DNA from: Caldisericales bacterium
GTDB taxonomy: Bacteria; Caldisericota; Caldisericia; Caldisericales; Caldisericaceae
Direction of reading: 5' to 3'
Length of the DNA: 64,000 bases
Assembly: GCA_015489815.1 (NCBI GenBank)
Contig: WFZA01000058.1
Coordinates: forward strand, 1-64,000
The position numbers and the translations under genes are program-made. The notes beneath the pieces are model-generated. The model did no database searches and was not told where the DNA came from. It worked only from the letters and a program-made list of their open reading frames with translations. Shown here piece by piece: positions 1 through 64,000 of the stretch. Position 1 is the stretch's first letter; the number at the start of each line of letters is the position of its first letter.

Positions 1-68
1 ATTGCTGTTTTTCTGCCTATTCCTCGTGAACCACCTGTAATTACTGCTACTTTATCCCGAATCTCCAT
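1..68 (-). CDS. Short-chain dehydrogenase/reductase, N-terminal fragment
   Basis: Only the first 22 codons lie in the window; the gene continues past position 1. The peptide starts MEIRDKVAVITGGSRGIG and carries the SDR nucleotide-binding glycine motif TGGSRGIG at residues 11-18, so the product is an NAD(P)-dependent SDR oxidoreductase. FabG (3-oxoacyl-ACP reductase) is one possibility, but the substrate cannot be told from so little sequence. The ATG is preceded by a clear TAAGGAGG ribosome site at about 78-86. The gene diverges from the phosphoesterase at 155. Confidence 0.8.
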   Translation of the reverse strand, partial: MEIRDKVAVITGGSRGIGRKTA

Positions 69-84
69 AGCTATCGCCTCCTTA

Positions 85-113
85 TTGCAAAGTTTTTACA
101 AATAAATTATATT
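85..113 (+). promoter_or_regulatory. Promoter of the phosphoesterase gene
   Basis: A -35 box TTGCAA (85-90) is separated by 17 bp from a -10 box TATATT (108-113). Transcription would start near 120, leaving a leader of about 35 nt with a TTGGAGG ribosome site. A second, overlapping pair is TTTACA (95-100) and TAAAAT (119-124), 18 bp apart. Confidence 0.5.
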
Positions 114-154
114 AGATTTAAAATATAAAAACAAATTTAGGTTTTGGAGGAAAA

Positions 155-853
155 ATGAAAATCTTAGTTTTATCTGATGTACATGGAAATATAGTTGCTT
201 TGAATAAAGTACTGGAGAGCGTCTCGCACGATGCAGTAATATTCTCAGGAGACATTGTGGATTATGGCCCAAAGCCTTCTGAGTCACTTGAAACGATAAG
301 AAAAGTCACCTTTAAGTCGGTTAGAGGAAATCACGATAATGCGGCTGCTTTTAATGTGGACTGCCATTGCTCACAAAAAATGCATGCACTTTCCGTGGAA
401 ACACGTAAATATACACGAAAAGTACTGAACGACGAACAGTTAAGTTTTTTAAAGTCACTCCCTTTAACGGAAAGCTTTGAATTGGGTGGAAAGAGATTCT
501 TTATGGTTCACGCTTCAAGGACTGACCCTTTATTTCAGTACTTAAAACCCGGCGAAACGAGCAAAGAAAAATTCGTAGAAGAGTTTGGAGGAGTTGATGC
601 CGACTTCGTCGTATATGGGCATACTCATTTTCCTGTAGTCCTAAAAGATGTCGTAAAAGGTATTATTATAAATCCGGGAAGCGTTGGACAGCCTCGAGAC
701 GGAGACCCGAGGGCAAGTTGTGCATTGATAGATACTGTTTCTAACGATGTAAGAATTGTAAGGGTGCCTTACGATATTGACATCGTAGCGCACCAGATTG
801 TAGAAGCGGGGCTTCCAGAAACTCTTATTTCTATTTTAAGACAAAATTTTTAA
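155..853 (+). CDS. Calcineurin-like metallophosphoesterase (YfcE/MJ0936 type)
   Basis: A 232-aa protein with the five metallophosphoesterase motifs in order: SDVHGN (Asp8, His10), SGDIVDYG (Asp33), RGNHD (58-61), a His in MVHAS near 119 and YGHTH (155-158). These residues bind the two-metal centre that hydrolyses phosphodiester or phosphomonoester bonds. Length and motif spacing match the small YfcE/MJ0936 branch, whose natural substrates are poorly known. There is no signal peptide, so it acts in the cytoplasm. GGAGG at about 146-150 supports this start. It is followed by 88 bp without a gene before phoH. Confidence 0.9.
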   Translation: MKILVLSDVHGNIVALNKVLESVSHDAVIFSGDIVDYGPKPSESLETIRKVTFKSVRGNHDNAAAFNVDCHCSQKMHALSVETRKYTRKVLNDEQLSFLKSLPLTESFELGGKRFFMVHASRTDPLFQYLKPGETSKEKFVEEFGGVDADFVVYGHTHFPVVLKDVVKGIIINPGSVGQPRDGDPRASCALIDTVSNDVRIVRVPYDIDIVAHQIVEAGLPETLISILRQNF

Positions 854-926
854 CCACGATGGGCCTTTTAGTTATCGGTTTTTATACGAACTCTTCGGTT
901 TGATTTTACTATTTCCCAGATATTGC

Positions 927-932
927 TAAAAT
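927..932 (+). promoter_or_regulatory. Possible -10 box of phoH operon
   Basis: TAAAAT lies 9 nt before the phoH ATG and no Shine-Dalgarno sequence sits between them, so the mRNA would start at or within 2-3 nt of the start codon. A TTGATT at 900-905 is 21 bp upstream, too far for a normal -35 box, so the promoter assignment is tentative. Confidence 0.35.
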
Positions 933-941
933 ATATATGCT

Positions 942-1901
942 ATGAAAGAAGAAGTAGAACTTAAAAATGTTAAAGATGTGCCGCTCGTCGTTGGTGTGTT
1001 GGACGAGAACATAAGGACTATCGAAAAAGAACTTGATGTAGAAATTATTTTAAGAGACAAAAAGTTTTTTATTTTTGGAGAAGAAGAACAGGTTAAGAAA
1101 GCAAAAAGTATTATAAAAGATATGGAAGCCCTTGTTGCAAAACACTACAAATTTTCTGTTTCTGATTTGATTTATTCTGCAAGAAATACAGGTGGAAATA
1201 CTTTTTTAAACGATTTGCCAAATACTGTTATTATAACAGATGTAAAGGGGCGTAAAGTAGCACCCAAAACTTTTGGGCAGAGAAAATTTACAGAGACGGT
1301 AAGTAAGAATAGCATTACATTTGTTATTGGTCCCGCAGGTACAGGAAAAACTTATTTATCCGTTGCGCTTTCCGTTCGCTCTCTGCTTGGCGGTTTTGTT
1401 AATCGTATTATTCTAACGCGTCCCGTAATAGAGGCAGGTGAAAAACTTGGTTTTTTGCCTGGAGACATTCAGCAGAAAGTGGATCCCTACTTCAGGCCAA
1501 TATACGATGCGCTGTACGATTTTTTGGGGCAGGAACGGACCTATAAATTTTTATCCAATAAGACAATTGAAATTGCACCACTTGCATATATGAGAGGAAG
1601 AACTTTAAATAATGCTTTTATTATCCTTGACGAAGCGCAAAACACGACTTTCTCTCAAATGAAGATGTTTCTTACGAGGCTTGGTGAAGGTTCCAGGATG
1701 GTTATTACCGGAGATATTACACAGAGTGACTTACTACCTGGGCAGGGTGAAGACGGACTTGCTGCGGCAAGCAGGATATTAAAGGATGTTAAAGGTATTG
1801 CTTTTGTTTACCTTTCAAGTAAAGATGTAGTGCGCCACGAAATTGTACAAAAAATAATTGATGCATACGAAAGGTTTGAAAATGGCAAAAAGAAATCGTA
1901 A
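942..1901 (+). CDS. phoH: PhoH-like P-loop ATPase
   Basis: A 319-aa member of the PhoH/PhoL family. The N-terminal 100 residues look like the KH-type RNA-binding part of this family. The ATPase core has Walker A GPAGTGKT at 130-137 and Walker B IILDEAQ at 227-233. The family occurs next to ybeY in many bacteria and is linked to RNA or ribosome quality control, and ybeY is indeed two genes downstream. There is no ribosome site before the ATG, unlike most genes here, so the transcript may be leaderless. Its 3' end overlaps the start of yqfF by 20 bp. Confidence 0.93.
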   Translation: MKEEVELKNVKDVPLVVGVLDENIRTIEKELDVEIILRDKKFFIFGEEEQVKKAKSIIKDMEALVAKHYKFSVSDLIYSARNTGGNTFLNDLPNTVIITDVKGRKVAPKTFGQRKFTETVSKNSITFVIGPAGTGKTYLSVALSVRSLLGGFVNRIILTRPVIEAGEKLGFLPGDIQQKVDPYFRPIYDALYDFLGQERTYKFLSNKTIEIAPLAYMRGRTLNNAFIILDEAQNTTFSQMKMFLTRLGEGSRMVITGDITQSDLLPGQGEDGLAAASRILKDVKGIAFVYLSSKDVVRHEIVQKIIDAYERFENGKKKS

Positions 1902-3966
1902 TTCTTTACTCTCAAAGAGATTTGACATATTTGCCCACAAAAGCACTTTTGTTTATTCCAAGGATAAATTAGCGGCAGGCTTGATTGTTCTAGCTTTAGC
2001 TGCATTTTTATTTGTTTCTATATTCCACTTTTACTTTCCGAACAACTTGAAGCTAAAAGTCGGTGACATAAGCCCTACAAACATCGTTTCTCCGCGCACT
2101 TTTACTTACATAGATACTGTAAAGACTGAACAGTTGAAAAAAGAGATCGCAAGTTCTGTTCCCCCTGTATATCGTTTAGACCTTACAAGGGAAAAAGTAG
2201 TTCTGCAAAGCATTGACGACACATTCCAGAAGATTTCAACTATTCTTGGTTCCAACGAAGATTCGGTAAAAAAGCACGATCAGTTGAAAGCCCTTTTCCC
2301 GGGAAACGAAGAGTTTGCAGATTTGTTAATCAAAGAGGACTTTGCGGAAATTGACAAAATGCATCAGTTTATTAAGTCTGTCGTTTATAAGTTGATGGTT
2401 ATGGGAGTGAAAAGCGACAGTATAAATCAGTCCGTTAACATCGGTATTGACGAAATCAACAAGTCCTCTTTTACTCCTGAAGAAAAAAAGTTCTTGATTT
2501 ACATTTTAAGGCACGACATTCAGCCGAACCTTATATACGATCGGGAAGCCACTGAAAGTGCTATTCAGAAAGCAATAAGTTCTATTCCTCCAGTAAAGGT
2601 AACTGTAAGTAAGGGAGAAATTATCGTTAAGAAGGGTGAGAAAATTACTCAGAACGAGTATAACATACTCGTAGCAGCAGGGCTCGTAAGGGCGAAAAAC
2701 GACTGGCTTATAATCGTAAGTATAGTCTTTCTTATCCTGTTTTTCCTGGGTATTTCGTACCTTGCTTTAATATTTTCAAGACGCATAAACGAAAACAATA
2801 TAGTAAAGAAAACCGTGGAATTTACTACCGTTGTAGTTTTATCGTACATTATTTTCATTTTTGTACAGCCCATATCTCCATTTCTTCTGCCTATACCTTT
2901 CCTTGCATTTCTAATGTTTTTCTTCTTTGATATATTCTCTACTGTTATCGTTTCGGTTGCGTTTTTATTGGTTACTGTCCTTCCGTTCGACATAAAGTCG
3001 TCTATTATTATTTCATTAGTTTTGTCCGTGGTAATTTCGCTGTTTGTTCTTAAGAGATTTAAGAAAATATTTACGATAGTATACTCAGGCATTGCTGGTG
3101 CATCTGCTTTGATGCTGCTTGCTATATTCATTAATGTCGTATCAAAAGTGCCCTTTACAAAAATGGAATTAGATGTTCTTTACTCGTTCCTGAACTTTTT
3201 TGGGTCGTCAGTGATAGCGTTGGGTGTAATATTTCTATTGAGTTATGTGTTTAATGAGGCCACTATCATTCGTTTGCTTGAATTAAGTGACACGAATAAT
3301 TATTTGTTAAGGCAACTTTTGTTAAAGGCTCCTGGCACTTATCAACACAGTATGAATGTTGCAAGCATTGCTTCTACTGCAGCTTCTGCTATCGGTGCTG
3401 ATGCTTTACTCGTAAGGGTTGGAGCGTATTATCACGACATAGGAAAAATGCTACATCCTTATTATTTCACAGAGAACCAGATAAACATACCAAATCTTTT
3501 GAAACAGATTTCTCCAAACCTCAGCAAGTCTGTTATTATTAACCATGTAAAAGACGGAGTGCAATTAGCAAAAAGGTATAGACTTCCTGAAGAGATAATA
3601 GACTTTATTCGTACACATCACGGAACTTCAGTCGTTTCTTACTTTTATCATGTAGCAAAGCAAAGCAATCCCAATGTGCGTGAAGAGGACTTCCGTTACC
3701 CTGGTCCGCTGCCGCGCACAAAAGAACAGGCTATTCTGATGCTTTCTGATGCAATAGAGGCTGCTTTACACAGTGAGGACATAGCATCAGCAGGAAAGAT
3801 AGAAGAAGTAGTTGAAAATATTATGAGAAGTAGAATTGACGACGGCCAATTAAGCGAAAGTGAGTTGACTTTAAGAGACTTAAAAGATCTTAAAGAGTCG
3901 TTTGTTAAATCAATGGTAGCTTTCTATCACAAAAGGGAGGCCTATCCAAGTCCGCAGAATGGTTAA
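1882..3966 (+). CDS. pgpH: 7TM-HD cyclic-di-AMP phosphodiesterase (YqfF/PgpH)
   Basis: About 694 aa. An N-terminal membrane segment (roughly residues 30-50) is followed by an extracytoplasmic 7TMR-HDED domain. Next comes a block of about seven hydrophobic helices (roughly residues 280-450) and a cytoplasmic HD hydrolase domain, with His489 (QHSMN) and His518-Asp519 (YYHDIGK). Proteins of this architecture hydrolyse c-di-AMP to pApA. I chose the ATG at 1882, preceded by AAAGG at 1870-1874, over upstream TTG/ATG codons at 1858 and 1861, which lack a ribosome site. It sits between phoH and ybeY, the usual Firmicute-like arrangement. Confidence 0.92.
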   Translation: MAKRNRNSLLSKRFDIFAHKSTFVYSKDKLAAGLIVLALAAFLFVSIFHFYFPNNLKLKVGDISPTNIVSPRTFTYIDTVKTEQLKKEIASSVPPVYRLDLTREKVVLQSIDDTFQKISTILGSNEDSVKKHDQLKALFPGNEEFADLLIKEDFAEIDKMHQFIKSVVYKLMVMGVKSDSINQSVNIGIDEINKSSFTPEEKKFLIYILRHDIQPNLIYDREATESAIQKAISSIPPVKVTVSKGEIIVKKGEKITQNEYNILVAAGLVRAKNDWLIIVSIVFLILFFLGISYLALIFSRRINENNIVKKTVEFTTVVVLSYIIFIFVQPISPFLLPIPFLAFLMFFFFDIFSTVIVSVAFLLVTVLPFDIKSSIIISLVLSVVISLFVLKRFKKIFTIVYSGIAGASALMLLAIFINVVSKVPFTKMELDVLYSFLNFFGSSVIALGVIFLLSYVFNEATIIRLLELSDTNNYLLRQLLLKAPGTYQHSMNVASIASTAASAIGADALLVRVGAYYHDIGKMLHPYYFTENQINIPNLLKQISPNLSKSVIINHVKDGVQLAKRYRLPEEIIDFIRTHHGTSVVSYFYHVAKQSNPNVREEDFRYPGPLPRTKEQAILMLSDAIEAALHSEDIASAGKIEEVVENIMRSRIDDGQLSESELTLRDLKDLKESFVKSMVAFYHKREAYPSPQNG

Positions 3967-4420
3967 ACTCGAATTTTCTGATACTACGAAGAAGTATCAA
4001 GTAAACGAGAAAAAACTTAGAGCACTCGTAGATAGGATTGCCGCGCTTGCTGGTGTTAAAAAGGGAACTCTTAGCTTAAGTTTCGTTGGAGAAAAAAAGA
4101 TTAGAGAAGTTAATAAAAAATTCAGGAATATTAATAGATCTACCAATGTCATATCGTTTCCGTTTATGGAATATGCTGGTAAAGAATTTATATTAGGAGA
4201 TATAATAATCTGTCCTTTGGTTGCTGAGAAACAAGCTGCAAAAGAAGGTAACGATTTTCGTCAGTATGTTGCTTTCTTGATAATACACGGTTTTCTTCAT
4301 CTTTTAGGATTCGACCACATAAAAGAGGAAGACAGAATTATTATGGAGAGAAAAGAGGAAGAGATATTTAAAAAAATAGACGACTTTGACTTTATAAGGG
4401 AGGTTGATGTTTATAAATGA
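3959..4420 (+). CDS. ybeY: Endoribonuclease YbeY
   Basis: A 153-aa single-strand-specific endoribonuclease involved in rRNA maturation and ribosome quality control. The zinc-binding signature HGFLHLLGFDH is complete, with His110, His114 and His120. Length is normal for the family. The start overlaps the end of pgpH by 8 bp and the stop overlaps the next gene by 4 bp, so translation is probably coupled along the phoH-pgpH-ybeY block. Confidence 0.96.
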   Translation: MVKLEFSDTTKKYQVNEKKLRALVDRIAALAGVKKGTLSLSFVGEKKIREVNKKFRNINRSTNVISFPFMEYAGKEFILGDIIICPLVAEKQAAKEGNDFRQYVAFLIIHGFLHLLGFDHIKEEDRIIMERKEEEIFKKIDDFDFIREVDVYK

Positions 4421-5715
4421 GTAACCCTTCGAGTATAGGCTACATTATCATGTATTTCGTAATCCTGATTTTGTTTTCAGCGTTTTTTTCCGGTATGGAG
4501 GCGGCGCTACTTTCGTCGTCACGGTTTAAACTTAAGTCCCTTGCGGAAAAGGGTTCTCGGGTTGCCCAGAAAATCCTGAACTTAAAAGAAAATCCTGAAA
4601 GATTCATCAGCCCTATCGTGCTTGGTAATAATTTTGTGAATATACTTGCCTCTGTGCTTGCTACCTACTTCAGTGTTGTTATTGCAGAAACAAGGCATAT
4701 TTCCCCCTCAGCGTCACTTGCCATAGTAACTGTCACTTTAACTGTCGTTATAGTAATTTTCGGTGAGATGATTCCAAAAAGTGTTGCTGCATATAACCCT
4801 GAAAAGTTTTCTATGTCTTTTTTCTACATATTTTCTTTTTTCTGGATGATTTTATTTCCGTTTGCCTGGATACTGTCTGCTGTTTCAAAAGGGTTTTTGA
4901 AAGCATTTGGGATAAAGTCTAACATTAAGACGATATTCGGTAGTCCGGACGAATTGCGCACAATGCTTCATCTTAGCAAAGAAGAAGGTATTATAGAGAA
5001 GTCCGAAGAAAAAATGATTTTCAGTATTTTTGAGTTTGGTGATACGCTGGTAAGAGAGGTAATGACGCCTAGAGTGGATATGATTACGCTTCCTATTAAT
5101 GCGAGTTGGGAGCAAACTTTGAATGTTATAGTTAAAAGTAATCACTCAAGGATTCCAGTTTACAGCGGAAAAATAGACAACATCGTAGGGATCCTCTATA
5201 TAAAAGATTTATTTAAGATTTTTAAGGCTCAGAAGGATATGTCTAATTTTCACTTGAAGGACATTTTGCGTGCAGCTAATTTTGTACCTGAAACAAAAAG
5301 GGTGGATGAGCTTTTCAGGGAAATGCAAAAGAATAAAATTCACATATCAATTGTGTTTGACGAGTACGGTGGAGTGAGCGGGCTCGTTACTATGGAAGAC
5401 TTGCTTGAGGAAATAGTAGGTGAGATTCAGGACGAGTACGAAGTGGACGAAAAAGAATTGCAAAAGATTAGCGATAACATTTATCTGATTTCTGGTATGA
5501 TGTCGATCGACGACTTTAACGAGAAGTTCGAAGTAAACCTTTCTGACGAAGAGGCAGATACGATAGGTGGTATTGTTCTGGAAAAGTTGGGAAGATTGCC
5601 AAAGCCGGGTGAGGAAGTAGTAGTTGATCGCTTTAAGTTAATACCTACAAAAATTCGTGGAAGGCGTATTCTACAGATAAAAGTGATAGTGAATGGAAAG
5701 AAGGAGGCAAAATGA
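4417..5715 (+). CDS. CNNM/CorC-family membrane protein with CBS pair
   Basis: A 432-aa integral membrane protein. The first ~190 residues form the CNNM (DUF21) transmembrane domain, starting with a long hydrophobic helix and the typical FSGMEAALLSSS segment. A tandem CBS domain follows (about 210-335, with VREVMTPR) and then a C-terminal CorC_HlyC domain. Relatives (CorC/YrkA, often called hemolysins) take part in Mg2+ or Co2+ homeostasis. A direct hemolysin role is not supported. The ATG overlaps the ybeY stop by 4 bp and the gene's own stop overlaps cdd by 4 bp. Confidence 0.9.
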   Translation: MSNPSSIGYIIMYFVILILFSAFFSGMEAALLSSSRFKLKSLAEKGSRVAQKILNLKENPERFISPIVLGNNFVNILASVLATYFSVVIAETRHISPSASLAIVTVTLTVVIVIFGEMIPKSVAAYNPEKFSMSFFYIFSFFWMILFPFAWILSAVSKGFLKAFGIKSNIKTIFGSPDELRTMLHLSKEEGIIEKSEEKMIFSIFEFGDTLVREVMTPRVDMITLPINASWEQTLNVIVKSNHSRIPVYSGKIDNIVGILYIKDLFKIFKAQKDMSNFHLKDILRAANFVPETKRVDELFREMQKNKIHISIVFDEYGGVSGLVTMEDLLEEIVGEIQDEYEVDEKELQKISDNIYLISGMMSIDDFNEKFEVNLSDEEADTIGGIVLEKLGRLPKPGEEVVVDRFKLIPTKIRGRRILQIKVIVNGKKEAK

Positions 5716-6110
5716 ATAAAGAAGAGTTGATTGATATGGCTAAGGAGGCACGAAAAAATGCTTATGCGCCATATTCAAAGTTTAAAGTAGGTGCTGCACT
5801 TTTAACGAAAAGTGGAAAAGTGTTTACCGGGTGCAATGTGGAGAATTCAAGTTTTGGTGCAAGTATGTGTGCTGAAAGAGTTGCCGTTTTTAAGGCAGTA
5901 AGTGAGGGTGAAAGAGAATTTAAAGCCATTGCCGTAGTTACGGATACGGACGATCCTGCTATGCCCTGTGGTATGTGCAGGCAGGTGCTTTCAGAATTCT
6001 CTATGGACATTAAAGTATATGCAGCAAATTTGGATGGTAAGGTGAAAACTACTACTTTGAGAGAGCTCTTACCTTATGCATTTACAAAAGAAGATTTAAA
6101 CGATAAATAA
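5712..6110 (+). CDS. cdd: Cytidine deaminase
   Basis: A 132-aa homotetrameric-type cytidine deaminase, which converts (deoxy)cytidine to (deoxy)uridine in pyrimidine salvage. Zinc ligands and catalytic Glu are intact: CAE at residues 53-55 and PCGMC at 85-89. The N-terminal NAYAPYSKFKVGAAL block is typical. It is coupled by a 4-bp ATGA overlap to the CNNM gene, an arrangement also seen in Firmicute phoH-ybeY-cdd clusters. A uridine phosphorylase that could use its product lies at 16433. Confidence 0.96.
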   Translation: MNKEELIDMAKEARKNAYAPYSKFKVGAALLTKSGKVFTGCNVENSSFGASMCAERVAVFKAVSEGEREFKAIAVVTDTDDPAMPCGMCRQVLSEFSMDIKVYAANLDGKVKTTTLRELLPYAFTKEDLNDK

Positions 6111-6120
6111 GGAGGTTTTT

Positions 6121-6888
6121 ATGAGAAAAACAATTCTTGCTGGAAATTGGAAAATGCACAATCTTATTAATGAAAGCGTTGAGCTTGCGTCATGTGTTAA
6201 TGAAAAAGTATCTTCTATACCTATTGATGTAATAGTATTTCCTACATTTACATCCCTTTCTGCTGTTTCCAGTGCGCTTAAAGGGAAAAAAGTAAAAGTT
6301 GGTGCGCAGAATATGTACTTTGAGGAAGAAGGTGCGTTTACAGGAGAAGTATCTCCAAACATGATAAAGGATGCAGGTGCTTCTTATGTAATTTTAGGGC
6401 ACTCAGAAAGAAGGAATATTTTTAAAGAAGATAACGAGCTTATTGGGAAAAAAGTTGTTTCTGCAATCCAGCATGACCTGAATGTTGTACTCTGCGTGGG
6501 AGAGAAGTTAGAGGAAAGGGAAAAAGGCTTAACTGAAAAGATAATAGAGGAAGAAATTAAAACAAATCTTTCTGCAGTAAGTAAAGAAGATCTTGACAAA
6601 GTTATTATTGCGTATGAACCAATCTGGGCGATAGGCACTGGTGTATCGGCAAAACCAGAACAGGCAGAGGAAGTTCATAAATTTATTCGTACACTTCTTG
6701 ATTCAATTTACGGGAATGGAATTGGAGAAAACATGACTGTTTTATACGGTGGCAGTGTAAAACCTGCTAACATTGAGTCACTTGCTAAAATGCCGGACAT
6801 TGATGGCGGTTTGGTGGGTGGTGCGAGTTTGAAGTGTGACGATTTTGTAAAAATTGGAGAGGTGCTTTCCAGAGTAAAGGGATTGTAA
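6121..6888 (+). CDS. tpiA: Triosephosphate isomerase
   Basis: A 255-aa TIM-barrel enzyme that interconverts dihydroxyacetone phosphate and glyceraldehyde 3-phosphate in glycolysis. All key residues are visible: Asn9 and Lys11 (GNWKMHN), His94 (GHSERR), Glu166 (AYEPIWAIGTG) and the phosphate loop YGGSVKPAN. AAGGAGG lies just before the ATG, 10 bp after the cdd stop, so it is probably the last gene of the phoH operon. No intrinsic terminator follows. Confidence 0.98.
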   Translation: MRKTILAGNWKMHNLINESVELASCVNEKVSSIPIDVIVFPTFTSLSAVSSALKGKKVKVGAQNMYFEEEGAFTGEVSPNMIKDAGASYVILGHSERRNIFKEDNELIGKKVVSAIQHDLNVVLCVGEKLEEREKGLTEKIIEEEIKTNLSAVSKEDLDKVIIAYEPIWAIGTGVSAKPEQAEEVHKFIRTLLDSIYGNGIGENMTVLYGGSVKPANIESLAKMPDIDGGLVGGASLKCDDFVKIGEVLSRVKGL

Positions 6889-6911
6889 AAGACAGCGTTT
6901 TGTGGTATAAT
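6883..6911 (+). promoter_or_regulatory. Promoter of the coiled-coil protein gene
   Basis: TTGTAA (6883-6888, overlapping the tpiA stop) and a perfect TATAAT (6906-6911) are 17 bp apart. The leader would be about 25 nt and contains GGAGGTGA before the ATG at 6943. With the terminator at 7501 this makes a single-gene unit. Confidence 0.7.
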
Positions 6912-6942
6912 AACTTAAAATTTAGTAATCTGGAGGTGAAGT

Positions 6943-7464
6943 ATGGCAGGATTTTGGGATAAAGTTAAAAAAGGCGTTCAGGAAACAAGTGAGAAGGCTG
7001 CAAAGCTGGCAAAAATTGCAAAAATTCAAACCGAAATTACAGCGCTTGGAACTACGAAGAAGAGCAAATTTACTGAGTTAGGTGAAAAAATATTTGAACT
7101 GTATAAGAACGGTAAGTTAACAGGTGATGTGCAGGAAGAAATCAAAGATTTCATTGCATCCATTGAAGATGTTGAGCGGAAAATTACCAAAAAGAAAGAA
7201 GAAATCGAAAAGATTAAACAGGAAATGAACGAAAAGGTTGAAGAAGTAAAACAAGCTGCATCAGATGCAAAGTCGCAGGCAACTGAAGCTGGCAAGGCTG
7301 CGGTAAATGCAACGAAAAAAACTGCAGAGGCAGCCAAAGAGGAAGCTAAAGAAACAGCCGAACAGATTAAAGAGTCTGCGAAAAATGTTGCAGAAACTGT
7401 AAAAGAAGAAGCTCAGAACCTCAAGGAGACGGTAGCTGGAAGTAATCCTGACGAAGAAGAATAA
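6943..7464 (+). CDS. Alanine/lysine/glutamate-rich coiled-coil protein
   Basis: A 173-aa highly charged protein with no signal peptide or membrane segment. Residues ~25-60 form a short ordered region (ALGTTKKSKFTELGEKIFEL). After about residue 70 it becomes a long amphipathic helix with repeated A-K-E units such as AAKEEAKETAEQ, which resembles LEA/apolipoprotein-like repeats. Function is unknown; a structural, stress or cell-envelope role is possible but not shown. It has its own strong promoter and terminator, which suggests substantial independent expression. Confidence 0.75.
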   Translation: MAGFWDKVKKGVQETSEKAAKLAKIAKIQTEITALGTTKKSKFTELGEKIFELYKNGKLTGDVQEEIKDFIASIEDVERKITKKKEEIEKIKQEMNEKVEEVKQAASDAKSQATEAGKAAVNATKKTAEAAKEEAKETAEQIKESAKNVAETVKEEAQNLKETVAGSNPDEEE

Positions 7465-7500
7465 TAATAATTTTCTCCTTTAATTTAACAATTCTCTCTA

Positions 7501-7530
7501 AAAGAGAAAGCTAGTTAGCTTTCTCTTTTT
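7501..7530 (+). terminator. Bidirectional intrinsic terminator
   Basis: A 13-bp perfect stem AAAGAGAAAGCTA / TAGCTTTCTCTTT with a T-run on the plus strand and the complementary A-run upstream. It serves the coiled-coil gene and, on the minus strand, the recombinase, whose TAG stop codon (7511-7513) lies inside the stem. Confidence 0.8.
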
Positions 7531-8404
7531 TATTCTTTATATCGTGTGTAATCTTGGCAAATTCTGTAGAGTTCACTATTTTTTGGACGGCTTCTTTAGA
7601 AAGCCTGCTCGTAACATGGGTATACTTCATAGTGGTATTCAGTGAACTGTGGCCTAGTAGTTCACTAATTGTTATAGGGCTTACTCCGCTTTCGAGGGCC
7701 AGTGTGGCAAATGTATGCCGCAATTTGTGTGGAGTAATGTGCTTTTTTATATCTGCACTTTGTGCGTATTTTTTAACCATTATCTGTATGCTTAAAGAAG
7801 AAAGTTTTTCTCCAAAGCGATTTAAAAATAAATATCCCCCTTTTATTTTTCTACTTTGCAGGTACTTTTTTATGAGATTTAGTAGTTCCTCTGCAATTGG
7901 AATAATCCTTTCTTTGTCACCTTTACCTATTACGCGGACGGTGCTTTGATAAAAGTCAATATCTGAGGTGCGTATATTCGTCAGTTCGTTTACTCTTACC
8001 CCAGTGTATATAATAAATGAAATAATGGTGAGGTCTCTTAGATTATCTCTTGCTGCATTTAATAATTGTGAGACTTCCTTTTTTGACAAAAATACGGGGA
8101 GTGTCTTTCCAATTCGTGGGGCTTCCGGAAGAGTAAAGTCAATTTTGTATTTTCTTTGTATGAATTTTCCGAAACTTCTGAAAATGCGAGTTTGGGTTGC
8201 CCTTGAGTTTTTACTTATCGTTTCTTTACTTTCAAAGTATTTTTCTACCGATTCCTCATCAGGTAACTCAAATTTTTTCAAAAAGTCGTTAATTATATAA
8301 AGATAGTTTCTTATCGTAGAGTAGCTATATCCCCTCATCTCCATAAAGCTGCGATACTTTTCTATTAGGTTTCCTCTTTCTGGTAGTTTTGTCTTCGTTT
8401 CCAT
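7511..8404 (-). CDS. Xer-type tyrosine recombinase
   Basis: A 297-aa tyrosine recombinase with an N-terminal SAM-like core-binding domain (about 10-90) and a C-terminal catalytic domain. The active-site set is complete: Arg137 (TGVRVNEL), Lys161 (GKGDKER), His226-x2-Arg229 (PHKLRHT), His252 (LGHSS) and nucleophile Tyr261 (MKYTHV). Size and lack of phage-like neighbours fit a chromosomal XerC/XerD/XerH-like resolvase rather than a prophage integrase, but an integrase of a decayed element cannot be excluded. A good promoter and a 9-bp inverted repeat lie directly upstream. Confidence 0.9.
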   Translation of the reverse strand: METKTKLPERGNLIEKYRSFMEMRGYSYSTIRNYLYIINDFLKKFELPDEESVEKYFESKETISKNSRATQTRIFRSFGKFIQRKYKIDFTLPEAPRIGKTLPVFLSKKEVSQLLNAARDNLRDLTIISFIIYTGVRVNELTNIRTSDIDFYQSTVRVIGKGDKERIIPIAEELLNLIKKYLQSRKIKGGYLFLNRFGEKLSSLSIQIMVKKYAQSADIKKHITPHKLRHTFATLALESGVSPITISELLGHSSLNTTMKYTHVTSRLSKEAVQKIVNSTEFAKITHDIKNKKEKAN

Positions 8405-8405
8405 A

Positions 8406-8428
8406 TATGCAATATCTCCTATTGCATA
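8406..8428. promoter_or_regulatory. Inverted repeat at recombinase promoter (operator or dif-like site)
   Basis: TATGCAATA - 5 nt - TATTGCATA, a perfect 9-bp inverted repeat. Its right arm overlaps the -10 box of the recombinase promoter, and its spacer holds the AGGAG ribosome site of the minus-strand gene. It could be an operator, an RNA hairpin hiding the ribosome site, or a Xer recombination site, which also consists of two short arms around a central region. Confidence 0.55.
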
Positions 8429-8454
8429 GTATAGATAATCTGTTTTTTAGTCAA
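8426..8454 (-). promoter_or_regulatory. Promoter of the recombinase gene
   Basis: On the minus strand TTGACT (8454-8449) and TACTAT (8431-8426) are 17 bp apart. The start point would fall near 8419, inside the inverted repeat at 8406-8428, giving a short leader. Confidence 0.65.
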
Positions 8455-8491
8455 TATAAAAGCAAGCTCTTTGTTTTTACTGCTTAGTTTA

Positions 8492-8497
8492 TATAAT
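8492..8497 (+). promoter_or_regulatory. -10 box of a leaderless eamA-type gene
   Basis: A perfect TATAAT ends 6 nt before the ATG at 8504, the spacing expected if transcription starts at the A of the start codon. No ribosome site is present. A weak TTGTTT (8471-8476) lies 15 bp upstream. Confidence 0.6.
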
Positions 8498-8503
8498 ACC
8501 TCT

Positions 8504-9373
8504 ATGCGGTCTGAAAAAGTAAGGTCTATTGTTGTGATCGTCGTAATAACGATTATATGGGGTGGGACATTTCCACTCGTTAAAACTATGCTTGGTGTAC
8601 TTTCACCGATGCAAATAGTTAGCTATAGATTCTTCTTTGCTTCTTTGTTTGCACTCCCATTTTTTATTTTGAAAGTACATAGACATAAAGAAGCGATTTT
8701 GAAGTTATTCTTATTAGGCGTTATTCTATTCCTTGCGTACTTTTTCCAGACTTTAGGGATGCGCTTTACGACTTCATCAAAAAGTGGTTTTATAACGGGG
8801 CTCTATATAGTATTCACGCCTATTTTTGCTCTGTTTTTTATCAAAGAAAAGCCTTCCGTAAAGTTGGTCGTTGCTCTTATTCTTTCCGTTATAGGACTTA
8901 TGCTTCTTTCAGGTGTTACTTTCCATTCGTTCAACTTTAACATTGGAGACTTTATTACCGTGTTTTCTGCAATTGCTTATGCAATCCAGATCGTTCTTAC
9001 GGCTATTTATGTGAGGGATACTGATGTTTCGTTTGTTGCTGCCGTTCAGATGATTTCGATGTTTTTGTGCTCTATGCCGTTTAACTATGCTAATTTTTTC
9101 AGGCCTCTGTCAGTTTGGATTATGCTGTCGCTGTTGTTTCTTGGCGGAATTGCGGGATACATTGCAATACTTGCTGAAGCGTACAGTTTAAAGTTTATTG
9201 ATCCAGATACCGCTTCTATTATTTTTACACTTGAGCCTGTATTTGCTGGTATTACTTCTTATATTTTTCTTAAAGAGAGGCCTACCTTTGTGGGTATGAT
9301 TGGGGCAGTTTTAATTCTTATTGCTATGTATTTTGCAATCTTTTCACATCCCTCACGGAGTATAGGCGAATAA
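8504..9373 (+). CDS. EamA-family (DMT superfamily) transporter
   Basis: About 289 aa with ten hydrophobic segments in two EamA repeats, the topology of drug/metabolite transporters. Characteristic elements are TIIWGGTFPLVK at the N-terminus, KSGFITGLYIVFTP at the start of helix 4, and LEPVFAGITSYIFLKE in the second repeat. The substrate is unknown (amino acids, metabolites or nucleosides in relatives). I place the start at the ATG at 8504 because a TATAAT ends 6 nt before it, so upstream TTG codons would not be transcribed. Its last 21 bp overlap the 3' end of the convergent gene. Confidence 0.88.
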   Translation: MRSEKVRSIVVIVVITIIWGGTFPLVKTMLGVLSPMQIVSYRFFFASLFALPFFILKVHRHKEAILKLFLLGVILFLAYFFQTLGMRFTTSSKSGFITGLYIVFTPIFALFFIKEKPSVKLVVALILSVIGLMLLSGVTFHSFNFNIGDFITVFSAIAYAIQIVLTAIYVRDTDVSFVAAVQMISMFLCSMPFNYANFFRPLSVWIMLSLLFLGGIAGYIAILAEAYSLKFIDPDTASIIFTLEPVFAGITSYIFLKERPTFVGMIGAVLILIAMYFAIFSHPSRSIGE

Positions 9374-10561
9374 CGGAACGAGCATTTCTTCTTCTGAAAG
9401 TCCCCCGTGTTTTCCTATTAGATTTATCTCTTCAGGCGGAGAAAGATACGAATAATTTTTATTATCCTTAATTATAAGGACAAAATCTCCTATGCGATTC
9501 TTAAATACTTCTTTTATCTGGTCGTTACCAAACAGTCCGACTTTTATTACTTCTTCTTTTCTAAGGGTGACGACATTTGGCAACTTCTCCAATGCCTTTT
9601 GTAATGTGCTTGATACCTTTGAATAGATATAGGGCGCCCTGAGATCTGAAAGCGGTGTAAGTAAGTGCTTTGATATTTCAGGAATGTTTGAAATGTCTAT
9701 GTTTTCTTCTGGTGGGGAAAAAATCTGTCCGTGGTCTGCTGTTATTAATAATATTGTATTGCTGTCAATACTGTCAATTAAGTAGCCAATCATCGTGTTG
9801 AGTTGCACGATTTCATTCATAACTGGCTGGGAGTACGGGCCGTATCTGTGGGATAGCGCGTCGATTGCCCACCAATAGCCAAAAATAAATTTTGGAGCGT
9901 TATCTTCTTTAATTAGTTTAACAATGTGGAAGAACATATCGGATGAGGTAAGATAAGGAATTTCGTTAAATCCCCTATAAAGGGCCTTTTCAAAGTGCGA
10001 GTTTAAATAACTTGCGTTTGTTACAATATAAGATTTTATCCCTTCCTTTGCGAGTTTCTCTCCTATAGTGCTTTCGGGCAGGTACCAATTTGTGTCGATG
10101 TGTAATTTACAGTGATTGGCGTTTGCAGGTTTTCCAAACAGGCTATTCAGTAAAAATCCGTATTCCTGTGAAAAAAATCTGTATCCTAAAAGTCCGTGTT
10201 CTCCAGGGGTAAGGCCTGTGGAAAGTGAGGGGAGTGCTACTGCAGTTGTTGATGGAAATACAGATGTAATTGGTAACAAGATACCGTTTTCTTTTAACTT
10301 TTTAAATGCATTGACTTTAGAGTTTTTCATTGCGTAGTTTAATAGTTTAAATCCCAGTGCATCTATTAATAAAAGTATAACTTTTTCCTTGTGGGTAAAA
10401 ATTTGTATCAGTTCCGGGATTTCGTCGTGGACAGGTGTAATGCCGAAATTTTTTAAAATAAAGGAAATGGTATTTACAATACTGTATTTTTGATAGTGAG
10501 GAGTTATAAGCCCTTCGAGCTTTGAGTTGGATTCTATTTCCTCTATTGTGTTAATATACAT
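9353..10561 (-). CDS. Alkaline-phosphatase superfamily phosphodiesterase/pyrophosphatase
   Basis: A 402-aa protein of the type I phosphodiesterase/nucleotide pyrophosphatase group. Predicted metal ligands and nucleophile are Asp67 (LLLIDALG), Thr105/106 (FPSTTA), Asp234 and His238 (WAIDALSHRYG), Asp276-His277 (TADHGQ) and His385 (GKHGG). The block STGLTPGEHGLLGY is typical. There is no signal peptide, so it appears cytoplasmic, unlike many family members. The substrate is unknown. AGGAGG precedes the ATG. It diverges from dnaG and converges on the EamA gene with a 21-bp overlap. Confidence 0.85.
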   Translation of the reverse strand: MYINTIEEIESNSKLEGLITPHYQKYSIVNTISFILKNFGITPVHDEIPELIQIFTHKEKVILLLIDALGFKLLNYAMKNSKVNAFKKLKENGILLPITSVFPSTTAVALPSLSTGLTPGEHGLLGYRFFSQEYGFLLNSLFGKPANANHCKLHIDTNWYLPESTIGEKLAKEGIKSYIVTNASYLNSHFEKALYRGFNEIPYLTSSDMFFHIVKLIKEDNAPKFIFGYWWAIDALSHRYGPYSQPVMNEIVQLNTMIGYLIDSIDSNTILLITADHGQIFSPPEENIDISNIPEISKHLLTPLSDLRAPYIYSKVSSTLQKALEKLPNVVTLRKEEVIKVGLFGNDQIKEVFKNRIGDFVLIIKDNKNYSYLSPPEEINLIGKHGGLSEEEMLVPLFAYTP

Positions 10562-10643
10562 TATTTGCCTCCTGCGATAAAATTATACAATTTTGCAAAA
10601 AATATAAAAGGAAAATTTGTCGCTCATTCGTATTTAATAAGTG

Positions 10644-12365
10644 ATGAAAGATTTAAGAGAATATATTGAAGAACTACACGACAAAGTTGACATTGTGGAT
10701 GTAATTTCTAAATATGTGAAACTTAAAAAGCAGGGCAGAAACTATGTGGGTTTATGCCCATTCCATAATGAGAAGACTCCTTCTTTTGTCGTAAGCCCTG
10801 AAAAGCAGATATTTCACTGCTTTGGGTGTGGGGCAAGCGGAGATGTAATAAAGTTTATTATGCGCATTGAAGATGTGGACTTTAAAACTGCGGTAAAGGA
10901 GCTGGCAAAAGAAGCAGGTATGCCTGAACCACACTTTACCAGGCAAACATCGCAATCTGAAAGTGTCAATAAAGATGAGTTGTTCAAAGTTATGGGCCTT
11001 ATTACAGACTTTTTTCATTCTCAACTAAACGAGAAAGTTGTTTCTTATTTGAGAAATAGGGGCGTTACTGATAAATCAATTGAGCGCTTTAAGTTAGGGT
11101 TTGCTGGGGATAATACTGGATTGCTTCTTTCGTTTGCAAAGGAACGCGGTATCGATGCTAAAGTCCTGGAAAAGTTAGGGCTATTGCGGAAAAGTACAGA
11201 TGGTAAAGTGCATCCTTACTTCTGGAACAGAATTATTATACCGATATTTAATGTAAAGGGTAATGTGGTTGCATTTGGCGGCAGAATTGTGGGAAAAGGC
11301 GAGCCAAAGTACTTAAATTCCCCCGATACGGTAATTTTCACGAAAGGAAACTTATTGTATCCTATTAATTTTGCAAAGGACGCAATGCGAGAAAGTAGGA
11401 GTGCTATCGTCGTTGAGGGCTACTTTGATGCTCTTATTTTGCAGCAGGAGGGAGTGAACAATGCAGTTTCTTCAATGGGGACTTCCTTTACTGATATGCA
11501 GGCTAAGCTTATAAAGCGCTATGCAGATACTGTTTACTTCTTATACGACGACGATGCTGCGGGTGTAAAAGGTGCTGAGCGTGCCGTGGAAGTTGGAAGC
11601 AAAAGAGGATTAGTCGTAAAAATAGGCGTTCCGTTTGGTGGCCTTGATCCGGATGAAATTATTATTAAGTACGGGAAGAGTAGACTGGACGAAATAATTA
11701 AGAATGCAAAAGATCCCCTTGAGTTTATCGGAACTGCTGAACTTAAAATAGAAGGAGACACTCCTCAGGGGCGTTCTCGTGTCGTTCAAAAAATGCTTGA
11801 GACTGTTTCCAAGATTGCAAATAAAACTGAGGCGTACGAGTATCTAAAAGAAATTAGCAAACTTTTTAAGATAGACATGCCGTTTCTTCTTGACCAATAC
11901 AATGCGTTAAACAAACAGTTGAAGAAGAGGAAGAGCTATGCAAAGCAGCAGCTACCCTCTATTGACAAAGTAATTGAAGCTGAAAAACTACTCGTTCAGG
12001 CTGTTATCCAGCGTCCTGAAACTCTAAGTGCAATTGAAGAACGCATTGATGTAGAAGATGTTTTCGATCCAGAATTTAATCACATTTTTGCTGCTGCAAA
12101 GTCCGATATTGAGCAGGGAAAAATTCCTGATCCAAAAAACTGGGTTCAACTTACTGATAAAGAATTGGAAATTGCTACAGAACTTGCCCTTAAGGATGTT
12201 GCTTTGGTTAACGACTTTGCAATAAAACAAACGATTGAAAATTTGAATAGAGACATTTTATACCGCTCTCGTGCAATCGCTCTTTTAAAAGAATTCGAAG
12301 AAAGTGGAGACCTTGATAAACTCAGGCAATATAACGAAATTCTGAGGAAGTTGAAAGGAAGGTGA
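10644..12365 (+). CDS. dnaG: DNA primase
   Basis: About 573 aa. The N-terminal zinc-binding domain has Cys38, His41, Cys59 and Cys62 ([20 protein letters not shown]). The TOPRIM catalytic core follows, with VVEGYFDAL (Glu near 257) and FLYDDDAAG near 300. The C-terminal ~130 residues are helical, as in the DnaB-interacting domain. It makes RNA primers at the replication fork. A GTG lies one codon before this ATG, so either may be used. No ribosome site is visible, and a TTTAAT lies 5 nt upstream, so a leaderless mRNA is possible. It is followed directly by rpoD, a classic macromolecular-synthesis pair. Confidence 0.95.
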
Positions 12366-12369
12366 GAAT

Positions 12370-13497
12370 ATGAACGAAGAAAAAGAAAAATCATTGAAAA
12401 TGATCAAAAATTATTTAAAGAAGTTAAAGAATCTGAATAAGGAAGAAAAGGAAGTTATCAGGAAACTTTTTGAAAGAGGTAGAGTGACGGGTGTTCTTAC
12501 CTACGATGAGATTGCAGATGCGCTTGCCAAAATTCCTCTTTCCGTAAAAAGGATTGATGAATTTTACGCAATGTTATCCAAACTTAATGTAAAGTTTGGA
12601 AGTGCAAAAATTATCGCACGCACTCTTGGAAAGCGTTCTCGTGCTTCTATTGACAGAACAGAGATTACGGAATTGAAAAATCCAGTTCAGTCGTATTTAG
12701 TAAATATTGGTGCAATAGATTTGCTCACTCCTGAAGAAGAGCAGGAATTGGGCCGAAGAATAAAGGAAGAAAATGACGAAGAAGCCAAAAAACGCCTTAT
12801 CGAGGCAAATTTACGACTCGTCGTAAGTATTGCAAAAAGATATACGGGACATGGGCTTTCATTTTTAGACCTCGTTCAGGAAGGAAATCTCGGCCTTATA
12901 AGGGCTGTTGAAAAGTTTGATTATACAAAAGGTTATAGGTTTTCTACTTATGCAACCTGGTGGATCAGACAGGCAATAACAAGAGCGCTTGCTGACCAGT
13001 CCAGGCTGATTAGAGTGCCCGTGCACATGGTAGAAAGCATAAATAAGATTGACCATGCCGTAAAGGAACTTATGCAGGAATTGGGGCGAGAGCCTACATA
13101 CAAAGAAATTGCGGAGAGGACGGGTATTCCTGAGAAGAAAATTACGAAGTATCTGCGTCTTGCGCAACAGCCACTTTCTCTTGAAATGCCTGTGGGGGAT
13201 GAAGACGAAAGCAGGCTGGAAAACTTTATCGAAGATAATAGGACTTTAACTCCAGAGGGAGAAACGATGAATTCCTACTATAGAGAACAGTTGGAAAAGG
13301 TTATGGATAAATTAACTCCAAGAGAAAGGGAAATTATCAAACTGCGTGCAGGACTTGAAGGAGAATATCCACATACATTGGAAGAAGTTGGCACAATATT
13401 TGGCGTAACGAGAGAACGAATCAGGCAAATTGAAGCGAAGGCAAAACGCAAACTCCAAAAGTACTTGAAGGAATTGGAAAAAAATAAGACTGCTTAA
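12370..13497 (+). CDS. rpoD: Primary sigma factor RpoD/SigA
   Basis: A 375-aa sigma-70. A short region 1.1-like N-terminus (about 1-80) is followed by regions 1.2-2 with [12 protein letters not shown], the -10 recognition helix [14 protein letters not shown] (about 194-207) and region 3. Region 4 has the -35 helix-turn-helix [20 protein letters not shown] near the C-terminus. Full conservation of regions 2.4 and 4.2 fits the TTGACA/TATAAT-type promoters found across this window. It starts 4 bp after dnaG, with GAAGGTGAGAA as ribosome site. Confidence 0.97.
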
Positions 13498-13505
13498 TAA
13501 ATTTG

Positions 13506-13838
13506 TTAATAAACTTTGTGCCCCGGTGGCACGGGCTTCTGGGGCACGAGCAATACCACTTTCCCTTCTGCGTCGTTTACTCCCAGCACGAGAACTTCTG
13601 AAATAAACTTTCCTATTTGCTTTGGCTTCAAATTCGTAATTGCCACAACTTCCATACCTACTAATTTTTCTGGGGAGTAAAGTTCGGTAATTTGAGCACT
13701 TGACTTCTTGATGCCTAATGGGCCGAAGTCTATCCACAGCTTAATTGCAGACTTCTTTGCTCCGATAAACCTTTCTGCTTTTATAACTTTACCTACCCTT
13801 ATTTCAAATCTATCAAAAGTATTATTTTTACTCTGCAT
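13506..13838 (-). CDS. csaA: CsaA-like tRNA-binding-domain protein
   Basis: A 110-aa stand-alone EMAPII/tRNA-binding OB-fold protein, the length of CsaA. Recognisable segments are FDRFEIRVGKVIKAERF near the start, the SSAQIT strand and VVAITNLKPKQIG. CsaA has chaperone-like and tRNA-binding activity in Bacillus. The start is set at the ATG at 13838, which overlaps the pepT stop region by 11 bp. An earlier in-frame start would lie deep inside pepT. The alternative reading, a detached MetRS beta domain, has the same fold. Confidence 0.88.
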   Translation of the reverse strand: MQSKNNTFDRFEIRVGKVIKAERFIGAKKSAIKLWIDFGPLGIKKSSAQITELYSPEKLVGMEVVAITNLKPKQIGKFISEVLVLGVNDAEGKVVLLVPQKPVPPGHKVY

Positions 13839-15063
13839 ACTTTTCAAAATTTGTAAATTCTTTAATGATACCAACAATTACCTCTACTGCCTTTTCCATT
13901 GATAGAATTGGGATGTATTCAAATATACTGTGTGCATTGTGTCCGCCAGTAAAAATATTTGGAGTGGGTATACCCATAAACGATAATCTTGCACCATCTG
14001 TTCCTCCACGAATTGGTTCTACTTTGGGCTGAATTCCTACGCTTTTCATTACGCTAATTGGTATTCGTGCGACCTCGGGATATAGGTCTACAATTTCCTT
14101 CATGTTGTAGTAAGAGTCTTTTAATTCGTATCTTACTGTGGTTTTACCGTACTTTTTGTTAATGAACAATGCGTTTTCTTTTATACTACTTTTCATTGAT
14201 TCAAATTCTTCTTTAAAGAAACTGCGTATTAATAATCTTATTTCTGCATAATCTACAGTGCCATTAAAGTTGTGGATGTGAAAAAATCCTTCGTATCCAG
14301 ATGTAAATTCTGGGGATTTGTTGCACGGTAGTAAAGATAGCAGATCCATCCCTATTTTGATAGCGTTTTTCATTTTGTTTTTGGCGACTCCCGGGTGAAT
14401 ACTGGAACCCGTAATTTTGTATTGGGCTGTTGCTGCATTAAAATTTTCGTATTCAAAACTACCTATTGCTTCGCCGTCTATAGTGTATGCATAGTCTACA
14501 TTGAACTTTTTGATGTTAAATTTATCCATTCCTCTACCAATTTCTTCGTCTGGGGTAAATGCGATCATAATATCTCCATGTTTTATCTCTGGGTGTGAAA
14601 TTATATATTCAATCGCTGTAACAATTTCTGCTATTCCTGCTTTATCGTCTGCTCCTAATAGTGTGGTACCGTCAGTTACTATGATGTCCTGCCCTTTGTA
14701 TGCCTGAATGCATGGGAATTCCTCCACTTTCAGTACGATGTGTTTCTTTTTGTTAAGGACGATGTCTTTCCCGTTATACTTTTCTATTATTGAGGGTTGT
14801 ACATTTTCTCCAGGAGCATCCGGTGCAGTATCGAGGTGTGAGATAAAACCGATGGGTGGAGCGTCTTCTACATTTCCTGGTATTTTGCAGTACAGGTATC
14901 CGTGTTTATCTATCTCTGGCTTCAAGCCCAGTGTTTCTAATTCGTTAGCGATAATTCTGGCTAACTCTAACTCGTTTTTGTTGCTCGGCATATTTTTTTC
15001 GTCTTCGCTTGATTGGGTATTTATTTTTGCATATTTTATAAATCTCTTCACAAGATTTTTCAT
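13828..15063 (-). CDS. pepT: Peptidase T (M20B tripeptidase)
   Basis: A 411-aa dizinc aminotripeptidase of family M20B. Metal ligands and catalytic residues are visible: His76 and Asp78 (ISHLDTAPD), Asp139/140 (GADDKAG), Glu173/174 (PDEEIGRG) and a C-terminal His in GGHNAHS. It releases N-terminal residues from tripeptides in the cytoplasm. GGAGAAAGAG provides the ribosome site. csaA follows with an 11-bp overlap, so the two form a small operon. Confidence 0.95.
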   Translation of the reverse strand: MKNLVKRFIKYAKINTQSSEDEKNMPSNKNELELARIIANELETLGLKPEIDKHGYLYCKIPGNVEDAPPIGFISHLDTAPDAPGENVQPSIIEKYNGKDIVLNKKKHIVLKVEEFPCIQAYKGQDIIVTDGTTLLGADDKAGIAEIVTAIEYIISHPEIKHGDIMIAFTPDEEIGRGMDKFNIKKFNVDYAYTIDGEAIGSFEYENFNAATAQYKITGSSIHPGVAKNKMKNAIKIGMDLLSLLPCNKSPEFTSGYEGFFHIHNFNGTVDYAEIRLLIRSFFKEEFESMKSSIKENALFINKKYGKTTVRYELKDSYYNMKEIVDLYPEVARIPISVMKSVGIQPKVEPIRGGTDGARLSFMGIPTPNIFTGGHNAHSIFEYIPILSMEKAVEVIVGIIKEFTNFEKYAE

Positions 15064-15132
15064 CTCTTTCTCCTTTTCCTTAGTTGTTCTTTTAACAAAT
15101 TATATATGTGACTCTATAATTTTGAAAGTGAT

Positions 15133-15160
15133 TTTCAAATTTTTAGTCAAAAGGTATAAT
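15133..15160 (+). promoter_or_regulatory. Likely promoter of the lipoprotein gene
   Basis: A perfect TATAAT at 15155-15160 with a weak TTTCAA at 15133-15138, 16 bp upstream. The leader would be about 24 nt and contains a GGGGG ribosome site. Confidence 0.45.
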
Positions 15161-15190
15161 GTAAATAAATTATAAATGGGGGATGATTTT

Positions 15191-16363
15191 ATGACCAAGA
15201 GAAGATTGGTAGTTGTATCCATTTTGCTGACTTTTCTACTCAGCGCATTTGTTGGATGTTCTCCGAAAAAAGAGAGTAACTCTTCAGTGAATTCTAATCA
15301 AAATCATTCAGGTAGTAGTACACTTGCTGGTGTAAAATACTTTTCTGTGGGGAAGACATTCAGTATAAATGGGGGTCTGTTCAGGGTGGATAAAGTGGAG
15401 AAAGTTGACAGGATCAAGAGTAATTTTTCTGGCGGATACTACAGGCCAAAAAATGGAAAGTTTCTTGTTGTTTACTATACATTTAAGGGCAATGGACATT
15501 CTGGTGCTTTCAATACTGATTCAATCAGGATAAAAATAAATGGAAAGTTATTTGCTTCCTCATCTGATGTGGATGTTGCTACTGATTATGCTCACCAAAA
15601 AGGCGTGTCGCCGCTAAGTTTTGCTTTGTGGTCGAATAAAAGTTCAAAGAAGTTCCTTGATGTATACGATATTCCTGAAACTGAGACACTATCCATTTGT
15701 TGGCTTGGAGATAAAAATGGTAAAACAGTAGAGATTGCTGAGGTAAAAGTAGATAATCTGAAAAGTACAAGTCAGAGTGTTGCCTATCAGTATGCTTTTG
15801 CTAAAGAATGGTTACAGATTGCGCTGAAGAAAGCTCGCGTGTGGCACAACGATATCCGTATATATATGATTCAAGGAAGCAATGTTTCCGTTGCTGAGTC
15901 GGTGGATTTTGCAAATGGTAGATATAAGCCAGAGAAATTGAAGCTTGCGCCTACTGATGGCAGGGCGCTTTACTGGGAATATTATTTTATTTCTCCATCG
16001 GACAAAAATTATCTGTATATTGTTGAAATATCTGACGGTAAAGTGGTAAAAAGTAAAAAGTCCGGTATTGCTGCGTTATTTGTTTCACCTAAAGAAATGC
16101 TTTTGCCTTCTCAAATAAAACTTGACAGCAAAGATGCAGTAAACATTGCAATGAAGGTTTTTAACTCAAACAGTGCATTTAATAAAACAAACGGCCTTCT
16201 TATTAAGTATGTATTTAGCTATCCACTGGAGTTTAAAGGAAGTAATGGCAAACATATTCCTGTGTGGACTGTTGAGATGACGGCCTTTTCTAAGAATTAC
16301 TTTAAGATTTATATTAATGCAAATACGGGAGAAGTCTTAAAAAAATATATTAAAGAAAGCTAA
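15191..16363 (+). CDS. Lipoprotein with DUF4352-like and PepSY-like regions
   Basis: About 390 aa. A charged N-terminus and hydrophobic helix end in the lipobox FVGC (Cys23), so the mature protein is lipid-anchored outside the membrane. A Ser/Asn-rich linker follows. The middle part (FRVDKVEKVD...FLVVYYTFKG) resembles the DUF4352/telokin-like fold of secreted lipoproteins. The end (PVWTVEMTA...KIYINANTGEVLKK) resembles a PepSY domain. Both domain calls are by eye. I prefer the ATG at 15191 over one at 15176, because GGGGGATGA then acts as ribosome site. Function unknown; it appears to be a single-gene unit. Confidence 0.7.
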   Translation: MTKRRLVVVSILLTFLLSAFVGCSPKKESNSSVNSNQNHSGSSTLAGVKYFSVGKTFSINGGLFRVDKVEKVDRIKSNFSGGYYRPKNGKFLVVYYTFKGNGHSGAFNTDSIRIKINGKLFASSSDVDVATDYAHQKGVSPLSFALWSNKSSKKFLDVYDIPETETLSICWLGDKNGKTVEIAEVKVDNLKSTSQSVAYQYAFAKEWLQIALKKARVWHNDIRIYMIQGSNVSVAESVDFANGRYKPEKLKLAPTDGRALYWEYYFISPSDKNYLYIVEISDGKVVKSKKSGIAALFVSPKEMLLPSQIKLDSKDAVNIAMKVFNSNSAFNKTNGLLIKYVFSYPLEFKGSNGKHIPVWTVEMTAFSKNYFKIYINANTGEVLKKYIKES

Positions 16364-16432
16364 AGACGTATTTTTATTTTTGGCATTTAATTATATCATA
16401 CAAATGTAAACAATAATTTATAGGAGGTATAT

Positions 16433-17164
16433 ATGGCTGAATTTCATATTAGATGTGAAAAAGAAGATATCGCTGAATACGTTATGCTGGTAGGCAATCC
16501 ACAACGAGCGGAAAGGGTTTCTCACCTTTTGGAGAATGCAAAACTCGTCAATGAATACAGATTACTTTATGTTTATACAGGTACATACAAAGGAGAGCGG
16601 GTTACAATTGCAACTACTGGAATGGGTGCACCGTCTACTGCAATTGTGCTCGAAGAACTTATACATCTTGGAGGCAAAGTTTTTATACGTGTTGGTTCGG
16701 CGGGAGGTATTGACCCAAAATTAACTGTAGGAGATGTTGTAATTGCAACAGGAAGCGTGCGTGACGACGGTACAACTCCTGCTTATTTGCGCACTACTTT
16801 CCCTGCAGTAGCCGATTTTGATGTTCTTAAAACGATGGTGGAAGTTGGCAAGTCTATAAAGAAAGATGTTTCTTATGGGGTGGTTATCTCTGAAGACCCG
16901 TTCTATATACCGTATAGCAAAGAGGAAATGGAAAAATTTGCACAAAGCGGGGTTAAGGCAATAGAAATGGAAAGTGGCTGCGTGTTTATCGTTTCTCAGT
17001 TCAGGGGTGTTAAAGCAGGTGCTGTATTTGGTTTGGACGGAAACGTATATCTGAACAAAATAAAGCCAGCAGGAACTGAGGATATTTACAAAAAGGGAGA
17101 GGACATTGCGATAAAAATAGGGCTTGAGTCACTTTATACACTGTCAAAGGAAGGAATTAAATGA
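16433..17164 (+). CDS. udp: Uridine/purine nucleoside phosphorylase family (Udp-like)
   Basis: A 243-aa member of the PNP/UDP phosphorylase family. It cleaves nucleosides with phosphate to free base and (deoxy)ribose 1-phosphate. The phosphate-binding glycine strip VLVGNPQRAERV and the GMGAPSTAIVLEEL segment are clear. So are IRVGSAGGI and AIEMESGCVF, whose Glu binds ribose. Uridine specificity is likely but purine use is possible. AGGAGG precedes the ATG. It overlaps psuG by 4 bp, pairing two ways of freeing uracil from nucleosides. Confidence 0.88.
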   Translation: MAEFHIRCEKEDIAEYVMLVGNPQRAERVSHLLENAKLVNEYRLLYVYTGTYKGERVTIATTGMGAPSTAIVLEELIHLGGKVFIRVGSAGGIDPKLTVGDVVIATGSVRDDGTTPAYLRTTFPAVADFDVLKTMVEVGKSIKKDVSYGVVISEDPFYIPYSKEEMEKFAQSGVKAIEMESGCVFIVSQFRGVKAGAVFGLDGNVYLNKIKPAGTEDIYKKGEDIAIKIGLESLYTLSKEGIK

Positions 17165-18051
17165 TTATTAGAAAAGATGTATTGAATGCAATTAAAAAAG
17201 ATACACCTATTGTTGCGCTGGAAAGTACAATTATCGCACACGGCATGCCGTATCCTAAGAATGTAGAAATCGCACTGGAAGTCGAGGAAGAAGTGCGGAA
17301 AGAGGGCGCTGTTCCTGCAACAATTGCCGTAATAAAAGGAGAAATAATAGTGGGTCTTACGAGAGAAGAAATTGAGTACATCGGCAAGACAAAAGGTGTT
17401 ATGAAGCTTTCTACCAGAGAGATATCTTACTGTGTTGCTATGAAAAAGGATGGAGCAACTACTGTTTCAGCAACATCATATCTTGCAAAACTTGCTGGAA
17501 TTTCAGTTTTTGCAACCGGTGGGATAGGCGGAGTTCATAGAGGTGCATCAGAAACATTTGACATTTCAAGAGATCTAGATGAACTTTCCCAGACAAATAT
17601 TATAGTTGTTTCTGCGGGCGCAAAGTCTATTTTGGATCTTCCAAAGACACTTGAATATCTGGAAACAAAAGGTGTGCTTGTTGTAGGGTTTGGGACAGAC
17701 GAGTTTCCTGCATTTTATACGAGAAAGTCCGGACTTACCGTTCCGAAAGTCCAATCTGAAATAGATATTGCGAGAATATATACTGAGAAAAATAAGATTG
17801 GTGTTAAAAGCGCGATACTTGTTGCAAACCCCATTCCTCAAGAATACGAAATTGAAAAGAGTATTGTTGATAAATGGATTGATCAGGCTGTTGAGGAAGC
17901 AGATGAAAGAGGTATCAAAGGAAAAGCGCTTACGCCATTTTTGCTTTCCAGAATAGTGGAGATTAGTGGTGGAAAGGCGCTGTCTGCAAATATTGAACTC
18001 GTAAAGAATAACGCTCATGTTGCTGCAAGAATTGCTAAGGCTATGCATTAG
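17161..18051 (+). CDS. psuG: Pseudouridine-5'-phosphate glycosidase
   Basis: A 296-aa PsuG/IndA-family protein. It splits the C-C glycosidic bond of pseudouridine 5'-phosphate to uracil and ribose 5-phosphate. Family landmarks are VALESTIIAHGMPYPKN at the start, the Lys in IKGEIIVGL, and ATGGIGGVHRGA in the middle. No PsuK kinase, needed to make the substrate from free pseudouridine, is nearby. It is coupled to udp by a 4-bp overlap and followed at 3 bp by a methyltransferase. Confidence 0.94.
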   Translation: MIIRKDVLNAIKKDTPIVALESTIIAHGMPYPKNVEIALEVEEEVRKEGAVPATIAVIKGEIIVGLTREEIEYIGKTKGVMKLSTREISYCVAMKKDGATTVSATSYLAKLAGISVFATGGIGGVHRGASETFDISRDLDELSQTNIIVVSAGAKSILDLPKTLEYLETKGVLVVGFGTDEFPAFYTRKSGLTVPKVQSEIDIARIYTEKNKIGVKSAILVANPIPQEYEIEKSIVDKWIDQAVEEADERGIKGKALTPFLLSRIVEISGGKALSANIELVKNNAHVAARIAKAMH

Positions 18052-18054
18052 GGG

Positions 18055-18783
18055 ATGGATTGGACCAGGCAATATTTTGACGAAGTTTATTTAAAGTATT
18101 TTCTGGAGAAGCAGAGCGAAGAGCTAACCGAGAAACAGGTAGATTTTATTGCCCGATTTTTTGGTAACAAATCTCGCCTGCTTGATGCTGGGTGCGGCAT
18201 TGGCAGACACAGTATAAAATTAGGGGAGAAGGGGTTTGAGGTTCTTGGGGTTGATTCTTCTCCCCTTTACATTGAAATTGCCAGAAAAAAAGTTCAGGAA
18301 AGAAATTTAAACAATGTAAAGTGTGAAGTAGCAGATTTGAGAGATTTGCACTTCAAAAATACTTTTAACGGTGTTATTAGTATGTGGTCGTCGTTTGGCT
18401 ATTTTGACGATAAAATAAACGAGAAAATTTTACATTCTTTCTTTACTGCATTGGTCAGTAAAGGAAAGCTTATCATTGATGTAGAAAATAGAGATTACAT
18501 TTTAAAATACTTTATACGCGAGACATTTCGTGAAAAAGAAGGTATCTTTATAATGGAAAGGCGGAGATTCCATCCTTTAACATCTATTGTTACTACGCAT
18601 AGGTATATAGTAGGTAAGGATATAAGGAAGGATTATATACGCCACATTAGGATATATTCAGCAACGGAGTTAATAAATCTATTTGAACGCGTGGGTTTTA
18701 TTAATGTAAAAGTATTTGGAGATTACGACTCCTCTAAATTCTCCGAGCATTCAAAAAGAATTATTATAATCGGTGAAAGGTAA
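18055..18783 (+). CDS. Class I SAM-dependent methyltransferase
   Basis: A 242-aa Rossmann methyltransferase. Motif I is LLDAGCGIGRHS (about 43-54), the acidic residue after strand 2 is VDSSPLYIEIA, and motif IV is around SMWSSFGYF (about 120). Small size and no extra domain leave the substrate open. Relatives methylate small molecules. The ATG follows a TTAGGGG stretch and lies 3 bp after the psuG stop, so it is co-transcribed with udp-psuG. No functional link to pseudouridine breakdown is evident. Confidence 0.82.
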   Translation: MDWTRQYFDEVYLKYFLEKQSEELTEKQVDFIARFFGNKSRLLDAGCGIGRHSIKLGEKGFEVLGVDSSPLYIEIARKKVQERNLNNVKCEVADLRDLHFKNTFNGVISMWSSFGYFDDKINEKILHSFFTALVSKGKLIIDVENRDYILKYFIRETFREKEGIFIMERRRFHPLTSIVTTHRYIVGKDIRKDYIRHIRIYSATELINLFERVGFINVKVFGDYDSSKFSEHSKRIIIIGER

Positions 18784-18805
18784 ATAAATTTCTTTATTTT
18801 TTCTA

Positions 18806-18833
18806 TTGACAGATGGGATAAATGGATTAAAAT
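18806..18833 (+). promoter_or_regulatory. Promoter of the suf operon
   Basis: A consensus TTGACA (18806-18811) is followed after 16 bp by TAAAAT (18828-18833). The start point would be near 18840 and the leader about 29 nt. The Rrf2-type regulator encoded two genes downstream is the natural candidate to bind here, but no clear palindrome was recognised. Confidence 0.75.
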
Positions 18834-18868
18834 ATAACCAGATTTGTAATATTATTGGAGGCATGCTA

Positions 18869-19615
18869 ATGGAAGAAATTCTAAAGGTTACTGACTTATA
18901 CTTGAAAAAAGGCAACAAAGAGATTATCAAAAATTTTAATATTACTGTGGAGCGAGGCTCAATCTCAGTCGTTTTGGGAGTAAACGGCGCAGGAAAGAGT
19001 TCACTTGCTTATGTACTGATGGGTCTTAGCGGATACAAACCTGATAACGGGAAGATATTCTTTAAGGGCATTGATATTACCGATAAGACTGTCACTGAAC
19101 GAGCAAAACTCGGTATGACGCTTGCCTGGCAGACGCCTGCTTCTTTCGAAGGCTTAACTGTTAGAGATTACATTCAAATAGGTATGAAGAACAAATCTAT
19201 TGCACTTGTAAAAGAGGCGCTCGAGAAGGTTGCACTTGATCCAATACTTTACCTTAACAGAACTGTGGACAAATCTTTGAGCGGTGGGGAAAGAAAACGC
19301 ATTGAACTTGCTGCGGTTTATGCTATGCATCCAGAACTCGTTATTCTTGACGAACCGGATTCCGGGATTGATATTCTTTCACTCGAAAAAATTAAAAAAC
19401 TTATCGTTGACTTTAAAGAAACTGGTTCTACTGTTTTGTTAATTACACATAGGGACGAAGTTGCAGAGATTGCAGATACTGCTTTCCTTATGTGCAGCGG
19501 CGAGATTATAAAACAGGGTTCCCCTGCAGAGATTTCCAATTTCTTTAAAGACGAATGTAACCATTGCGACCACAAGGGCGCACCTGAAAAAATAATCCAA
19601 GAAAATGTAAAATAA
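18869..19615 (+). CDS. sufC: SufC Fe-S cluster assembly ATPase
   Basis: About 248 aa. An ABC-type ATPase with Walker A VNGAGKSSLA, Q-loop TLAWQTPASFEG, signature LSGGERKRIEL and Walker B VILDEPDSGID, the SufC hallmark. It drives the SufB-type scaffold that builds Fe-S clusters. GGAGG at 18857-18861 is 7 nt from the ATG at 18869 but only 1 nt from the ATG at 18863, so the later start is chosen. sufB follows at 14 bp. No sufS, sufU, sufD or sufE is present, so the unit resembles the minimal SufCB-only (SMS-like) arrangement of anaerobes and archaea. Confidence 0.94.
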   Translation: MEEILKVTDLYLKKGNKEIIKNFNITVERGSISVVLGVNGAGKSSLAYVLMGLSGYKPDNGKIFFKGIDITDKTVTERAKLGMTLAWQTPASFEGLTVRDYIQIGMKNKSIALVKEALEKVALDPILYLNRTVDKSLSGGERKRIELAAVYAMHPELVILDEPDSGIDILSLEKIKKLIVDFKETGSTVLLITHRDEVAEIADTAFLMCSGEIIKQGSPAEISNFFKDECNHCDHKGAPEKIIQENVK

Positions 19616-19629
19616 TAGGAGGGATAGCG

Positions 19630-20580
19630 ATGGCAACAAAAATTATTGACGAATATGCAGAAATGATGAAAGCATACGAACAGAGCGGAGGAAATGTTGG
19701 GGAATTTTCAAATCCCAATGTCCCTTCAATTGTGATAAGTGGAAATAAAGTATTGGGTAAAAATGAGGTGAAGGGTCTAATAATAGAGCCGACACCTACA
19801 AAAGATGGCGTAGATGTAAAAATTACAGTGAAGAAAGGCACGAAAATTTTGTACCCGATGGCTTTATGCTTCGGTGTTCTTCCCAAAGAGGGAGTGCAGG
19901 TAATAAATATGGAAGCCTATATAGAGGATGAGGCTGGCATGAATGCAGTATCCCATTGCGTATTCCCGAATGCAGAACACATAGTACACAAAATGAATTA
20001 TAAGGTACATCTTGGAAACCATAGCTTTTTTAGATATAAAGAGATCCACTTTCACGGAGACAAAGGCGGTGTAGAAGTCGTTCCTTATACGGAAGGCGAG
20101 GTTGGAGAAAATTCCTACTTTGAATCTACCTTCACATTAAAGGAAGGCAGAGTTGGAAAACTCGACATCAAGTACGATGTTGATGTGAAAAAGGGTGGAA
20201 AGCTGGAACTTTACTCTAAGGTTTGGGCAAAAGGCAACGACGAAGTAAACATTGAAGAAAAAGGAAACTTAAAAGGTGAAGAAGCAAAAGCGCTTATCAA
20301 GAGTAGAGTAGTTTTACAGGATAACTCTCACAGCAAGGTTCTTTCAGTTGTAAATGCTTATGCACCTTATTCTCGTGGACATGTAGACTGCATGGAGGTC
20401 GTCCAGGATGATTCCGTTGCTGAGGCCGTGCCTGTTGTTGGTGTTTCTAACAGTCTTGCAAAGGTAACGCACGAAGCTGCAATTGGTTCTCTTGATTCAA
20501 AGGAAATTGAAACCCTTGAAGCGAGAGGGCTTACGGAAGAGGAAGCAATAAAAGCCGTTGTTAGTGGTTTGCTAAAGTAA
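19630..20580 (+). CDS. sufB: SufB/SufD-family Fe-S scaffold protein
   Basis: A 316-aa protein, much shorter than classical SufB (about 470-490 aa). It retains the beta-helix core and the C-terminal signature VTHEAAIGSLD...LEARGLTEEEA. By eye the persulfide-accepting Cys of classical SufB, in the YCLQRG position, is Leu here (ETLEARG). Only three Cys are visible: CFGVLP, SHCVFP and VDCMEV. As the only SufB/D partner of SufC in the operon, it presumably forms a homodimeric scaffold. AGGAGGG precedes the ATG. Confidence 0.9.
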   Translation: MATKIIDEYAEMMKAYEQSGGNVGEFSNPNVPSIVISGNKVLGKNEVKGLIIEPTPTKDGVDVKITVKKGTKILYPMALCFGVLPKEGVQVINMEAYIEDEAGMNAVSHCVFPNAEHIVHKMNYKVHLGNHSFFRYKEIHFHGDKGGVEVVPYTEGEVGENSYFESTFTLKEGRVGKLDIKYDVDVKKGGKLELYSKVWAKGNDEVNIEEKGNLKGEEAKALIKSRVVLQDNSHSKVLSVVNAYAPYSRGHVDCMEVVQDDSVAEAVPVVGVSNSLAKVTHEAAIGSLDSKEIETLEARGLTEEEAIKAVVSGLLK

Positions 20581-20581
20581 T

Positions 20582-21028
20582 ATGCTCGTAACGACAACTG
20601 AAGGTTATGCACTTAAAGCATTAATTTATATAGCCCAAAAAGAAGATAAAAGGGCGACCATTAAAGAAATTTCTGAAGCAAATAGAATTTCCTTTCCTTA
20701 CATATTAAGAATTTGCGCGAAGTTGCGTGCAAGTGGAATCTTAGAAAGTGTTAGAGGAAGGAAAGGCGGATATGTTTTAAAAAAGGACCCGGGTAATATA
20801 AGCCTTTACGATATAATCCAGGCTGTAGGGAGATCTACAGTCGAGATACGATGTGAATATGGAAAGCGTAAGGACCTGTCCTGTTACCAGGCAAATTGCA
20901 TTTCTGAAATTGCGTGGGCTCTGGTAAAATTAAAGACTGACGAACTGTATAAAAATATAAAGTTAAAAGATTTAATACCTAATAGAAAGGAGATTAAAAA
21001 TGCCGTTAACAAACACACAGGTTATTGA
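20582..21028 (+). CDS. Rrf2-family transcriptional regulator, probable Fe-S sensor
   Basis: A 148-aa Rrf2/IscR-type regulator. The N-terminal winged helix contains the conserved TTEGYALKALIYIA and the wing RGRKGGYVL. Three cysteines at 91, 101 and 106 fall where IscR binds its [2Fe-2S] cluster (92, 98, 104), so cluster binding is likely. It lies between sufB and mrp, 1 bp after the sufB stop, and most likely gives Fe-S-dependent feedback on this operon. It overlaps mrp by 29 bp. Confidence 0.9.
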   Translation: MLVTTTEGYALKALIYIAQKEDKRATIKEISEANRISFPYILRICAKLRASGILESVRGRKGGYVLKKDPGNISLYDIIQAVGRSTVEIRCEYGKRKDLSCYQANCISEIAWALVKLKTDELYKNIKLKDLIPNRKEIKNAVNKHTGY

Positions 21029-22007
21029 TGTACTAAAAACTACATTTGTCCCCGGGCTTAAAAAGCAGTTGCTTTCAGTTGGTATGCTGAGGGAAGTAAA
21101 AGTACTCGTGGGGCGCGTTGAGGTATCTGTCACAATCCCGAAGATTTCCGAGGAGAATGTGAAAAAACTTAAAGAAGTTTTAACTAAACGCATAAAGGAC
21201 CTTGGTGCAGATCAGGTGGAGATACACATCGATTTTAAGAAAGAGCAGCAAATTAAATATCCTATTGCAATAGGTTCGGGTAAAGGTGGCGTAGGAAAGT
21301 CTACTGTTTCAGCAAATCTTGCTATAGGGCTTGCGAATTTGGGGTATTCTGTTGGTATCCTGGATGCTGATGTTCACGGTCCTAATATTCCTATTATGTT
21401 TGGAGTGAACGATAGGCCTTACTTAAACGAAGATAAACAAATCATTCCTATTGAAAAGTATGGGGTAAAAATAATGTCACTTGGGTTTTTGCTCGAAGAC
21501 CAATCAACTCCCGTTATCTGGAGAGGGCCTCTTGTTACGAAAGCAATCGAACAGTTGTATAATGATGTTGCATGGGGGAAACTGGATTATTTGTTAATTG
21601 ATTTACCTCCTGGAACTGGAGATGCTGCACTTACTGTTACTCAGTCGTTACCGCTAAAATTTGGTATCGTCGTAACTACGCCACAAAAAGTTGCTGTAGC
21701 GGATGCAAGTAAGTCTCTTCGTATGTTTAAAGAAATGAAGATTCCCGTATTGGGTGTAATAGAAAATATGTCTTACTTTATTTGCCCTCACTGTGGCGCA
21801 AAGAGTGAGATATTTGGGCACGGTGGCGGAGAACAAATGAGTATGGAAAATGGCGCTCCGTTCCTTGGAAAAGTACCTCTTGAAATGAAAGTAAGAGAAG
21901 GCGGAGATAAGGGTGTTCCAGCTGCTGCAATGGAAGAAGAAACTGAAACGAAGAAAGTGTTTTTACAAATTGCTAAGAAAGTTGCTGAGTTAAGTTCAGA
22001 AAAATAA
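21000..22007 (+). CDS. mrp: Mrp/ApbC Fe-S carrier P-loop ATPase
   Basis: A 335-aa Mrp/NBP35-family protein. The N-terminal DUF59/MIP18-like domain (about 5-80) is followed by a deviant Walker A GSGKGGVGKS (92-101) and a LPPGTGD switch. A CPHC motif near 262-265 bridges a [4Fe-4S] cluster at the dimer interface. It carries clusters to apoproteins, a natural last step after SufCB. AAGGAG at about 20987 and the ATG at 21000 make it overlap the regulator by 29 bp. Confidence 0.95.
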   Translation: MPLTNTQVIDVLKTTFVPGLKKQLLSVGMLREVKVLVGRVEVSVTIPKISEENVKKLKEVLTKRIKDLGADQVEIHIDFKKEQQIKYPIAIGSGKGGVGKSTVSANLAIGLANLGYSVGILDADVHGPNIPIMFGVNDRPYLNEDKQIIPIEKYGVKIMSLGFLLEDQSTPVIWRGPLVTKAIEQLYNDVAWGKLDYLLIDLPPGTGDAALTVTQSLPLKFGIVVTTPQKVAVADASKSLRMFKEMKIPVLGVIENMSYFICPHCGAKSEIFGHGGGEQMSMENGAPFLGKVPLEMKVREGGDKGVPAAAMEEETETKKVFLQIAKKVAELSSEK

Positions 22008-22020
22008 CAGGAGGATAGGG

Positions 22021-23304
22021 ATGAGAAAGGCAATAATCTGGATTTTGATCGTTGCTATTGTGCTTGGATTTGTTTATGTGGGTAACAATTTGTTTATCAG
22101 CAACTTGAATCCCGTTGATTTAACAGACTTCTTGCCTCAGTCTGGTGCTGTTGTAAAATTTAAAGACTATGCGAGTATAAGTAACTTTTTTAAGGACCTT
22201 TCTCGTCCTGTTTCTGATGTTGAAAATTATGGTAGTGGCTACTTGCTTTTAAAAAATAAAGTACCTGTTTTGTACGAAGTAACAAAAAGTTCGGATGTGT
22301 CAGCATTTGATTTAAGTATTAAGAATCTTAGAAAAAAAGGATTCAATACTAAAACTCTCTGGATAAAGGGTTTTCCGCTTATTTCTGCGTCTTCTGTTAA
22401 TAAGTCTTTACACATCTCATTCTGGCGAAACTATAAAATGGTCAGTCCAAGCAAAGATTCTATTGAATATGCCTTAAACGGTATGCTTCAAGAAGAACCT
22501 CTTTTAAAAGGCGACTCTGATTTTATTACGCTCTGGGAAAATCGGATGGAAGATAATTTTTCGGGCGTGATTTTTCCACAAAGTAAGGATGTATTTGAAA
22601 GTAGTTTAAAAGTCCCTTTTCTTAAATTTGATTACCCGCTTTATTTTGGTTTTAATAACGGCACATTTTTGATTAAGTCGCACTCAAATATAGTTTCGGC
22701 AGAGTTAAATTTTGCTCCGTATGATTTTTCTTCTTCTCTGCTTTCTATTACGCTTCCACATACATCTGATATTAAAAAGTACTTATTAAATAGCGGACTT
22801 TCTTTTATCGTAGGGAATAAAGTTGGTATTCCTGTTGGCTCGTTAACCTTTTTGTCGTCCTATTTACCGGGTGAATTTGCTTTAATGAGCAAAGACGACT
22901 TCGTATTTATAGTGAAGTCCTCGCCTACCAATAATAGTATGTACACAAACGAACTCAAAACTCAGCTAAAGGATGTGGCTGAGAATAAAATGCTTTACAA
23001 TGGCTTTCCTGTAATAAATTTTAGTGGCAGTAATGTAGATTTTTATGTACTTGAATTTCCTGATGAATTCATCGTAAGTACTAATAAAGATGTACTTTTA
23101 AAAATTGCAAGTAGGTCAGTTTCTACGATAAATAGCGAAAGTTTGAGTGCATTAATTACCGTTAATAAAAATTTTAACCATATTGTAGACCTGTACAACT
23201 TAAATGTTAATAAACTTGTGTTACCTTTTCAAGATACTAGGTGTACTGCTGAGATTTTTACAAATAACGGTGAAAGAGAAATCGTTATGCGCTTGAAAAA
23301 ATAA
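22021..23304 (+). CDS. Membrane-anchored protein of unknown function
   Basis: A 427-aa protein with a single N-terminal hydrophobic helix (residues ~4-22, IIWILIVAIVLGFVYV), which suggests a signal anchor with an extracytoplasmic body. The rest is Ser/Asn/Phe-rich and alternates short strands, somewhat like DUF3352-type secreted proteins; that likeness is weak. No catalytic motif was found. AGGAGG lies 6 bp before the ATG and 13 bp separate it from mrp, so it is the last gene of the suf operon, an unexpected partner. It converges on padR. Confidence 0.6.
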   Translation: MRKAIIWILIVAIVLGFVYVGNNLFISNLNPVDLTDFLPQSGAVVKFKDYASISNFFKDLSRPVSDVENYGSGYLLLKNKVPVLYEVTKSSDVSAFDLSIKNLRKKGFNTKTLWIKGFPLISASSVNKSLHISFWRNYKMVSPSKDSIEYALNGMLQEEPLLKGDSDFITLWENRMEDNFSGVIFPQSKDVFESSLKVPFLKFDYPLYFGFNNGTFLIKSHSNIVSAELNFAPYDFSSSLLSITLPHTSDIKKYLLNSGLSFIVGNKVGIPVGSLTFLSSYLPGEFALMSKDDFVFIVKSSPTNNSMYTNELKTQLKDVAENKMLYNGFPVINFSGSNVDFYVLEFPDEFIVSTNKDVLLKIASRSVSTINSESLSALITVNKNFNHIVDLYNLNVNKLVLPFQDTRCTAEIFTNNGEREIVMRLKK

Positions 23305-23313
23305 CTCCATTAA

Positions 23314-23805
23314 TTATTTTTCAAATAATTCTTCAGAGATCTTATCAGTAATTGCCCGGAATTCTTTAAATTTGATTTTTATAATGGAATACAACTTTTT
23401 ATACTGTTCGATTCCTTTGTTTGTTATGTGATAGACGAACCGTGGGTGTGTTCCTTTTGTAATCCACTTTCCTTCTATTAGTTTGTCTTCTTTCATTTCT
23501 CTAAGCAGAGGGTAAATTACACCGGGGTTTGGTATCCAACAACTCTCTGTTCTTTCTGAGATTTCGTTAATTATCTCCTGTCCAAAATAATCTTTCTTTT
23601 GTAATAAGTACAGTATGTAAAATGACAAAAATCCCGTAGTTGTAAACATCGAGGAGATAAATACATTGTAATCCGGACTTTCTAATAGCTTCTCAATGTG
23701 GAGCTTTTTAAAAAGGAATATTTCCTTTGCTATGTTTATATCTCCTGATTTAATCTTTTGATTAATTTTTTCTAAAATCTTCTTTAATTCTTTGTTCTCT
23801 TCCAT
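23314..23805 (-). CDS. PadR-family transcriptional regulator
   Basis: A 163-aa protein. The central part (about 55-135) is a PadR winged helix with FLSFYILYLLQKKDYFGQEI, the PGVIYPLLREMKEDKLIEG core and RFVYHITNKGIEQY. It has an unusual ~50-residue charged N-terminal extension before the helix-turn-helix. PadR proteins usually repress transporter genes next to them. Here the gene starts 3 bp after bioY, and its GGAG lies within the bioY end, so the two are translationally coupled. This suggests, but does not prove, a link to biotin uptake or autoregulation. Confidence 0.83.
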   Translation of the reverse strand: MEENKELKKILEKINQKIKSGDINIAKEIFLFKKLHIEKLLESPDYNVFISSMFTTTGFLSFYILYLLQKKDYFGQEIINEISERTESCWIPNPGVIYPLLREMKEDKLIEGKWITKGTHPRFVYHITNKGIEQYKKLYSIIKIKFKEFRAITDKISEELFEK

Positions 23806-23808
23806 ATC

Positions 23809-24363
23809 TTATTCTCCTTTGTTTATTTTTAGCATATTATTGTATTTAGTCAAGTTATTTACTTTTAATGCTATTATATACGCAATAATGGCTTTTACGA
23901 GGTCAATTCCTATAAATGGAAAGACACCAATCATAATAGCCTTCTTAGGGGATTTGAGGAATATATTTAATATGGTTGCGCCGGATGCATATATTATACA
24001 TATTGGTAAAAGCACGGACCACGCGAAGTTTGTCGTCTTATTTTTTATGGTTATGCACTTACCTGCGCAGAGTGCGGCTATAGGAAATGCAAGAAGGTAT
24101 CCTCCAACAGGAGTGAAAAATACAGTTGCACCTCCTGCAAAATTTGCAAACACTGGCAGGCCTATTGCCCCGAGTGAAAGATATGCAACCTGCGTCCAGA
24201 AGCCGTATTTAGGCCCGAGTATAAAACCAGAAAGCAATACAAAAAATAGTTGCAGCGTAATTGGTATGTTCCCAATTGGAATAGAAATCCATGCGCCTAT
24301 AACGGTGAGTGCAACAAATGCACCTCCAAGTATTACCTTTTTTAAGTTTTTGCTTACTTTCAT
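23809..24363 (-). CDS. bioY: BioY biotin-uptake S component (ECF transporter)
   Basis: A 184-aa membrane protein with about six hydrophobic helices. BioY landmarks include GAWISIPIGNIPITLQLFFV near residue 25 and GGATVFFTPVGGYLLAFPIA in the middle. It binds biotin and works with the shared EcfA/EcfT energising module, whose genes are not in this window. The start codon has no ribosome site. A TAAAAT -10 box ends 6 nt before the ATG, so the mRNA is probably leaderless. The downstream padR gene is coupled. Confidence 0.92.
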   Translation of the reverse strand: MKVSKNLKKVILGGAFVALTVIGAWISIPIGNIPITLQLFFVLLSGFILGPKYGFWTQVAYLSLGAIGLPVFANFAGGATVFFTPVGGYLLAFPIAALCAGKCITIKNKTTNFAWSVLLPICIIYASGATILNIFLKSPKKAIMIGVFPFIGIDLVKAIIAYIIALKVNNLTKYNNMLKINKGE

Positions 24364-24369
24364 CGAGTA

Positions 24370-24397
24370 ATTTTAGCAAAAATATTAGGCTTTTCAA
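24370..24397 (-). promoter_or_regulatory. Leaderless promoter of bioY-padR
   Basis: On the minus strand TTGAAA (24397-24392), 16 bp spacer, TAAAAT (24375-24370), then 6 nt to the bioY ATG (24363). Transcription starting at the expected distance would begin at the start codon itself. No Shine-Dalgarno sequence is present. Confidence 0.65.
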
Positions 24398-24409
24398 AGC
24401 AAAAGTAAA

Positions 24410-24437
24410 TTGAATTTTTGTGTAATGGTTATATAAT
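24410..24437 (+). promoter_or_regulatory. Promoter of the P-loop protein gene
   Basis: TTGAAT (24410-24415), 16 bp, perfect TATAAT (24432-24437). The leader would be about 33 nt with AAGGAGG before the ATG at 24477. It is back to back with the bioY promoter. Confidence 0.7.
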
Positions 24438-24476
24438 AAATTCCGTAGTAAATAAAAATTTTTTAAGGAGGTAAGT

Positions 24477-25199
24477 ATGGATAAATTTGATGTAATCTTT
24501 CTATTGGGCAGGCCGGCTGCGGGGAAGTCTGAGATAATTGATTTTTTATTGAAGTTAAGCGATGAAGAAAGAAAAAAAGAATTCTACATGGGTAAAATTG
24601 ACGAGATTGACGATTTTCCAATGCTCTGGACCTGGTATGAAGAGGACGATATTCTGGCCAATAAGCTGCATAAACCGAGGCTGCATACCACGGATGACGG
24701 TTACTTTAAATATCAGTACCTATGGGATTTACTTATAGAAAGAATATCACTGGAATTCGAAAAGCATAAAAGAGACATTCCGAACTATTTGAAGGAATAT
24801 ACTGCTCTGGTAGAATTCTCGCGAGGGAAAGAACACGGTGGATATAGAGAAGCTTTTCAGCATGTATCCGAAGAACTTTTGAAGAGAGGTTCAATTCTCT
24901 ACATAAATGTTTCTTTTGAAGAGTCTTTAAGAAAGAATAGGAAAAGATTTGATCCATCGCGCCCTGACAGTATACTTCATCATTCTTTAAGTGACGAGAA
25001 ACTCACTAAACTTTACAAAGAAATTGACTGGGATGAGTTTAAGGGAAATGATCCTGAATTTATTACTATCAAAGGCATTAAGGTGCCGTATGTAGTATTT
25101 GAAAACGAAGACGATGTAACTACAAATGACGGTGAACCGTTAAGGAGAAGATTGAAAGAAAATATAGATAAATTAAAACGGATTGCTGAAAAAAGGTAA
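24477..25199 (+). CDS. P-loop nucleotide-binding protein, probable small kinase
   Basis: A 240-aa soluble protein. Walker A LLGRPAAGKSEI is at residues ~10-21. An aspartate-rich segment KIDEIDDFPMLWTWYEEDD follows, and RKNRKRFDPSRPDS near 145-165 may form a lid. The layout resembles nucleoside or nucleotide kinases (adenylate kinase-like fold), but I do not recognise the subfamily and the substrate is unknown. It has its own promoter and a GC-rich hairpin just after its stop, so it appears monocistronic. Confidence 0.65.
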   Translation: MDKFDVIFLLGRPAAGKSEIIDFLLKLSDEERKKEFYMGKIDEIDDFPMLWTWYEEDDILANKLHKPRLHTTDDGYFKYQYLWDLLIERISLEFEKHKRDIPNYLKEYTALVEFSRGKEHGGYREAFQHVSEELLKRGSILYINVSFEESLRKNRKRFDPSRPDSILHHSLSDEKLTKLYKEIDWDEFKGNDPEFITIKGIKVPYVVFENEDDVTTNDGEPLRRRLKENIDKLKRIAEKR

Positions 25200-25200
25200 T

Positions 25201-25767
25201 TTAGTTTAAGGAGGAGCGTTTTTCCCGCTCCTCCTTAATTATCTCTAATATTTCTTTGACAGTTTCGTCTAAGTCATCGTTTACTACGATGTAATCGTAG
25301 AAAACTCTTTCGTCGATTTCCTCTTCTGCTCGTTTCAATCTTAATTCTTTTTCTTCTTCTGTTTCTGTGCCTCTTCCAGACAACCTTTCTTTTAATACCT
25401 CCATGTCCGGGGGAAGTAAAAATATGAGCAGTGCGTCTGGATAATTGCTTTTTATCTTCTTTGCACCCTGCACATCTATTTGGAGTACTACATCTTTTCC
25501 GTTCCTGATGCCGTTTTCTATTTCCTCTTTTGGTGTTCCATAATAATTTCCGTGAACAAAAGCAAATTCCACGAGTTCCTTATTTCTTACCTTCTCAAAG
25601 AATTTCTCAGGAGTAAGGAAAAAGTAGTCTTTGCCGTCCATCTCACCCTGTCTCGGTTTTCTCGTAGTACAGGTAACAACTCTGGTTAATTTAGGATCTA
25701 ATTTTAGCATTTTTTCAATAACGGTACCTTTTCCAACTCCTGAAGGGCCTGAAATTACTACTATCAT
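25201..25767 (-). CDS. gmk: Guanylate kinase
   Basis: A 188-aa enzyme that phosphorylates (d)GMP to (d)GDP with ATP. It has the P-loop SGPSGVGKGT at 6-15. The GMP-binding block runs TTRKPRQGEMDGKDYFF, and the Tyr in GNYYGTP and the lid Arg in LSGRGTETEEE are present. It is the last gene of the eight-gene minus-strand operon and overlaps ctpA by 4 bp. In many bacteria gmk sits before rpoZ-coaBC, but here it is separated from coaBC by over 30 kb. Confidence 0.97.
   Translation of the reverse strand: MIVVISGPSGVGKGTVIEKMLKLDPKLTRVVTCTTRKPRQGEMDGKDYFFLTPEKFFEKVRNKELVEFAFVHGNYYGTPKEEIENGIRNGKDVVLQIDVQGAKKIKSNYPDALLIFLLPPDMEVLKERLSGRGTETEEEKELRLKRAEEEIDERVFYDYIVVNDDLDETVKEILEIIKEEREKRSSLN
25206..25238. 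terminator. Convergent GC-rich hairpin at gmk 3' end
   Basis: A 13-bp perfect stem TTAAGGAGGAGCG / CGCTCCTCCTTAA with a 7-nt loop. It encodes the last codons of gmk on the minus strand and follows the P-loop gene stop (25199) on the plus strand. Neither strand has a proper T-run, so it may block convergent transcripts or protect 3' ends rather than terminate on its own. Confidence 0.5.
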
Positions 25768-26942
25768 TTTTCTCCAATTTTTTCTTTAAGTATTTCAAGT
25801 GCTTTTTCTAATTGCAAGTCGTCTTTAGAGTTTTTTGGATTTTTAACTACTATATCAGGTGTAATTCCTATTTTATTAATTTTATGCTTCTTTGCCGTTA
25901 AGTATTCCTCGACGGTAAGTTTTAGCGTATAGCCTTTTGAAAGATTGAAAATTTGTTGAATAACTCCTTTTCCAAATGTTTTCTCTCCGACAACTGTTCC
26001 TACTTTATAGTCTTTTATTGCGCCGGTAAGGATTTCTGCTGCACTTGCCGTACCGTTGTTAACGAGAACTACGAGAGGCAGTGGAAATTTTGTTCCTGTA
26101 ATATTTAATGGTTTTTCTTCGCCGTCCCTTCCTTTTGTCCACAGAAGTGGGCCAGAGGGTACGAACATCGATGCTACTCCACTGCATTCTGAAAGCAAGC
26201 CGCCCGGATCATTTCTCAAATCAAGTATTAGGCCTTTTATTTTCTTTTTTCTCATTTGTTCAAGGGCTTTTTTTACCTGGTAAGCTACTCCTTTTGAGAA
26301 CATGTTGATTTTTAAGTATCCTATGCTTCCTTTATTAAAGTACGAGGTTTTAATTAAAGGAATGTGAATCTCCTCGCGTTTTATGTTTACTGTGAATGTT
26401 TTGCCGTTCCGTTTTACTAAGAGTTTTATACTTGTTCCTACAGGACCTTTAACGAGATTGGAAACATCTTCGAGAGAGAGCCCTTTTAGAGATTTTCCTC
26501 CTGCTTCTACTATAAGGTCACCTGATTTTAGCCCACTTTTTTCAGCTGGAGTGTTAGGAAATACCGATATAATCATAGGAAGTTCTTCTTTTTTATTCTC
26601 CGTTATAACTACGCCTATCCCTGCGTATTTACCGTTAACTTCTTCCTGAAATTCCTTTGTTTGTGCTGGAGGAAAGAATACTGAATAAGGATCGTCCAGA
26701 GAATTTACCATTCCTGCAATGAGTGAGTCTTCTTTTACCGGTTTGTAGTAATATTCTTCTATGAGTTCTGCTGTACGGTTTAATAAAGTGTGGTTTTTTG
26801 TAAGAGCTTTTGGAAATACATCGGGTGGTTGCAAGTAACTTCCGATTACGCTCGGAGGGTATTTAATCCCCAGGTAGTATCCACCCGTAAAAACAATTAG
26901 TACAATCAGTATCCAGATTATAGTCTTGCCCGATTTATTCAT
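25764..26942 (-). CDS. ctpA: S41 C-terminal processing peptidase
   Basis: A 392-aa carboxy-terminal processing protease. An N-terminal membrane anchor (residues 7-26) exports the body. A PDZ domain (about 105-185, PAEKSGLKSGDLI) recognises C-termini. The S41 catalytic dyad is Ser300 (NNGTASAAEI) and Lys321 (GEKTFGKG). It degrades or trims envelope proteins. It follows pgi by 13 bp with GAGGAGA as ribosome site and overlaps gmk by 4 bp. It has no obvious link to the glycogen genes upstream in the operon. Confidence 0.95.
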   Translation of the reverse strand: MNKSGKTIIWILIVLIVFTGGYYLGIKYPPSVIGSYLQPPDVFPKALTKNHTLLNRTAELIEEYYYKPVKEDSLIAGMVNSLDDPYSVFFPPAQTKEFQEEVNGKYAGIGVVITENKKEELPMIISVFPNTPAEKSGLKSGDLIVEAGGKSLKGLSLEDVSNLVKGPVGTSIKLLVKRNGKTFTVNIKREEIHIPLIKTSYFNKGSIGYLKINMFSKGVAYQVKKALEQMRKKKIKGLILDLRNDPGGLLSECSGVASMFVPSGPLLWTKGRDGEEKPLNITGTKFPLPLVVLVNNGTASAAEILTGAIKDYKVGTVVGEKTFGKGVIQQIFNLSKGYTLKLTVEEYLTAKKHKINKIGITPDIVVKNPKNSKDDLQLEKALEILKEKIGEK

Positions 26943-26955
26943 TCCGACTTTCTCC

Positions 26956-28341
26956 TCATAGGTCGTTGAATGTGATTATGTGTTTATCTTCTTCAGATAA
27001 GAGCTTTTCCATTTTTTCCTTTTTACTTTCAAACCCTTCTCGTCCCATTATGCCATAGGTAAATGCTTTGCCAAGCTCTACTGCGGGTTGGTCAATTGGG
27101 TTAATTTTTAACATCTCTCCCAGTAGAATAGTGGCGTACTCAAACATATATATAAGTTTTCCGATTTCTTCTTCTCTTATTTTTGGTATAGTAATTTTAA
27201 TGAACGGACGATTGTTTTCCTTTAGTGCTGCGCAGGTTCCAGTGAATTCTGCTTTTATTAGTTCTGAATAATTTTTATCCTTCAGGTAAGCAATTTCAGG
27301 CTCATTTATTGCATTTCCATTTATTTTAGCGTCAGCCTGATATTCTTCGGGAGCAACCATTATAAGCAGTTTGTCGAACGGTCCTTCTAAAAATAATTGC
27401 AAAATAGAATGTTGATCAGATGTTCCTCTTACGGAGGTTGGCGTAATACCTGTATAAACGGCATTCCCATCTCTATCGTATTTTTTTCCAATGCTTTCAG
27501 ATAAAAGCTGCCTGTACCATTGCCCAAGGTAGCTAAATCCATCGGAATATGTGAATAAAGCATTTATATTGATTCCTTTTGTTTTGAACATCAGATACTG
27601 AATAATGGGAAGAAGAGTTGCTGAGCATTCCATAGGATTTTTGTTTAGTATGTTAACACGCATTAACTCAGCGCCTCTAAGCAACACTGGGACATCTATT
27701 CCTCCCACAGCTGCTGAAAGTAGTCCTACGGGGCTTAGTACGGAATACCTCCCACCTACATTTTGAGGAATGTCAAAAGTCTTAATTTTGAGTTTACTTG
27801 AAAGTTTTCTTAAAAGCCCTTTTTCTGGATCGGTAGTAAAAATAACATGTTCTTTCCAATCGAGTCCGGATTTTGCCAATTTATCTGTAATAAACAAAAA
27901 ATTTTCCATAGTTTCGGCGGTACTTCCCGATTTTGTGATAATGTTAAATACCGTCTTTTTTAGGTCTAAGTGCTTTAGAAGCGAGACTGAGGAGACAGGA
28001 TCTACATTGTCCATAAAGTAGATGCGAGGAGTGTTAGTATCGTTATAGTAAATACCATTAAATGTGTAATGCAGTAATTGATTGCCGAGTGAGGAGCCGC
28101 CCATACCTACGACTACGAAATTTTCAAATTTAGATTTTATTTCGTCCGCAGTGTTGTTTATTTCGGTTGCTTTTAAAGACATAAGGAATGGAAGCTTCAA
28201 TGCAAAGTAGTCGGAAGATAATTTTTCGTTTATTCTTTCTTTTGCACTGTTAACGAGTTCTACTGCTTTTTTAACTTCTTCTATTGTAATACCACTATCC
28301 CCTATATTTTCCTTGAGGATGTTTGTATAGTCAAACTTCAT
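26956..28341 (-). CDS. pgi: Glucose-6-phosphate isomerase
   Basis: A 461-aa sugar isomerase that interconverts glucose 6-phosphate and fructose 6-phosphate. Motifs are MGGSSLGNQLL, TKSGSTAETM (phosphate binding), the signature GGRYSVLSPVGLL and GTSDQHS, which supplies the catalytic His. It overlaps the phosphohexomutase by 4 bp. Together with that gene it links glucose 1-phosphate from glycogen/maltodextrin to glycolysis. Confidence 0.96.
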   Translation of the reverse strand: MKFDYTNILKENIGDSGITIEEVKKAVELVNSAKERINEKLSSDYFALKLPFLMSLKATEINNTADEIKSKFENFVVVGMGGSSLGNQLLHYTFNGIYYNDTNTPRIYFMDNVDPVSSVSLLKHLDLKKTVFNIITKSGSTAETMENFLFITDKLAKSGLDWKEHVIFTTDPEKGLLRKLSSKLKIKTFDIPQNVGGRYSVLSPVGLLSAAVGGIDVPVLLRGAELMRVNILNKNPMECSATLLPIIQYLMFKTKGININALFTYSDGFSYLGQWYRQLLSESIGKKYDRDGNAVYTGITPTSVRGTSDQHSILQLFLEGPFDKLLIMVAPEEYQADAKINGNAINEPEIAYLKDKNYSELIKAEFTGTCAALKENNRPFIKITIPKIREEEIGKLIYMFEYATILLGEMLKINPIDQPAVELGKAFTYGIMGREGFESKKEKMEKLLSEEDKHIITFNDL

Positions 28342-29768
28342 TTTAGTTCACCTCCTTGTAGTATAAAATTGAGGATTTCTTCCCCTTTGCTTGCAAGTTT
28401 TGCAAGTTTTTCTTCACTGTTAGATTCACAGTATACCCTTATTTTAGGCTCTGTTCCGGAAAATCTAAATAGAATCCAACTCCCGTCTGTATAAACGATT
28501 TTTGTTCCGTCTATTGTAATTATCTTTTCTACATCGTCGTTTTTTTCTAACTTACTTACTTTTTCCTTTAATTCGTTCTCTACTTTCTTTCTGTCACCTT
28601 TATAAGAAAAGTCTATGCGTGTAGAAACGGTTTTACCGAACTCTGCCTCTAATTCTTCAAAGAGTTGTTTTAGTGTCTTATTTCTTTTTGATACGACTTC
28701 TAATACCAGTAGATCTACAAAAATTCCGTCTTTATCTGCAATCCATCCTTTTATCGTGGCACCTCCGCTTTCTTCTCCACCGAATATAGCTTCTCCTTTT
28801 GTTATTGCGTTTCCAATGTACTTAAATCCTACGGGTGTTTCGATGCTTTCAAATCCAAAGGAGTGTGCAATTCTGTCTAAAAGATGGGTCGTTGCGACGG
28901 TCCTTACAACATTACCCTTCATTTTTCTCTCTGTGAGAAGGTAGTAGTATAGTATGGGAAGTACCATATTAGGAGAAATAAATGCCCCGTCACTGTCTAC
29001 TACTCCAAACCTATCCGCGTCGCCGTCTGTTGCAAGTCCTAAGTGGGATTTTGATTTAATAACTTTCTTCGTTAATGGGACGAGGTTTTTTCCCGTGGGT
29101 TCTGGATGTAATCCTCCAAATAGAGTGTCTCTTTTTCCATGTATCAGGGTACAATTTGTTATCCTTCTCAAGATTTTAGGCATATACTTTCTGCCAGTTG
29201 CGAAGAATGGATCGTACACAACTTTCTTTTTAGCTTTAGAAATGCTATCTATATCTATTATTTTTTGAAGAGCTTTTATATATTTCCTCTCAATGAATGG
29301 CGTAATAATTTCTTTATTGACTGCATCCTCAAATGGTATCTGCTTGATTTCAACGGGTCTTTCAAAAAACTTGTTTATTTTATTTTCTATATCAGTGGTC
29401 TCTTCTGGAAGCGCAGGACCGCCATTTTTTGCCGAGAATTTAATTCCGTTATAGAACGGATCGTTATGTGATGCGGTAATGTTTATTGCACCGTCTGTCT
29501 TATATTCTGTTGTCAGAAATGCAATTACTGGAGTAGGGATGTCCGTTTTAGAGAAATAACTTTTAATGCCGTATCCAGCAAGTACTTCTGCTGAAAGCTT
29601 TGCAAATTCTTCGGATAAAAACCTCGTATCGTAACCAATAATTACAGATTTTCCGTTGCTTTCCAATAGATGTTGAGCAATTGCATAACTTGCTACCTTT
29701 ACATTGTCAAAAGTAAAGTCTTTTGCGATAATCCCTCTCCATCCGGATGTTCCGAAATGGATTTTCAT
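28338..29768 (-). CDS. Alpha-D-phosphohexomutase (phosphoglucomutase/phosphomannomutase)
   Basis: A 476-aa four-domain phosphohexomutase. The catalytic phosphoserine is Ser100 in TASHNDP, the Mg2+ loop is DGDADRFG (248-255), the sugar loop GGEESGG follows and the C-terminal phosphate loop is RFSGTEPKIR. It interconverts glucose 1-phosphate and glucose 6-phosphate or the mannose analogues. Position between glgA and pgi favours glucose. It overlaps both neighbours by 4 bp. Confidence 0.93.
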   Translation of the reverse strand: MKIHFGTSGWRGIIAKDFTFDNVKVASYAIAQHLLESNGKSVIIGYDTRFLSEEFAKLSAEVLAGYGIKSYFSKTDIPTPVIAFLTTEYKTDGAINITASHNDPFYNGIKFSAKNGGPALPEETTDIENKINKFFERPVEIKQIPFEDAVNKEIITPFIERKYIKALQKIIDIDSISKAKKKVVYDPFFATGRKYMPKILRRITNCTLIHGKRDTLFGGLHPEPTGKNLVPLTKKVIKSKSHLGLATDGDADRFGVVDSDGAFISPNMVLPILYYYLLTERKMKGNVVRTVATTHLLDRIAHSFGFESIETPVGFKYIGNAITKGEAIFGGEESGGATIKGWIADKDGIFVDLLVLEVVSKRNKTLKQLFEELEAEFGKTVSTRIDFSYKGDRKKVENELKEKVSKLEKNDDVEKIITIDGTKIVYTDGSWILFRFSGTEPKIRVYCESNSEEKLAKLASKGEEILNFILQGGELK

Positions 29769-31195
29769 TGTGCCGTCACCTCTTTTTTAATTTTTTCAAA
29801 AATTTCCATGTACTTATGCGCAGAACGATTCCACGAAAAATCACACTGCATTCCTACTCTTTGTATGTTCTCGTATACGGGTTTATTTTCGTAAATTTTA
29901 TTTGCATATAAAAGTGTGTTATAAAGTGCGTTTGAGGAGTATTCGTCGAACGACAAACCATTTCCACAGTGTGTGTATTCGTTGTAATTGTCAATTGTGT
30001 CTTTTAGGCCGCCCGTTTCTCGAACAATTGGAACTGCCCCGTACTTCAAGGCAATCAGTTGCCCGAGTCCGCAAGGTTCGTAGCGAGACGGCATCATAAA
30101 GTAATCACTCGCCGCATAAATTTTATGTGCCAGAGTGTTATCAAACTTTATGAGTGCTTTTATTTTACCTACAAATTTTTGTTCCAACGAGATGAGTGCA
30201 TCTTCAATCTGTTTTTCACCAGTTCCCAATATTACGACCCTTACATCTTCTTTTAAGAAATTGTCTAGTGCCTCAGCTAAAATATCTACGCCTTTCTGTC
30301 CTGCAAGTCTGCTTACCATCCCAAACAGTGGTTTATTTGCAGTATCAAGCCCAATTTCTTTTGACAGTTCCTGTTTGTTTATTGACTTTCCGTATAGATT
30401 TGTTTCTGAGTAATTTTCAAATATTAGCGTGTCTGTCGATGGGTTCCATACTGAGTAGTCAATTCCATTTAAAATTCCTACGAGTCGGTCCGTCCTTGCT
30501 CTCAGTATGCCGTCCATCCCTACGCCGTATTCTGGTGTCTGTATTTCTTTTGCATAAGTCGGGCTTACAGTACTGAGATAGGTAGAATAAACTATGCCTG
30601 ATTTTAAAAAACTTACATTTCCGTAAAATTCTAATCCCTCCATCGTGAAGTACTTTCTGTTGATGTGGAGTATGTCGAGTATGCCCTGTTCGAAATTACC
30701 CTGATAGCCTAAGTTGTGGATTGTAAACAAAGTTCCTATTTTTAAACCTTTGTCTTTTATAAATAATGGTACGAGTCCGCTTTGCCAGTCGTTTACATGC
30801 AGGACATCTACCTTAAGGCCGAGTTTTTTTATTGCTTCCAGTACCGCAATGTCAAAAAAACCAAATCGTTCTGCATTGTCAGGATAATCACCTTCTTTTG
30901 TGCCGTACAAATTATCGCGCCCAAAGTAGTAATCCTGTTCTATAAAAATGACAGTACCGTTTTCAGTTTTTTGTATGAGGATGTTACCTTTAATGTCTTT
31001 GCTTCCTATTTTTACAGAGATCTCTGTGGCCTTTTCTGGATTATTTACATTGTTTATAGTTTTGTAGTATGGGAGGAACAAATATACATTATTTCCCATT
31101 TTACCGAATACATTGAATAAGGTGCCTGTAACGTCTGCTAGTCCTCCTGTTTTTGCGTATGGAACTGCTTCGCTTGCTACGATTCCTATGTTCAT
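29765..31195 (-). CDS. glgA: Glycogen synthase (GT5)
   Basis: A 476-aa GT-B glycosyltransferase. It extends alpha-1,4-glucan from ADP- or UDP-glucose. The N-terminal KTGGLADV (from Lys15) binds the nucleotide sugar, GILNGIDYSVWNP is typical of GlgA, and the C-terminal EPCGLGQLIALKYGAVPIVRETGGL is conserved. Usual length. No glgC (ADP-glucose pyrophosphorylase) is in the operon; the GalT-like gene immediately upstream is the only nucleotide-sugar enzyme present. Confidence 0.96.
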   Translation of the reverse strand: MNIGIVASEAVPYAKTGGLADVTGTLFNVFGKMGNNVYLFLPYYKTINNVNNPEKATEISVKIGSKDIKGNILIQKTENGTVIFIEQDYYFGRDNLYGTKEGDYPDNAERFGFFDIAVLEAIKKLGLKVDVLHVNDWQSGLVPLFIKDKGLKIGTLFTIHNLGYQGNFEQGILDILHINRKYFTMEGLEFYGNVSFLKSGIVYSTYLSTVSPTYAKEIQTPEYGVGMDGILRARTDRLVGILNGIDYSVWNPSTDTLIFENYSETNLYGKSINKQELSKEIGLDTANKPLFGMVSRLAGQKGVDILAEALDNFLKEDVRVVILGTGEKQIEDALISLEQKFVGKIKALIKFDNTLAHKIYAASDYFMMPSRYEPCGLGQLIALKYGAVPIVRETGGLKDTIDNYNEYTHCGNGLSFDEYSSNALYNTLLYANKIYENKPVYENIQRVGMQCDFSWNRSAHKYMEIFEKIKKEVTAQ

Positions 31196-32211
31196 TTTTC
31201 TAACTCCTCTCCTGCTTTACGCAAGAATTCGGCTGCCCTTTCTGGAGGCATAGGATTAATGTACAACCCTGTCCCCCATTCAAAACCTGCAGTGTGAGTA
31301 AGCCTCGGGACGATTTCAATGTGCCAGTGATAATGAGGCAAATGCAAATTGTTCAGAGGAGCAGAATGTATGTAAAAGTTGTATGGGACATTTGGCACAG
31401 CCTTATTTAACATCCTTAAAGACCTTTGCAGCGCATCTGCAAGATATGGAATTTGCCCCCGTTTAATATCTGCGTAGTCGGAACTGTGTTGCTTTGGAAG
31501 TATCCACATTTCAAACGGTACAATTGAGGCAAATGGTACGAACACGACAAATTCTTCGTTTTCTATTACGAGGCGTTTTTTATCTCCTACTTCCTGTGCG
31601 ATCATGTCGCAGTATACACACCTCTCCTTGTAGTCGTAGTATCTCTGTGCGCCTGCTAGTTCTTCTTTTGCCAACTTTGGGATTACGGGTGTTGCAATAA
31701 GCTGTGAATGTGGATGTGAAAGGGAAGCACCTGCTTTTTTGCCCTTATTCTTAAATATAATTATATATTTAAAGCGTATGTCTTTTCTTAGGTCAAGGCA
31801 CCTATCTCTGAATGCCCACAAGATGTCTTCTACATGCTTGAGGGGGAGTGTCTCCAGACTATCAAAGTGATTTGGAGATTCAATAATTACTTCGTGTGCG
31901 CCTATGCCGTTCATCATGTCGTACATTCCTACACCACGCCTATTTAGGTCACCTTCTACTCTTAGTGCAGGAAATTTATTTGGAATTACTCTTACATTCC
32001 ACCCAGGTGTATTGGGTTGTGTACCTGGTTTTCTGTATGCTAATATTTCAGGTGGTGTTCTATCTTCGTGTCCTTCACAAAACGGACACTTTGCTGTAAC
32101 ATCCTTAGACTCTACCTCTTCCTCTTCTTTAAAGTCACTCGGACGCATTGCTCTTTCTACTGCTATAATTACCCAACGGCCGGTAACGGGATCTTTCCTT
32201 AATTCTGGCAT
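31192..32211 (-). CDS. galT: Galactose-1-phosphate uridylyltransferase family (GalT)
   Basis: A 339-aa HIT-superfamily nucleotidyltransferase. The active-site His-Pro-His is at 166-168 (SLSHPHSQL), zinc ligands include CPFCEG (42-45) and CVYCDM, and LHLPHYHWHIEIVP near the C-terminus is typical. The family swaps UMP or AMP between hexose 1-phosphates. Coupling to glgA by 4 bp, with no galK or galE nearby, suggests it may supply NDP-glucose for glycogen instead of, or besides, the Leloir pathway. AGGAGG precedes the ATG. Confidence 0.92.
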   Translation of the reverse strand: MPELRKDPVTGRWVIIAVERAMRPSDFKEEEEVESKDVTAKCPFCEGHEDRTPPEILAYRKPGTQPNTPGWNVRVIPNKFPALRVEGDLNRRGVGMYDMMNGIGAHEVIIESPNHFDSLETLPLKHVEDILWAFRDRCLDLRKDIRFKYIIIFKNKGKKAGASLSHPHSQLIATPVIPKLAKEELAGAQRYYDYKERCVYCDMIAQEVGDKKRLVIENEEFVVFVPFASIVPFEMWILPKQHSSDYADIKRGQIPYLADALQRSLRMLNKAVPNVPYNFYIHSAPLNNLHLPHYHWHIEIVPRLTHTAGFEWGTGLYINPMPPERAAEFLRKAGEELEK

Positions 32212-32222
32212 TTAATAACCTC

Positions 32223-34175
32223 CTATAATTTTAATTCTATGAATAGTTTTCTGTCTTTTATTATACTCCATTTCTTGCTAAAAATAAATGTTAGGCCCTG
32301 AAAAGTTTTTTCAAAACCACTTTCTGATTGTGATACCGTGTAAATTGGAAAACTCCACATAGTCATCTTTTCTGAAAAAGTAAGAGTTACTTGCTTTCTC
32401 TGGATAAAGTCTTCTATTTTAAATTCGAAATCCGTTATGTTTATAAAGTCTTTATAATCAGTGCCGTTAATCTTCATCCCGTCCTTAAAGAGCATAAAGT
32501 TAAACTCTATACCTTGAAAAAGGAACACTTCTACATCCGTGCTTATGTGATATTTGGCATTAATCTTTTTTTCGTTTTTATTAATAAGAAACATTTTCTC
32601 AAGAAGTAATTCTTCCCAATTCTCACCGTGCCACACATGTCCATTTCGTAGAAAATTTACGGATATTTCGTTATCCTCCTTTTTAACTATAGACTTGAAT
32701 TTTTCTATAACGAAGTCACCTTGTTCTCCAAAATTCATCGAGTAAACCTTCTGGGCAGTGGTGTCCTCCCTAAAAAAGTGGTCAATAAACGATGTTCGTC
32801 TATACCAATCGTATATTAGAAATTTATCCAGATCATTTTCTTTTAATTTAGCTATTTCGTGAATTGTTTTTACTGAAGAATCGTCGTTATCAGTGGATTT
32901 TTTTTGATTTATTTCTTTTATTTTGTCGTGGTAGGGTTCTTTTCTTCTCGTGAGAACATTTAACAAGTTAATGTCGCTTTCTTTATCGTCTAATTCGTAC
33001 AAGCTTCCGCCTTTTTCTGAAAAGAATGCACTCAGTGTGGGAGTTTCTACAATTACCTCCTCAGTTCCGTCGAGATTTAAATCTGTTTTATTTACAGAAA
33101 AACTATTACTATCTAACTCTTTTTCTGCTTTAATCAAATTCTGATATATTCCTATCCTCAGGTGTGGAAGATATAGACCCCCAAAGACTCCGTGCCAATA
33201 GGCATCGTTTGCTTCGCTTTTAAGCAACGCATTCGGAATTTCTCTTCCTGTATCTGAAACTTTTCTACTAATGTAAATCGAATGCTTGTTCATATCGTTT
33301 GACTCTGGATATTTAAGCAAAAAGTTCCTGAAGTTTCCTTTGGACCATTCCATCATTTCCTCATAAGAAGATTCTTTAAGGTAAACACGCTTTTTAGGTG
33401 GATGCTTTTTGACAAATTCCATTGGCAATATCATGTGAAGCCAGCCTTTGTTTGCTTTTAATTCTTCAGTAAATTTTTTAAGCCATCCCTCTTTGTAAAC
33501 ATACTTGTATGTACCGGGCCATACGCCAAATTTTTCTCCGTCATCTCCAAGTAATACCATTGATTCTGGATTTTTGTTGTGAATACTTTTTAAATAGTCA
33601 AATACAACATTTGTGTTCTTAAAAGGTATAAGATATCTTAACTTTTTGCTTATTGGAAAGAGTTTTAGCTCCATGCCTTCATTTTCCGTAATAAAGTATC
33701 CGTTAAGTTCGTCCTCCTTGACACCTTCTCTTAAAAAGTGTGTATCGTCTATGAATGTATATTTAATGTGGTTTTTGCTTAGAATGCTTGCTATTTGCTG
33801 TTCCCACACTCTTTCTGCGAGCCAGAACCCACGGGGCCGAACCCTAAACAAGCGTTCTATGTAATCGTTCATTCTTTTTATTTGTTCGTCTCGGTCTTTT
33901 TCAGGTAGCAATATTAAGATTGGTTCGTACATTCCTCCTGTTATTATTTCACATCTATTCGTTCCTACGAGATAACGCAGTTTTTCTATGAGATCTGGAT
34001 GTTTTTTTTCGATGTACTGCAATAAATAACCAGAAAAGTGTATGGCAAATCTAAACTCGCTTGTATCTAAGATTTCGTCTATAAATGGCTTGTAGGCGTG
34101 CTTGTATGCATCCTCTAAAATGTAACTAAAGTTCCCAACGGGTTGATGGTTGTGGACTACAAATATAAGGTTCAT
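32223..34175 (-). CDS. GH57 4-alpha-glucanotransferase/alpha-amylase
   Basis: A 650-aa glycoside hydrolase family 57 protein of the Thermococcus-type 4-alpha-glucanotransferase size. Motif 1 is HNHQPVGN (8-15). The catalytic nucleophile lies in LAERVWE (Glu at 121 or 125) and the acid/base Asp in LLGDDGEKFGVWP (211/212). The C-terminal half is a beta-rich DUF1925/1926-like region. No signal peptide, so it acts on intracellular glucan or maltodextrin. It starts 4 bp inside the other GH57 gene's end and lies 11 bp before galT. Confidence 0.93.
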   Translation of the reverse strand: MNLIFVVHNHQPVGNFSYILEDAYKHAYKPFIDEILDTSEFRFAIHFSGYLLQYIEKKHPDLIEKLRYLVGTNRCEIITGGMYEPILILLPEKDRDEQIKRMNDYIERLFRVRPRGFWLAERVWEQQIASILSKNHIKYTFIDDTHFLREGVKEDELNGYFITENEGMELKLFPISKKLRYLIPFKNTNVVFDYLKSIHNKNPESMVLLGDDGEKFGVWPGTYKYVYKEGWLKKFTEELKANKGWLHMILPMEFVKKHPPKKRVYLKESSYEEMMEWSKGNFRNFLLKYPESNDMNKHSIYISRKVSDTGREIPNALLKSEANDAYWHGVFGGLYLPHLRIGIYQNLIKAEKELDSNSFSVNKTDLNLDGTEEVIVETPTLSAFFSEKGGSLYELDDKESDINLLNVLTRRKEPYHDKIKEINQKKSTDNDDSSVKTIHEIAKLKENDLDKFLIYDWYRRTSFIDHFFREDTTAQKVYSMNFGEQGDFVIEKFKSIVKKEDNEISVNFLRNGHVWHGENWEELLLEKMFLINKNEKKINAKYHISTDVEVFLFQGIEFNFMLFKDGMKINGTDYKDFINITDFEFKIEDFIQRKQVTLTFSEKMTMWSFPIYTVSQSESGFEKTFQGLTFIFSKKWSIIKDRKLFIELKL

Positions 34176-35635
34176 TTTACCTCCTTAATGGGATAATGTA
34201 AGTATTCGGGAATGGGTTGATTTGCAACTTCATACGCTTTTATGAGATGGGATCTGAACAGAGTGTCAAAACTCATGTCTACTTCTTTTTTGTGGAAATC
34301 ACTGTACCACCAGAACCAATCGCTTCCTTCTGCGATGTATATCTCTTCGATAGCCTCTTTGCTGTTTTGTAGTGTCTCTCTTGCTTCTGTTAAGTATGTC
34401 CAGGCAATGTTGCTTTCCTTGTGCCCTATCCAGGTATCAAAATATCCATTAATCCAGGAACCCGGGATAATGTGGCTTAATTTATGGGTAGACTCTATTT
34501 CGCTTCCAAGGGCAGAAATGTCTTCTATTTTTTTGAACCATTCATTAAGAAAGTCAATACCGCTGTTTGGATAGTATTCCCATGGATTTTCTCCATCCAG
34601 AATCACTACTTCTGTCCTGTTTTTTGATTGAACTTCATTGTAAAAATCGTCGGCAGCGGCTCCGGGATCCATTTTGTTGTAAACGAATCCGATTTTGTCG
34701 GACAGGTTGTGGTTCCGGAAGAATATTCTGGTATTTTGGAAATTCCAGATAAGAGATTCTAAATTATCATTTTCAATACTTCTTTTTAGTACTTGCTCGT
34801 CTGTTCCAATCCACTTAATTCCGGACTCACTTATTATTTTTATTGCTTCTTCTGAAATGCTTCCCTCTGACGGCCACATACCCTGGGGTATCTTTCCAAA
34901 TGCATTTATAAAGGTCTTAATTGAACGCTCTATTTGTTCTTTTGCATCTTCAGGATGTTTGAATGTACCTTCAGGAATTATAGTGTCATTTTTGCTTTCT
35001 TTTGCGCTTTCTGTGTTTATTAATAGCGGAAGGATAGGATGGTAAAACGGTGTTATGGTAAGTTCAATCTGTCCTTTTTCATAAAGACTTTTATACAGAT
35101 TTAATATAGATTTTATAACCTCTTTTTCTATTTTGCGTAGCGTACTTTTGTCTGTTTCACTATAGTACCTTCCTTTTTTTATCATTTCGGGTATCCCGGG
35201 AATAAGGGGCGAGAAAGCGGATAAAGAGAAAAGGAATTGCGCATCACGAATGTCTTGCAAACTGAATCTTTCGTTGCATTTTTTCTTTTCTATAAGTTCG
35301 TTGTATCTTCTGGATTCTTTCCAGATCCCGGGTATTAAAAAGTGCTCTAAAATGAAGGTTTTTTCGCTTTCCGTAAGATCTTCCGTGTTTTTTGTTTCTA
35401 ATATTTCATAATAATCGTTAAAATTATCGTTCTGATAAGTAATTATTTGTTTTAATAGAATACCAGAGAAGTTAATATTTATTTTTGTTTGGTATTTTGA
35501 GAGGATTTTTGCGACATTATAGTAACTTTTGGTAATGTTTCTTCTAACCCATGGAAGGTATTGCAATTTAGGAATTGGATTAAAATAATCTGGTTGGTGC
35601 ATGTGTAACCAGATTATTACTTTTTGGTTTTTCAT
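34172..35635 (-). CDS. GH57 amylopullulanase-like alpha-glucan hydrolase
   Basis: A 487-aa GH57 protein of a different subfamily from its neighbour. Motif 1 is HMHQPDYF (11-18). The nucleophile Glu257 lies in GMWPSEGS and the acid/base Asp347 in LDGENPWEYY. These variants match GH57 alpha-amylase/amylopullulanases, not the branching enzymes. No signal peptide is present, so it is probably a cytoplasmic glycogen/maltodextrin hydrolase or debranching enzyme. As first gene of the eight-gene minus-strand operon it has an AAAGGAG ribosome site. Confidence 0.9.
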   Translation of the reverse strand: MKNQKVIIWLHMHQPDYFNPIPKLQYLPWVRRNITKSYYNVAKILSKYQTKININFSGILLKQIITYQNDNFNDYYEILETKNTEDLTESEKTFILEHFLIPGIWKESRRYNELIEKKKCNERFSLQDIRDAQFLFSLSAFSPLIPGIPEMIKKGRYYSETDKSTLRKIEKEVIKSILNLYKSLYEKGQIELTITPFYHPILPLLINTESAKESKNDTIIPEGTFKHPEDAKEQIERSIKTFINAFGKIPQGMWPSEGSISEEAIKIISESGIKWIGTDEQVLKRSIENDNLESLIWNFQNTRIFFRNHNLSDKIGFVYNKMDPGAAADDFYNEVQSKNRTEVVILDGENPWEYYPNSGIDFLNEWFKKIEDISALGSEIESTHKLSHIIPGSWINGYFDTWIGHKESNIAWTYLTEARETLQNSKEAIEEIYIAEGSDWFWWYSDFHKKEVDMSFDTLFRSHLIKAYEVANQPIPEYLHYPIKEVK

Positions 35636-35671
35636 TTTTGAACTCCTTTACAATTTTTAATTTTTGCAAAC

Positions 35672-35699
35672 TTGACTATATTTTATATAAAAGTATAAT
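35672..35699 (+). promoter_or_regulatory. Promoter of the sugar ABC ATPase gene
   Basis: TTGACT (35672-35677), 16 bp, perfect TATAAT (35694-35699). The leader of about 35 nt ends with AAAGGAG before the ATG at 35740. The same 104-bp divergent region must also hold the promoter of the minus-strand glycogen operon, for which I found no convincing pair of boxes. Confidence 0.72.
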
Positions 35700-35739
35700 T
35701 TTAAAAAATCTTACAATAATTTGGACAAAGGAGCGTGAC

Positions 35740-36852
35740 ATGGCTGATGTAATTTTAAAGAATGTTACAAAGAAGTTTGGAAATGTTATAGCTGTAAATA
35801 ATTCTAACCTCCATGTATTAGACGGTGAGTTTCTCGTATTATTAGGTCCATCAGGATGCGGAAAAACCACGACATTAAGGCTAATAGCAGGGCTGGAAGA
35901 GCCTACAAGCGGTGAGATATACATTGGTGATAAGCTAGTAAACGATGTACCACCAAAAGATCGTAATATCGCTATGGTTTTTCAGAATTACGCTCTTTAC
36001 CCGCACATGAATGTTTATCAGAACATCTCTTTTGGTTTAAGGCTCAGAAAGTTTCCAAAAGACGAAATTGATAGAAGAGTAAAACAGGCTGCAGCAATGC
36101 TTGGCCTTGAAAACTTGCTTGATAGAAAACCTAAGGAGCTTTCTGGCGGTCAAAGGCAAAGGGTTGCACTTGCAAGAGCGATAGTCCGTGACCCTCAAGT
36201 TTACTTAATGGATGAACCTTTATCCAACCTTGATGCAAAGTTAAGAGTTCAGACGCGAGGGGAATTAATCAAACTTCACAAAAGGCTTGGCGTTACTACA
36301 ATTTATGTTACACATGACCAGGTAGAAGCAATGACACTTGGGGACAGAATTGTGGTTATGAATAAAGGTGTTATCCAGCAGGTTGGTAAGCCAAAAGAGG
36401 TTTACGATAACCCTGTAAACAAGTTTGTTGCCGGATTTGTTGGAACGCCTCCTATGAACTTCATAGATGTTAAAATTTCAAAGGAAGGTAACGATTACTT
36501 TGCAACTTCAGAACACTTTAAGATCAAGTTGCTTCCTGAGCAGGGTAAAAAACTTGAAGAGGTAGGCTACATAGGTAAGGATATGATAATGGGCATAAGG
36601 CCGAAAGATTTCTATGATGAACCTGAAATTGGTCAGACTGGAAAAGAAAGAATGGAGCCCATTACCATTACGGTGGACTTCATAGAAATGATGGGTTCTG
36701 AAACATTTATTCACTTTAAACTTGGAGATAGCGTTTCGGTTGCAAGAGTGAGTGCAGCAAGAGATTATTCAATTGGAGATAATGTAAAACTTTACATAGA
36801 TATTAGATATATTCACCTCTTTGATAAGGAGACTGAAAAGACGGTTATTTAA
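35740..36852 (+). CDS. MsmX/UgpC-type sugar ABC transporter ATPase
   Basis: About 370 aa, the size of the shared ATPases for sugar ABC importers. Walker A is GPSGCGKTT, followed by Q-loop MVFQNYALYPHMNVYQN, signature LSGGQRQRVALARA and Walker B LMDEPLSNLDAKLR. The H-loop is TIYVTHDQVEAMT. A C-terminal TOBE regulatory domain occupies about 240-370. It likely energises several maltodextrin/sugar permeases encoded elsewhere; no permease is adjacent. The ATG at 35740 is chosen because AAGGAG precedes it by 6 nt and the promoter lies just upstream. It diverges from the glycogen operon. Confidence 0.93.
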   Translation: MADVILKNVTKKFGNVIAVNNSNLHVLDGEFLVLLGPSGCGKTTTLRLIAGLEEPTSGEIYIGDKLVNDVPPKDRNIAMVFQNYALYPHMNVYQNISFGLRLRKFPKDEIDRRVKQAAAMLGLENLLDRKPKELSGGQRQRVALARAIVRDPQVYLMDEPLSNLDAKLRVQTRGELIKLHKRLGVTTIYVTHDQVEAMTLGDRIVVMNKGVIQQVGKPKEVYDNPVNKFVAGFVGTPPMNFIDVKISKEGNDYFATSEHFKIKLLPEQGKKLEEVGYIGKDMIMGIRPKDFYDEPEIGQTGKERMEPITITVDFIEMMGSETFIHFKLGDSVSVARVSAARDYSIGDNVKLYIDIRYIHLFDKETEKTVI

Positions 36853-37133
36853 TGCAAATTGGCATTTGTACTGTAAGGCTTGGAATACCTGACACTTTCT
36901 CCCTAAAGGATAAACGCCAGGTATGTTCAAGCCTTTTTTTAAAAATAAGACAGAATTTTAATGTTGCCGTAGCCGAGGTTGAGGACCAGGATTCGTTTCG
37001 TAAGTCTACGGTAGTGATTGTATCTGTAAATACACATACAAAGGACTTGAATAGAACTCTCTCTAAAGTCATAGAATTTATTGAGAAGGACTTTCGTGTC
37101 TTAATAGAAAATTATTCTATTGAAATTATTTAA
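36852..37133 (+). CDS. ylxP: YlxP-like protein (DUF503)
   Basis: A 93-aa DUF503/YlxP-family protein, small and ferredoxin-like in fold. The family signature is visible from the start: IGICTVRLGIPDTFSLKDKR, then NVAVAEVEDQDSFR. In many bacteria ylxP lies in the nusA-infB-rbfA operon and its role is unknown. Here it follows the sugar ATPase with a 1-bp TAATG overlap, an unusual place. A strong terminator begins right at its stop codon. Confidence 0.88.
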   Translation: MQIGICTVRLGIPDTFSLKDKRQVCSSLFLKIRQNFNVAVAEVEDQDSFRKSTVVIVSVNTHTKDLNRTLSKVIEFIEKDFRVLIENYSIEII

Positions 37134-37170
37134 GGCAGCGAGATCTCGCTGCCTTTTGGTATTTTTTGAT
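37134..37170 (+). terminator. Intrinsic terminator after ylxP
   Basis: A perfect 10-bp palindrome GGCAGCGAGA / TCTCGCTGCC (37134-37153) followed by TTTTGGTATTTTTT. It separates the sugar ATPase-ylxP unit from the convergent xanthine dehydrogenase genes and may also stop the minus-strand transcript. Confidence 0.85.
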
Positions 37171-37184
37171 TGGCCTATAAGTTT

Positions 37185-39527
37185 TTATTCAGGATCTACA
37201 GGTTCCAGTTTCTTTTCTTTAGACTTTCTTATTGCTTCTAATACACGCTCAGGTGTGTACGGTGAGCGATGTAATCTAATTCCAAGCGCATCGTGTAGTG
37301 CGTTTCCAATTGCAGGAATTGGGCCATTGATGTTAATCTCTGCAACGGATTTTGCTCCATAGGGGCCTGTAGGTTCGTATGTTTCTGCAAGAATTACTTT
37401 AATTTCTGGTAAGTCTCTCGTCGAAGGAATCTTATAGTCCATAAAGTTTGGATTTGTCATTCTACCAGATGGAGTAAAGTGATATTCTTCTGTAAGTGCA
37501 TAACCGATGCCATTAACCAGAGCACCGATAATTTGCCCTTTTACGAGATTTGGATTTATTGGAACTCCGCAATCTACTGCAGCCACATACTTTATTGGCT
37601 TAATCTCACCTGTTTCTTCGTCTACTTCTATTTCAACGAAGTGTACTGCAAATGGAGGAGGGGAATAAGGAGAAACAAAAGATCCAGTCGCACCTATTTG
37701 ATGCTGGTTCTTCACATATAAAGTATCATATGCAATTTCAGACAGTGTAATGCTCTTTCCACTCTTTGGGCTGATAACTTTACCATTTTCTAAGATGTAA
37801 TCTTTTGAGTCAGGTTCCCCAAACTTTTCTCTTGCAACTTCGAGAATTTGTTCTCTTACTTTAAGTGCAGCTTTTAGTACTGCTCCGCCAGAAACAAAGG
37901 TACCGCTCGATGCGTATGCACCTACATCAAATGGGGTAAGATCTGTGTCTGAAGCGTATACGATTACCTGTTCTGGTTTTATACCCAGTGTTTCTGCAAC
38001 TATTTGTGCTGCTACTGTGTCGAGTCCCGTTCCGATGTCCGTTCCGCCGTATAACAGGTTAAAGGAGCCGTCTTCGTTCATTTTTAAAGTTGCTGCACCC
38101 ATGTCTATTAATGGTATTCCAGAGCCCTGCATGTGCATCGACATACCTACTCCACGCACTTTGCTTCCGTTTCTTTTTGGCCTTCCGTATTTCTCGAACC
38201 AGCCTATTTCTTTTGCACCCTTTTCCAATAACTCGTCAAGTGCACAACTCTGAATGTATTGTGTTACACCTTCCCTGCCTTCACCAAGTGCTCTAAATAT
38301 AGGTGAGGTCTCTCCTGCTTTTATGTGGTTTTTCTTTCTTAGTTCCCAGGGATCCATTCCGAGTTTCTCAGCTACCATGTCGATTGCCTGCTCAAGTGCT
38401 GCATATCCCTGTGTTGCACCGTATCCTCTATAAGCGCCTGCCACCGGCATATTTGTGTATACGATATCGGAAATGAACTCTACATTTTCTGCCTTATTAT
38501 ACAATGGAAGCGTTTTCGAGCCAGCATTTGACGCAACTGTAAGTCCATGGGTTCCGTATGCACCTGTGTTGCTCAAGGCGTACAAACTGATTGCGTGCAG
38601 CATGCCGTCTTTTTTTGCCCCAATTTTTACCTTTACTTTAAATGGATGACGGGTTCTTGCTGAAATAAATTCTTCTTCTCTTGTGTAGAGAATTCTTGCA
38701 GGCCTGCCTGTTTTAAGTGTTACAAAGGAGCAGATTTCCTCAAGAATAATTTCCTGTTTTGTGCCAAATCCACCACCGATGCGTGGCTTAATTACGCGTA
38801 TTTTTTGCACTGGAATTTGTAATGCCTGTGCCACAATTCTTCTTACATGGAATGGTACCTGCGTGGATGTACGAATTACGAGCCTTCCATATTCGTCAAG
38901 ATAGGTAATTGTTACATGGGGCTCAATTGGTGTGTGTTGTGCATACTGCGTTTCAAATGTTTCCTCTACGACTACATCAGATTCTTTAAATCCCTTCTCT
39001 ATGTCGCCTACTCTGATGTCTATGTGTGCTGCAAGATTCTTTTTTGGATCGTATGCGCCCGTTATCCATGGTTCATCGTGGATTATAGGTGCACCCTCTT
39101 TCATTGATTCCTCGGGATCTAAAATTGCAGGAAGCACTTTATATTTAACCTTGATAAGTTTTAGAGCTTCTGTAGCCTGTTCTTCTGTCTCTGCCGCAAC
39201 GGCTGCTACTCTGTCCCCTACGAATTTTACTTTCTCGTTAAACATCCAGGTGTCGTAGGGGGACGGTTCTGGCCATCCCTGTCCTGCCGTCGTGTGTGGT
39301 ATATGTGGTGTATTTTTATAAGTCAATACCATTTTAACCCCAGGGTATTTTTCTGCTTCGCTTGTATCTATATCTTCTATGATTGCATGTGCGTGGGGGG
39401 AATATAAAAGTTTGATCTGCAGCGTGTTGGGAAAACTTACATCGTCCACAAACATTGGTTGTCCTGTTGCAAGGGACAATGCGTCAATCTTCTTGGTGTC
39501 TTTGCCAATGCTTTTAAAATTACTCAT
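37185..39527 (-). CDS. xdhA: Xanthine dehydrogenase, molybdopterin subunit
   Basis: A 780-aa molybdenum hydroxylase large subunit. The N-terminal hammerhead domain (about 1-130) is followed by molybdopterin-binding segments such as PRIGGGFGTKQEI and AGAYRGYGATQGYAALE. Near the C-terminus GAKSVAEINING carries the catalytic Glu. With the FAD and 2Fe-2S subunits it oxidises hypoxanthine to xanthine and possibly xanthine to urate. The exact substrate, and whether the enzyme is selenium-dependent, cannot be read from sequence. It overlaps the FeS subunit by 8 bp. Its gene order FAD-FeS-Mo is typical. Confidence 0.93.
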   Translation of the reverse strand: MSNFKSIGKDTKKIDALSLATGQPMFVDDVSFPNTLQIKLLYSPHAHAIIEDIDTSEAEKYPGVKMVLTYKNTPHIPHTTAGQGWPEPSPYDTWMFNEKVKFVGDRVAAVAAETEEQATEALKLIKVKYKVLPAILDPEESMKEGAPIIHDEPWITGAYDPKKNLAAHIDIRVGDIEKGFKESDVVVEETFETQYAQHTPIEPHVTITYLDEYGRLVIRTSTQVPFHVRRIVAQALQIPVQKIRVIKPRIGGGFGTKQEIILEEICSFVTLKTGRPARILYTREEEFISARTRHPFKVKVKIGAKKDGMLHAISLYALSNTGAYGTHGLTVASNAGSKTLPLYNKAENVEFISDIVYTNMPVAGAYRGYGATQGYAALEQAIDMVAEKLGMDPWELRKKNHIKAGETSPIFRALGEGREGVTQYIQSCALDELLEKGAKEIGWFEKYGRPKRNGSKVRGVGMSMHMQGSGIPLIDMGAATLKMNEDGSFNLLYGGTDIGTGLDTVAAQIVAETLGIKPEQVIVYASDTDLTPFDVGAYASSGTFVSGGAVLKAALKVREQILEVAREKFGEPDSKDYILENGKVISPKSGKSITLSEIAYDTLYVKNQHQIGATGSFVSPYSPPPFAVHFVEIEVDEETGEIKPIKYVAAVDCGVPINPNLVKGQIIGALVNGIGYALTEEYHFTPSGRMTNPNFMDYKIPSTRDLPEIKVILAETYEPTGPYGAKSVAEININGPIPAIGNALHDALGIRLHRSPYTPERVLEAIRKSKEKKLEPVDPE

Positions 39528-39993
39528 CTTTCCCCTCCTTTAAAAGTTTTACTGCGAACTTTACTGCTTCTACTTGCTGGACATATCCAGTACATCTACA
39601 TAAGTTTCCGTCCAGTGCTTTTTTGATGTCTTCATCTGTTGGATTCGGGTTTTTCTTTAAAAGAGCATATGCGGAAAGTATAGTTCCTGGAGTGCAAAAT
39701 CCACATTGGACGGCGCCAACATCTACAAATGCTTTTTGCAACGGATGCGGGTTATTTAGGTCGCCAATCCCTTTTATAGTTGTTATATGCTTTCCATTTA
39801 CTTTTGCAGCAAGGATTGTGCAGCTTGTATGTGGCTCTCCGTCAATAAGGACTGTACATGCACCGCAGGTGCCCAAATAACAATTTCCTTTTATTTCAGA
39901 GTGTCCGTTCCTCCTTAAAACATCTAATAATACTTCACCAGGATGAATTTCGTATTCTTCCTCTTTGCCGTTTATTATGTATTTTACCTTCAT
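39520..39993 (-). CDS. xdhC: Xanthine dehydrogenase, 2Fe-2S subunit
   Basis: A 157-aa small subunit with both iron-sulfur clusters of the XDH family. The plant-ferredoxin-type site is Cys38, 43, 46 and 58 (CYLGTCGAC, SCTI). The second site is Cys97, 100, 132 and 134 (CGFCTPG, LCRCTGY). It passes electrons from molybdenum to FAD. It overlaps the FAD subunit by 4 bp and the large subunit by 8 bp. Confidence 0.96.
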   Translation of the reverse strand: MKVKYIINGKEEEYEIHPGEVLLDVLRRNGHSEIKGNCYLGTCGACTVLIDGEPHTSCTILAAKVNGKHITTIKGIGDLNNPHPLQKAFVDVGAVQCGFCTPGTILSAYALLKKNPNPTDEDIKKALDGNLCRCTGYVQQVEAVKFAVKLLKEGKDE

Positions 39994-40847
39994 TTTGCTG
40001 CCTCCAATGCTTCTAATAAAATTCTCTTTGCATATATATGTGAAAGATTTTTACGATATTCTTCTGTCGTTCTCGTGTCTGTGCCAACTTCTATGTGCTC
40101 TTCCACAAATTTGCCGAATTCCTCTGCGAGATCTTCTGAAAGCTCTCTGCCTTTGAGAAATTCACCAGCTCCCTGCATCAAGTATGCTGGTTTTGGCCTT
40201 GAGCCTGCAGCTACTCTCGCAGATGTTATCATTTTTCCTTCCGTTTTTAGCAGCGTTGCCATGTTGAACAGTGCAATGTCAGTTGCGTTTCTTACATAAC
40301 GCTTCATTGAAAAGAAATAATCTTTTGGATATTTCTCAAGGATTACTTCTTTTATAATTCTTTCCTTGAGTAGTCTTTTGAAGTTCTCTTTGTAGAAGTC
40401 GTTTATAGAGACGATTTCGTCCCATTCACCGTCCGAAAGCACGATTTTTCCATTAAGCCCGTATAAAAGTGTTACAATGTCTGAATACGGCTCTCTTTTT
40501 CCAAGCGAACCGCCTACTGTAATTTGATTTCTTAATAGTTCTGTTGCAATCTCTGGCAATACAGAGTGTACACAGCCACCCATATAGTCTTTAATCAGGT
40601 CAGATTCAATAAGATTAGTAATAGTAGTCATCGCTCCTATTTTGATTCCTTCAGAGGAATCTTTTACATACGAAAGATTTAAATTGTCTAAGAAAATCAG
40701 AAATTTAATTCTTGGATTGGGAAATACAGAAATGTCCAATCCTCCACCTACTACTTCTGCTAAGTCTCCATGTGAACGAAGAATGTCTACTGTTTCCTTA
40801 ATTGTTTGAGGATAATAGACTTCTTCGATTCCTTTTAGTTTTAACAT
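39990..40847 (-). CDS. xdhB: Xanthine dehydrogenase, FAD subunit
   Basis: A 285-aa FAD-binding subunit of the CO-dehydrogenase/XDH medium-subunit type. FAD contacts include VVGGGLDISVFPNP near residue 38 and the TVGGSLGKREPYSDIVTLL segment around 112-130. It transfers electrons to NAD+ or another acceptor. First gene of the minus-strand xdh operon, with GGAGAGGAGGGC as ribosome site. It is divergent from ssnA across 88 bp of overlapping promoters. Confidence 0.95.
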   Translation of the reverse strand: MLKLKGIEEVYYPQTIKETVDILRSHGDLAEVVGGGLDISVFPNPRIKFLIFLDNLNLSYVKDSSEGIKIGAMTTITNLIESDLIKDYMGGCVHSVLPEIATELLRNQITVGGSLGKREPYSDIVTLLYGLNGKIVLSDGEWDEIVSINDFYKENFKRLLKERIIKEVILEKYPKDYFFSMKRYVRNATDIALFNMATLLKTEGKMITSARVAAGSRPKPAYLMQGAGEFLKGRELSEDLAEEFGKFVEEHIEVGTDTRTTEEYRKNLSHIYAKRILLEALEAAK

Positions 40848-40898
40848 GAGCCCTCCTCTCCTTATTCGTATTTGTTTCTATTTTAAGATGTTTTGATT

Positions 40899-40926
40899 AT
40901 GATATAATAATACAAAAAATAGTCAA
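40899..40926 (-). promoter_or_regulatory. Promoter of the xdh operon
   Basis: On the minus strand TTGACT (40926-40921), 16 bp, TATCAT (40904-40899). The -10 box shares bases with the plus-strand TATAAT at 40903-40908, and the -35 box touches the ssnA ribosome site, so the two directions probably compete. Confidence 0.6.
40903..40908 (+). promoter_or_regulatory. -10 box of the ssnA operon
   Basis: A perfect TATAAT with only a poor -35 (TTTTAA, 40881-40886, 16 bp away), suggesting a need for an activator or mutual control with the xdh promoter. The start point would be near 40915 and AAGGAGG follows at 40925-40931. Confidence 0.5.
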
Positions 40927-40935
40927 GGAGGCGCA

Positions 40936-42285
40936 ATGAAGATAATAGGCAATGCATCAATTTTAACTCTCGGTAAAAAGGGATTTATAAGCGACGGAGC
41001 AATCCTGATTGATGGAGAAGTAATCAAACAGATAGGTACAACTGAAGACCTCAAAAACAAATTTCCTGATGCGGAATTTATTGATGCTCAGCACAGGCTT
41101 GTTATGCCAGGATTCCTTAATGCACACATGCATCTTTACAGTACATTCGCAAGGGGAATGGCGTTGAAAGGAGAACCACCGAAGACATTTGGAGAAATTT
41201 TGAAAAAGCTCTGGTGGAAATTGGATAAAAATTTAACTACTAAAGAGGAAATATACTACAGCGCGGTTGTTCCTCTGATTGAGGGGATTAAAACAGGTAC
41301 CACTGCAATACTGGATCACCATGCGTCATTTGGACTAATAGACGGAAGCCTTGATATAATTGAGAAAGCAGTCCTTGATACGGGGGTGCGTGCAGCGCTT
41401 TGCTATGAAACTTCCGACCGCTGGGGAAAAGAAGCGCGCGATGCATCTATTCGTGAAAATGTGAGATTTATCCGCAAAAAACAGGCAAATACGGGGGCCG
41501 AACCTGAAACACTTACTGCCGCAACTTTTGGAATGCATGCATCTCTTACCCTGTCTGATGAAACTCTTGAAATTGCAAAGGGCGAGGCGGATTCTTTGGG
41601 CGTAGGTTTTCACATTCATGTTGCAGAAGGTGAAGAAGATGTAGAAGATTCTTTAAAAAAGAGTGGCGTAAGAGTCGTAGAAAGATTACAGAAATTCGGC
41701 ATTCTTGGTGATAAAACACTTGCCATTCACTGCATACATATAAATGAAAAAGAAATAGATATTTTAAAAGAAACGAATACAATGGTGGTGCACAATCCTG
41801 AATCAAATATGAATAATGCTGTAGGTGTTGCACCAATACTTGAATTCTTTAAGAAAGGCATTCTTACAGGTATAGGAACTGACGGCTATACGCCTTCAAT
41901 GTTTGAGTCCGTAAAAGTTGCGTATGTACTGCCAAAACTCCACTACGGCGATCCACGAGTTGGCGGAAGCGAATCGCAAAAAATGCTGTTTGAAAATAAC
42001 AGAAAAATCTTTGCAAAGTTTTTCAACAGGCCTGTTGGCATAATCGAAGAAGGTGCTTTTGCGGATATTATAATCCTTGATTACTTCCCACCTACTCCAT
42101 TCAATGAAAACAATGCATTTTACCATCTTATTTTTGGAATGAGGGATAATATGGTGAATACGACCATAATCAATGGAAAGGTCGTTATGAAAGATCATAA
42201 GCTTACAGAAATAAACGAGGAAGAAATTATGGCAAAGGCAAGGGAAGTTTCAAAGAAATTCTGGGAGAAAATGGAAAATGAATAG
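40936..42285 (+). CDS. ssnA: SsnA-like amidohydrolase/aminohydrolase
   Basis: A 449-aa amidohydrolase-superfamily protein close to SsnA and related purine/triazine deaminases. The metal site has HMH at residues 64-66 (LNAHMHLYST), with further His in HIHVAEG and HCIHIN and the Asp in GIGTDGY. The usual reaction is hydrolytic deamination of a purine-like ring, for example guanine to xanthine. SsnA itself belongs to the E. coli purine catabolic set with XdhD, HyuA, YgeW, YgeY and ArcC, most of which follow here. It overlaps ade by 8 bp. Confidence 0.88.
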   Translation: MKIIGNASILTLGKKGFISDGAILIDGEVIKQIGTTEDLKNKFPDAEFIDAQHRLVMPGFLNAHMHLYSTFARGMALKGEPPKTFGEILKKLWWKLDKNLTTKEEIYYSAVVPLIEGIKTGTTAILDHHASFGLIDGSLDIIEKAVLDTGVRAALCYETSDRWGKEARDASIRENVRFIRKKQANTGAEPETLTAATFGMHASLTLSDETLEIAKGEADSLGVGFHIHVAEGEEDVEDSLKKSGVRVVERLQKFGILGDKTLAIHCIHINEKEIDILKETNTMVVHNPESNMNNAVGVAPILEFFKKGILTGIGTDGYTPSMFESVKVAYVLPKLHYGDPRVGGSESQKMLFENNRKIFAKFFNRPVGIIEEGAFADIIILDYFPPTPFNENNAFYHLIFGMRDNMVNTTIINGKVVMKDHKLTEINEEEIMAKAREVSKKFWEKMENE

Positions 42286-44014
42286 AAAGTTTTCTCGAAA
42301 AGAGCTCGAAGAAATTATTGATGCAGCCAGAGGGCTTAGAAAAGCAGACTTGTTAATTAAAAACGGAAGGGTTGTAAATGTATTTAACGAAACTATAGAA
42401 GAAAAGGATGTATTGATTCATAAGGGCATTGTTGTAGGAGTAGGAAAGTACGATGATGCAGAAGTAATTGTTGATGCTAATGGGCGTTTTGTTGCTCCAG
42501 GTTTTACTGACGCTCATATGCACATTGAAAGCACGATGTCTATCCCGCCGGAATTTGCAAAAGCAGTAATCCCTCTTGGTACGACTACTGCTGTAGTGGA
42601 TCCTCACGAAATTGCAAATGTTGCAGGCATTCCAGGTATCCAGTTTATGATTAATTCTTCTGAAAACCTTCCTATGGACATTTATTTTATGCTTTCGAGT
42701 TGCGTACCTGCGACTCCACTTGAAACATCTGGTGCGCATTTGTATGCAGAGGACCTTGCTATTTTTAAAGATAATCCGCGTGTTTTGGGCCTTGCAGAAA
42801 TGATGAACTATCCAGGGCTGCTTGCAAAAGTGCCTGAGGTGCTGGATAAAATTGCAAAGTTTAGAGATATGATCATCGACGGCCATGCGCCTGGACTCAG
42901 CGGAAAAGATTTAAATGCATATCTTGCTGCAGGTGTTATGGCTGATCACGAATGTACAGTTCCAGATGAAGCAAACGAAAAGCTCTCTAAAGGTATGTGG
43001 ATTATGATGCGTGAAGGTTCTCTTACACGCGATGTTTTACGGCTTTTGCCTATATTGAATGACCATACGAAGCACAGGATTATGCTGGCGACTGATGATA
43101 AACATCCGGAGGATCTTGTCCATGAAGGGCACATAAATTTTGCGATTTCGCTTCTACTGAACAATGGAGTTTCACTTCCTGTTGCTGTCCGTCTTGCCAC
43201 GCTAAACTCTGCAAATTTCTTCGGATTTAAGCGTAAGGGTGGCATTGCACCTGGATACGATGCAGACCTCGTAATTTTTAAAGATATTCTAAGAATTGAA
43301 AAAGTATACAAGGACGGAGTGCTTGTTGCTGAAAATGGAAAACCCCTGTTTGAGTTTAAAGGAGAGTTACACGACGATGCCGTTAAGAACACGATAAATA
43401 TTAAACCTGTTACTTTTGAGAAACTTCGTGTTCCTGTTGAAAAAGGGAAGATAAGGGTAATAGGCATACATCCTGACACAATTTTGACGGACGAACTTCT
43501 TTATGAACCTAAAGTTGAAAATGGAGTTGTCGTTTCTGATGCTGAAAGGGATATTATAAAGATTGCCGTCGTTGAAAGACATAAAGCAACGGGAAATGTA
43601 GGTATAGGATTTATTCACGGTCTTGGATTGAAAAAAGGTGCTTTTGCAACTTCTGTTGCGCACGACTCTCACAATATTATCGTTGCTGGTGAAAATGATA
43701 AAGACATGCTACTTGCTATTGCGCAAATAGAGGCAATGGGTGGTGGCATTGCTATTGCAAAAGACGGAAAGATTTTAGGCAGTTTAGCATTGCCGTACGG
43801 AGGGCTTATGACGAACAGGCCTATCACTGAAACCTCAGAAATTTTAATAAACCTCCACAAGATTGCAAAAGAGGAAAATGAAGCATCCGTGTCTGACCCG
43901 TTTATGACGCTGGCATTTATGAGTCTTCCTGTGATACCGAAGTTAAAAATTACAGACAAAGGACTCGTTGATGTAGATAAATTTGACTTTGTTCCTTTAT
44001 TTAAGGAGGAGTAA
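42278..44014 (+). CDS. ade: Adenine deaminase
   Basis: A 578-aa adenine deaminase of the amidohydrolase superfamily, converting adenine to hypoxanthine and ammonia. The family signature DAHMHIESTMSIPPEFAKAV supplies metal-binding His residues, DPHEIANVAG is typical, and the C-terminal half contains GHGLGLKKGA-like and MGGGIAIAKDGK stretches of the AdeC type. It feeds hypoxanthine to the neighbouring xanthine dehydrogenase. It overlaps ssnA by 8 bp and hyuA by 1 bp. Confidence 0.95.
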   Translation: MNRKFSRKELEEIIDAARGLRKADLLIKNGRVVNVFNETIEEKDVLIHKGIVVGVGKYDDAEVIVDANGRFVAPGFTDAHMHIESTMSIPPEFAKAVIPLGTTTAVVDPHEIANVAGIPGIQFMINSSENLPMDIYFMLSSCVPATPLETSGAHLYAEDLAIFKDNPRVLGLAEMMNYPGLLAKVPEVLDKIAKFRDMIIDGHAPGLSGKDLNAYLAAGVMADHECTVPDEANEKLSKGMWIMMREGSLTRDVLRLLPILNDHTKHRIMLATDDKHPEDLVHEGHINFAISLLLNNGVSLPVAVRLATLNSANFFGFKRKGGIAPGYDADLVIFKDILRIEKVYKDGVLVAENGKPLFEFKGELHDDAVKNTINIKPVTFEKLRVPVEKGKIRVIGIHPDTILTDELLYEPKVENGVVVSDAERDIIKIAVVERHKATGNVGIGFIHGLGLKKGAFATSVAHDSHNIIVAGENDKDMLLAIAQIEAMGGGIAIAKDGKILGSLALPYGGLMTNRPITETSEILINLHKIAKEENEASVSDPFMTLAFMSLPVIPKLKITDKGLVDVDKFDFVPLFKEE

Positions 44015-45390
44015 TGAAAAAAATTAAAAATGGATTTATCGTGAAAGAAGGTAATAACCTTCAAAAAGTTACGATATACATAGAAGATGGTAAAATTCGT
44101 TTTGTTATGCCTGGCAACGATAATTCGTATGAGGTATCCGAAGAAGTTGACGCAGAAGGAAATGTTGTTTTTTCAGGCTTTATAGATCCTCATGTACACT
44201 TTGACGATCCAGGCTTTACAGATAGGGAGGATTTCGAAACTGGGACGAGAAGTGCGGCAGCCGGAGGTATTACTACTATAATAGATATGCCGTGCACTTC
44301 TATTCCTCCTGTAACAAGTGGCGATAACTTTGACAATAAATTAAACATCGTTTCGAAAAAGGCGTATATCGACTTTGCATTCTGGGGTGGTGTTACGCCT
44401 GAGCAGATTAAAAATGGAGAGTATAAGAAAACTCTAAGAGAACTTAAAGATAGAGGAATTGTAGGAGTAAAATTTTATACAATTTCTGGAATGGATCTTT
44501 ATCCACGGATGCCTGTCCCTCAAATGCACAGAGCATTTGAATATTTAAAGAAACTTAATCTCATATGTGGAGTACATGCAGAAGATTTCTATTTAGTTGA
44601 CTTTTATTCGTCCCTATTACAAAAACAGGGTAGAAGTGACCCTTATGCCTGGTTTGAAGGAAGGGTTTATCAGGCAGAAGCAGAGGCTATTTGGTCAGTT
44701 ATAGGTATTACACAAAAAGTGGGCAATAAGCTTCACATCGTGCACTTATCCTCTAAGGAAGGGCTACATGCAGTAAAGTGGGGAAAAACTCATGGGATAG
44801 ACATAACAACTGAAACCTGTCCGCATTATTTGTTGTTTAATGTAGAGGACTTAACGCGTATGGGTGCTATTTTAAAAACTGCTCCGCCTGTGCGTAGAAA
44901 GGAAGACAATTTGGCTCTCTGGGAAGGGCTAAAAGATGGGACGATAGACTTTATTTCTACGGATCATGCAGCAGGAAAGTTTCCTGAAGAAAAATCTGGC
45001 CCCAATATCTGGAAGGATTATGCAGGCATTCCAGGAACACAGCTTGTTGCTTCTACTATAATTATGTACGCACACCACGAAAATGGCTTTACACTGGAAA
45101 AGGTTCAAAAACTACTGTCTGAGAATGCAGCAAGGCGTTACGGTTTGTATCCTTTAAAGGGTTCACTTAATATTGGAACAGACGCCGATTTTACGATCGT
45201 TAATATAAATGAAGAATTTACCGTAGATGCAACAAAACTTGAAAGTAAAGGAAAATATTCACCGCTAAATGGCTCAAAGCTTAGAGGAAAGGTGAAAAAA
45301 ACGATTGTGCGCGGAGAAGTGGTATTTGACGATAAAGTAGGAGTTCTCAATAAAAAGGGCTTCGGAAAGCTTGTAAAAAGCATGCTATGA
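44014..45390 (+). CDS. hyuA: Dihydropyrimidinase/hydantoinase family (HyuA-like)
   Basis: A 458-aa cyclic amidohydrolase. The dimetal site comprises His60 and His62 (DPHVHFDD), a probable carboxylated Lys153 (GVKFYTIS), later His residues (GVHAED, IVHLSS) and Asp in STDHAA. The family opens cyclic amides, as in dihydropyrimidines, hydantoins and allantoin. In this setting the likely substrate is an oxidised or reduced purine ring. The sequence is also allantoinase-like, and the two cannot be separated by eye. A 1-bp overlap joins it to ade and a 4-bp overlap to the MBL gene. Confidence 0.87.
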   Translation: MKKIKNGFIVKEGNNLQKVTIYIEDGKIRFVMPGNDNSYEVSEEVDAEGNVVFSGFIDPHVHFDDPGFTDREDFETGTRSAAAGGITTIIDMPCTSIPPVTSGDNFDNKLNIVSKKAYIDFAFWGGVTPEQIKNGEYKKTLRELKDRGIVGVKFYTISGMDLYPRMPVPQMHRAFEYLKKLNLICGVHAEDFYLVDFYSSLLQKQGRSDPYAWFEGRVYQAEAEAIWSVIGITQKVGNKLHIVHLSSKEGLHAVKWGKTHGIDITTETCPHYLLFNVEDLTRMGAILKTAPPVRRKEDNLALWEGLKDGTIDFISTDHAAGKFPEEKSGPNIWKDYAGIPGTQLVASTIIMYAHHENGFTLEKVQKLLSENAARRYGLYPLKGSLNIGTDADFTIVNINEEFTVDATKLESKGKYSPLNGSKLRGKVKKTIVRGEVVFDDKVGVLNKKGFGKLVKSML

Positions 45391-46193
45391 AAATAACTGT
45401 TCTCGTAGATAATTACATTACAAAGAGAGATTTTATTGCAGAGCACGGGTTTTCCCTACTTATAGAAACTGATGACAAGAAAATCCTTTTTGATACTGGG
45501 CAGGGATATGCGTTAAAAAATAACTTAGATGTTTTAAAAATAAATCCTCACGGTATAGATTTTATTGTTTTAAGTCACGGGCACGACGACCATACAGGTG
45601 GGTTAAAGTTCTTTATAGAAGAAAAAGTTTTTCCGCGTATTACTGCACATCCTGATGTAGTATTACCTAAGTATAAAGTTGAATCAGGTAAAAAAGAAAA
45701 TATCGGTTTGAAGTATTCATTAGGTGTTTTTCATCCAGAATTTTTTAAGGGGCCGCGAGCTCTTGACGAAAAGATTGTATTTTCTGGAGAAGTACCAAAG
45801 GTGAATCAATGGGAGCTTGAAGAAACCAAATATTTCAGGGAAGTTAATGAGCAATTAGAGAAAGATCCATTTACAGACGATGTTTCACTATTTGTTACTA
45901 CTGATAAAGGGCTTGTAGTCCTTACGGGTTGCGCACATTCAGGAATAATAAATATAATTCAATATGGACTTGAGGTTACACATTCGGATCATCTGCGTGG
46001 CATAATAGGAGGTATGCATTTAAAAAATGCTTCACAGAAGCGTATTGAAAAGACTGTTAGTATATTAAAAGAATTAAATCCTGAATTTATAACAGTTTCG
46101 CATTGTACAGGGCTGGAAGCGGGAGTTGTATTTAAAAATGTTTTAAAAGATAAAGTAATTTTTACTTCTGTTGGTATGTGGTTTTCTATTTAA
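45387..46193 (+). CDS. Metallo-beta-lactamase-fold hydrolase
   Basis: A 268-aa MBL-fold protein of the group annotated as dihydropteridine / ribofuranosylaminobenzene phosphate synthase-related. The metal motif SHGHDDHTGG gives His64, His66, Asp68 and His69, with later His in TGCAHSGI and a C-terminal SHCTG. Its reaction is unknown. Being embedded with 4-bp coupling between hyuA and ygeY implies a step in purine breakdown, possibly hydrolysis of a ring-opened amide. This is inferred from context only. Confidence 0.78.
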   Translation: MKITVLVDNYITKRDFIAEHGFSLLIETDDKKILFDTGQGYALKNNLDVLKINPHGIDFIVLSHGHDDHTGGLKFFIEEKVFPRITAHPDVVLPKYKVESGKKENIGLKYSLGVFHPEFFKGPRALDEKIVFSGEVPKVNQWELEETKYFREVNEQLEKDPFTDDVSLFVTTDKGLVVLTGCAHSGIINIIQYGLEVTHSDHLRGIIGGMHLKNASQKRIEKTVSILKELNPEFITVSHCTGLEAGVVFKNVLKDKVIFTSVGMWFSI

Positions 46194-46220
46194 ACCTATT
46201 TTAAAATATTTTAAAATGCA

Positions 46221-46226
46221 TATAAT
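46221..46226 (+). promoter_or_regulatory. Possible internal -10 box before ygeY
   Basis: TATAAT in a 69-bp gap after the MBL gene, directly after two tandem copies of the AT-rich decamer TATTTTAAAA (46197-46216). No good -35 box is seen. It might give a second promoter for ygeY-ygeW-arcC. Confidence 0.3.
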
Positions 46227-46262
46227 AGTTGCTAAAATCTATTACATATGGGAGGTAGAATT

Positions 46263-47471
46263 ATGGGTGATAAGGAACAAAAAATCAAAGAACTTGTAGC
46301 AAAGTATCAAGACGACATTATAAAATTCGCTCAGGACATCGTCAGAACTAAATCTTACTCTGGTCAGGAAGAAAAACTCGTTAAGTTGTTTGAAAGTAAA
46401 ATGAAAGAGCTGGGTTTTGACGAAGTAATTATTGACAAAACGGGTAACATTATTGGTAGAGTAGGCCATGGTGATATAAAAGTACTGTATGATGCACACA
46501 TTGACACAGTAGAAGCAGAAGATAAGGAAAATTGGCATTACGACCCATTTGGTGGTGAAATTGTCGACGGAAAGCTTTACGGTAGAGGTAGCTCTGATGA
46601 AAAAGCTGCTATGGCTTCTATGATTTACGGGGCAAAGATTCTGAAGGAAGTCGGCATTCCTGATAATATTTCTCTGTATATTTCTGGTACTGTCCAGGAA
46701 GAAGTGTGTGACGGACTTACAATTGGACTCCTAATAGAAGAAGTTGTAAAACCAGATTTTGTAGTGCTTTGCGAGCCTACGAGCCTTGATGTTTACAGAG
46801 GGCATAGGGGAAGAGTAGAAGTTTCTATTACGACAAAAGGCAAGTCGGCGCATGCTGCACATCCTAACAGAGGAGATAATGCAATTTACAGGATGGCAAA
46901 AACTGTAGTAAACATTGAAAAACTTACGGAAACCTTCAAGGAAGATCCATTCCTTGGCAAAGGTACTGCAGTTGTTTCAATTATTGAATCTAAGTCTCCG
47001 TCTATTAACTCGGTACCTTACGAAAGCACAATTTATATTGACAGAAGGCTTACTTTAGGTGAAACAAAAGAGAGTGCAATTGAAGAATTCAAAACTACAT
47101 TTGTTGACCCGGATAAAACGGAAATTAATGTACTCACATTTGAAGGAGTGTCATGGAAAGGTAGAAAGATTTCTCAGGAAAAGTATTTCCCTACCTGGGT
47201 ACTTGAAGAGAATCATCCGCTTGTACAGGCAGGTTTTGAAGCAGCAAAACTTGCACGTCCAGGTGAAGATGTTAAAATTTCCAGATGGATTTTCTCTACT
47301 AATGGTGTAACGACTATGGGAAGGTATCACATTCCATCCATTGGTTTTGGGCCTGGCGATGAGTGGCTTGCTCATGCAGTTGATGAGTATGTAAGAGTTT
47401 CTGATTTACCAAAAGCTGCAGTATTTTATGCGCTTTTCCCATTTAGTCTTGTTGAAAAAATTAATAAATAA
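46263..47471 (+). CDS. ygeY: YgeY-like M20 peptidase/amidohydrolase
   Basis: A 402-aa M20-family metallohydrolase. Metal ligands are recognisable in YDAHIDTV, GRGSSDEKAAM, GTVQEEVCDG and a C-terminal GDEWLAHAVDEY. The YgeY subgroup, found with YgeW, YgeX and SsnA, is thought to hydrolyse an acyl/carbamoyl intermediate of purine breakdown, not peptides. Start at 46263 is chosen because GGAGGT at 46250-46255 fits it; an ATG at 46248 lies before that ribosome site. It is followed by ygeW at 13 bp. Confidence 0.9.
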   Translation: MGDKEQKIKELVAKYQDDIIKFAQDIVRTKSYSGQEEKLVKLFESKMKELGFDEVIIDKTGNIIGRVGHGDIKVLYDAHIDTVEAEDKENWHYDPFGGEIVDGKLYGRGSSDEKAAMASMIYGAKILKEVGIPDNISLYISGTVQEEVCDGLTIGLLIEEVVKPDFVVLCEPTSLDVYRGHRGRVEVSITTKGKSAHAAHPNRGDNAIYRMAKTVVNIEKLTETFKEDPFLGKGTAVVSIIESKSPSINSVPYESTIYIDRRLTLGETKESAIEEFKTTFVDPDKTEINVLTFEGVSWKGRKISQEKYFPTWVLEENHPLVQAGFEAAKLARPGEDVKISRWIFSTNGVTTMGRYHIPSIGFGPGDEWLAHAVDEYVRVSDLPKAAVFYALFPFSLVEKINK

Positions 47472-47484
47472 TTAGGAGGTATTA

Positions 47485-48474
47485 ATGAATACAAAATTAA
47501 AAGGCAGAGATTTTTTATCTACCAATGATTGGACTCTTGAAGAGTTAGAGCAGGTGCTTGACTTATCTTTTAAATTTAAACAGGAACGCGCGCTAAGGGT
47601 TCCTCATTCAAATATTCTTCCGGGAAGAGAACTCTTTATGATATTTAAGGATAAGTCTACAAGAACGAGAAACTCTACAGAAACTGCAATGATTCAACTC
47701 GGAGGCCATGCTACGTATCTTCCTGCAGAAGCAACCCAGATTTCTCACGGCGATACGGCGAAAGAAATCGGAATAATCTTCTCCCGTTATGGTGACGGAA
47801 TTGCTATTAGAGACGATATCTACCTTGGCGTAGGCCAAAAGTATATGGAAGATGTTGCAAAATGGGCAGATGTCCCTGTGATAAACCTTGAATCAGATTG
47901 GGACCATCCTATGCAAATGCTTGCAGATATTATGACTATTAAAGAAAAATTCAATAACGATATTCGCGGTAGAAAGTTTGTCATTTCCTGGGCGTATGCA
48001 ACTTCTCATGCAAAACCGCCTGCGGTCCCTCAGGGACTTATTATGATGATGCCGCGTTTTGGACTCAATGTAACACTTGCAATGCCAAAAGAGTTTGCAG
48101 TAAGTCCAAAGGCAATGGAAATTGCTGAGAAAAACGCGAAGGAAGCTGGTGTAAAATTTGAAGTAGTAAACGATATGGATGAGGCTTTTAAGGATGCGGA
48201 TATAGTGTATCCAAAGTCATGGGGTGCTTACTACTATGCGGAGAATAATTTTGAAGAAATGAAAAAAATTGCTGATAAATATAAGGATTGGATTGCAGAT
48301 GAGAGGCGTATGAAACTTGCAAAGAAAAATGCGATTTATATGCATTGTTTGCCAGCAGATAGGGGTGCTGAAGTAACAAATGAAGTTATTGACGGGCCTC
48401 AATCTGTTATCTATGATGAAGCAGAGAATAGATTGCATACGGTAAAGGCTGTTCTTGCTTTAACTATTAGATAA
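47485..48474 (+). CDS. ygeW: YgeW-like transcarbamylase
   Basis: A 329-aa aspartate/ornithine carbamoyltransferase-fold enzyme. The carbamoyl-phosphate loop is STRTR (58-62), HPMQ starts at His141 and HCLPADRG is near 288. The segment after STRTR (NSTETAM) differs from ornithine transcarbamylase (usually xSFE), which fits the YgeW group of unusual specificity. It is probably run in the catabolic direction, moving a carbamoyl group from the purine-derived ureido compound to phosphate for the carbamate kinase next door. It is shorter than E. coli YgeW (about 396 aa). Confidence 0.87.
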   Translation: MNTKLKGRDFLSTNDWTLEELEQVLDLSFKFKQERALRVPHSNILPGRELFMIFKDKSTRTRNSTETAMIQLGGHATYLPAEATQISHGDTAKEIGIIFSRYGDGIAIRDDIYLGVGQKYMEDVAKWADVPVINLESDWDHPMQMLADIMTIKEKFNNDIRGRKFVISWAYATSHAKPPAVPQGLIMMMPRFGLNVTLAMPKEFAVSPKAMEIAEKNAKEAGVKFEVVNDMDEAFKDADIVYPKSWGAYYYAENNFEEMKKIADKYKDWIADERRMKLAKKNAIYMHCLPADRGAEVTNEVIDGPQSVIYDEAENRLHTVKAVLALTIR

Positions 48475-48496
48475 AATTTAAATTGGAGGTGATTTA

Positions 48497-49447
48497 GTGG
48501 GAAAATTAGCTGTGCTTGCAATCGGGGGGAATTCTCTGATAAAAGACAAGCAACATGAGACGGTAGAAGATCAGTACAAAGCAGTTTGCGAAACTGCTAA
48601 ACACATTGTGGGAATGGTAGAGCAAGGTTTCGATGTAGTTGTGACACATGGAAATGGGCCGCAGGTAGGATTTATTTTAAGGCGCTCCGAAATTGCTCAT
48701 GATGTTGCTGGTATGCATCCGGTACCTCTGGTGAACTGTGGTGCTGATACGCAGGGTGCGATTGGTTATCAAATCCAGCAGGCACTTGATAATGAATTTC
48801 TTAGAAGGGGTATTAGTAAGAGAGCAGCTACTGTCGTAACGCAGGTTGTTGTGGACAAAAATGACCCTGCTTTTAAAAATCCGTCTAAACCTATTGGTAC
48901 TTTCTATACAAAAGAGCAAGCAGATAAACTCAAAAAAGAACATCCTGACTGGGTGATTATAAATGATGCGGGTAGGGGATATAGAAGAGTTGTTCCTTCT
49001 CCAATGCCCAAAGAAATTGTAGAACAGGCTGCAATTGAGCTTCTTGTTAAGAATGGTTTTAGTGTTGTAGGTGTTGGCGGTGGCGGCATTCCTGTTATAA
49101 GAAACGATAATGGAGAATTAGAAGGTATTGATGCTGTTATTGATAAAGATAATGCCTCAAGCTTGCTTGCTGTGAACATTAAAGCAGATATATTTATAAT
49201 TTCAACTGCTGTAGAAAAGGTATACTTAAATTATAACAAACCGAATCAAAAAGCTCTGGACAAGATGACAGTTGCAGAAGCGAAGAAGTACATTGAAGAA
49301 GGACACTTTGCAAAAGGTAGTATGCTCCCAAAAATTCAGGCTGTTATTCGTTTCCTTGAAGCAGGTGGCAGGGAGGCAATAATAACAAATCCTGAATCAC
49401 TTGAGCGGGCTCTGAAAGGCGAAACGGGCACACATATTTATCCGTAG
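48497..49447 (+). CDS. arcC: Carbamate kinase
   Basis: A 316-aa carbamate kinase, making ATP and carbamate from carbamoyl phosphate and ADP when catabolic. Landmarks are the N-terminal LAIGGNSLIK, VVTHGNGPQVG, the conserved block with NCGADTQGAIGYQIQQAL, VGVGGGGIPV and DKDNASSLLA. The start is a GTG with a strong GGAGGTGA ahead of it. It follows ygeW, so YgeW and ArcC form the ATP-yielding end of the pathway. A strong terminator follows. Confidence 0.96.
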   Translation: MGKLAVLAIGGNSLIKDKQHETVEDQYKAVCETAKHIVGMVEQGFDVVVTHGNGPQVGFILRRSEIAHDVAGMHPVPLVNCGADTQGAIGYQIQQALDNEFLRRGISKRAATVVTQVVVDKNDPAFKNPSKPIGTFYTKEQADKLKKEHPDWVIINDAGRGYRRVVPSPMPKEIVEQAAIELLVKNGFSVVGVGGGGIPVIRNDNGELEGIDAVIDKDNASSLLAVNIKADIFIISTAVEKVYLNYNKPNQKALDKMTVAEAKKYIEEGHFAKGSMLPKIQAVIRFLEAGGREAIITNPESLERALKGETGTHIYP

Positions 49448-49461
49448 TATTAAGGGATTAC

Positions 49462-49495
49462 AAAAAAAGCAGGGTTAACCCTGCTTTTTTTGTTT
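49462..49495 (+). terminator. Intrinsic terminator after arcC
   Basis: A perfect inverted repeat AAAAAAAGCAGGGTT / AACCCTGCTTTTTTT (49462-49491) with a plus-strand T-run, ending the ssnA-arcC operon. The symmetric A/T flanks would work in both directions. Confidence 0.88.
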
Positions 49496-49502
49496 GGAGC
49501 AC

Positions 49503-49531
49503 TTTACAACTACAGGATTTCGTATTATAAT
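49503..49531 (+). promoter_or_regulatory. Promoter of the nucleoside transporter operon
   Basis: TTTACA (49503-49508), 17 bp, perfect TATAAT (49526-49531). The start point would be near 49538, giving a roughly 90-nt leader before the lipoprotein ATG, longer than usual in this window. Confidence 0.78.
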
Positions 49532-49580
49532 TTTTAGAAACACATAAAGATGGGGAGGTGATAAGGAGTAATAAAATACC

Positions 49581-49625
49581 ATGAAAAGCGGAGCTCAAAA
49601 TAAAAATCCGTTAAGGAGGAGGTAA
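49581..49625 (+). CDS. Possible 14-codon leader peptide
   Basis: ATG at 49581 opens a short frame reading MKSGAQNKNPLRRR and stops at TAA 49623-49625, two bases before the lipoprotein ATG. Its last three codons, AGG AGG AGG, are the ribosome site of the next gene, so ribosomes finishing this peptide would cover or free that site. Its own ribosome site (AAGGAG, 12 nt upstream) is poorly placed. It may be chance. Confidence 0.25.
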   Translation: MKSGAQNKNPLRRR

Positions 49626-49627
49626 GT

Positions 49628-50755
49628 ATGAGAAAGTATAAAGTATTAGCTGCTTTGCTCGTAGTTTTATTAGTTGTTTCGTTGTTTGTTGGTTGTGCTC
49701 CAAAAAAAACACAGCCAAGTAACGGTGGCAATGCGCAGAAACCAAAAGAGAAAATTAAAGTTGCAATGTTACTTGTTGGTCCAAAAAATGACGGTGGTTG
49801 GTCACAGGCACACTATGAAGGTCTTATGTATCTAAAAGATCACGATCCAAATGTAGAAGTTGCATATTCAGAAAATGTCCCAGAAGGTGCTCCAGCAGAG
49901 AAAGTTATTAGAGATTATTGTAATCAGGGTTACAAAGTGATATTTGGGACGAGCTTCGGATTTATGGATCCTATGTATGATGCGGCAAAGGACTATCCAA
50001 ATGTTATTTTTGAGCACTGCTCTGGTTATAAGACTCGTAAGAATATGGGTACATACTTTGGTAGAATGTATCAGCCAGACTATCTTGCAGGTCTTGTTGC
50101 AGGTATGATGACGAAAACTAACTACATTGGTTTTGTTGCGCCGTTCTCAATTCCGGAAGTTGTCAGGGAAATTGACGCTTTTACTATTGGTGTGAGAGAA
50201 GTAAATCCTAAGGCGGAAGTTCATGTGGTATGGTTAAATACATGGTTTGACCCAACTAAAGAAGGTAATGCAGCAAAAACATTCATTGCTAATGGTGCTG
50301 ACATTATTGCAAGTGGTATGGACTCTCCTGCCCCACTTGTTGAAGCGCAGAAAGCAGGCATATACGCAATAGGTTACGATAGAGATATGTCGACTTATGC
50401 ACCTAAGGCAGTCCTTACTTCTCGTATCTGGCACTGGGGTGTATTCTATACAAAATGCTTAAAAGAGGTTGAAGATGGAACCTGGAAGTCTACCCAGTAT
50501 TGGGGTGGCATGAAAGATGGTATCGTAAGTCTTGCTCCATTTGGACCTATGGTGCCCGAAAAGGTAAAACAATATGTAGAAAAGAGAGAAAAAGAGATTA
50601 AAGACGGTACATTCAAAGTATTTGAAGGCCCTATTTATGATCAGCAAGGAAACCTTAAAGTGCCGAAGGGCCAGGAACTCTCTGATGCTGATAAGCTACA
50701 ACTTCAATGGTTTGTTAAAGGAGTAGTTGGAAGCATACCAAAGAGTGGTTCTTAA
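49628..50755 (+). CDS. BMP-family nucleoside-binding lipoprotein
   Basis: A 375-aa substrate-binding lipoprotein. The signal peptide ends in the lipobox FVGC (Cys23). The mature protein has BMP/PnrA-family segments: KVAMLLVGPKNDGGWSQAH, GTSFGFMDPMYDAAKDYPN and YFGRMYQPDYLAGLVAG. The family captures purine nucleosides outside the membrane for the ABC importer encoded next. The location after the purine catabolic genes supports a purine ligand. AGGAGGAGG precedes the ATG. Confidence 0.93.
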   Translation: MRKYKVLAALLVVLLVVSLFVGCAPKKTQPSNGGNAQKPKEKIKVAMLLVGPKNDGGWSQAHYEGLMYLKDHDPNVEVAYSENVPEGAPAEKVIRDYCNQGYKVIFGTSFGFMDPMYDAAKDYPNVIFEHCSGYKTRKNMGTYFGRMYQPDYLAGLVAGMMTKTNYIGFVAPFSIPEVVREIDAFTIGVREVNPKAEVHVVWLNTWFDPTKEGNAAKTFIANGADIIASGMDSPAPLVEAQKAGIYAIGYDRDMSTYAPKAVLTSRIWHWGVFYTKCLKEVEDGTWKSTQYWGGMKDGIVSLAPFGPMVPEKVKQYVEKREKEIKDGTFKVFEGPIYDQQGNLKVPKGQELSDADKLQLQWFVKGVVGSIPKSGS

Positions 50756-50773
50756 AGTAGCGTAGAAAGATAA

Positions 50774-50811
50774 ACCCTCAGCATAAGACGATCTATGCTG
50801 AGGGTATTTTT
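50774..50811 (+). terminator. Hairpin/attenuator between binding protein and ATPase
   Basis: A 12-bp perfect stem ACCCTCAGCATA (50774-50785) / TATGCTGAGGGT (50794-50805) with an 8-nt loop and a short ATTTTTG tail. The tail is weak, so partial read-through is likely. This is the usual way to make more binding protein than membrane components. Confidence 0.7.
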
Positions 50812-50827
50812 GTAAATGGAGGATGAT

Positions 50828-52357
50828 ATGGCTGAATATATTCTTCAAGCAAGAAATATTACTAAAAAGTTCCCCGGAGTGTTAGCAAACGATCACATTA
50901 ATTTTGATCTTAAAAAAGGAGAAATTCACACTATACTTGGTGAAAATGGGGCAGGAAAGTCTACATTAATGAACATTCTTGACGGTATTTATTACCCAAA
51001 CGAGGGAGAAATATACATAAATGGCAAGAAAGCAAACATACGCTCTCCTTTTGATTCTATGCGCTACGGTATAGGAATGATTCATCAACACTTTATGCTT
51101 GTAGATACATTAACGGTTCTGGAAAATGTAATTTTAGGTTTGAAAGATCAAAGTTTTTTTATAAATAAAAAACAAATAGCTGATAAAATCATCGAGATAT
51201 CGGATAAGTATAAGTTTGACTTAAAACCTTTTGCCAAGATCTGGCAACTTTCTGTTGGTGAGCAGCAGAGAGTAGAGATAGTGAAGATGCTTTTTAGAGG
51301 AGCGGATATTCTTATACTTGACGAACCTACAGCGGTTCTTACGCCTCAGGAGTCGGAGGCACTATTTGAAATTCTAAAAAAGATGAAGAGTGAGGGAAAG
51401 TCAATTATATTTATAAGCCATAAATTAAATGAAGTAATGGAAATTTCTGATAGAATTACTGTTTTAAGGAAAGGTAAAGTTATAGGAACTGTAAATAAAG
51501 AAGAGACTAATCCTGTGGAACTTGCAAAAATGATGGTAGGCAGGGAAGTTTTGTTTAGATTACAGCGCAAACCTCTGGAGCGAGGAGAAGAAGTTTTAAA
51601 AGTTGAAAATGTAGAAGCCTATAATGACAGAGGTATAAAAGTTCTAAATAAAATTGGCTTTACTGTACATAAAGGAGAAATTTTTGGGCTTGCTGGAGTT
51701 GCGGGAAATGGGCAAAAAGAACTTGCACAGGTTATAACTGGGTTAAGGAAAGCAACCAGTGGAAAAGTTTTTTTACTAGGAAAGGACATTACAAACCAGC
51801 ATCCTCTTGTGATTGCAAATAGTGGAACAAATTACATTCCGCCTGATAGGCTAAAGGTCGGCCTTATTCCTAATCTCTCTTCTATAGATAATGCAATATT
51901 AAGACGATACAGGAAGAATCCGATTGGCTCTGGAATACTGGTTAACTACAAAAAGGCCAGGGAATATACAGAGAGCTTGATAGAGAAGTTTAATATAATG
52001 GTTCCACGAATTGATGCACCTGTAAAATTACTCTCTGGTGGAAATATGCAAAAACTACTTCTTGCGCGAGAAATTTCTGAAAATCCTGCGCTTCTTATAG
52101 CAGTGCATCCTACCAGAGGTTTAGACATTGGTGCAACAGAATTTATACGAAAAAAACTTCTTGAAGTTAGAGATAGTGGTATGGCCGTGCTTTTAATTTC
52201 GGAGGACCTGGATGAAATATTAATGATTTCTGATCGTATAGGGGTAATTTACGAGGGAAGAATTACCGGAATAATGGATGCAAAGGATGCGGATGTTCAT
52301 AAAATTGGCCTTCTTATGGCAGGTTCTACCGAAGAAGAAAGCGCAACAGTGCACTGA
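50828..52357 (+). CDS. Nucleoside ABC transporter ATPase (tandem domains)
   Basis: About 509 aa with two ABC domains, as in RbsA/NupO-type importers. Domain 1: Walker A GENGAGKSTLM, signature LSVGEQQRVEI, Walker B LILDEPTAVLTP. Domain 2: degenerate P-loop GVAGNGQKELA, signature LSGGNMQKLLLA, HPTRGLDIGATEF. Such unequal domains are normal in this family. GGAGG at 50818-50822 is correctly spaced to the ATG at 50828. A start at 50816 would begin inside the ribosome site. Two permease genes follow. Confidence 0.94.
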   Translation: MAEYILQARNITKKFPGVLANDHINFDLKKGEIHTILGENGAGKSTLMNILDGIYYPNEGEIYINGKKANIRSPFDSMRYGIGMIHQHFMLVDTLTVLENVILGLKDQSFFINKKQIADKIIEISDKYKFDLKPFAKIWQLSVGEQQRVEIVKMLFRGADILILDEPTAVLTPQESEALFEILKKMKSEGKSIIFISHKLNEVMEISDRITVLRKGKVIGTVNKEETNPVELAKMMVGREVLFRLQRKPLERGEEVLKVENVEAYNDRGIKVLNKIGFTVHKGEIFGLAGVAGNGQKELAQVITGLRKATSGKVFLLGKDITNQHPLVIANSGTNYIPPDRLKVGLIPNLSSIDNAILRRYRKNPIGSGILVNYKKAREYTESLIEKFNIMVPRIDAPVKLLSGGNMQKLLLAREISENPALLIAVHPTRGLDIGATEFIRKKLLEVRDSGMAVLLISEDLDEILMISDRIGVIYEGRITGIMDAKDADVHKIGLLMAGSTEEESATVH

Positions 52358-52367
52358 GAGGTGAGAT

Positions 52368-53462
52368 ATGATTAGATTTGAAAAAAGAGAATCAACTTCT
52401 ACGAGCTTAAAAATTCTTATCCCAACAGTATCCATTATTTTAGGTATTTTAATTGGTGCTGTGGCAATTCTTTTAAAGGGAATTAATCCCATTAAAGTAT
52501 ACCAGGCCCTTTTAATAGGTGCGTATAGCAGTAAGTATACATTCTCTGAAACACTCGTTGCAGCAACACCGCTTATTTTAATCTCTGCAGGGTTGATCGT
52601 GGTATTTAAAATGAACTTCTGGAACATTGGTGCATACGGGCAGTACATCATGGGTGCAATCTTTAGTTCTTACTTCGCAATTTTTTGGTCACCGCACATT
52701 CCCAAGGTAATAATGCTTACCGTTATGGTAATTGCAGGTATGGTAGGTGGTGCGTTGTGGGCCATTATTCCCGCTTTGCTTAAAGCATATTGGGAGGTAA
52801 ACGAAGTTATTTCTACCCTACTTCTTAATTACATTGCACTTTTTGTGCTGAAGTTTTTAATGTATGGTACCTGGAGAGATCCGTTAAGCCACGGCTTTCC
52901 GCTGTCAAAACCATTCCCGAATAATGCCCAGCTTCCAAGAATAATACCTCATACGCGTGTTAATTTGGGATTAATATTTGGTATTATAGCTGTTTTCGTC
53001 GTATGGTATCTTCTTAAAAAGACGAAATTTGGGTACGAAATCAGGGTAATTGGTGAAAATCCTAATGCAGCGCGTTATGCAGGAATGAATGTGGCAAAAA
53101 ACATTATTATTGCTATGATTATAAGTGGTGCACTTGCAGGTCTTGCTGGGATGGTTCAGGTTTCTGGAATTATCCATTTACTTCAGATTAAAATTAATCC
53201 GGATTATGGGTATACGGCGATTATCGTAGCATGGCTTGCTTATCTTGACCCAATTGTTGCATCTTTCTTTGCTGTGTTTCTTGGTGGCCTTGCATCTGGT
53301 GCTTACCAGATTCAGATTACGATGCAGGTGCCTTTTGGAATCGTAGGCGTTATTGAAAGTGCAATTCTTTTTGTTTTAATTGGTAGCGAGATTTTTATGA
53401 GATATCGTTTGGTTTTTGATGTGGGGAAGAAAAAACATAGTGGCCAGGAGGAAACATTATGA
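52368..53462 (+). CDS. Nucleoside ABC transporter permease 1
   Basis: A 364-aa BPD_transp_2 (RbsC/NupP-type) permease with about nine to ten hydrophobic helices. Typical family segments are MNFWNIGAYGQYIMGAI, VNEVISTLLLNYIAL and GENPNAARYAGMNV, the EAA-like coupling loop. It forms half of the membrane channel for the importer. It starts 10 bp after the ATPase and overlaps the second permease by 4 bp. Confidence 0.93.
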   Translation: MIRFEKRESTSTSLKILIPTVSIILGILIGAVAILLKGINPIKVYQALLIGAYSSKYTFSETLVAATPLILISAGLIVVFKMNFWNIGAYGQYIMGAIFSSYFAIFWSPHIPKVIMLTVMVIAGMVGGALWAIIPALLKAYWEVNEVISTLLLNYIALFVLKFLMYGTWRDPLSHGFPLSKPFPNNAQLPRIIPHTRVNLGLIFGIIAVFVVWYLLKKTKFGYEIRVIGENPNAARYAGMNVAKNIIIAMIISGALAGLAGMVQVSGIIHLLQIKINPDYGYTAIIVAWLAYLDPIVASFFAVFLGGLASGAYQIQITMQVPFGIVGVIESAILFVLIGSEIFMRYRLVFDVGKKKHSGQEETL

Positions 53463-54400
53463 GCGGAGCACATCACATCGTATTAATAGTGTTATTTTCT
53501 GCGGCAGTTCAATCAGGTACGACACTTCTGTATCCTACGATTGGGGAGATATTTGCTGAGCGTTCTGGTATATTAAACCTTGGCGTTGAGGGTATGATGA
53601 TAATGGGTGCGTTTTTTGGTTTTGTAGTTACCTATATTACGAGGAATCCTTATATTGGATTTCTTGCAGGTGTGTTAGCTGGAGGAGCAGCGGCTTTGAT
53701 TCATGCTTTTGTTTCAATTACACTCAGGGGTAATCAGGTGGTAAGTGGATTGGCACTTACTATTTTTGGATTAGGATTTACTAATTTTTATGGGCAGAGG
53801 TGGATCAATTTGCGCTCTCCAGTTACGGTGTCTCAGATGTCTGTTCCACTACTTTCTAAAATACCTTACATAGGTCCAATTTTCTTTAAGCAAGATGCGC
53901 TTGTTTATACATCTTACATAGTTGCAATTGTTATGTGGTTCATTCTTTATAAGACAAAAGTAGGTGTTCACCTTCGTGCAACAGGACAGAATGCTCGTGC
54001 AGCAGATGCAATGGGTGTAAATGTATATGCAACGCGTTACTGGTGGACATTTTTTGGTGGTTTACTTGCAGGTGCAGGTGGTGCTTACCTTACAATTGCT
54101 TATGCCCCGTTCTGGCTTGACGGAATGACAGCAGGTAGGGGATGGATAGCAATTGCTCTCGTAATATTTGCGATGTGGGATCCGTTAAATGCAATGGTTG
54201 GTGCGTACTTATTCGGTGGAATTGATGCATTACAATTGCAGTTACAGGCAGTTGGAGTAACGATTCCTTCCTCTCTGCTTAATATGCTTCCGTACCTTTT
54301 AACATTGATTGTTATTATTATTGCTACACTTATCGTAAGGGTAAAACACATATCGGCACCGAAGGAACTTGGTATTCCGTACAATAGGGAGGAAAAGTAA
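53459..54400 (+). CDS. Nucleoside ABC transporter permease 2
   Basis: A 313-aa BPD_transp_2 (NupQ-type) permease with about eight to nine hydrophobic helices. Typical blocks are ERSGILNLGVEGMMIMGAF near the N-terminus, LRGNQVVSGLALTIFGLG, and the coupling loop ATGQNARAADAMGVN. It is the second half of the channel. It overlaps permease 1 by 4 bp and the PLP enzyme gene by 1 bp, which makes the enzyme part of the transporter operon. Confidence 0.93.
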   Translation: MSGAHHIVLIVLFSAAVQSGTTLLYPTIGEIFAERSGILNLGVEGMMIMGAFFGFVVTYITRNPYIGFLAGVLAGGAAALIHAFVSITLRGNQVVSGLALTIFGLGFTNFYGQRWINLRSPVTVSQMSVPLLSKIPYIGPIFFKQDALVYTSYIVAIVMWFILYKTKVGVHLRATGQNARAADAMGVNVYATRYWWTFFGGLLAGAGGAYLTIAYAPFWLDGMTAGRGWIAIALVIFAMWDPLNAMVGAYLFGGIDALQLQLQAVGVTIPSSLLNMLPYLLTLIVIIIATLIVRVKHISAPKELGIPYNREEK

Positions 54401-55635
54401 TGAGCTATGTAAAAAAGCTAAAATGCTTATTGTGTGGTAGTGAATATAATCCTGACGAGGTAACTTACACATGTCCAAAGTGTGGTAACGATGGGATTCT
54501 TGAAGTAATTTATGATTACGAGGAAATTAAAAAACACTTCTCTAAAGAATCTCTTCAAAGCAATAAAGATTACTCAATGTGGCGTTACCTGCCTCTCTTG
54601 CCAGTTAACGATCCTTCTAAGATTGGTCCCTTGAAGGTTGGCTGGACGCCACTTTACGAAGCAAAAAGAATTAGAGAGGATTTAGATGTTCCGTATCTAT
54701 GGATTAAAGATGACGGTAGAAACCCTACTGCGTCACTAAAGGATCGTGCATCAGCAATAGCTATAGTTAAGGCTCAGGAACTTGGAAAGAAAGTTGTAAC
54801 TTGTGCATCTACTGGTAATGCTGCCTCTTCGCTTGCAGGAGCTTCTGCTTCCGTGGGATTGAAAAATTACATTTTTGTGCCAAGGACGGCTCCAAAGGCA
54901 AAAATTGCACAACTTCTCGTTTTTGGGGCGACTGTACTTACCGTAAAAGGCAGTTACGATGAAGCATTTGACCTTTCCATTAAAGCAACTGAGAAATTCG
55001 GATGGTACAATAGAAACACCGCATTCAATCCGTATATGGTGGAAGGCAAAAAAACTGTAGCTCTTGAGATCATAGAACAAATGAATTTTGAAGTGCCTGA
55101 TTATGTGTTTGTTTCTGTTGGTGATGGCTGTATTATTTCTGGTGTTGCAAAAGGATATAGGGATATGCTTTCGCTCGGATTTATTGATAAGATGCCTAAA
55201 CTCGTTGCTGTGCAGGCAGAAGGATGCAAACCTATTGTTGATGCTGTTAACGGTGATGGGACTGTAAAATTTGTTAAACCAGATACAATTGCAGATAGTA
55301 TTGCTGTTGGCATTCCACGGAATAGAGTAATGGCTGTAAGAGATGTGAAAGAGTCTGGTGGTTTTGGCATTGCTGTCAGCGACGAAGAAATTTTATCTGC
55401 AATTAAATATTTAGGTTCTACGCAGGGAATCTTTGCGGAACCTGCAGGTGCAACTGGTTTTGCTGGAATGTTAAAAGCGCTGAAAGAAGGAAAAATCAGT
55501 AAGAATGACAAAATTGTAGTTATTGTGACTGGGAATGGACTAAAAGATGTAGAAAGTGCACAGAAGGCAGGAGGTACTCCTATTGAAATTGAACCGCGGA
55601 TTGAAGATGTGGAAAGAGTACTTAAAGAAAAGTGA
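54400..55635 (+). CDS. Threonine-synthase-like PLP-dependent lyase
   Basis: A 411-aa fold-type II PLP enzyme. An N-terminal zinc ribbon (Cys9, 12, 25, 28) precedes the catalytic domain, where Lys114 in NPTASLKDRA should bind PLP; typical threonine synthase reads NPTGSFKDR. The phosphate-binding loop is STGNAASSLAG. No homoserine kinase or dehydrogenase gene is nearby. Instead it ends the nucleoside transporter operon beside ygeY-ygeW-arcC, where other genomes have YgeX, a PLP 2,3-diaminopropionate ammonia-lyase. It could be a true threonine synthase or a lyase replacing YgeX. Confidence 0.85.
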   Translation: MSYVKKLKCLLCGSEYNPDEVTYTCPKCGNDGILEVIYDYEEIKKHFSKESLQSNKDYSMWRYLPLLPVNDPSKIGPLKVGWTPLYEAKRIREDLDVPYLWIKDDGRNPTASLKDRASAIAIVKAQELGKKVVTCASTGNAASSLAGASASVGLKNYIFVPRTAPKAKIAQLLVFGATVLTVKGSYDEAFDLSIKATEKFGWYNRNTAFNPYMVEGKKTVALEIIEQMNFEVPDYVFVSVGDGCIISGVAKGYRDMLSLGFIDKMPKLVAVQAEGCKPIVDAVNGDGTVKFVKPDTIADSIAVGIPRNRVMAVRDVKESGGFGIAVSDEEILSAIKYLGSTQGIFAEPAGATGFAGMLKALKEGKISKNDKIVVIVTGNGLKDVESAQKAGGTPIEIEPRIEDVERVLKEK

Positions 55636-55671
55636 TTTAGGAAAATCTTTATTATGCAGTACTACTTCTAT

Positions 55672-55700
55672 GGCTTGCAAGATTTTTGCAGGCCTTTTTT
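55672..55700 (+). terminator. Intrinsic terminator of the transporter operon
   Basis: A 9-bp stem GGCTTGCAA (55672-55680) / TTGCAGGCC (55686-55694) with one G-U pair and a 5-nt loop, followed by six T. It lies 36 bp after the PLP-enzyme stop codon. Confidence 0.82.
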
Positions 55701-55722
55701 ACTTAAATGAACGGGGTAAAAA

Positions 55723-56889
55723 TTGAATATTTATCTAATTGTTTCGCTGCTACTTTTACTTGGCTTTATATTTGGTAGATTTCTTAAAAAAATAGGCCTT
55801 ACCGAGATCTTAGCATACATAGTTGCTGGAATATTGATAGGGCCTGTGTTACACTTTCGTGTACCAAGCGAATTTAATGGTGTAATTACTGCAGTAACTC
55901 TTTCCTTTGTTGCATATATGGTGGGCTTAAGTTTCTCATTTGACTTTTTAAGAAGGGCTGGCAAAAAAGTCGTGATTATACTTGTCGTGGAGGTTGTCAT
56001 TACTTCGGTTGTAGTGTGGTTTCTTACCTATATTTTTACAAAGAATTTGCCACTTTCTATTATTCTGGGCTCACTTGCCCCTGCGACCGCACCTGCCGGA
56101 ACAATTGCGGTGATAAGAGATTTAAAATCTAAGGGTTCGCTGACAGAAGTTGCAATTGCGGTCGTGGGTCTTGACGATGCGGCGGGGATAATTATATATT
56201 CGTTTGGTATCGTTTTAACTAAAGCATTACTTGGAGGGAAAATAAATATAGCTGCCTTTGTCGTAAGGCCTTTATGGGAAATATTCGGTGCCGTTTTAGT
56301 AGGCGGTGTGATAGGGTTTTTGGTTTCTTTTCTTACAAATAAAACAAAAATGTCGAGTGATCACATATTTATCGTTTCTATTGGAGTTGTAATACTTACA
56401 TGGGGGTTTGCCGTGCATATAGGTGTGTCGGCCATTCTTTCGTGTATGGTTCTGGGAACAGTAATTGTAAACTTTAATAAATCAATCAGCAATAAGTCAA
56501 ATCAATTGATAGATCGAATAATGAGCCCGATATTTATTTTATTTTTTGCAGCAATTGGTGCAGAAATAGACTTTGTTCAGTTTGTAAGTATTATAGGTGT
56601 TGTGTTAATTTATTGTGTTGCCAGAAGTATTGGCAAAGTACTCGGCTGTGGAGTTGGTGGTATTCTTGCACATGCAGAACCAAAGATAACGAAATATCTC
56701 GGAGTAGCACTTTTAAATCAGGCAGGCGTTGCAGTGGGACTTGCCTTTTTAGCCGCACAGGAACTTCACGCATTTAATATGGGCGCCTTAATTACTACAC
56801 TAATGGCAACGACTACCGCCATGTTTCAAATATTATCACCTTTAGGGACTCAATTTGCCCTTAAAAAATCCGGTGAAAGTAACATCTGA
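55723..56889 (+). CDS. CPA2-family cation/proton antiporter (Kef/NapA type)
   Basis: A 388-aa membrane protein with about 12 hydrophobic segments and no C-terminal TrkA domain. The CPA2 signature appears in TEILAYIVAGILIGP, in LAPATAPAGTIAVIRD, and around VGLDDAAGIIIY, whose acidic pair is the ion-binding site. It exchanges Na+ or K+ for protons. The start is a TTG with a weak GGGG upstream; no better start lies near and the first helix begins directly after it. Single gene after the terminator at 55672. Confidence 0.88.
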   Translation: MNIYLIVSLLLLLGFIFGRFLKKIGLTEILAYIVAGILIGPVLHFRVPSEFNGVITAVTLSFVAYMVGLSFSFDFLRRAGKKVVIILVVEVVITSVVVWFLTYIFTKNLPLSIILGSLAPATAPAGTIAVIRDLKSKGSLTEVAIAVVGLDDAAGIIIYSFGIVLTKALLGGKINIAAFVVRPLWEIFGAVLVGGVIGFLVSFLTNKTKMSSDHIFIVSIGVVILTWGFAVHIGVSAILSCMVLGTVIVNFNKSISNKSNQLIDRIMSPIFILFFAAIGAEIDFVQFVSIIGVVLIYCVARSIGKVLGCGVGGILAHAEPKITKYLGVALLNQAGVAVGLAFLAAQELHAFNMGALITTLMATTTAMFQILSPLGTQFALKKSGESNI

Positions 56890-56911
56890 GTTTTTGTTAT
56901 TGGTGTTATTC

Positions 56912-56939
56912 TTGACGAAATATAAATTTTCTGTAAAAT
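56912..56939 (+). promoter_or_regulatory. Promoter of the coaBC-metK-priA operon
   Basis: TTGACG (56912-56917), 16 bp, TAAAAT (56934-56939). The start point would be near 56946, with a leader of about 30 nt carrying GAGGTGAT before the first ATG at 56975. Confidence 0.75.
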
Positions 56940-56974
56940 AATAACCTACACAAATACAAAGAGGTGATTATAGT

Positions 56975-57172
56975 ATGGGTATGGAAGAAAGTAAACTCTA
57001 CATGGAACTTTTAAAGAATGTAGAAAAGAATAAGTACAAACTCATTCAGGAACTTATAGAAAGGGCAGAAAAGGAATCAAAAATAAATCCAGCTTTCGTG
57101 CCTTTCTATCCAGCTGATTGTTTTGTAAAAGTTTCAAACTTAATGCTTAAGGAGGCAAAAGATAAGGAATAA
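56975..57172 (+). CDS. Small 65-aa protein, positional candidate for RNA polymerase omega
   Basis: A 65-aa charged, helical protein, first gene of an operon that continues with coaBC. In many bacteria rpoZ occupies exactly this place. A segment NKYKLIQELIERAEKE resembles the KYxLVxxAxxRAxxL helix of omega, and [13 protein letters not shown] might match its C-terminal helix, but the match is weak and the usual N-terminal P-SIDEL is missing. It may be a diverged omega or an unrelated protein. GAGGTGAT precedes the ATG. Its stop overlaps the probable coaBC start by 11 bp. Confidence 0.7.
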   Translation: MGMEESKLYMELLKNVEKNKYKLIQELIERAEKESKINPAFVPFYPADCFVKVSNLMLKEAKDKE

Positions 57173-58370
57173 AGTACTCCTTATTGTTACCGGCAGCATT
57201 GCATTTTATAAAGCATACAATATTCTACGCTTGCTCAAAAAATCCAGCATAAGCGTAAAAGTTATTTTAACTAAAGGAGCGCTTAAATTTGCGTCTCCTT
57301 TATCTTTTTCTGCACTGGGTGCTGATGCCGTATACACTTCAAATGACAGTTTTTCTCTGGACGAAGATAATATTTCTTTACATCTTTCTTTATCTCGATG
57401 GGCAGATTTGATTTTGATTGCACCTGCAAGTGCTGATTTTATCGCAAAGTGTGCAAACGGAATTTCTGACGAGCTTGCACTTACTACTGTTCTTGCTTTT
57501 AATAAATATAGTGATGTAATTGTAGCGCCAGCAATGAACAGTATGATGTATGAAAATCCTTTAACATCTAAAAACATAGAGGATCTCAAAAATCTTGGTG
57601 CATCTTTTGTTGATTCCGAAGTAGGTGCTCTTGCGGATCTATCTGTTGGTAAAGGGAGACTTGCTGATGAGGAAAAGATTTTTGAAAAAGTGATGTATAT
57701 GTTAGAGGAAAAGAAGCTGTTTTTGGGTAAAAAGTTTCTTATTACTGCAGGTGCAACGAGAGAATACATTGACCCGGTGCGGTTTATTACTAATGGTTCT
57801 TCAGGTACTATGGGGTTTTCTCTTGCGAGGGCTGCAAAAATGTTGGGCGGAAAGGTGTATTTAGTAAAAGGACATACAACTGCAAGGCTACCGTTCGTTG
57901 ATGCTATATTCGAGGTGGATACAACAGAGGATTTATTAAAAGAAACGCGAAAGTTGTTTAGTGAAATAGACATATTGATTATGGCTGCTGCTCCTGTTGA
58001 CTTTAAACCCAAGGTAGAGGCTACTCATAAAATTAAAAAGCAAAAGGAACTTCTTCTGTCACTAAAGGCAGCACCTGATGTTTTAAAAAGTCTCTACAAT
58101 AATAAGAAGAATCAAATAATTGTGGGTTTTGCTCTCGAAACAGAAGACCTGATTAAAAATGCTAAAGAAAAAATGAATCACAAACATATGGACATCGTTG
58201 TTGCTAATAAAAATTCCAATATTGGTAAAGAAAATGGCAGTGTAACGATTATTGATAAATATGGAAAAAGTATTATTATAGAAAACAAAAGCAAAGATGA
58301 AATTGCTCAAGAAATTTTGTTATTTTTGAAAAATTTTATGGAGAAGGAGGTACGAGATGGTAAGAAATGA
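57162..58370 (+). CDS. coaBC: Bifunctional CoaBC with apparent ATA start codon
   Basis: About 402 aa, matching the usual ~400. The CoaC half has [10 protein letters not shown] at the N-terminus, [17 protein letters not shown] and [11 protein letters not shown]. The CoaB half starts near residue 185 with [21 protein letters not shown]. The enzyme makes 4'-phosphopantetheine from phosphopantothenate and cysteine for coenzyme A. The first ATG or GTG-type codon in frame would remove the conserved nucleotide-binding N-terminus. The frame is open only from 57144, and an ATA at 57162 sits 6 nt after AAGGAGG (57149-57155), so ATA is the likely start. It overlaps metK by 14 bp. Confidence 0.88.
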
Positions 58371-59547
58371 AGAAATGAGATTCGTTACATCGGAATCTGT
58401 AACGGAGGGTCATCCCGATAAACTTGCCGACCAGATTTCCGATAAAGTTTTAGACGAAATTTTAAAAGAGGACCCTCACGGCCGTGTTGCTTGCGAAACA
58501 TATGTAACACATGGACTTATAATTGTTGGTGGTGAAATTACTACGAAGGCATGGGTTGATATCTCTAATATTGCAAGAGAAACTGTAAAGGAAGTGGGTT
58601 ATACTTCTCCAAAGTATGGTTTTGACTATCATACCTGTGCAATTCTAAATGCCGTAGGTAGGCAGTCTCCAGATATTGCTCAGGGTGTTGACAGAGGAGG
58701 AGCAGGTGATCAGGGCGTAATGTACGGTTATGCTACAAATGAAACAGACGAGCTTATGCCTCTTCCTATAGTGCTTGCCCATAAACTTACTGAACAACTT
58801 GCAAAGGTAAGAAAAACAGGTAACCCATCTGATGTTGGTCCTTTCCTTGGGCCTGACGGTAAAGCGCAGGTTACTTTGCGATACGAAGGAGGCAAAGCAG
58901 TAGAGGTAACCGATGTTGTTATTTCTACTCAGCATACGGAAGAGTTGCTTGATAAAAACGATCCGTCTCACATGTCAGAGGATGCAAGGCAACGCATAGT
59001 TCAGGCGGTTGCTATGCCCATTATACCTGACTATTTAATAACAGACAAGACTCGCTTCCATGTTAATCCTACTGGTAAATTCGTCGTAGGCGGTCCGCAG
59101 TCTGATACTGGAATGACTGGCAGAAAATTAGAAGTTGATACATACGGTGGTATGGCACCACACGGTGGAGGTGCTTTTTCCGGTAAAGACCCAACAAAGG
59201 TTGACAGATCTGCCACTTATATGATGCGATACCTTGCTAAAAATGTCGTAGCATCTGGTATTGCAAGTGAGTGTCTTATTCAGGCGGCATACATTATTGG
59301 TGAGGTTCAGCCCGTGTCATTTATGGTAGATACTTTTGGGACGGGGAAAGTGGACGATAGAGAAATAGAGCGTGTATTGAAAGAACTCGTAGATCTTTCT
59401 CCGCGTGGGATAATAGAGAAACTCGATTTGCTTAGGCCTATATATCAAAAGACGGCATCGTATGGTCACTTTGGAAGAAATGAACCTGAATTTACCTGGG
59501 AAAAGACAGATCTTGCTGAAGACATAAGAAAAAAGCTTGGGGTATAA
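58357..59547 (+). CDS. metK: S-adenosylmethionine synthetase
   Basis: A 396-aa MetK, making S-adenosylmethionine from methionine and ATP. Signatures are [16 protein letters not shown] near residue 10, the hexapeptide-like [12 protein letters not shown] and the P-loop-like [17 protein letters not shown]. Length and motifs are complete. AAGGAGG (58344-58350) fits the ATG at 58357, which overlaps the coaBC end by 14 bp. Confidence 0.98.
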
Positions 59548-61846
59548 TAAGGGACATTTAATAGCGGGAGTCGTAATAGACGGTCTTTACATTAAAAGGG
59601 ATCTGTTTTATTACGAAATTCCTGCAAATCTCGTTGATAAAGCTCTTATTGGGGCAAAAGTTGTTGTACCATTCGGACCGAGAGACGAATTTCGGTCCGG
59701 TTTTTTATTTTCTATAGAAAAATCTAATCTCCAAAAAAACCTTAAGGAAATAAAAGAAATTTCTAATTCGAGAATTTTTGATTTAGAAACACGCGACCTT
59801 TTATTATTTACTGCAGAAAAGTACTTTGTTCCCCTACACATATTAATAAATAAGGTTCTTAAGAATTTTTCCCTTGAGATATTCCGCAAGTACATTATTT
59901 GTCAGGATTGTGAGAGATTAAAGTCCAGGCTCTCAAATTTTTCGGATAAAAAAAGACAAATTTCTAATTTTGTCCTTAATCGTAAAATATTTCCCGTGTC
60001 TTTGTTGAGGCGTTACTTTGGAGAGAGCTATGGGCCAGTTCTCAGAGAACTGGAAGAAGAGGGAGTTATTACGAGAAATACCATAGTTGAGAAATTTTCA
60101 AAAAGATACCTCTCTATAAATAAGCCCCGTGAGTATCTTAATTCTGTCGTAGAGTCAATATCTGATAAAAAATTGCTTAATGCCGTAGTGTCTGTATTAG
60201 GACGGCTGATAAGTGCAAAGAGTCCTGTTAGGGAAGATGTTGCAAAAAAGGGTATTCCTTACGGACGAAAAGCTATAGATTTTCTTGTTTCAAAAAGCGT
60301 CGTATCTGAACGGTACTCTGCTGAATCTAATGTATCTACTGATAAAAAGTACACGATGAGTGTCCTTTGCCTGGGTTCCCTTTCCGAAAGAGCAAAAAAA
60401 ATTGCCAAAATTATAAAGCACAGTAGCAGTAATAAAACTTTGATTGTTTTTCCGGAACTTTCCACGATAGAGAAAGTGAAAGATTTTTATAAAGCAGAAT
60501 TTGGTGAAAGTGTTTTCGTCTGGGACGGAGGCAGTAAGAGAAAGCTTTTTGAAGCAATATACTGGCAAAATAAGACTGTTATACTTGCAACAGCGCCAGC
60601 TCTATTTGTTCGAATCCCAAATTTATCCGTTTTAGTTATCGAGGATGCTTCTTCAAAGTATTTTGAGAATAGAAATTTTTTAATGTTCGATGTGCGGCCT
60701 ATTTCGATTAAAAAGGCCCAAATGGAGAAGCTATCTTTGATTTTTTCTACTGCAGTGCCTACTACAGAAGTGTACTATTTATTGGATAAAGGTTTGGCGA
60801 AAAAAAATGTTATCCATAATAAAAAAGTTTACCATTCGTTGCATATCGTTGACATGAGAAATGAATTTAAGAAACGCAATTACAAGATGTTGTCCATGGT
60901 AGTCCAGAGGAAAATGCGGAGTGTTCTAAACGGCGGAGGAAATATAGCGCTTTTATTAAATAGAAAAAGTTATTCTACATTTGTAATGTGCAGGGAATGT
61001 GGATATGTGTTGCGTTGCCCGAATTGCAATGTGCCATTGTATTACGATAAAGATAGAAATAAATTATTTTGTCCTATGTGTGGATATGAGACGAATCCGC
61101 CAGATGTTTGTCCGCGCTGTGGTAGCCCAAGTATTGCTTATTTTGCTGGTGGATTGCAAAAATTGAAAGAACAAATCTTAGACTTATTTCCTGGCTTTAA
61201 GATTGTAGAACTAACCAGTGACATTAAGTCGCGCGATTTACTCTGGCGATCCTCAAATTACAGTAAAACAATTTTTATTGGCACTGAATACCTACTCAGC
61301 CATCTTACATTAGAAGAAATAGGTTTGTTTGCGTTTGTTAGTATAGATATATTTTTAAATCATTACGGATTTAACGCCTCAGAAGAAACATTTTCATTGA
61401 TAGCAAAGTCTCTTTTAGAGACGAAGAAAGGGGAAGTCTTTGTTCAAACATATGTCCCGGACAACTTTGTATTTAAGGCTGCTGAAACTATAGACTGCAA
61501 CAAGTTTTTTAACGAAGACCTTTCTTTAAGGAGTGTTATGAAGTACCCGCCGTTTTTAAATTTAGTTGTTTTTACATTCTCTGGTAAAGATGTTGAGGAA
61601 GTAAACGACCTTGCTAAAAGTTTTAAGAATGCTTTAGAGAAAATTTTAGGTAAAGAGATAGATATTTTTGGTCCTTCTCCTTCTGTGATAGAAAAAAGAA
61701 AGGGCTTACACTTTGTCGAGGTAATGCTAAAGATTAAGAATTTAAAAAGGGAAGTAAGAGATTTATTTGTGAAATTTTCTGGCGAATCAAGTAGAATTGG
61801 CATTTCCGCATGTTCTTACCTTGCAGTTAAAGAATATGTGGAGTAG
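59537..61846 (+). CDS. priA: PriA-like primosomal protein with degraded helicase motifs
   Basis: About 769 aa. The N-terminal DNA-binding domain ([16 protein letters not shown]) and the zinc-binding insertion near 485-530 ([21 protein letters not shown]) are intact, as is the C-terminal [10 protein letters not shown] block. The ATPase motifs are not. No GxGKT is present around 273-290, the DEEH box reads IEDASSKY (about 368), and the QVAGRAGR motif is replaced by KSLLETKKG. It is therefore probably a replication-restart loader without helicase activity. The TTG at 59537 overlaps metK by 11 bp and lacks a ribosome site; an ATA at 59561 follows AAGGG by 7 nt. Confidence 0.88.
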
Positions 61847-61870
61847 GCAGCGTGTTGTTGCGCCTACTCC
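61840..61870. terminator. Convergent hairpin between priA and htrA
   Basis: A 9-bp stem GGAGTAGGC (61840-61848) / GCCTACTCC (61862-61870) with a 13-nt loop covering the priA stop codon. Neither side has a T-run, so its strength as a terminator is doubtful. Confidence 0.4.
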
Positions 61871-61882
61871 AATAAATAACTT

Positions 61883-63085
61883 CTATGGTCCGAAATTAAA
61901 GAACGGTGCAAGAGGATTATTGTCCTTATTTTTCTTTTGCTGTGGTACAGGCTGTGCCTGTAAGACTACCTCCAATCTCAATGTTTCGCTTAAACCTTTT
62001 CGTGCTATTTCTACAATAATGTGATCGCCTACATTATGCGAGCGTATAATGTTTATTAACTCATCTGAGGTTTTTACGGGTTTTCCATCTATCGAAACTA
62101 TAATATCTCCCTGTTTTATGCCTGCTTTGTCAGCTGCTGACCCTTTTATTACTTTTGCAACTAATACTCCTGGCCTATATTTTATATGAAGTTGGTCGGC
62201 GATTTCGGGAGTCATTGTTGTCACTTCTACGCCAAGGAAAGGCCATTCGACTTTTCCGTTTTTCAGGATGCTATCTATAACTTTCTTGCAGGTATTGGAA
62301 GATACAGCAAACCCCAACCCCTGTGCATTTTCGTATATCATGGTGTTGATACCGATAACTTTTCCATCCAACGAAACGAGTGGCCCTCCACTATTCCCCG
62401 GGTTAATTGCAGCATCTGTTTGAATAACTCCGTGCATCGTCTTGTTTCCTACATTAATATTTCTTTCAAGTGCACTTACCACTCCAACTGTTACGGTGTG
62501 GTCGAGTCCATACGGATTTCCGATTGCGACTACGAACTGCCCTACTTTTAATTTTGAAGAATCTCCTAATTCGACATATGGTAAGTTGTTTGCGTTGATT
62601 TTTACTAGAGCAACATCACTTATTGGATCGGCTCCAACAACCTTTCCTTTGTATGTTTTTCCGTTGCTCAATGTCACTTCTATTTTACTTGCATCTTCAA
62701 TTACATGATTATTTGTCAAAATAAGCCCGTCTGGCCGTATAATGACTCCAGAGCCGAGTCCTTGCTGTGGTACGACCTGCAAGAAGAAGTAATCCAATAC
62801 TTCTTTTGTTGATACTATCCTTACAACTGCAGGTGATACTTTTTGGACGACATTTTCTACTGCTAATTCGATGGAAGGCTGCGTTGAATTTGAGGTGCTG
62901 GTTGCGGGCTGAGATGTAGTATTTTGCGATGGACTACTTTGTAATGCAACTGTCTTTTGCGTCCACGGGAAGAGTTTCGGATTCTGGAATACGAGGTAAG
63001 TACCAAAGATTCCACCTATTATGCCTCCAATAATGATACCGATGATAAGTCCTACGAGCCAATTTCTTTGATGCATTTCTTCCAT
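61883..63085 (-). CDS. htrA: HtrA/DegP-type serine protease
   Basis: A 400-aa envelope protease. An N-terminal anchor (about 10-33, glycine/isoleucine-rich) and a Ser/Thr/Gln-rich linker (about 48-70) precede the trypsin-like domain. The catalytic triad lies in LTNNHVIED, DPISDVALV and NPGNSGGPL. One PDZ domain follows (about 290-380, DKAGIKQGDIIVSIDG). It degrades or refolds damaged exported proteins. GGGAGGTGA precedes the ATG, 26 bp downstream of the RNase-like gene on the same strand. Confidence 0.96.
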   Translation of the reverse strand: MEEMHQRNWLVGLIIGIIIGGIIGGIFGTYLVFQNPKLFPWTQKTVALQSSPSQNTTSQPATSTSNSTQPSIELAVENVVQKVSPAVVRIVSTKEVLDYFFLQVVPQQGLGSGVIIRPDGLILTNNHVIEDASKIEVTLSNGKTYKGKVVGADPISDVALVKINANNLPYVELGDSSKLKVGQFVVAIGNPYGLDHTVTVGVVSALERNINVGNKTMHGVIQTDAAINPGNSGGPLVSLDGKVIGINTMIYENAQGLGFAVSSNTCKKVIDSILKNGKVEWPFLGVEVTTMTPEIADQLHIKYRPGVLVAKVIKGSAADKAGIKQGDIIVSIDGKPVKTSDELINIIRSHNVGDHIIVEIARKGLSETLRLEVVLQAQPVPQQKKNKDNNPLAPFFNFGP

Positions 63086-63111
63086 TTTTTCACCTCCCTA
63101 TTAAATTTTAT

Positions 63112-64000
63112 TTAAAATGTTATAGTTGCGCCTTCGTTAACTATTTTAACTTTATCTCCGAATTCTTTCAGGTATTCTTCTGGATGTTCCGTATGGACCG
63201 GAATAATAATTTTTGGGTTTATCGTATAAACAATCTTAAACAAATCTTCTTTTCTTGCGTGGCCTGAAGCATGTATGTGTTCTTTTGGGTATAGATTAAA
63301 AAGCTTTAACCAGTTGTTCATTCTCCATTCGTCTATTTCCTGTTCTTCTGTGTGGGCCTCTGAAGAGGAATGAATGTATTTGCTTCCCTTTTGAGGTCTA
63401 AGGTCTACCAGTTCTTGAAGGTCCCAGTATCTCATCACAAACACAAATGCATTTTCGTTTTCTCTGATGTCTTTCGCTTTTACGACCTTCGGCTTCATTG
63501 AGAGTATTTCTTTAATCCACTTTTCGCTATAGTCCTTTTCGGCATAAGTCCCGCTTTTTCTTTTTTTAATGTAGACATAAATGTTTTCATCAGTAATGTC
63601 AGGTACATCCATTCCTGCTTTATTCATACTGTGGATTAGATAGGCATCTTTCATCGTAATGACGAATTTTCTTCCTATTTCCTTTGACAGTATATAAAAT
63701 GTCATAAAACGGTTAACATCTCGTATCGAAAAGTCTGCAAATATAAGGCCTGAAGTTTTTTTCATAACTTCGCCTGCTTTTTGGTAAACTTTTTCTTCAG
63801 TCCAGAATTCTCTATTTGTATCTTTACCTCTTAGGTTAGTTCCTTCAATTATGAGAATGTCTGGGTTGAACTTTGAGGCCGACACCATAAAATTTTCGGT
63901 ATCTTTTTTGTTTTTTCCATGTAACCTTAAGTCTCCTGTATATACTATACTACCCTCATTTCCTGTAAATACAAACCCATGTGCACCTGGGACAGAATGA
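63112..64000 (-). CDS. RNase J-like MBL/beta-CASP nuclease, 3' part
   Basis: Partial: the frame stays open to the window edge, so the N-terminus, including the HxHxDH metal motif, lies outside. About 296 residues are visible. They include HSVPGAHGFVFTG and VYTGDLRLHG, which belong to the MBL core. The beta-CASP part carries HASGHARKEDL and, near the C-terminus, IIPVHTEHPE, as in RNase J and related exonucleases. Probable RNA (or DNA) processing nuclease. It lacks the extra C-terminal domain of true RNase J, so a smaller relative is likely. htrA follows after 26 bp. Confidence 0.85.
   Translation of the reverse strand, partial: HSVPGAHGFVFTGNEGSIVYTGDLRLHGKNKKDTENFMVSASKFNPDILIIEGTNLRGKDTNREFWTEEKVYQKAGEVMKKTSGLIFADFSIRDVNRFMTFYILSKEIGRKFVITMKDAYLIHSMNKAGMDVPDITDENIYVYIKKRKSGTYAEKDYSEKWIKEILSMKPKVVKAKDIRENENAFVFVMRYWDLQELVDLRPQKGSKYIHSSSEAHTEEQEIDEWRMNNWLKLFNLYPKEHIHASGHARKEDLFKIVYTINPKIIIPVHTEHPEEYLKEFGDKVKIVNEGATITF

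Follow-up and report, generated by a model that had tools for sequence, protein, structure and literature searches.

The closest described system is the reductive uric acid gene cluster of E. coli, composed of xdhD-ygfM, ygfK, ssnA, hyuA, ygeW, yqeA, ygeY and ygeX, in which XdhD carries Glu606 as a marker residue (Li et al. 2025, PMC12507026). ATP formation from carbamoyl phosphate has already been proposed for the E. coli pathway, and the 2025 survey counts YgeX by the PF00291 family (PMC12507026). We analyzed an island at positions 37185-55635 of a 64,000-nt stretch of DNA (the window) from the MAG of a heat-loving Caldisericota bacterium (1.29 Mb, 78% complete). Like the E. coli cluster, it comprises an XdhD-like enzyme with the marker glutamate, SsnA, a HyuA-type amidohydrolase, a YgeW-like carbamoyltransferase, carbamate kinase and YgeY. 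Unlike that cluster, it has neither YgfK nor YgeX, its carbamoyltransferase is compact and its HyuA allantoinase-like, and it contains a ThrC-like PLP enzyme; it also adds its own ABC importer, Ade and an MBL-fold protein, and the reductase is found at another locus. With the Clostridioides difficile variant (UacX, UacY; PMC12507026) it has in common a DHO_dh-type reductase (PreA) instead of YgfK, but differs from it in having a PreT-like FAD/FeS partner and in keeping the carbamoyltransferase-kinase pair rather than UacY.

All open reading frames of the island are intact at the positions given in the initial annotation, and its minus-strand and plus-strand arms diverge over 88 bp, with genes overlapping or closely spaced. 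A member of its genus (G016, 87-99% identity) and sister genera keep the gene order, which is far beyond what chance would give. The island very probably represents a variant of the reductive urate pathway with some of the standard enzymes exchanged. That it encodes the main part of anaerobic reductive purine (uric acid) degradation in this bacterium, with the steps as proposed below, we consider probable at about 0.7. This reading is in line with the breakdown of purines and recovery of ATP through carbamoyl phosphate and ArcC predicted in the initial annotation, a prediction strengthened by the knotted signature of the carbamoyltransferase and by a separate OTC.

The reactions were deduced from observed genes, family membership, residues, synteny and co-occurrence. 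Purine bases would be taken up by the BMP-type ABC transporter, adenine would be deaminated to hypoxanthine by Ade, and a second XDH together with an 8-oxoguanine deaminase, both encoded at the C19 locus, would lead to urate. The XdhD-like enzyme of the window may then reduce urate to yanthine, PreT-PreA (C19 locus) would reduce the ring, and SsnA and the HyuA-like enzyme would open both rings to give 2,3-diureidopropionate. One ureido group is predicted to be removed as carbamoyl phosphate by the knotted-type carbamoyltransferase and used by ArcC to form ATP, the other to be hydrolyzed by YgeY, or handled by a second carbamoyltransferase, CTb, in relatives without YgeY. The putative last step is the conversion of 2,3-diaminopropionate to pyruvate and ammonia by the PLP enzyme, here called ThrCL, in place of YgeX. 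If this is true, the reductive urate pathway reaches thermophiles and a phylum outside the survey of PMC12507026, a purine-base importer is added to it, and concrete replacement enzymes can be named. No paper on purine catabolism in Caldisericota was found in the open-access literature.

ThrCL (54400-55635, plus strand), a PLP fold-type II threonine synthase paralogue carrying PF00291, is our candidate 2,3-diaminopropionate lyase. The initial annotation had correctly placed a PLP enzyme at the end of the operon but overlooked that it is a plausible replacement for the missing YgeX. The protein passes the threonine synthase models NF006050 (324 bits, cut-off 303) and TIGR00260 (212 bits, cut-off 167), has the same fold and PLP lysine as threonine synthases 2zsj and 1uim, and is 35% identical to the ThrC of its own genome. 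Unlike these enzymes it is linked to purine genes and has lost S155, R160 and N188, which we take to be the substrate-phosphate (phosphohomoserine-site) residues of threonine synthase (Omi 2003). All three are replaced in 91 of 91 ThrCL homologues (by A/G, L/M/T/C and D, respectively) and kept in the own ThrC, 1uim and 2zsj. An anabolic threonine synthase role is disfavored by the loss of these residues and by the presence of the separate ThrC, the gene for which adjoins an aspartokinase-like gene. Against the curated YgeX model ThrCL scored only 65 bits (cut-off 276); of Lys77, Asp120 and Asp189, presumably key residues of YgeX, Lys77 is kept, Asp120 is replaced by Thr, and the Asp189 position is a gap in the alignment used.

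The distribution of ThrCL follows that of SsnA, with 35/38 SsnA-bearing genomes against 3/16 others in a co-occurrence test that ignores shared ancestry. YgeX was detected in none of the 54 genomes of the phylum Caldisericota, with a positive E. coli control. In Caldisericota and Chloroflexota ThrCL is the last gene of YgeY-carbamoyltransferase-ArcC-ThrCL operons, and in many phyla it adjoins YgeY, carbamoyltransferase, ArcC or SsnA. Among 50 ThrCL genomes from beyond Caldisericota, SsnA exceeded its cut-off in 35, and 25 of these 35 have no YgeX. ThrCL and YgeX nevertheless occur together in 11 of the 50, sometimes in one cluster (L237, L249, L270), and stand side by side in Desulfosporosinus-type clusters. 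Such pairs, the lack of YgeX Asp120 in ThrCL and the fact that fold type II also includes racemases and synthases speak for a reading in which the reductive urate route holds but ThrCL has another function (racemase, beta-replacement enzyme or lyase acting on a different intermediate) and some other enzyme consumes diaminopropionate. This is a serious contender, although a minority one, as it has to account for the lack of YgeX in Caldisericota and in those 25 genomes, and for the position of ThrCL at the end of the operons. We put ThrCL as an alternative diaminopropionate lyase replacing YgeX at slightly better than even odds. Because PF00291 also catches ThrCL, many genomes may have been assigned the wrong last pathway step; and if ThrCL is a lyase, a family labeled "threonine synthase" in many genomes gains another function. 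The open-access literature yielded no paper on ThrC-like enzymes in urate clusters.

The minus-strand arm encodes an xdhA-type, XdhD-like molybdopterin subunit (37185-39527), a 2Fe-2S subunit of the XdhC type (39520-39993; Pfam Fer2_2/Fer2) and a FAD subunit of the XdhB/YgfM type (39990-40847; FAD_binding_5, CO_deh_flav_C). The best NCBIfam model for the xdhA-type subunit is TIGR03313 (Se_sel_red_Mo) at 703 bits, which is under the model cut-off because the model includes a fused Fe-S domain. The subunit is 44% identical to E. coli XdhD vs. 36% to XdhA, and its E416 aligns with E606 of XdhD; with the FAD subunit gene adjoining, it is a candidate urate-to-yanthine reductase, the marker glutamate making this activity probable. 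On the plus strand, SsnA (40936-42285), predicted to open the ring after dearomatization, scored 620 bits with NF005540 (cut-off 444), and adenine deaminase Ade (42278-44014) 593 bits with TIGR01178 (cut-off 472). These two labels of the initial annotation, as well as those of YgeY and ArcC, are thus borne out by curated NCBIfam cut-offs.

The cyclic amidohydrolase at the HyuA position (44014-45390, plus strand), a candidate opener of ureidomethyl-hydantoin, passes the allantoinase model TIGR03178 (381 bits, cut-off 358) and fails the D-hydantoinase model TIGR02033 (257 bits, cut-off 393), on which IPR011778 (HyuA, D-hydantoinase type) presumably rests; it is 30% identical to E. coli HyuA. The allantoinase score, and the use of the same enzyme classes in allantoin fermentation, would allow the cluster to be read as an allantoin/ureide pathway of allantoinase, M20 amidohydrolase, carbamoyltransferase and carbamate kinase. 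An allantoinase-like enzyme would suit either pathway, as ureidomethyl-hydantoin differs from allantoin by one additional CH2. We regard the allantoin reading as unlikely: the M20 enzyme is YgeY and, like SsnA, lies above its curated cut-off, and the XdhD marker is present. Next to this gene, an MBL-fold hydrolase (45387-46193, plus strand; PF00753) has as its nearest solved structures 2p4z and 3h3e, neither with a named function; the two genes also adjoin in several genera of the family.

Full-length YgfK and YgeX, reported missing from the island, are absent from the whole MAG at its 78% completeness. Partial YgfK matches cover only profile positions 440-836 and belong to GltD/PreT/NfnB-like proteins, and we rejected them. 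The different ring-opening chemistry suggested on this ground in the initial annotation need not be invoked, as a PreT-PreA pair of the UacX type (C19:43501-46001), located away from SsnA, probably supplies the "missing" reductive step and the xdhA-type subunit is XdhD-like. The C19 locus also contains genes for the second XDH, XdhC-type maturation and 8-oxoguanine deaminase; in family-f7 relatives PreT-PreA is placed within the SsnA-BMP cluster, and PreA tracks SsnA (35/38 vs. 5/16 genomes, a test blind to shared ancestry). As PreA passes the dihydropyrimidine dehydrogenase model, the pair could serve pyrimidines instead; yet reductive uracil catabolism by PreT-PreA, a dihydropyrimidinase-like HyuA and a ureido hydrolase is a very unlikely reading of the set, given that PreT-PreA is grouped with the C19 purine genes here and with SsnA and Ade in relatives, and that C. 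difficile UacX is itself a PydA homologue.

For removal of the ureido groups, the reductive urate reading assigns the M20 hydrolase YgeY (46248-47471; NF009555 493 bits, cut-off 321; 43% identity to E. coli YgeY) to predicted ureido cleavage and carbamate kinase ArcC (48497-49447; TIGR00746 385 bits, cut-off 358; 50% identity to E. coli YqeA) to predicted ATP formation, both on the plus strand. Between them lies a YgeW-like, compact knotted-type carbamoyltransferase (47485-48474, plus strand). It scored 239 bits with the YgeW model (cut-off 453) and also fell short of the OTC cut-offs, so that the "ygeW" label is looser than first implied; the knotted-transcarbamylase signature stands. It has the SxRT, HPxQ and HxLP motifs and, in common with YgeW 3q98, the proline-rich loop WAYATSHAKPPAVPQG, a long 120s loop, YPKSW and HCLPAD. 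It shares the proline-rich loop, the long 120s loop and the lysine opening the 240s loop with YgeW, AOTCase and SOTCase (PMC4581275); unlike YgeW, the protein has 329 rather than 396 residues and no extra 240s-loop helices. Its AlphaFold model (pLDDT 91) gave a best TMq of 0.90 to YgeW 2yfk vs. 0.87 to OTC 1a1s, and Foldseek did not separate knotted from unknotted relatives. A distinct arginine-type OTC was found at C58:112530; the genome thus has another OTC besides the window enzyme, a point on which the initial annotation had made its reading depend. To take the carbamoyltransferase and ArcC for a common catabolic module of the OTC/arginine (or agmatine) kind beside purine genes, as the top NCBIfam and sequence matches of the transferase to OTCs would have it, is the least credible reading in view of the knotted-type loops and lysine, the distinct OTC and the constant linkage to ThrCL and to YgeY or CTb.

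CTb, a second knotted carbamoyltransferase, is found in relatives at the operon position held elsewhere by YgeY. YgeY only was found in 14 genomes, CTb only in 23, both in 0 and neither in 6 (Fisher 5e-7, shared ancestry being ignored by the test), and the mutual exclusion holds even within one genus. We infer from this that some lineages may phosphorolyze both ureido groups, via CTb; the exchange bears on the order of ureido removal and on the ATP yield of purine fermentation. The combined proposal, that a widespread pathway branch ends in ThrCL, a new PLP family that cleaves diaminopropionate but bears a threonine synthase annotation, and that in some lineages CTb replaces YgeY to give two ATP per purine vs. 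one, is tentative, at somewhat less than even odds.

The importer genes lie between ArcC and ThrCL on the plus strand and encode a BMP-family binding protein (49628-50755), an ATPase conserved next to BMP in relatives (50816-52357) and two permeases (52368-53462 and 53459-54400). The binding protein matches AtzT 6pi5 (E=1.5e-99) and 3s99 (E=2e-82) far better than PnrA 2fqw (E=1.8e-5). As in the purine-base binders AtzT and Brucella 3s99 (PMC6834077), five pocket positions (W58, S109, F110, E177, W206) are kept or conservatively changed, giving the aromatic sandwich and the Ser/Glu base contacts. Relative to AtzT, N218 is changed to Gly and N220 to Asp (D232), so the favored base may differ from that of AtzT/3s99. 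The protein probably binds a purine base; the nucleoside import initially proposed is disfavored by this resemblance to guanine/adenine base binders, although PNP-family genes are present in the genome.

An Rfam search of 30-64 kb gave no match, e.g. no purine riboswitch, and promoter-scan hits were no more frequent than in shuffles. A candidate processing or attenuation hairpin of 12-13 bp was found between the binding-protein and ATPase genes (50774-50805, plus strand), and a terminator-like hairpin, a consensus match only, directly 3′ of ThrCL (55672-55694, plus strand).

The host assembly (65 contigs, 1.29 Mb, completeness 77.9%; the window is C58:1-64000) was compared with its relatives. 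The ORFs listed in the initial annotation match those in the sequence, and the products assigned as SsnA, adenine deaminase, YgeY and the carbamate kinase ArcC each scored over the cut-offs of curated models. The same gene order was found in the genus neighbour G016, with 87-99% identity. The cluster at 37185-55635 is real and conserved, and its gene content suggests a new variant of a known pathway of purine breakdown, the individual reactions being predicted. The central idea of a purine catabolic island holds; the substrate of the importer, the role of the XDH and the missing steps needed revision.

The importer had been annotated as a nucleoside transporter. Instead, the closest solved relatives of its BMP-type binding protein are the purine-base binders AtzT (6pi5) and Brucella 3s99, with the nucleoside binder PnrA far weaker. 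AtzT binds guanine with a KD of 110 nM, and 3s99 has adenine modelled. In the window protein the aromatic sandwich and the Ser/Glu contacts of the pocket are kept and Asn218/Asn220 are replaced by Gly/Asp; a W/Y-S-F-E-W-D pattern is common to the SsnA-linked BMP proteins of the phylum. This likeness and the kept contacts favour a purine base over nucleosides as the probable substrate. As PF01048 (purine nucleoside phosphorylase) proteins exist, three of them in the host genome, nucleosides may be used by other routes. A strong hairpin lies at 50774-50805, between the binding-protein and ATPase genes. About 8.5 kb past the window, a third molybdenum-hydroxylase cluster (L073, C58:72555-81337) carries a cytosine-deaminase-like amidohydrolase and another BMP-type ABC transporter, whose binding pocket differs from that of the window protein in having Ala and Glu as two of its contact residues.

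The XDH large subunit of the window, previously taken for a xanthine dehydrogenase, is closer to E. coli XdhD than to E. coli XdhA (44% vs. 36% identity). Its E416 aligns with Glu606 of XdhD within a GEG motif common to both; in the alignment this position is Asn in the second XDH of the host (C19) and a gap in E. coli XdhA. Since Glu606 has been proposed to direct urate reduction to yanthine (Li et al., PMC12507026), we consider the window enzyme a candidate urate reductase rather than a xanthine dehydrogenase. In the large subunit of a third XDH, encoded on C58 at about 72.6-75 kb, Glu also stands at the aligned position, but the GEG context is missing and no meaning was given to that residue.

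A genome-wide search of the host revealed no full-length YgfK, as had been noted for the window. PreT-like and PreA-like proteins (PreA: 436 bits vs. cut-off 335, containing PF01180) are encoded at C19:43501-46001, within a second purine cluster (L067, C19:43501-53364) ordered PreT-PreA-XdhC-MobA-like-MoCF-like-XdhC maturation factor-XdhB-XdhA-8-oxoguanine deaminase, the latter scoring 601 bits (cut-off 532). PreT and/or PreA lie inside the SsnA-BMP cluster itself in the f7 relatives G049-G053, and PreA is present in 35/38 SsnA genomes vs. 5/16 of the remaining ones. UacX of C. difficile is of the same type as the host PreA, and a dihydroorotate-dehydrogenase-like gene with hyuA, ygeW, ygeY, ssnA, xdhABC and yqeA was already noted (Barba et al. 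2013, PMC4016543). Given these parallels, the altered ring-opening chemistry suggested earlier is not required. As hypoxanthine to urate would release four electrons and urate to dihydro-yanthine would take up four, a route starting at hypoxanthine could be redox-neutral.

The HyuA-like protein scored 381 bits with the allantoinase model (cut-off 358), and D-hydantoinase was not favoured. Ureidomethyl-hydantoin is allantoin plus one CH2, so an allantoinase-like enzyme would be chemically apt for it. The closest solved relatives of the adjacent MBL-fold protein (45387-46193) are without a named function; its gene is set between hyuA and ygeY (or CTa, the first knotted-type carbamoyltransferase of relatives) in several genera and is confined to part of the family.

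YgeX, missing from the window in the initial annotation, was detected in none of the 54 phylum genomes, the positive control giving a match. The last gene of the operon (54400-55635, + strand) encodes a threonine-synthase paralogue, ThrCL, that scores above curated threonine-synthase cut-offs. A separate host ThrC, 35% identical to it, is encoded on C20 next to an aspartokinase-like gene. S155, R160 and N188, phosphohomoserine contacts of T. thermophilus threonine synthase, are S, R and N in 1uim, 2zsj and the host ThrC; in 91/91 ThrCL sequences they are A/G, L/M/T/C and D, with the PLP lysine invariant. ArcC is directly followed by ThrCL in YgeY-CTase-ArcC-ThrCL operons of family f3 and Chloroflexota. 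Across many phyla, at least one pathway gene lies near ThrCL at 58/80 loci and at least two at 38/80; SsnA passes its cut-off in 35 of the 50 genomes that supplied these loci, and YgeX is present in 11, of which 10 belong to those 35. This context supports a pathway role for ThrCL and, in genomes without YgeX, a part in the lyase step. Because YgeX and ThrCL occur together in Desulfosporosinus-type clusters (L237, L249, L270) and YgeX Asp120 is not kept in ThrCL, we give the lyase role a little over even odds. At six Synergistota loci (L215, L220, L228, L229, L230, L239), in genomes often without SsnA over the cut-off, ThrCL adjoins other M20 peptidases (30-38% to YgeY), possibly a different use of the family.

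The window carbamoyltransferase (CTase, 47485-48474), labelled YgeW before, scored higher as a whole protein for OTC (260 bits, cut-off 306) than for YgeW (239 bits, cut-off 453), under both cut-offs. Yet it carries all three features of the knotted-enzyme signature (PMC4581275): the proline-rich loop (WAYATSHAKPPAVPQG), the long 120s loop (IRDDIYLGVG) and the lysine opening the 240s loop (YPKSW). A position-by-position comparison found none of them in the host's own OTC. The extra 240s helices of YgeW are not present. The AlphaFold model is confident (pLDDT 90.8) and matches E. faecalis YgeW 2yfk at a TMq of 0.90, AOTCase at 0.87-0.89 and OTC 1a1s at 0.87.

Where the window has HyuA-MBL-YgeY-CTase-ArcC-BMP, genus g9 has HyuA-MBL-CTa-CTb-ArcC-BMP, CTb being a second carbamoyltransferase; G049/G050 have CTa-CTb-ArcC-ThrCL, and genus g12 (f3) has both YgeY-CTase-ArcC-ThrCL and CTa-ArcC-CTb plus ThrCL. 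Tandem knotted-type CTa and CTb with ArcC were seen in YgeY-less genomes at L153-L158 and L164. The knotted-type loop is present in CTa and CTb sequences, and CTb, with the motif forms SVRTR and HPMPVDRG, is a single clade (100/100) that includes Atribacterota and Chloroflexota members. The 43 genomes of the four families that carry SsnA divide into 14 with YgeY alone, 23 with CTb alone, none with both and 6 with neither (Fisher 5e-7, which ignores descent; CTb in genomes without retrieved loci was assigned from hit length and identity). Within g12 the counts are 5, 9, 0 and 1 (p=0.002, descent ignored). At L162 and L163 (G051-G053, f7 genera) neither YgeY nor CTb was found, with ArcC-ThrCL and a YgeW-like CTase present. 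The swap within one genus and across f1 genera suggests several events. CTa and CTb could conceivably form a heteromeric enzyme; the simplest reading is that CTb would remove the ureido group otherwise hydrolysed by YgeY, yielding a second carbamoyl phosphate. One carbamoyl phosphate per purine would give one ATP via ArcC, parallel to the proposal for E. coli, and CTa/CTb lineages could gain two.

Beside the island, the region 31192-35635 holds a galT-like gene and two large ORFs (32223-35635) that by eye are GH57 glycosidase-like; a related ORF remains next to ssnA in relatives.

Follow-up and report, generated by a model that had tools for sequence, protein, structure and literature searches.

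A threonine-synthase-like enzyme as a putative replacement for YgeX in the reductive uric acid pathway

The reductive (anaerobic) pathway of uric acid breakdown has been elucidated only lately, from work on gut bacteria, and draws medical interest because of gout. It is established in E. coli, including the step in which YgeX breaks down diaminopropionate to pyruvate and ammonia, and albizziin is placed one step upstream by Li et al. (PMC12507026). Whether the D or the L configuration is used in the pathway is unsettled (PMC12990295). The candidate catalytic residue of YgeX is Asp120 (PMC4000059). In the neighborhood survey of Li et al., YgeX was marked only via PF00291, a domain that is also present in the enzyme considered here (PMC12507026). 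We found no description of a replacement of YgeX by a threonine synthase (ThrC)-like enzyme in the open literature. Deaminase activity occurs as a side reaction in the threonine synthases of Thermus and Microcystis (PMC12172450), indicating that their scaffold is capable of beta-elimination and is a plausible starting point for such a replacement.

In a Caldisericota genome, a ThrC-like PLP enzyme (PALP) is encoded at the end of a purine gene cluster. We consider it likely that PALP is a 2,3-diaminopropionate ammonia-lyase derived from ThrC, which would catalyze the final reaction of this pathway as a non-orthologous replacement of YgeX. Its substrate, its reaction and the roles of its residues are what we infer from sequence comparison and gene context.

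The PALP gene and its cluster in Caldisericota

The window, the whole stretch of DNA analyzed (64,000 nucleotides of contig WFZA01000058.1), comes from a Caldisericota MAG of 1.29 Mb that is 77.9% complete. PALP is encoded on the forward strand at 54400..55635 and is 411 aa long. It scores 266 bits with PF00291 (PALP domain) and is a fold-type II PLP enzyme. Its PLP loop, NPTASLKDRA, occupies residues 108-117, where K114 is the Schiff-base lysine and aligns with the catalytic Lys77 of YgeX. Further motifs are STGNA (137-141), WYNRNTAF (202-209), EGKKT (215-219) and VGDG (240-243). The AlphaFold model is confident (pLDDT 94.2). The PDB entries that it matches best are threonine synthases, which is what a protein that diverged from the ThrC stock should give, and the first of them is the ThrC 2zsj, at about 38% identity (Foldseek probability 1.00).

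PALP follows the genes of an ABC transporter: a BMP-family substrate-binding lipoprotein (49628..50755), probably serving purine nucleoside or base uptake, an ATPase of the NupA/sugar-nucleoside type (50816..52357), permease 1 (52368..53462) and permease 2 (53459..54400), all on the forward strand. The transporter is of the BMP/NupA type with a putative substrate; NCBIfam models of B6 transporters matched far below cut-off. In the junction ...ggaaaagtaATGagc, the last base of the permease TAA (54398-54400) is also the first base of the PALP ATG, which gives a 1-bp overlap. A terminator-like hairpin of 10 pairs with a T-run lies directly 3' of the PALP gene (55672..55694, forward strand), so that the gene run starting at the binding protein ends with PALP. 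A first-pass annotation of this DNA had described the same PLP loop, and had made PALP the last gene of the transporter operon with a 1-bp overlap; the sequence and the hairpin agree with both statements. A promoter-like site (49503..49531, forward strand, 11 of 12) lies 5' of the operon, the number of sites in the scan being not above that in shuffled sequence.

The cluster extends well upstream of the transporter. Upstream on the forward strand is the SsnA aminohydrolase, which serves to mark the reductive uric acid pathway (40936..42285; NF005540 620 bits, cut-off 444; TIGR03314 585 bits, cut-off 455.5), followed by adenine deaminase (42278..44014; TIGR01178 593 bits, cut-off 472.5) and a cyclic amidohydrolase in the AllB/HyuA role (44014..45390; TIGR03178 381 bits, cut-off 358). 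A hydrolase of the metallo-beta-lactamase fold (45387..46193) separates the latter from the YgeY hydrolase (46248..47471; NF009555 493 bits, cut-off 321). Next come a carbamoyltransferase (47485..48474) and a carbamate kinase in the ArcC/YqeA role (48497..49447; NF009007 478 bits, cut-off 266; TIGR00746 385 bits, cut-off 358). The carbamoyltransferase scores 239 bits with YgeW, for which the cut-off is 453, and is 36-68% identical to proteins of other uricolytic clusters; it is therefore called YgeW-like, by context and homology. Divergent from these genes, on the reverse strand, are the XdhA/XdhC/XdhB-like subunits of a molybdenum hydroxylase in the XdhD role (37185..40847; TIGR03313 703 bits, under the cut-off for fused XdhD). 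By sequence, the gene set of the window matches the reductive uric acid pathway of E. coli. The first-pass annotation had placed PALP beside ygeY-ygeW-arcC. All three genes are indeed found just upstream of the transporter, but the second is only YgeW-like, and the cluster is larger than was stated, with the Xdh subunits, SsnA, adenine deaminase and the cyclic amidohydrolase preceding YgeY.

A ring-reducing candidate lies outside the window, on contig C19 of the same genome (L135:4502-9855). It consists of PreA (436 bits, cut-off 335) and a YgfK/GltD-like partner, and the gene for a molybdenum-hydroxylase Fe-S subunit follows directly. By eye, further genes of this contig look like MobA-, MoeA- and XdhC-accessory types. 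The PreA module is a candidate for the ring-reduction step, of the YgfK or the UacX/PreA type, and would then act on yanthine.

Relation to threonine synthases

By profile scores PALP could be taken for an ordinary threonine synthase that lies near purine genes by chance. It exceeds the cut-offs of both ThrC profiles, with 211.7 bits for TIGR00260 (cut-off 167.1) and 323.8 bits for PRK08197 (cut-off 303), and its closest structure is a ThrC. The other members of its clade exceed the TIGR00260 cut-off, and some of them that of PRK08197. Nevertheless, we regard this explanation as very improbable. A canonical thrC is present on contig C20 of the same genome, with NPTGSFKDR, NSLNPIRLEGQKT and PGGNLGN and a complete substrate site, in an operon with asd and a ThrA-type aspartokinase/homoserine dehydrogenase gene. 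PALP is thus not the sole thrC of the genome, a point that the first-pass annotation had proposed to check. A second ThrC-like gene besides PALP is found in most genomes of the phylum, in several phyla PALP is linked to genes for uric acid breakdown, and the residues of the phosphate site are gone throughout the PALP clade.

This clade was defined in a tree of 77 proteins that included PALP and its homologues, ThrCs of solved structure, the ThrC of the same genome, a ThrC-like clade of Aquificota type and YgeX. PALP falls in one clade of 42 sequences (SH-aLRT 99), separate from the ThrCs, the Aquificota-type clade and YgeX. The separation from the solved ThrCs and from YgeX is what the earlier proposal had implied. 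Thermus ThrC holds the phosphate of its substrate with N154, S155, R160 and N188, positions that were checked by alignment. The phosphate-site Arg is replaced by Met, Thr or Leu in 42/42 clade members (position 213 of PALP), and the last phosphate-site Asn by Asp (D242), again in all 42, whereas canonical ThrCs keep both the Arg and the Asn. Also invariant in the 42 sequences are A141, Y203-N204-R205 and K217, where canonical ThrCs have Thr, other residues and Gln, respectively. The name 'threonine synthase', which comes from the NCBI PRK08197 model, is therefore probably wrong for PALP.

The Aquificota-type clade served as a contrast group. Its members (L041, L042, L044-L054, L056-L065) come from Aquificota, Nitrospirota, Omnitrophota and deltaproteobacterial MAGs, carry HPTLSFKDRV and VNINIRPFYAEGSKT, and are 41% identical to PALP. 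They too are without the phosphate-site Arg of ThrC and form a third clade in the tree, which rules them out as true ThrCs; by sequence, this clade is probably also misnamed threonine synthase. A strong match to SsnA was found in none of the 12 genomes with this sister clade (best 227 bits).

Distribution of PALP and exclusion of YgeX

PALP homologues are found among YgfK, SsnA, YgeW, YgeY, HyuA and Xdh genes in Atribacterota, Bacilli, Marinimicrobia, Bacteroidota and a deltaproteobacterial MAG. Their identity to PALP of the window is 44-54% in loci outside Caldisericota and 77-81% in Atribacterota. In each of the stretches outside Caldisericota, the only YgeX-like match is PALP itself, at about 25%. 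Two Bacilli MAGs (L019 and L023) have E. coli-like YgeW (66%) and YgeY (72-73%), with PALP in the slot of YgeX. In an Atribacterota MAG, a second, divergent M20-family hydrolase, 24-26% identical to YgeY, comes after PALP (L014:11209-12330), and L012 has a similar one.

PALP also co-occurs with SsnA. Among 54 genomes of the phylum Caldisericota, 35 have both genes, three have one only and three the other only, and 13 have neither (Fisher 2e-7, ignoring shared ancestry). In the Bacilli class to which the genome of L023 belongs (296 genomes), PALP and SsnA are each present in 43; 40 genomes have both, three and three have a single one, and 250 have neither (Fisher 3e-42, likewise ignoring shared ancestry). 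In this class, all 37 testable pairs, those on the same contig, are linked, 2.4-8.3 kb apart. Outside Caldisericota, SsnA is strong and full-length in 23 of 27 PALP-bearing genomes, and fragments of it are found in two more. Two clade members, from a Chlamydiae MAG (L037:6857-8083) and a Cloacimonadota MAG (L038:1493-2707), belong to genomes without a strong SsnA match; an Xdh gene lies next door to the latter. The tests ignore shared ancestry, yet the pattern repeats across phyla.

No PALP-bearing genome searched here has a YgeX above cut-off. PALP itself scores 65.3 bits with NF006058 (YgeX), under the cut-off of 276. A search of the source genome yielded no YgeX, the best match being PALP itself. 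No YgeX above the curated cut-off was found in any of the 54 genomes of the phylum, nor in the 27 PALP-bearing genomes of other groups. Six of the 296 genomes of the Bacilli class have YgeX, and PALP is present in none of these six. Three genomes of this class have SsnA without PALP, and two of them carry YgeX next to YgeY in the cluster (L114, L115), in a slot that holds PALP in the relatives L119 and L120. Genome G277 has an SsnA-like protein and neither PALP nor YgeX. Mutual exclusion of PALP and YgeX is expected if both share one reaction. These results, together with the separate clade and the separate thrC, support non-orthologous replacement as the first-pass annotation had proposed it. 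On sequence evidence, the replacement of YgeX by a ThrC-like enzyme seems to span at least six bacterial phyla, so that the last step would have been invented twice.

In many clusters PALP adjoins a second fold-type II PLP enzyme, here called PLP2, a CysK-like protein of about 450-495 aa from a family without a name. PLP2 is found beside PALP in Bacilli, Bacteroidota and Atribacterota (L119:11881-13365, L116:14132-15484, L030:8379-9884, L018:3367-4836 and L014:12414-13880). In the genome of the window, it is encoded on contig C16 (L130:8176-9696), near genes that by eye are MobA-like and formate-dehydrogenase-like. The frequent pairing, and the presence of PLP2 elsewhere in the genome of the window, would be accounted for if PLP2 were the real diaminopropionate lyase and PALP an accessory. 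This is most improbable, however, because PLP2 also stands beside genuine YgeX (L114, L115, L129) and so is not the replacement of YgeX, while it is PALP that is missing wherever YgeX occurs. Moreover, clusters of Marinimicrobia have PALP with only a CysK homologue and no PLP2. In these clusters, a CysK-family gene lies between SsnA and YgeY (L021:6745-7797; also L022 and L024) and is perhaps the counterpart of PLP2. As a common neighbor of PALP and YgeX, PLP2 instead supports the equivalence of the two enzymes.

Proposed reaction and comparison with known systems

PALP would have arisen from the stock of threonine synthases and threonine deaminases. As a diaminopropionate lyase, it would take the 2,3-diaminopropionate produced by the YgeW-like enzyme together with YgeY, and by alpha,beta-elimination of ammonia form aminoacrylate, which would hydrolyze to pyruvate and a second ammonia. 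K114 would form the internal aldimine and abstract the alpha proton, whereupon the beta-ammonium leaves, and the STGN loop would bind the carboxylate. The phosphate site of ThrC (Asn, Ser, Arg, Asn) would have been rebuilt with the invariant D242, Tyr-Asn-Arg (203-205) and Lys217 to accept the cationic beta-ammonium and not phosphate, with D242 above all binding the cationic beta-amino group. Asp120 of YgeX aligns with Thr138 of PALP, a Thr in 42/42 clade members. A different set of residues must therefore do the work in PALP, and the activity, if correctly assigned, arose independently.

Fold-type II enzymes often differ just in the leaving group, and PALP might accordingly belong to the same pathway with another substrate. 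It could be a serine/threonine dehydratase, racemize diaminopropionate, catalyze a beta-replacement, or act as a lyase on albizziin (3-ureidoalanine) by direct removal of urea. The position of albizziin one step upstream (PMC12507026), the unsettled stereochemistry of the pathway (PMC12990295) and the presence of PLP2 beside PALP in many clusters are in favor of such a role. We nonetheless hold it to be unlikely, since the YgeY of the clusters would make diaminopropionate, for which these genomes have no other known lyase, and since PALP and YgeX exclude each other as enzymes with one shared reaction should. It is likewise unlikely that PALP and PLP2 form a different terminal branch, in which diaminopropionate, or a ureido precursor, does not simply undergo elimination to pyruvate but is converted into another amino acid, either stereospecifically or through beta-replacement.

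If PALP is a diaminopropionate ammonia-lyase, the final reaction has a second solution that evolved independently, and the known range of the pathway would grow to take in Caldisericota, Atribacterota, Bacilli, Marinimicrobia and Bacteroidota, where a search based on YgeX misses it. This would also correct the automatic name 'threonine synthase' on PALP genes, and would offer a natural case for comparing how an active site that binds phosphate turned into one for a cationic substrate. Should PALP be isomer-specific, it would also be relevant to whether the pathway uses the D or the L form.

The case is one of probable replacement within a known pathway and not of a new kind of system. PALP has in common with ThrC (2zsj of Aquifex, 1uim/1v7c of Thermus, 6cgq of B. 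subtilis) the fold, the PLP lysine and the core of the carboxylate loop. Unlike ThrC, it is without the phosphate-site Asn/Ser/Arg/Asn and Thr88 (Thermus numbering) and has the invariant YNR, Lys217 and Asp242 instead, and its gene is in purine clusters, not in thr operons. With YgeX (E. coli b2871; PDB 4d9g; NF006058/TIGR03528), PALP shares the fold type, the cluster slot beside YgeY, in Bacilli the position beside PLP2 and, as proposed here, the reaction. However, the two are only about 25% identical over part of their length and lie on separate branches of the tree. The closest precedent is UacX and UacY of Clostridioides difficile, which are likewise non-orthologous swaps, at other steps of this pathway (Li et al., 2025; PMC12507026). 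Those enzymes replace YgfK and YgeW, whereas PALP is proposed to replace YgeX, a replacement that is absent from the main text of that paper.
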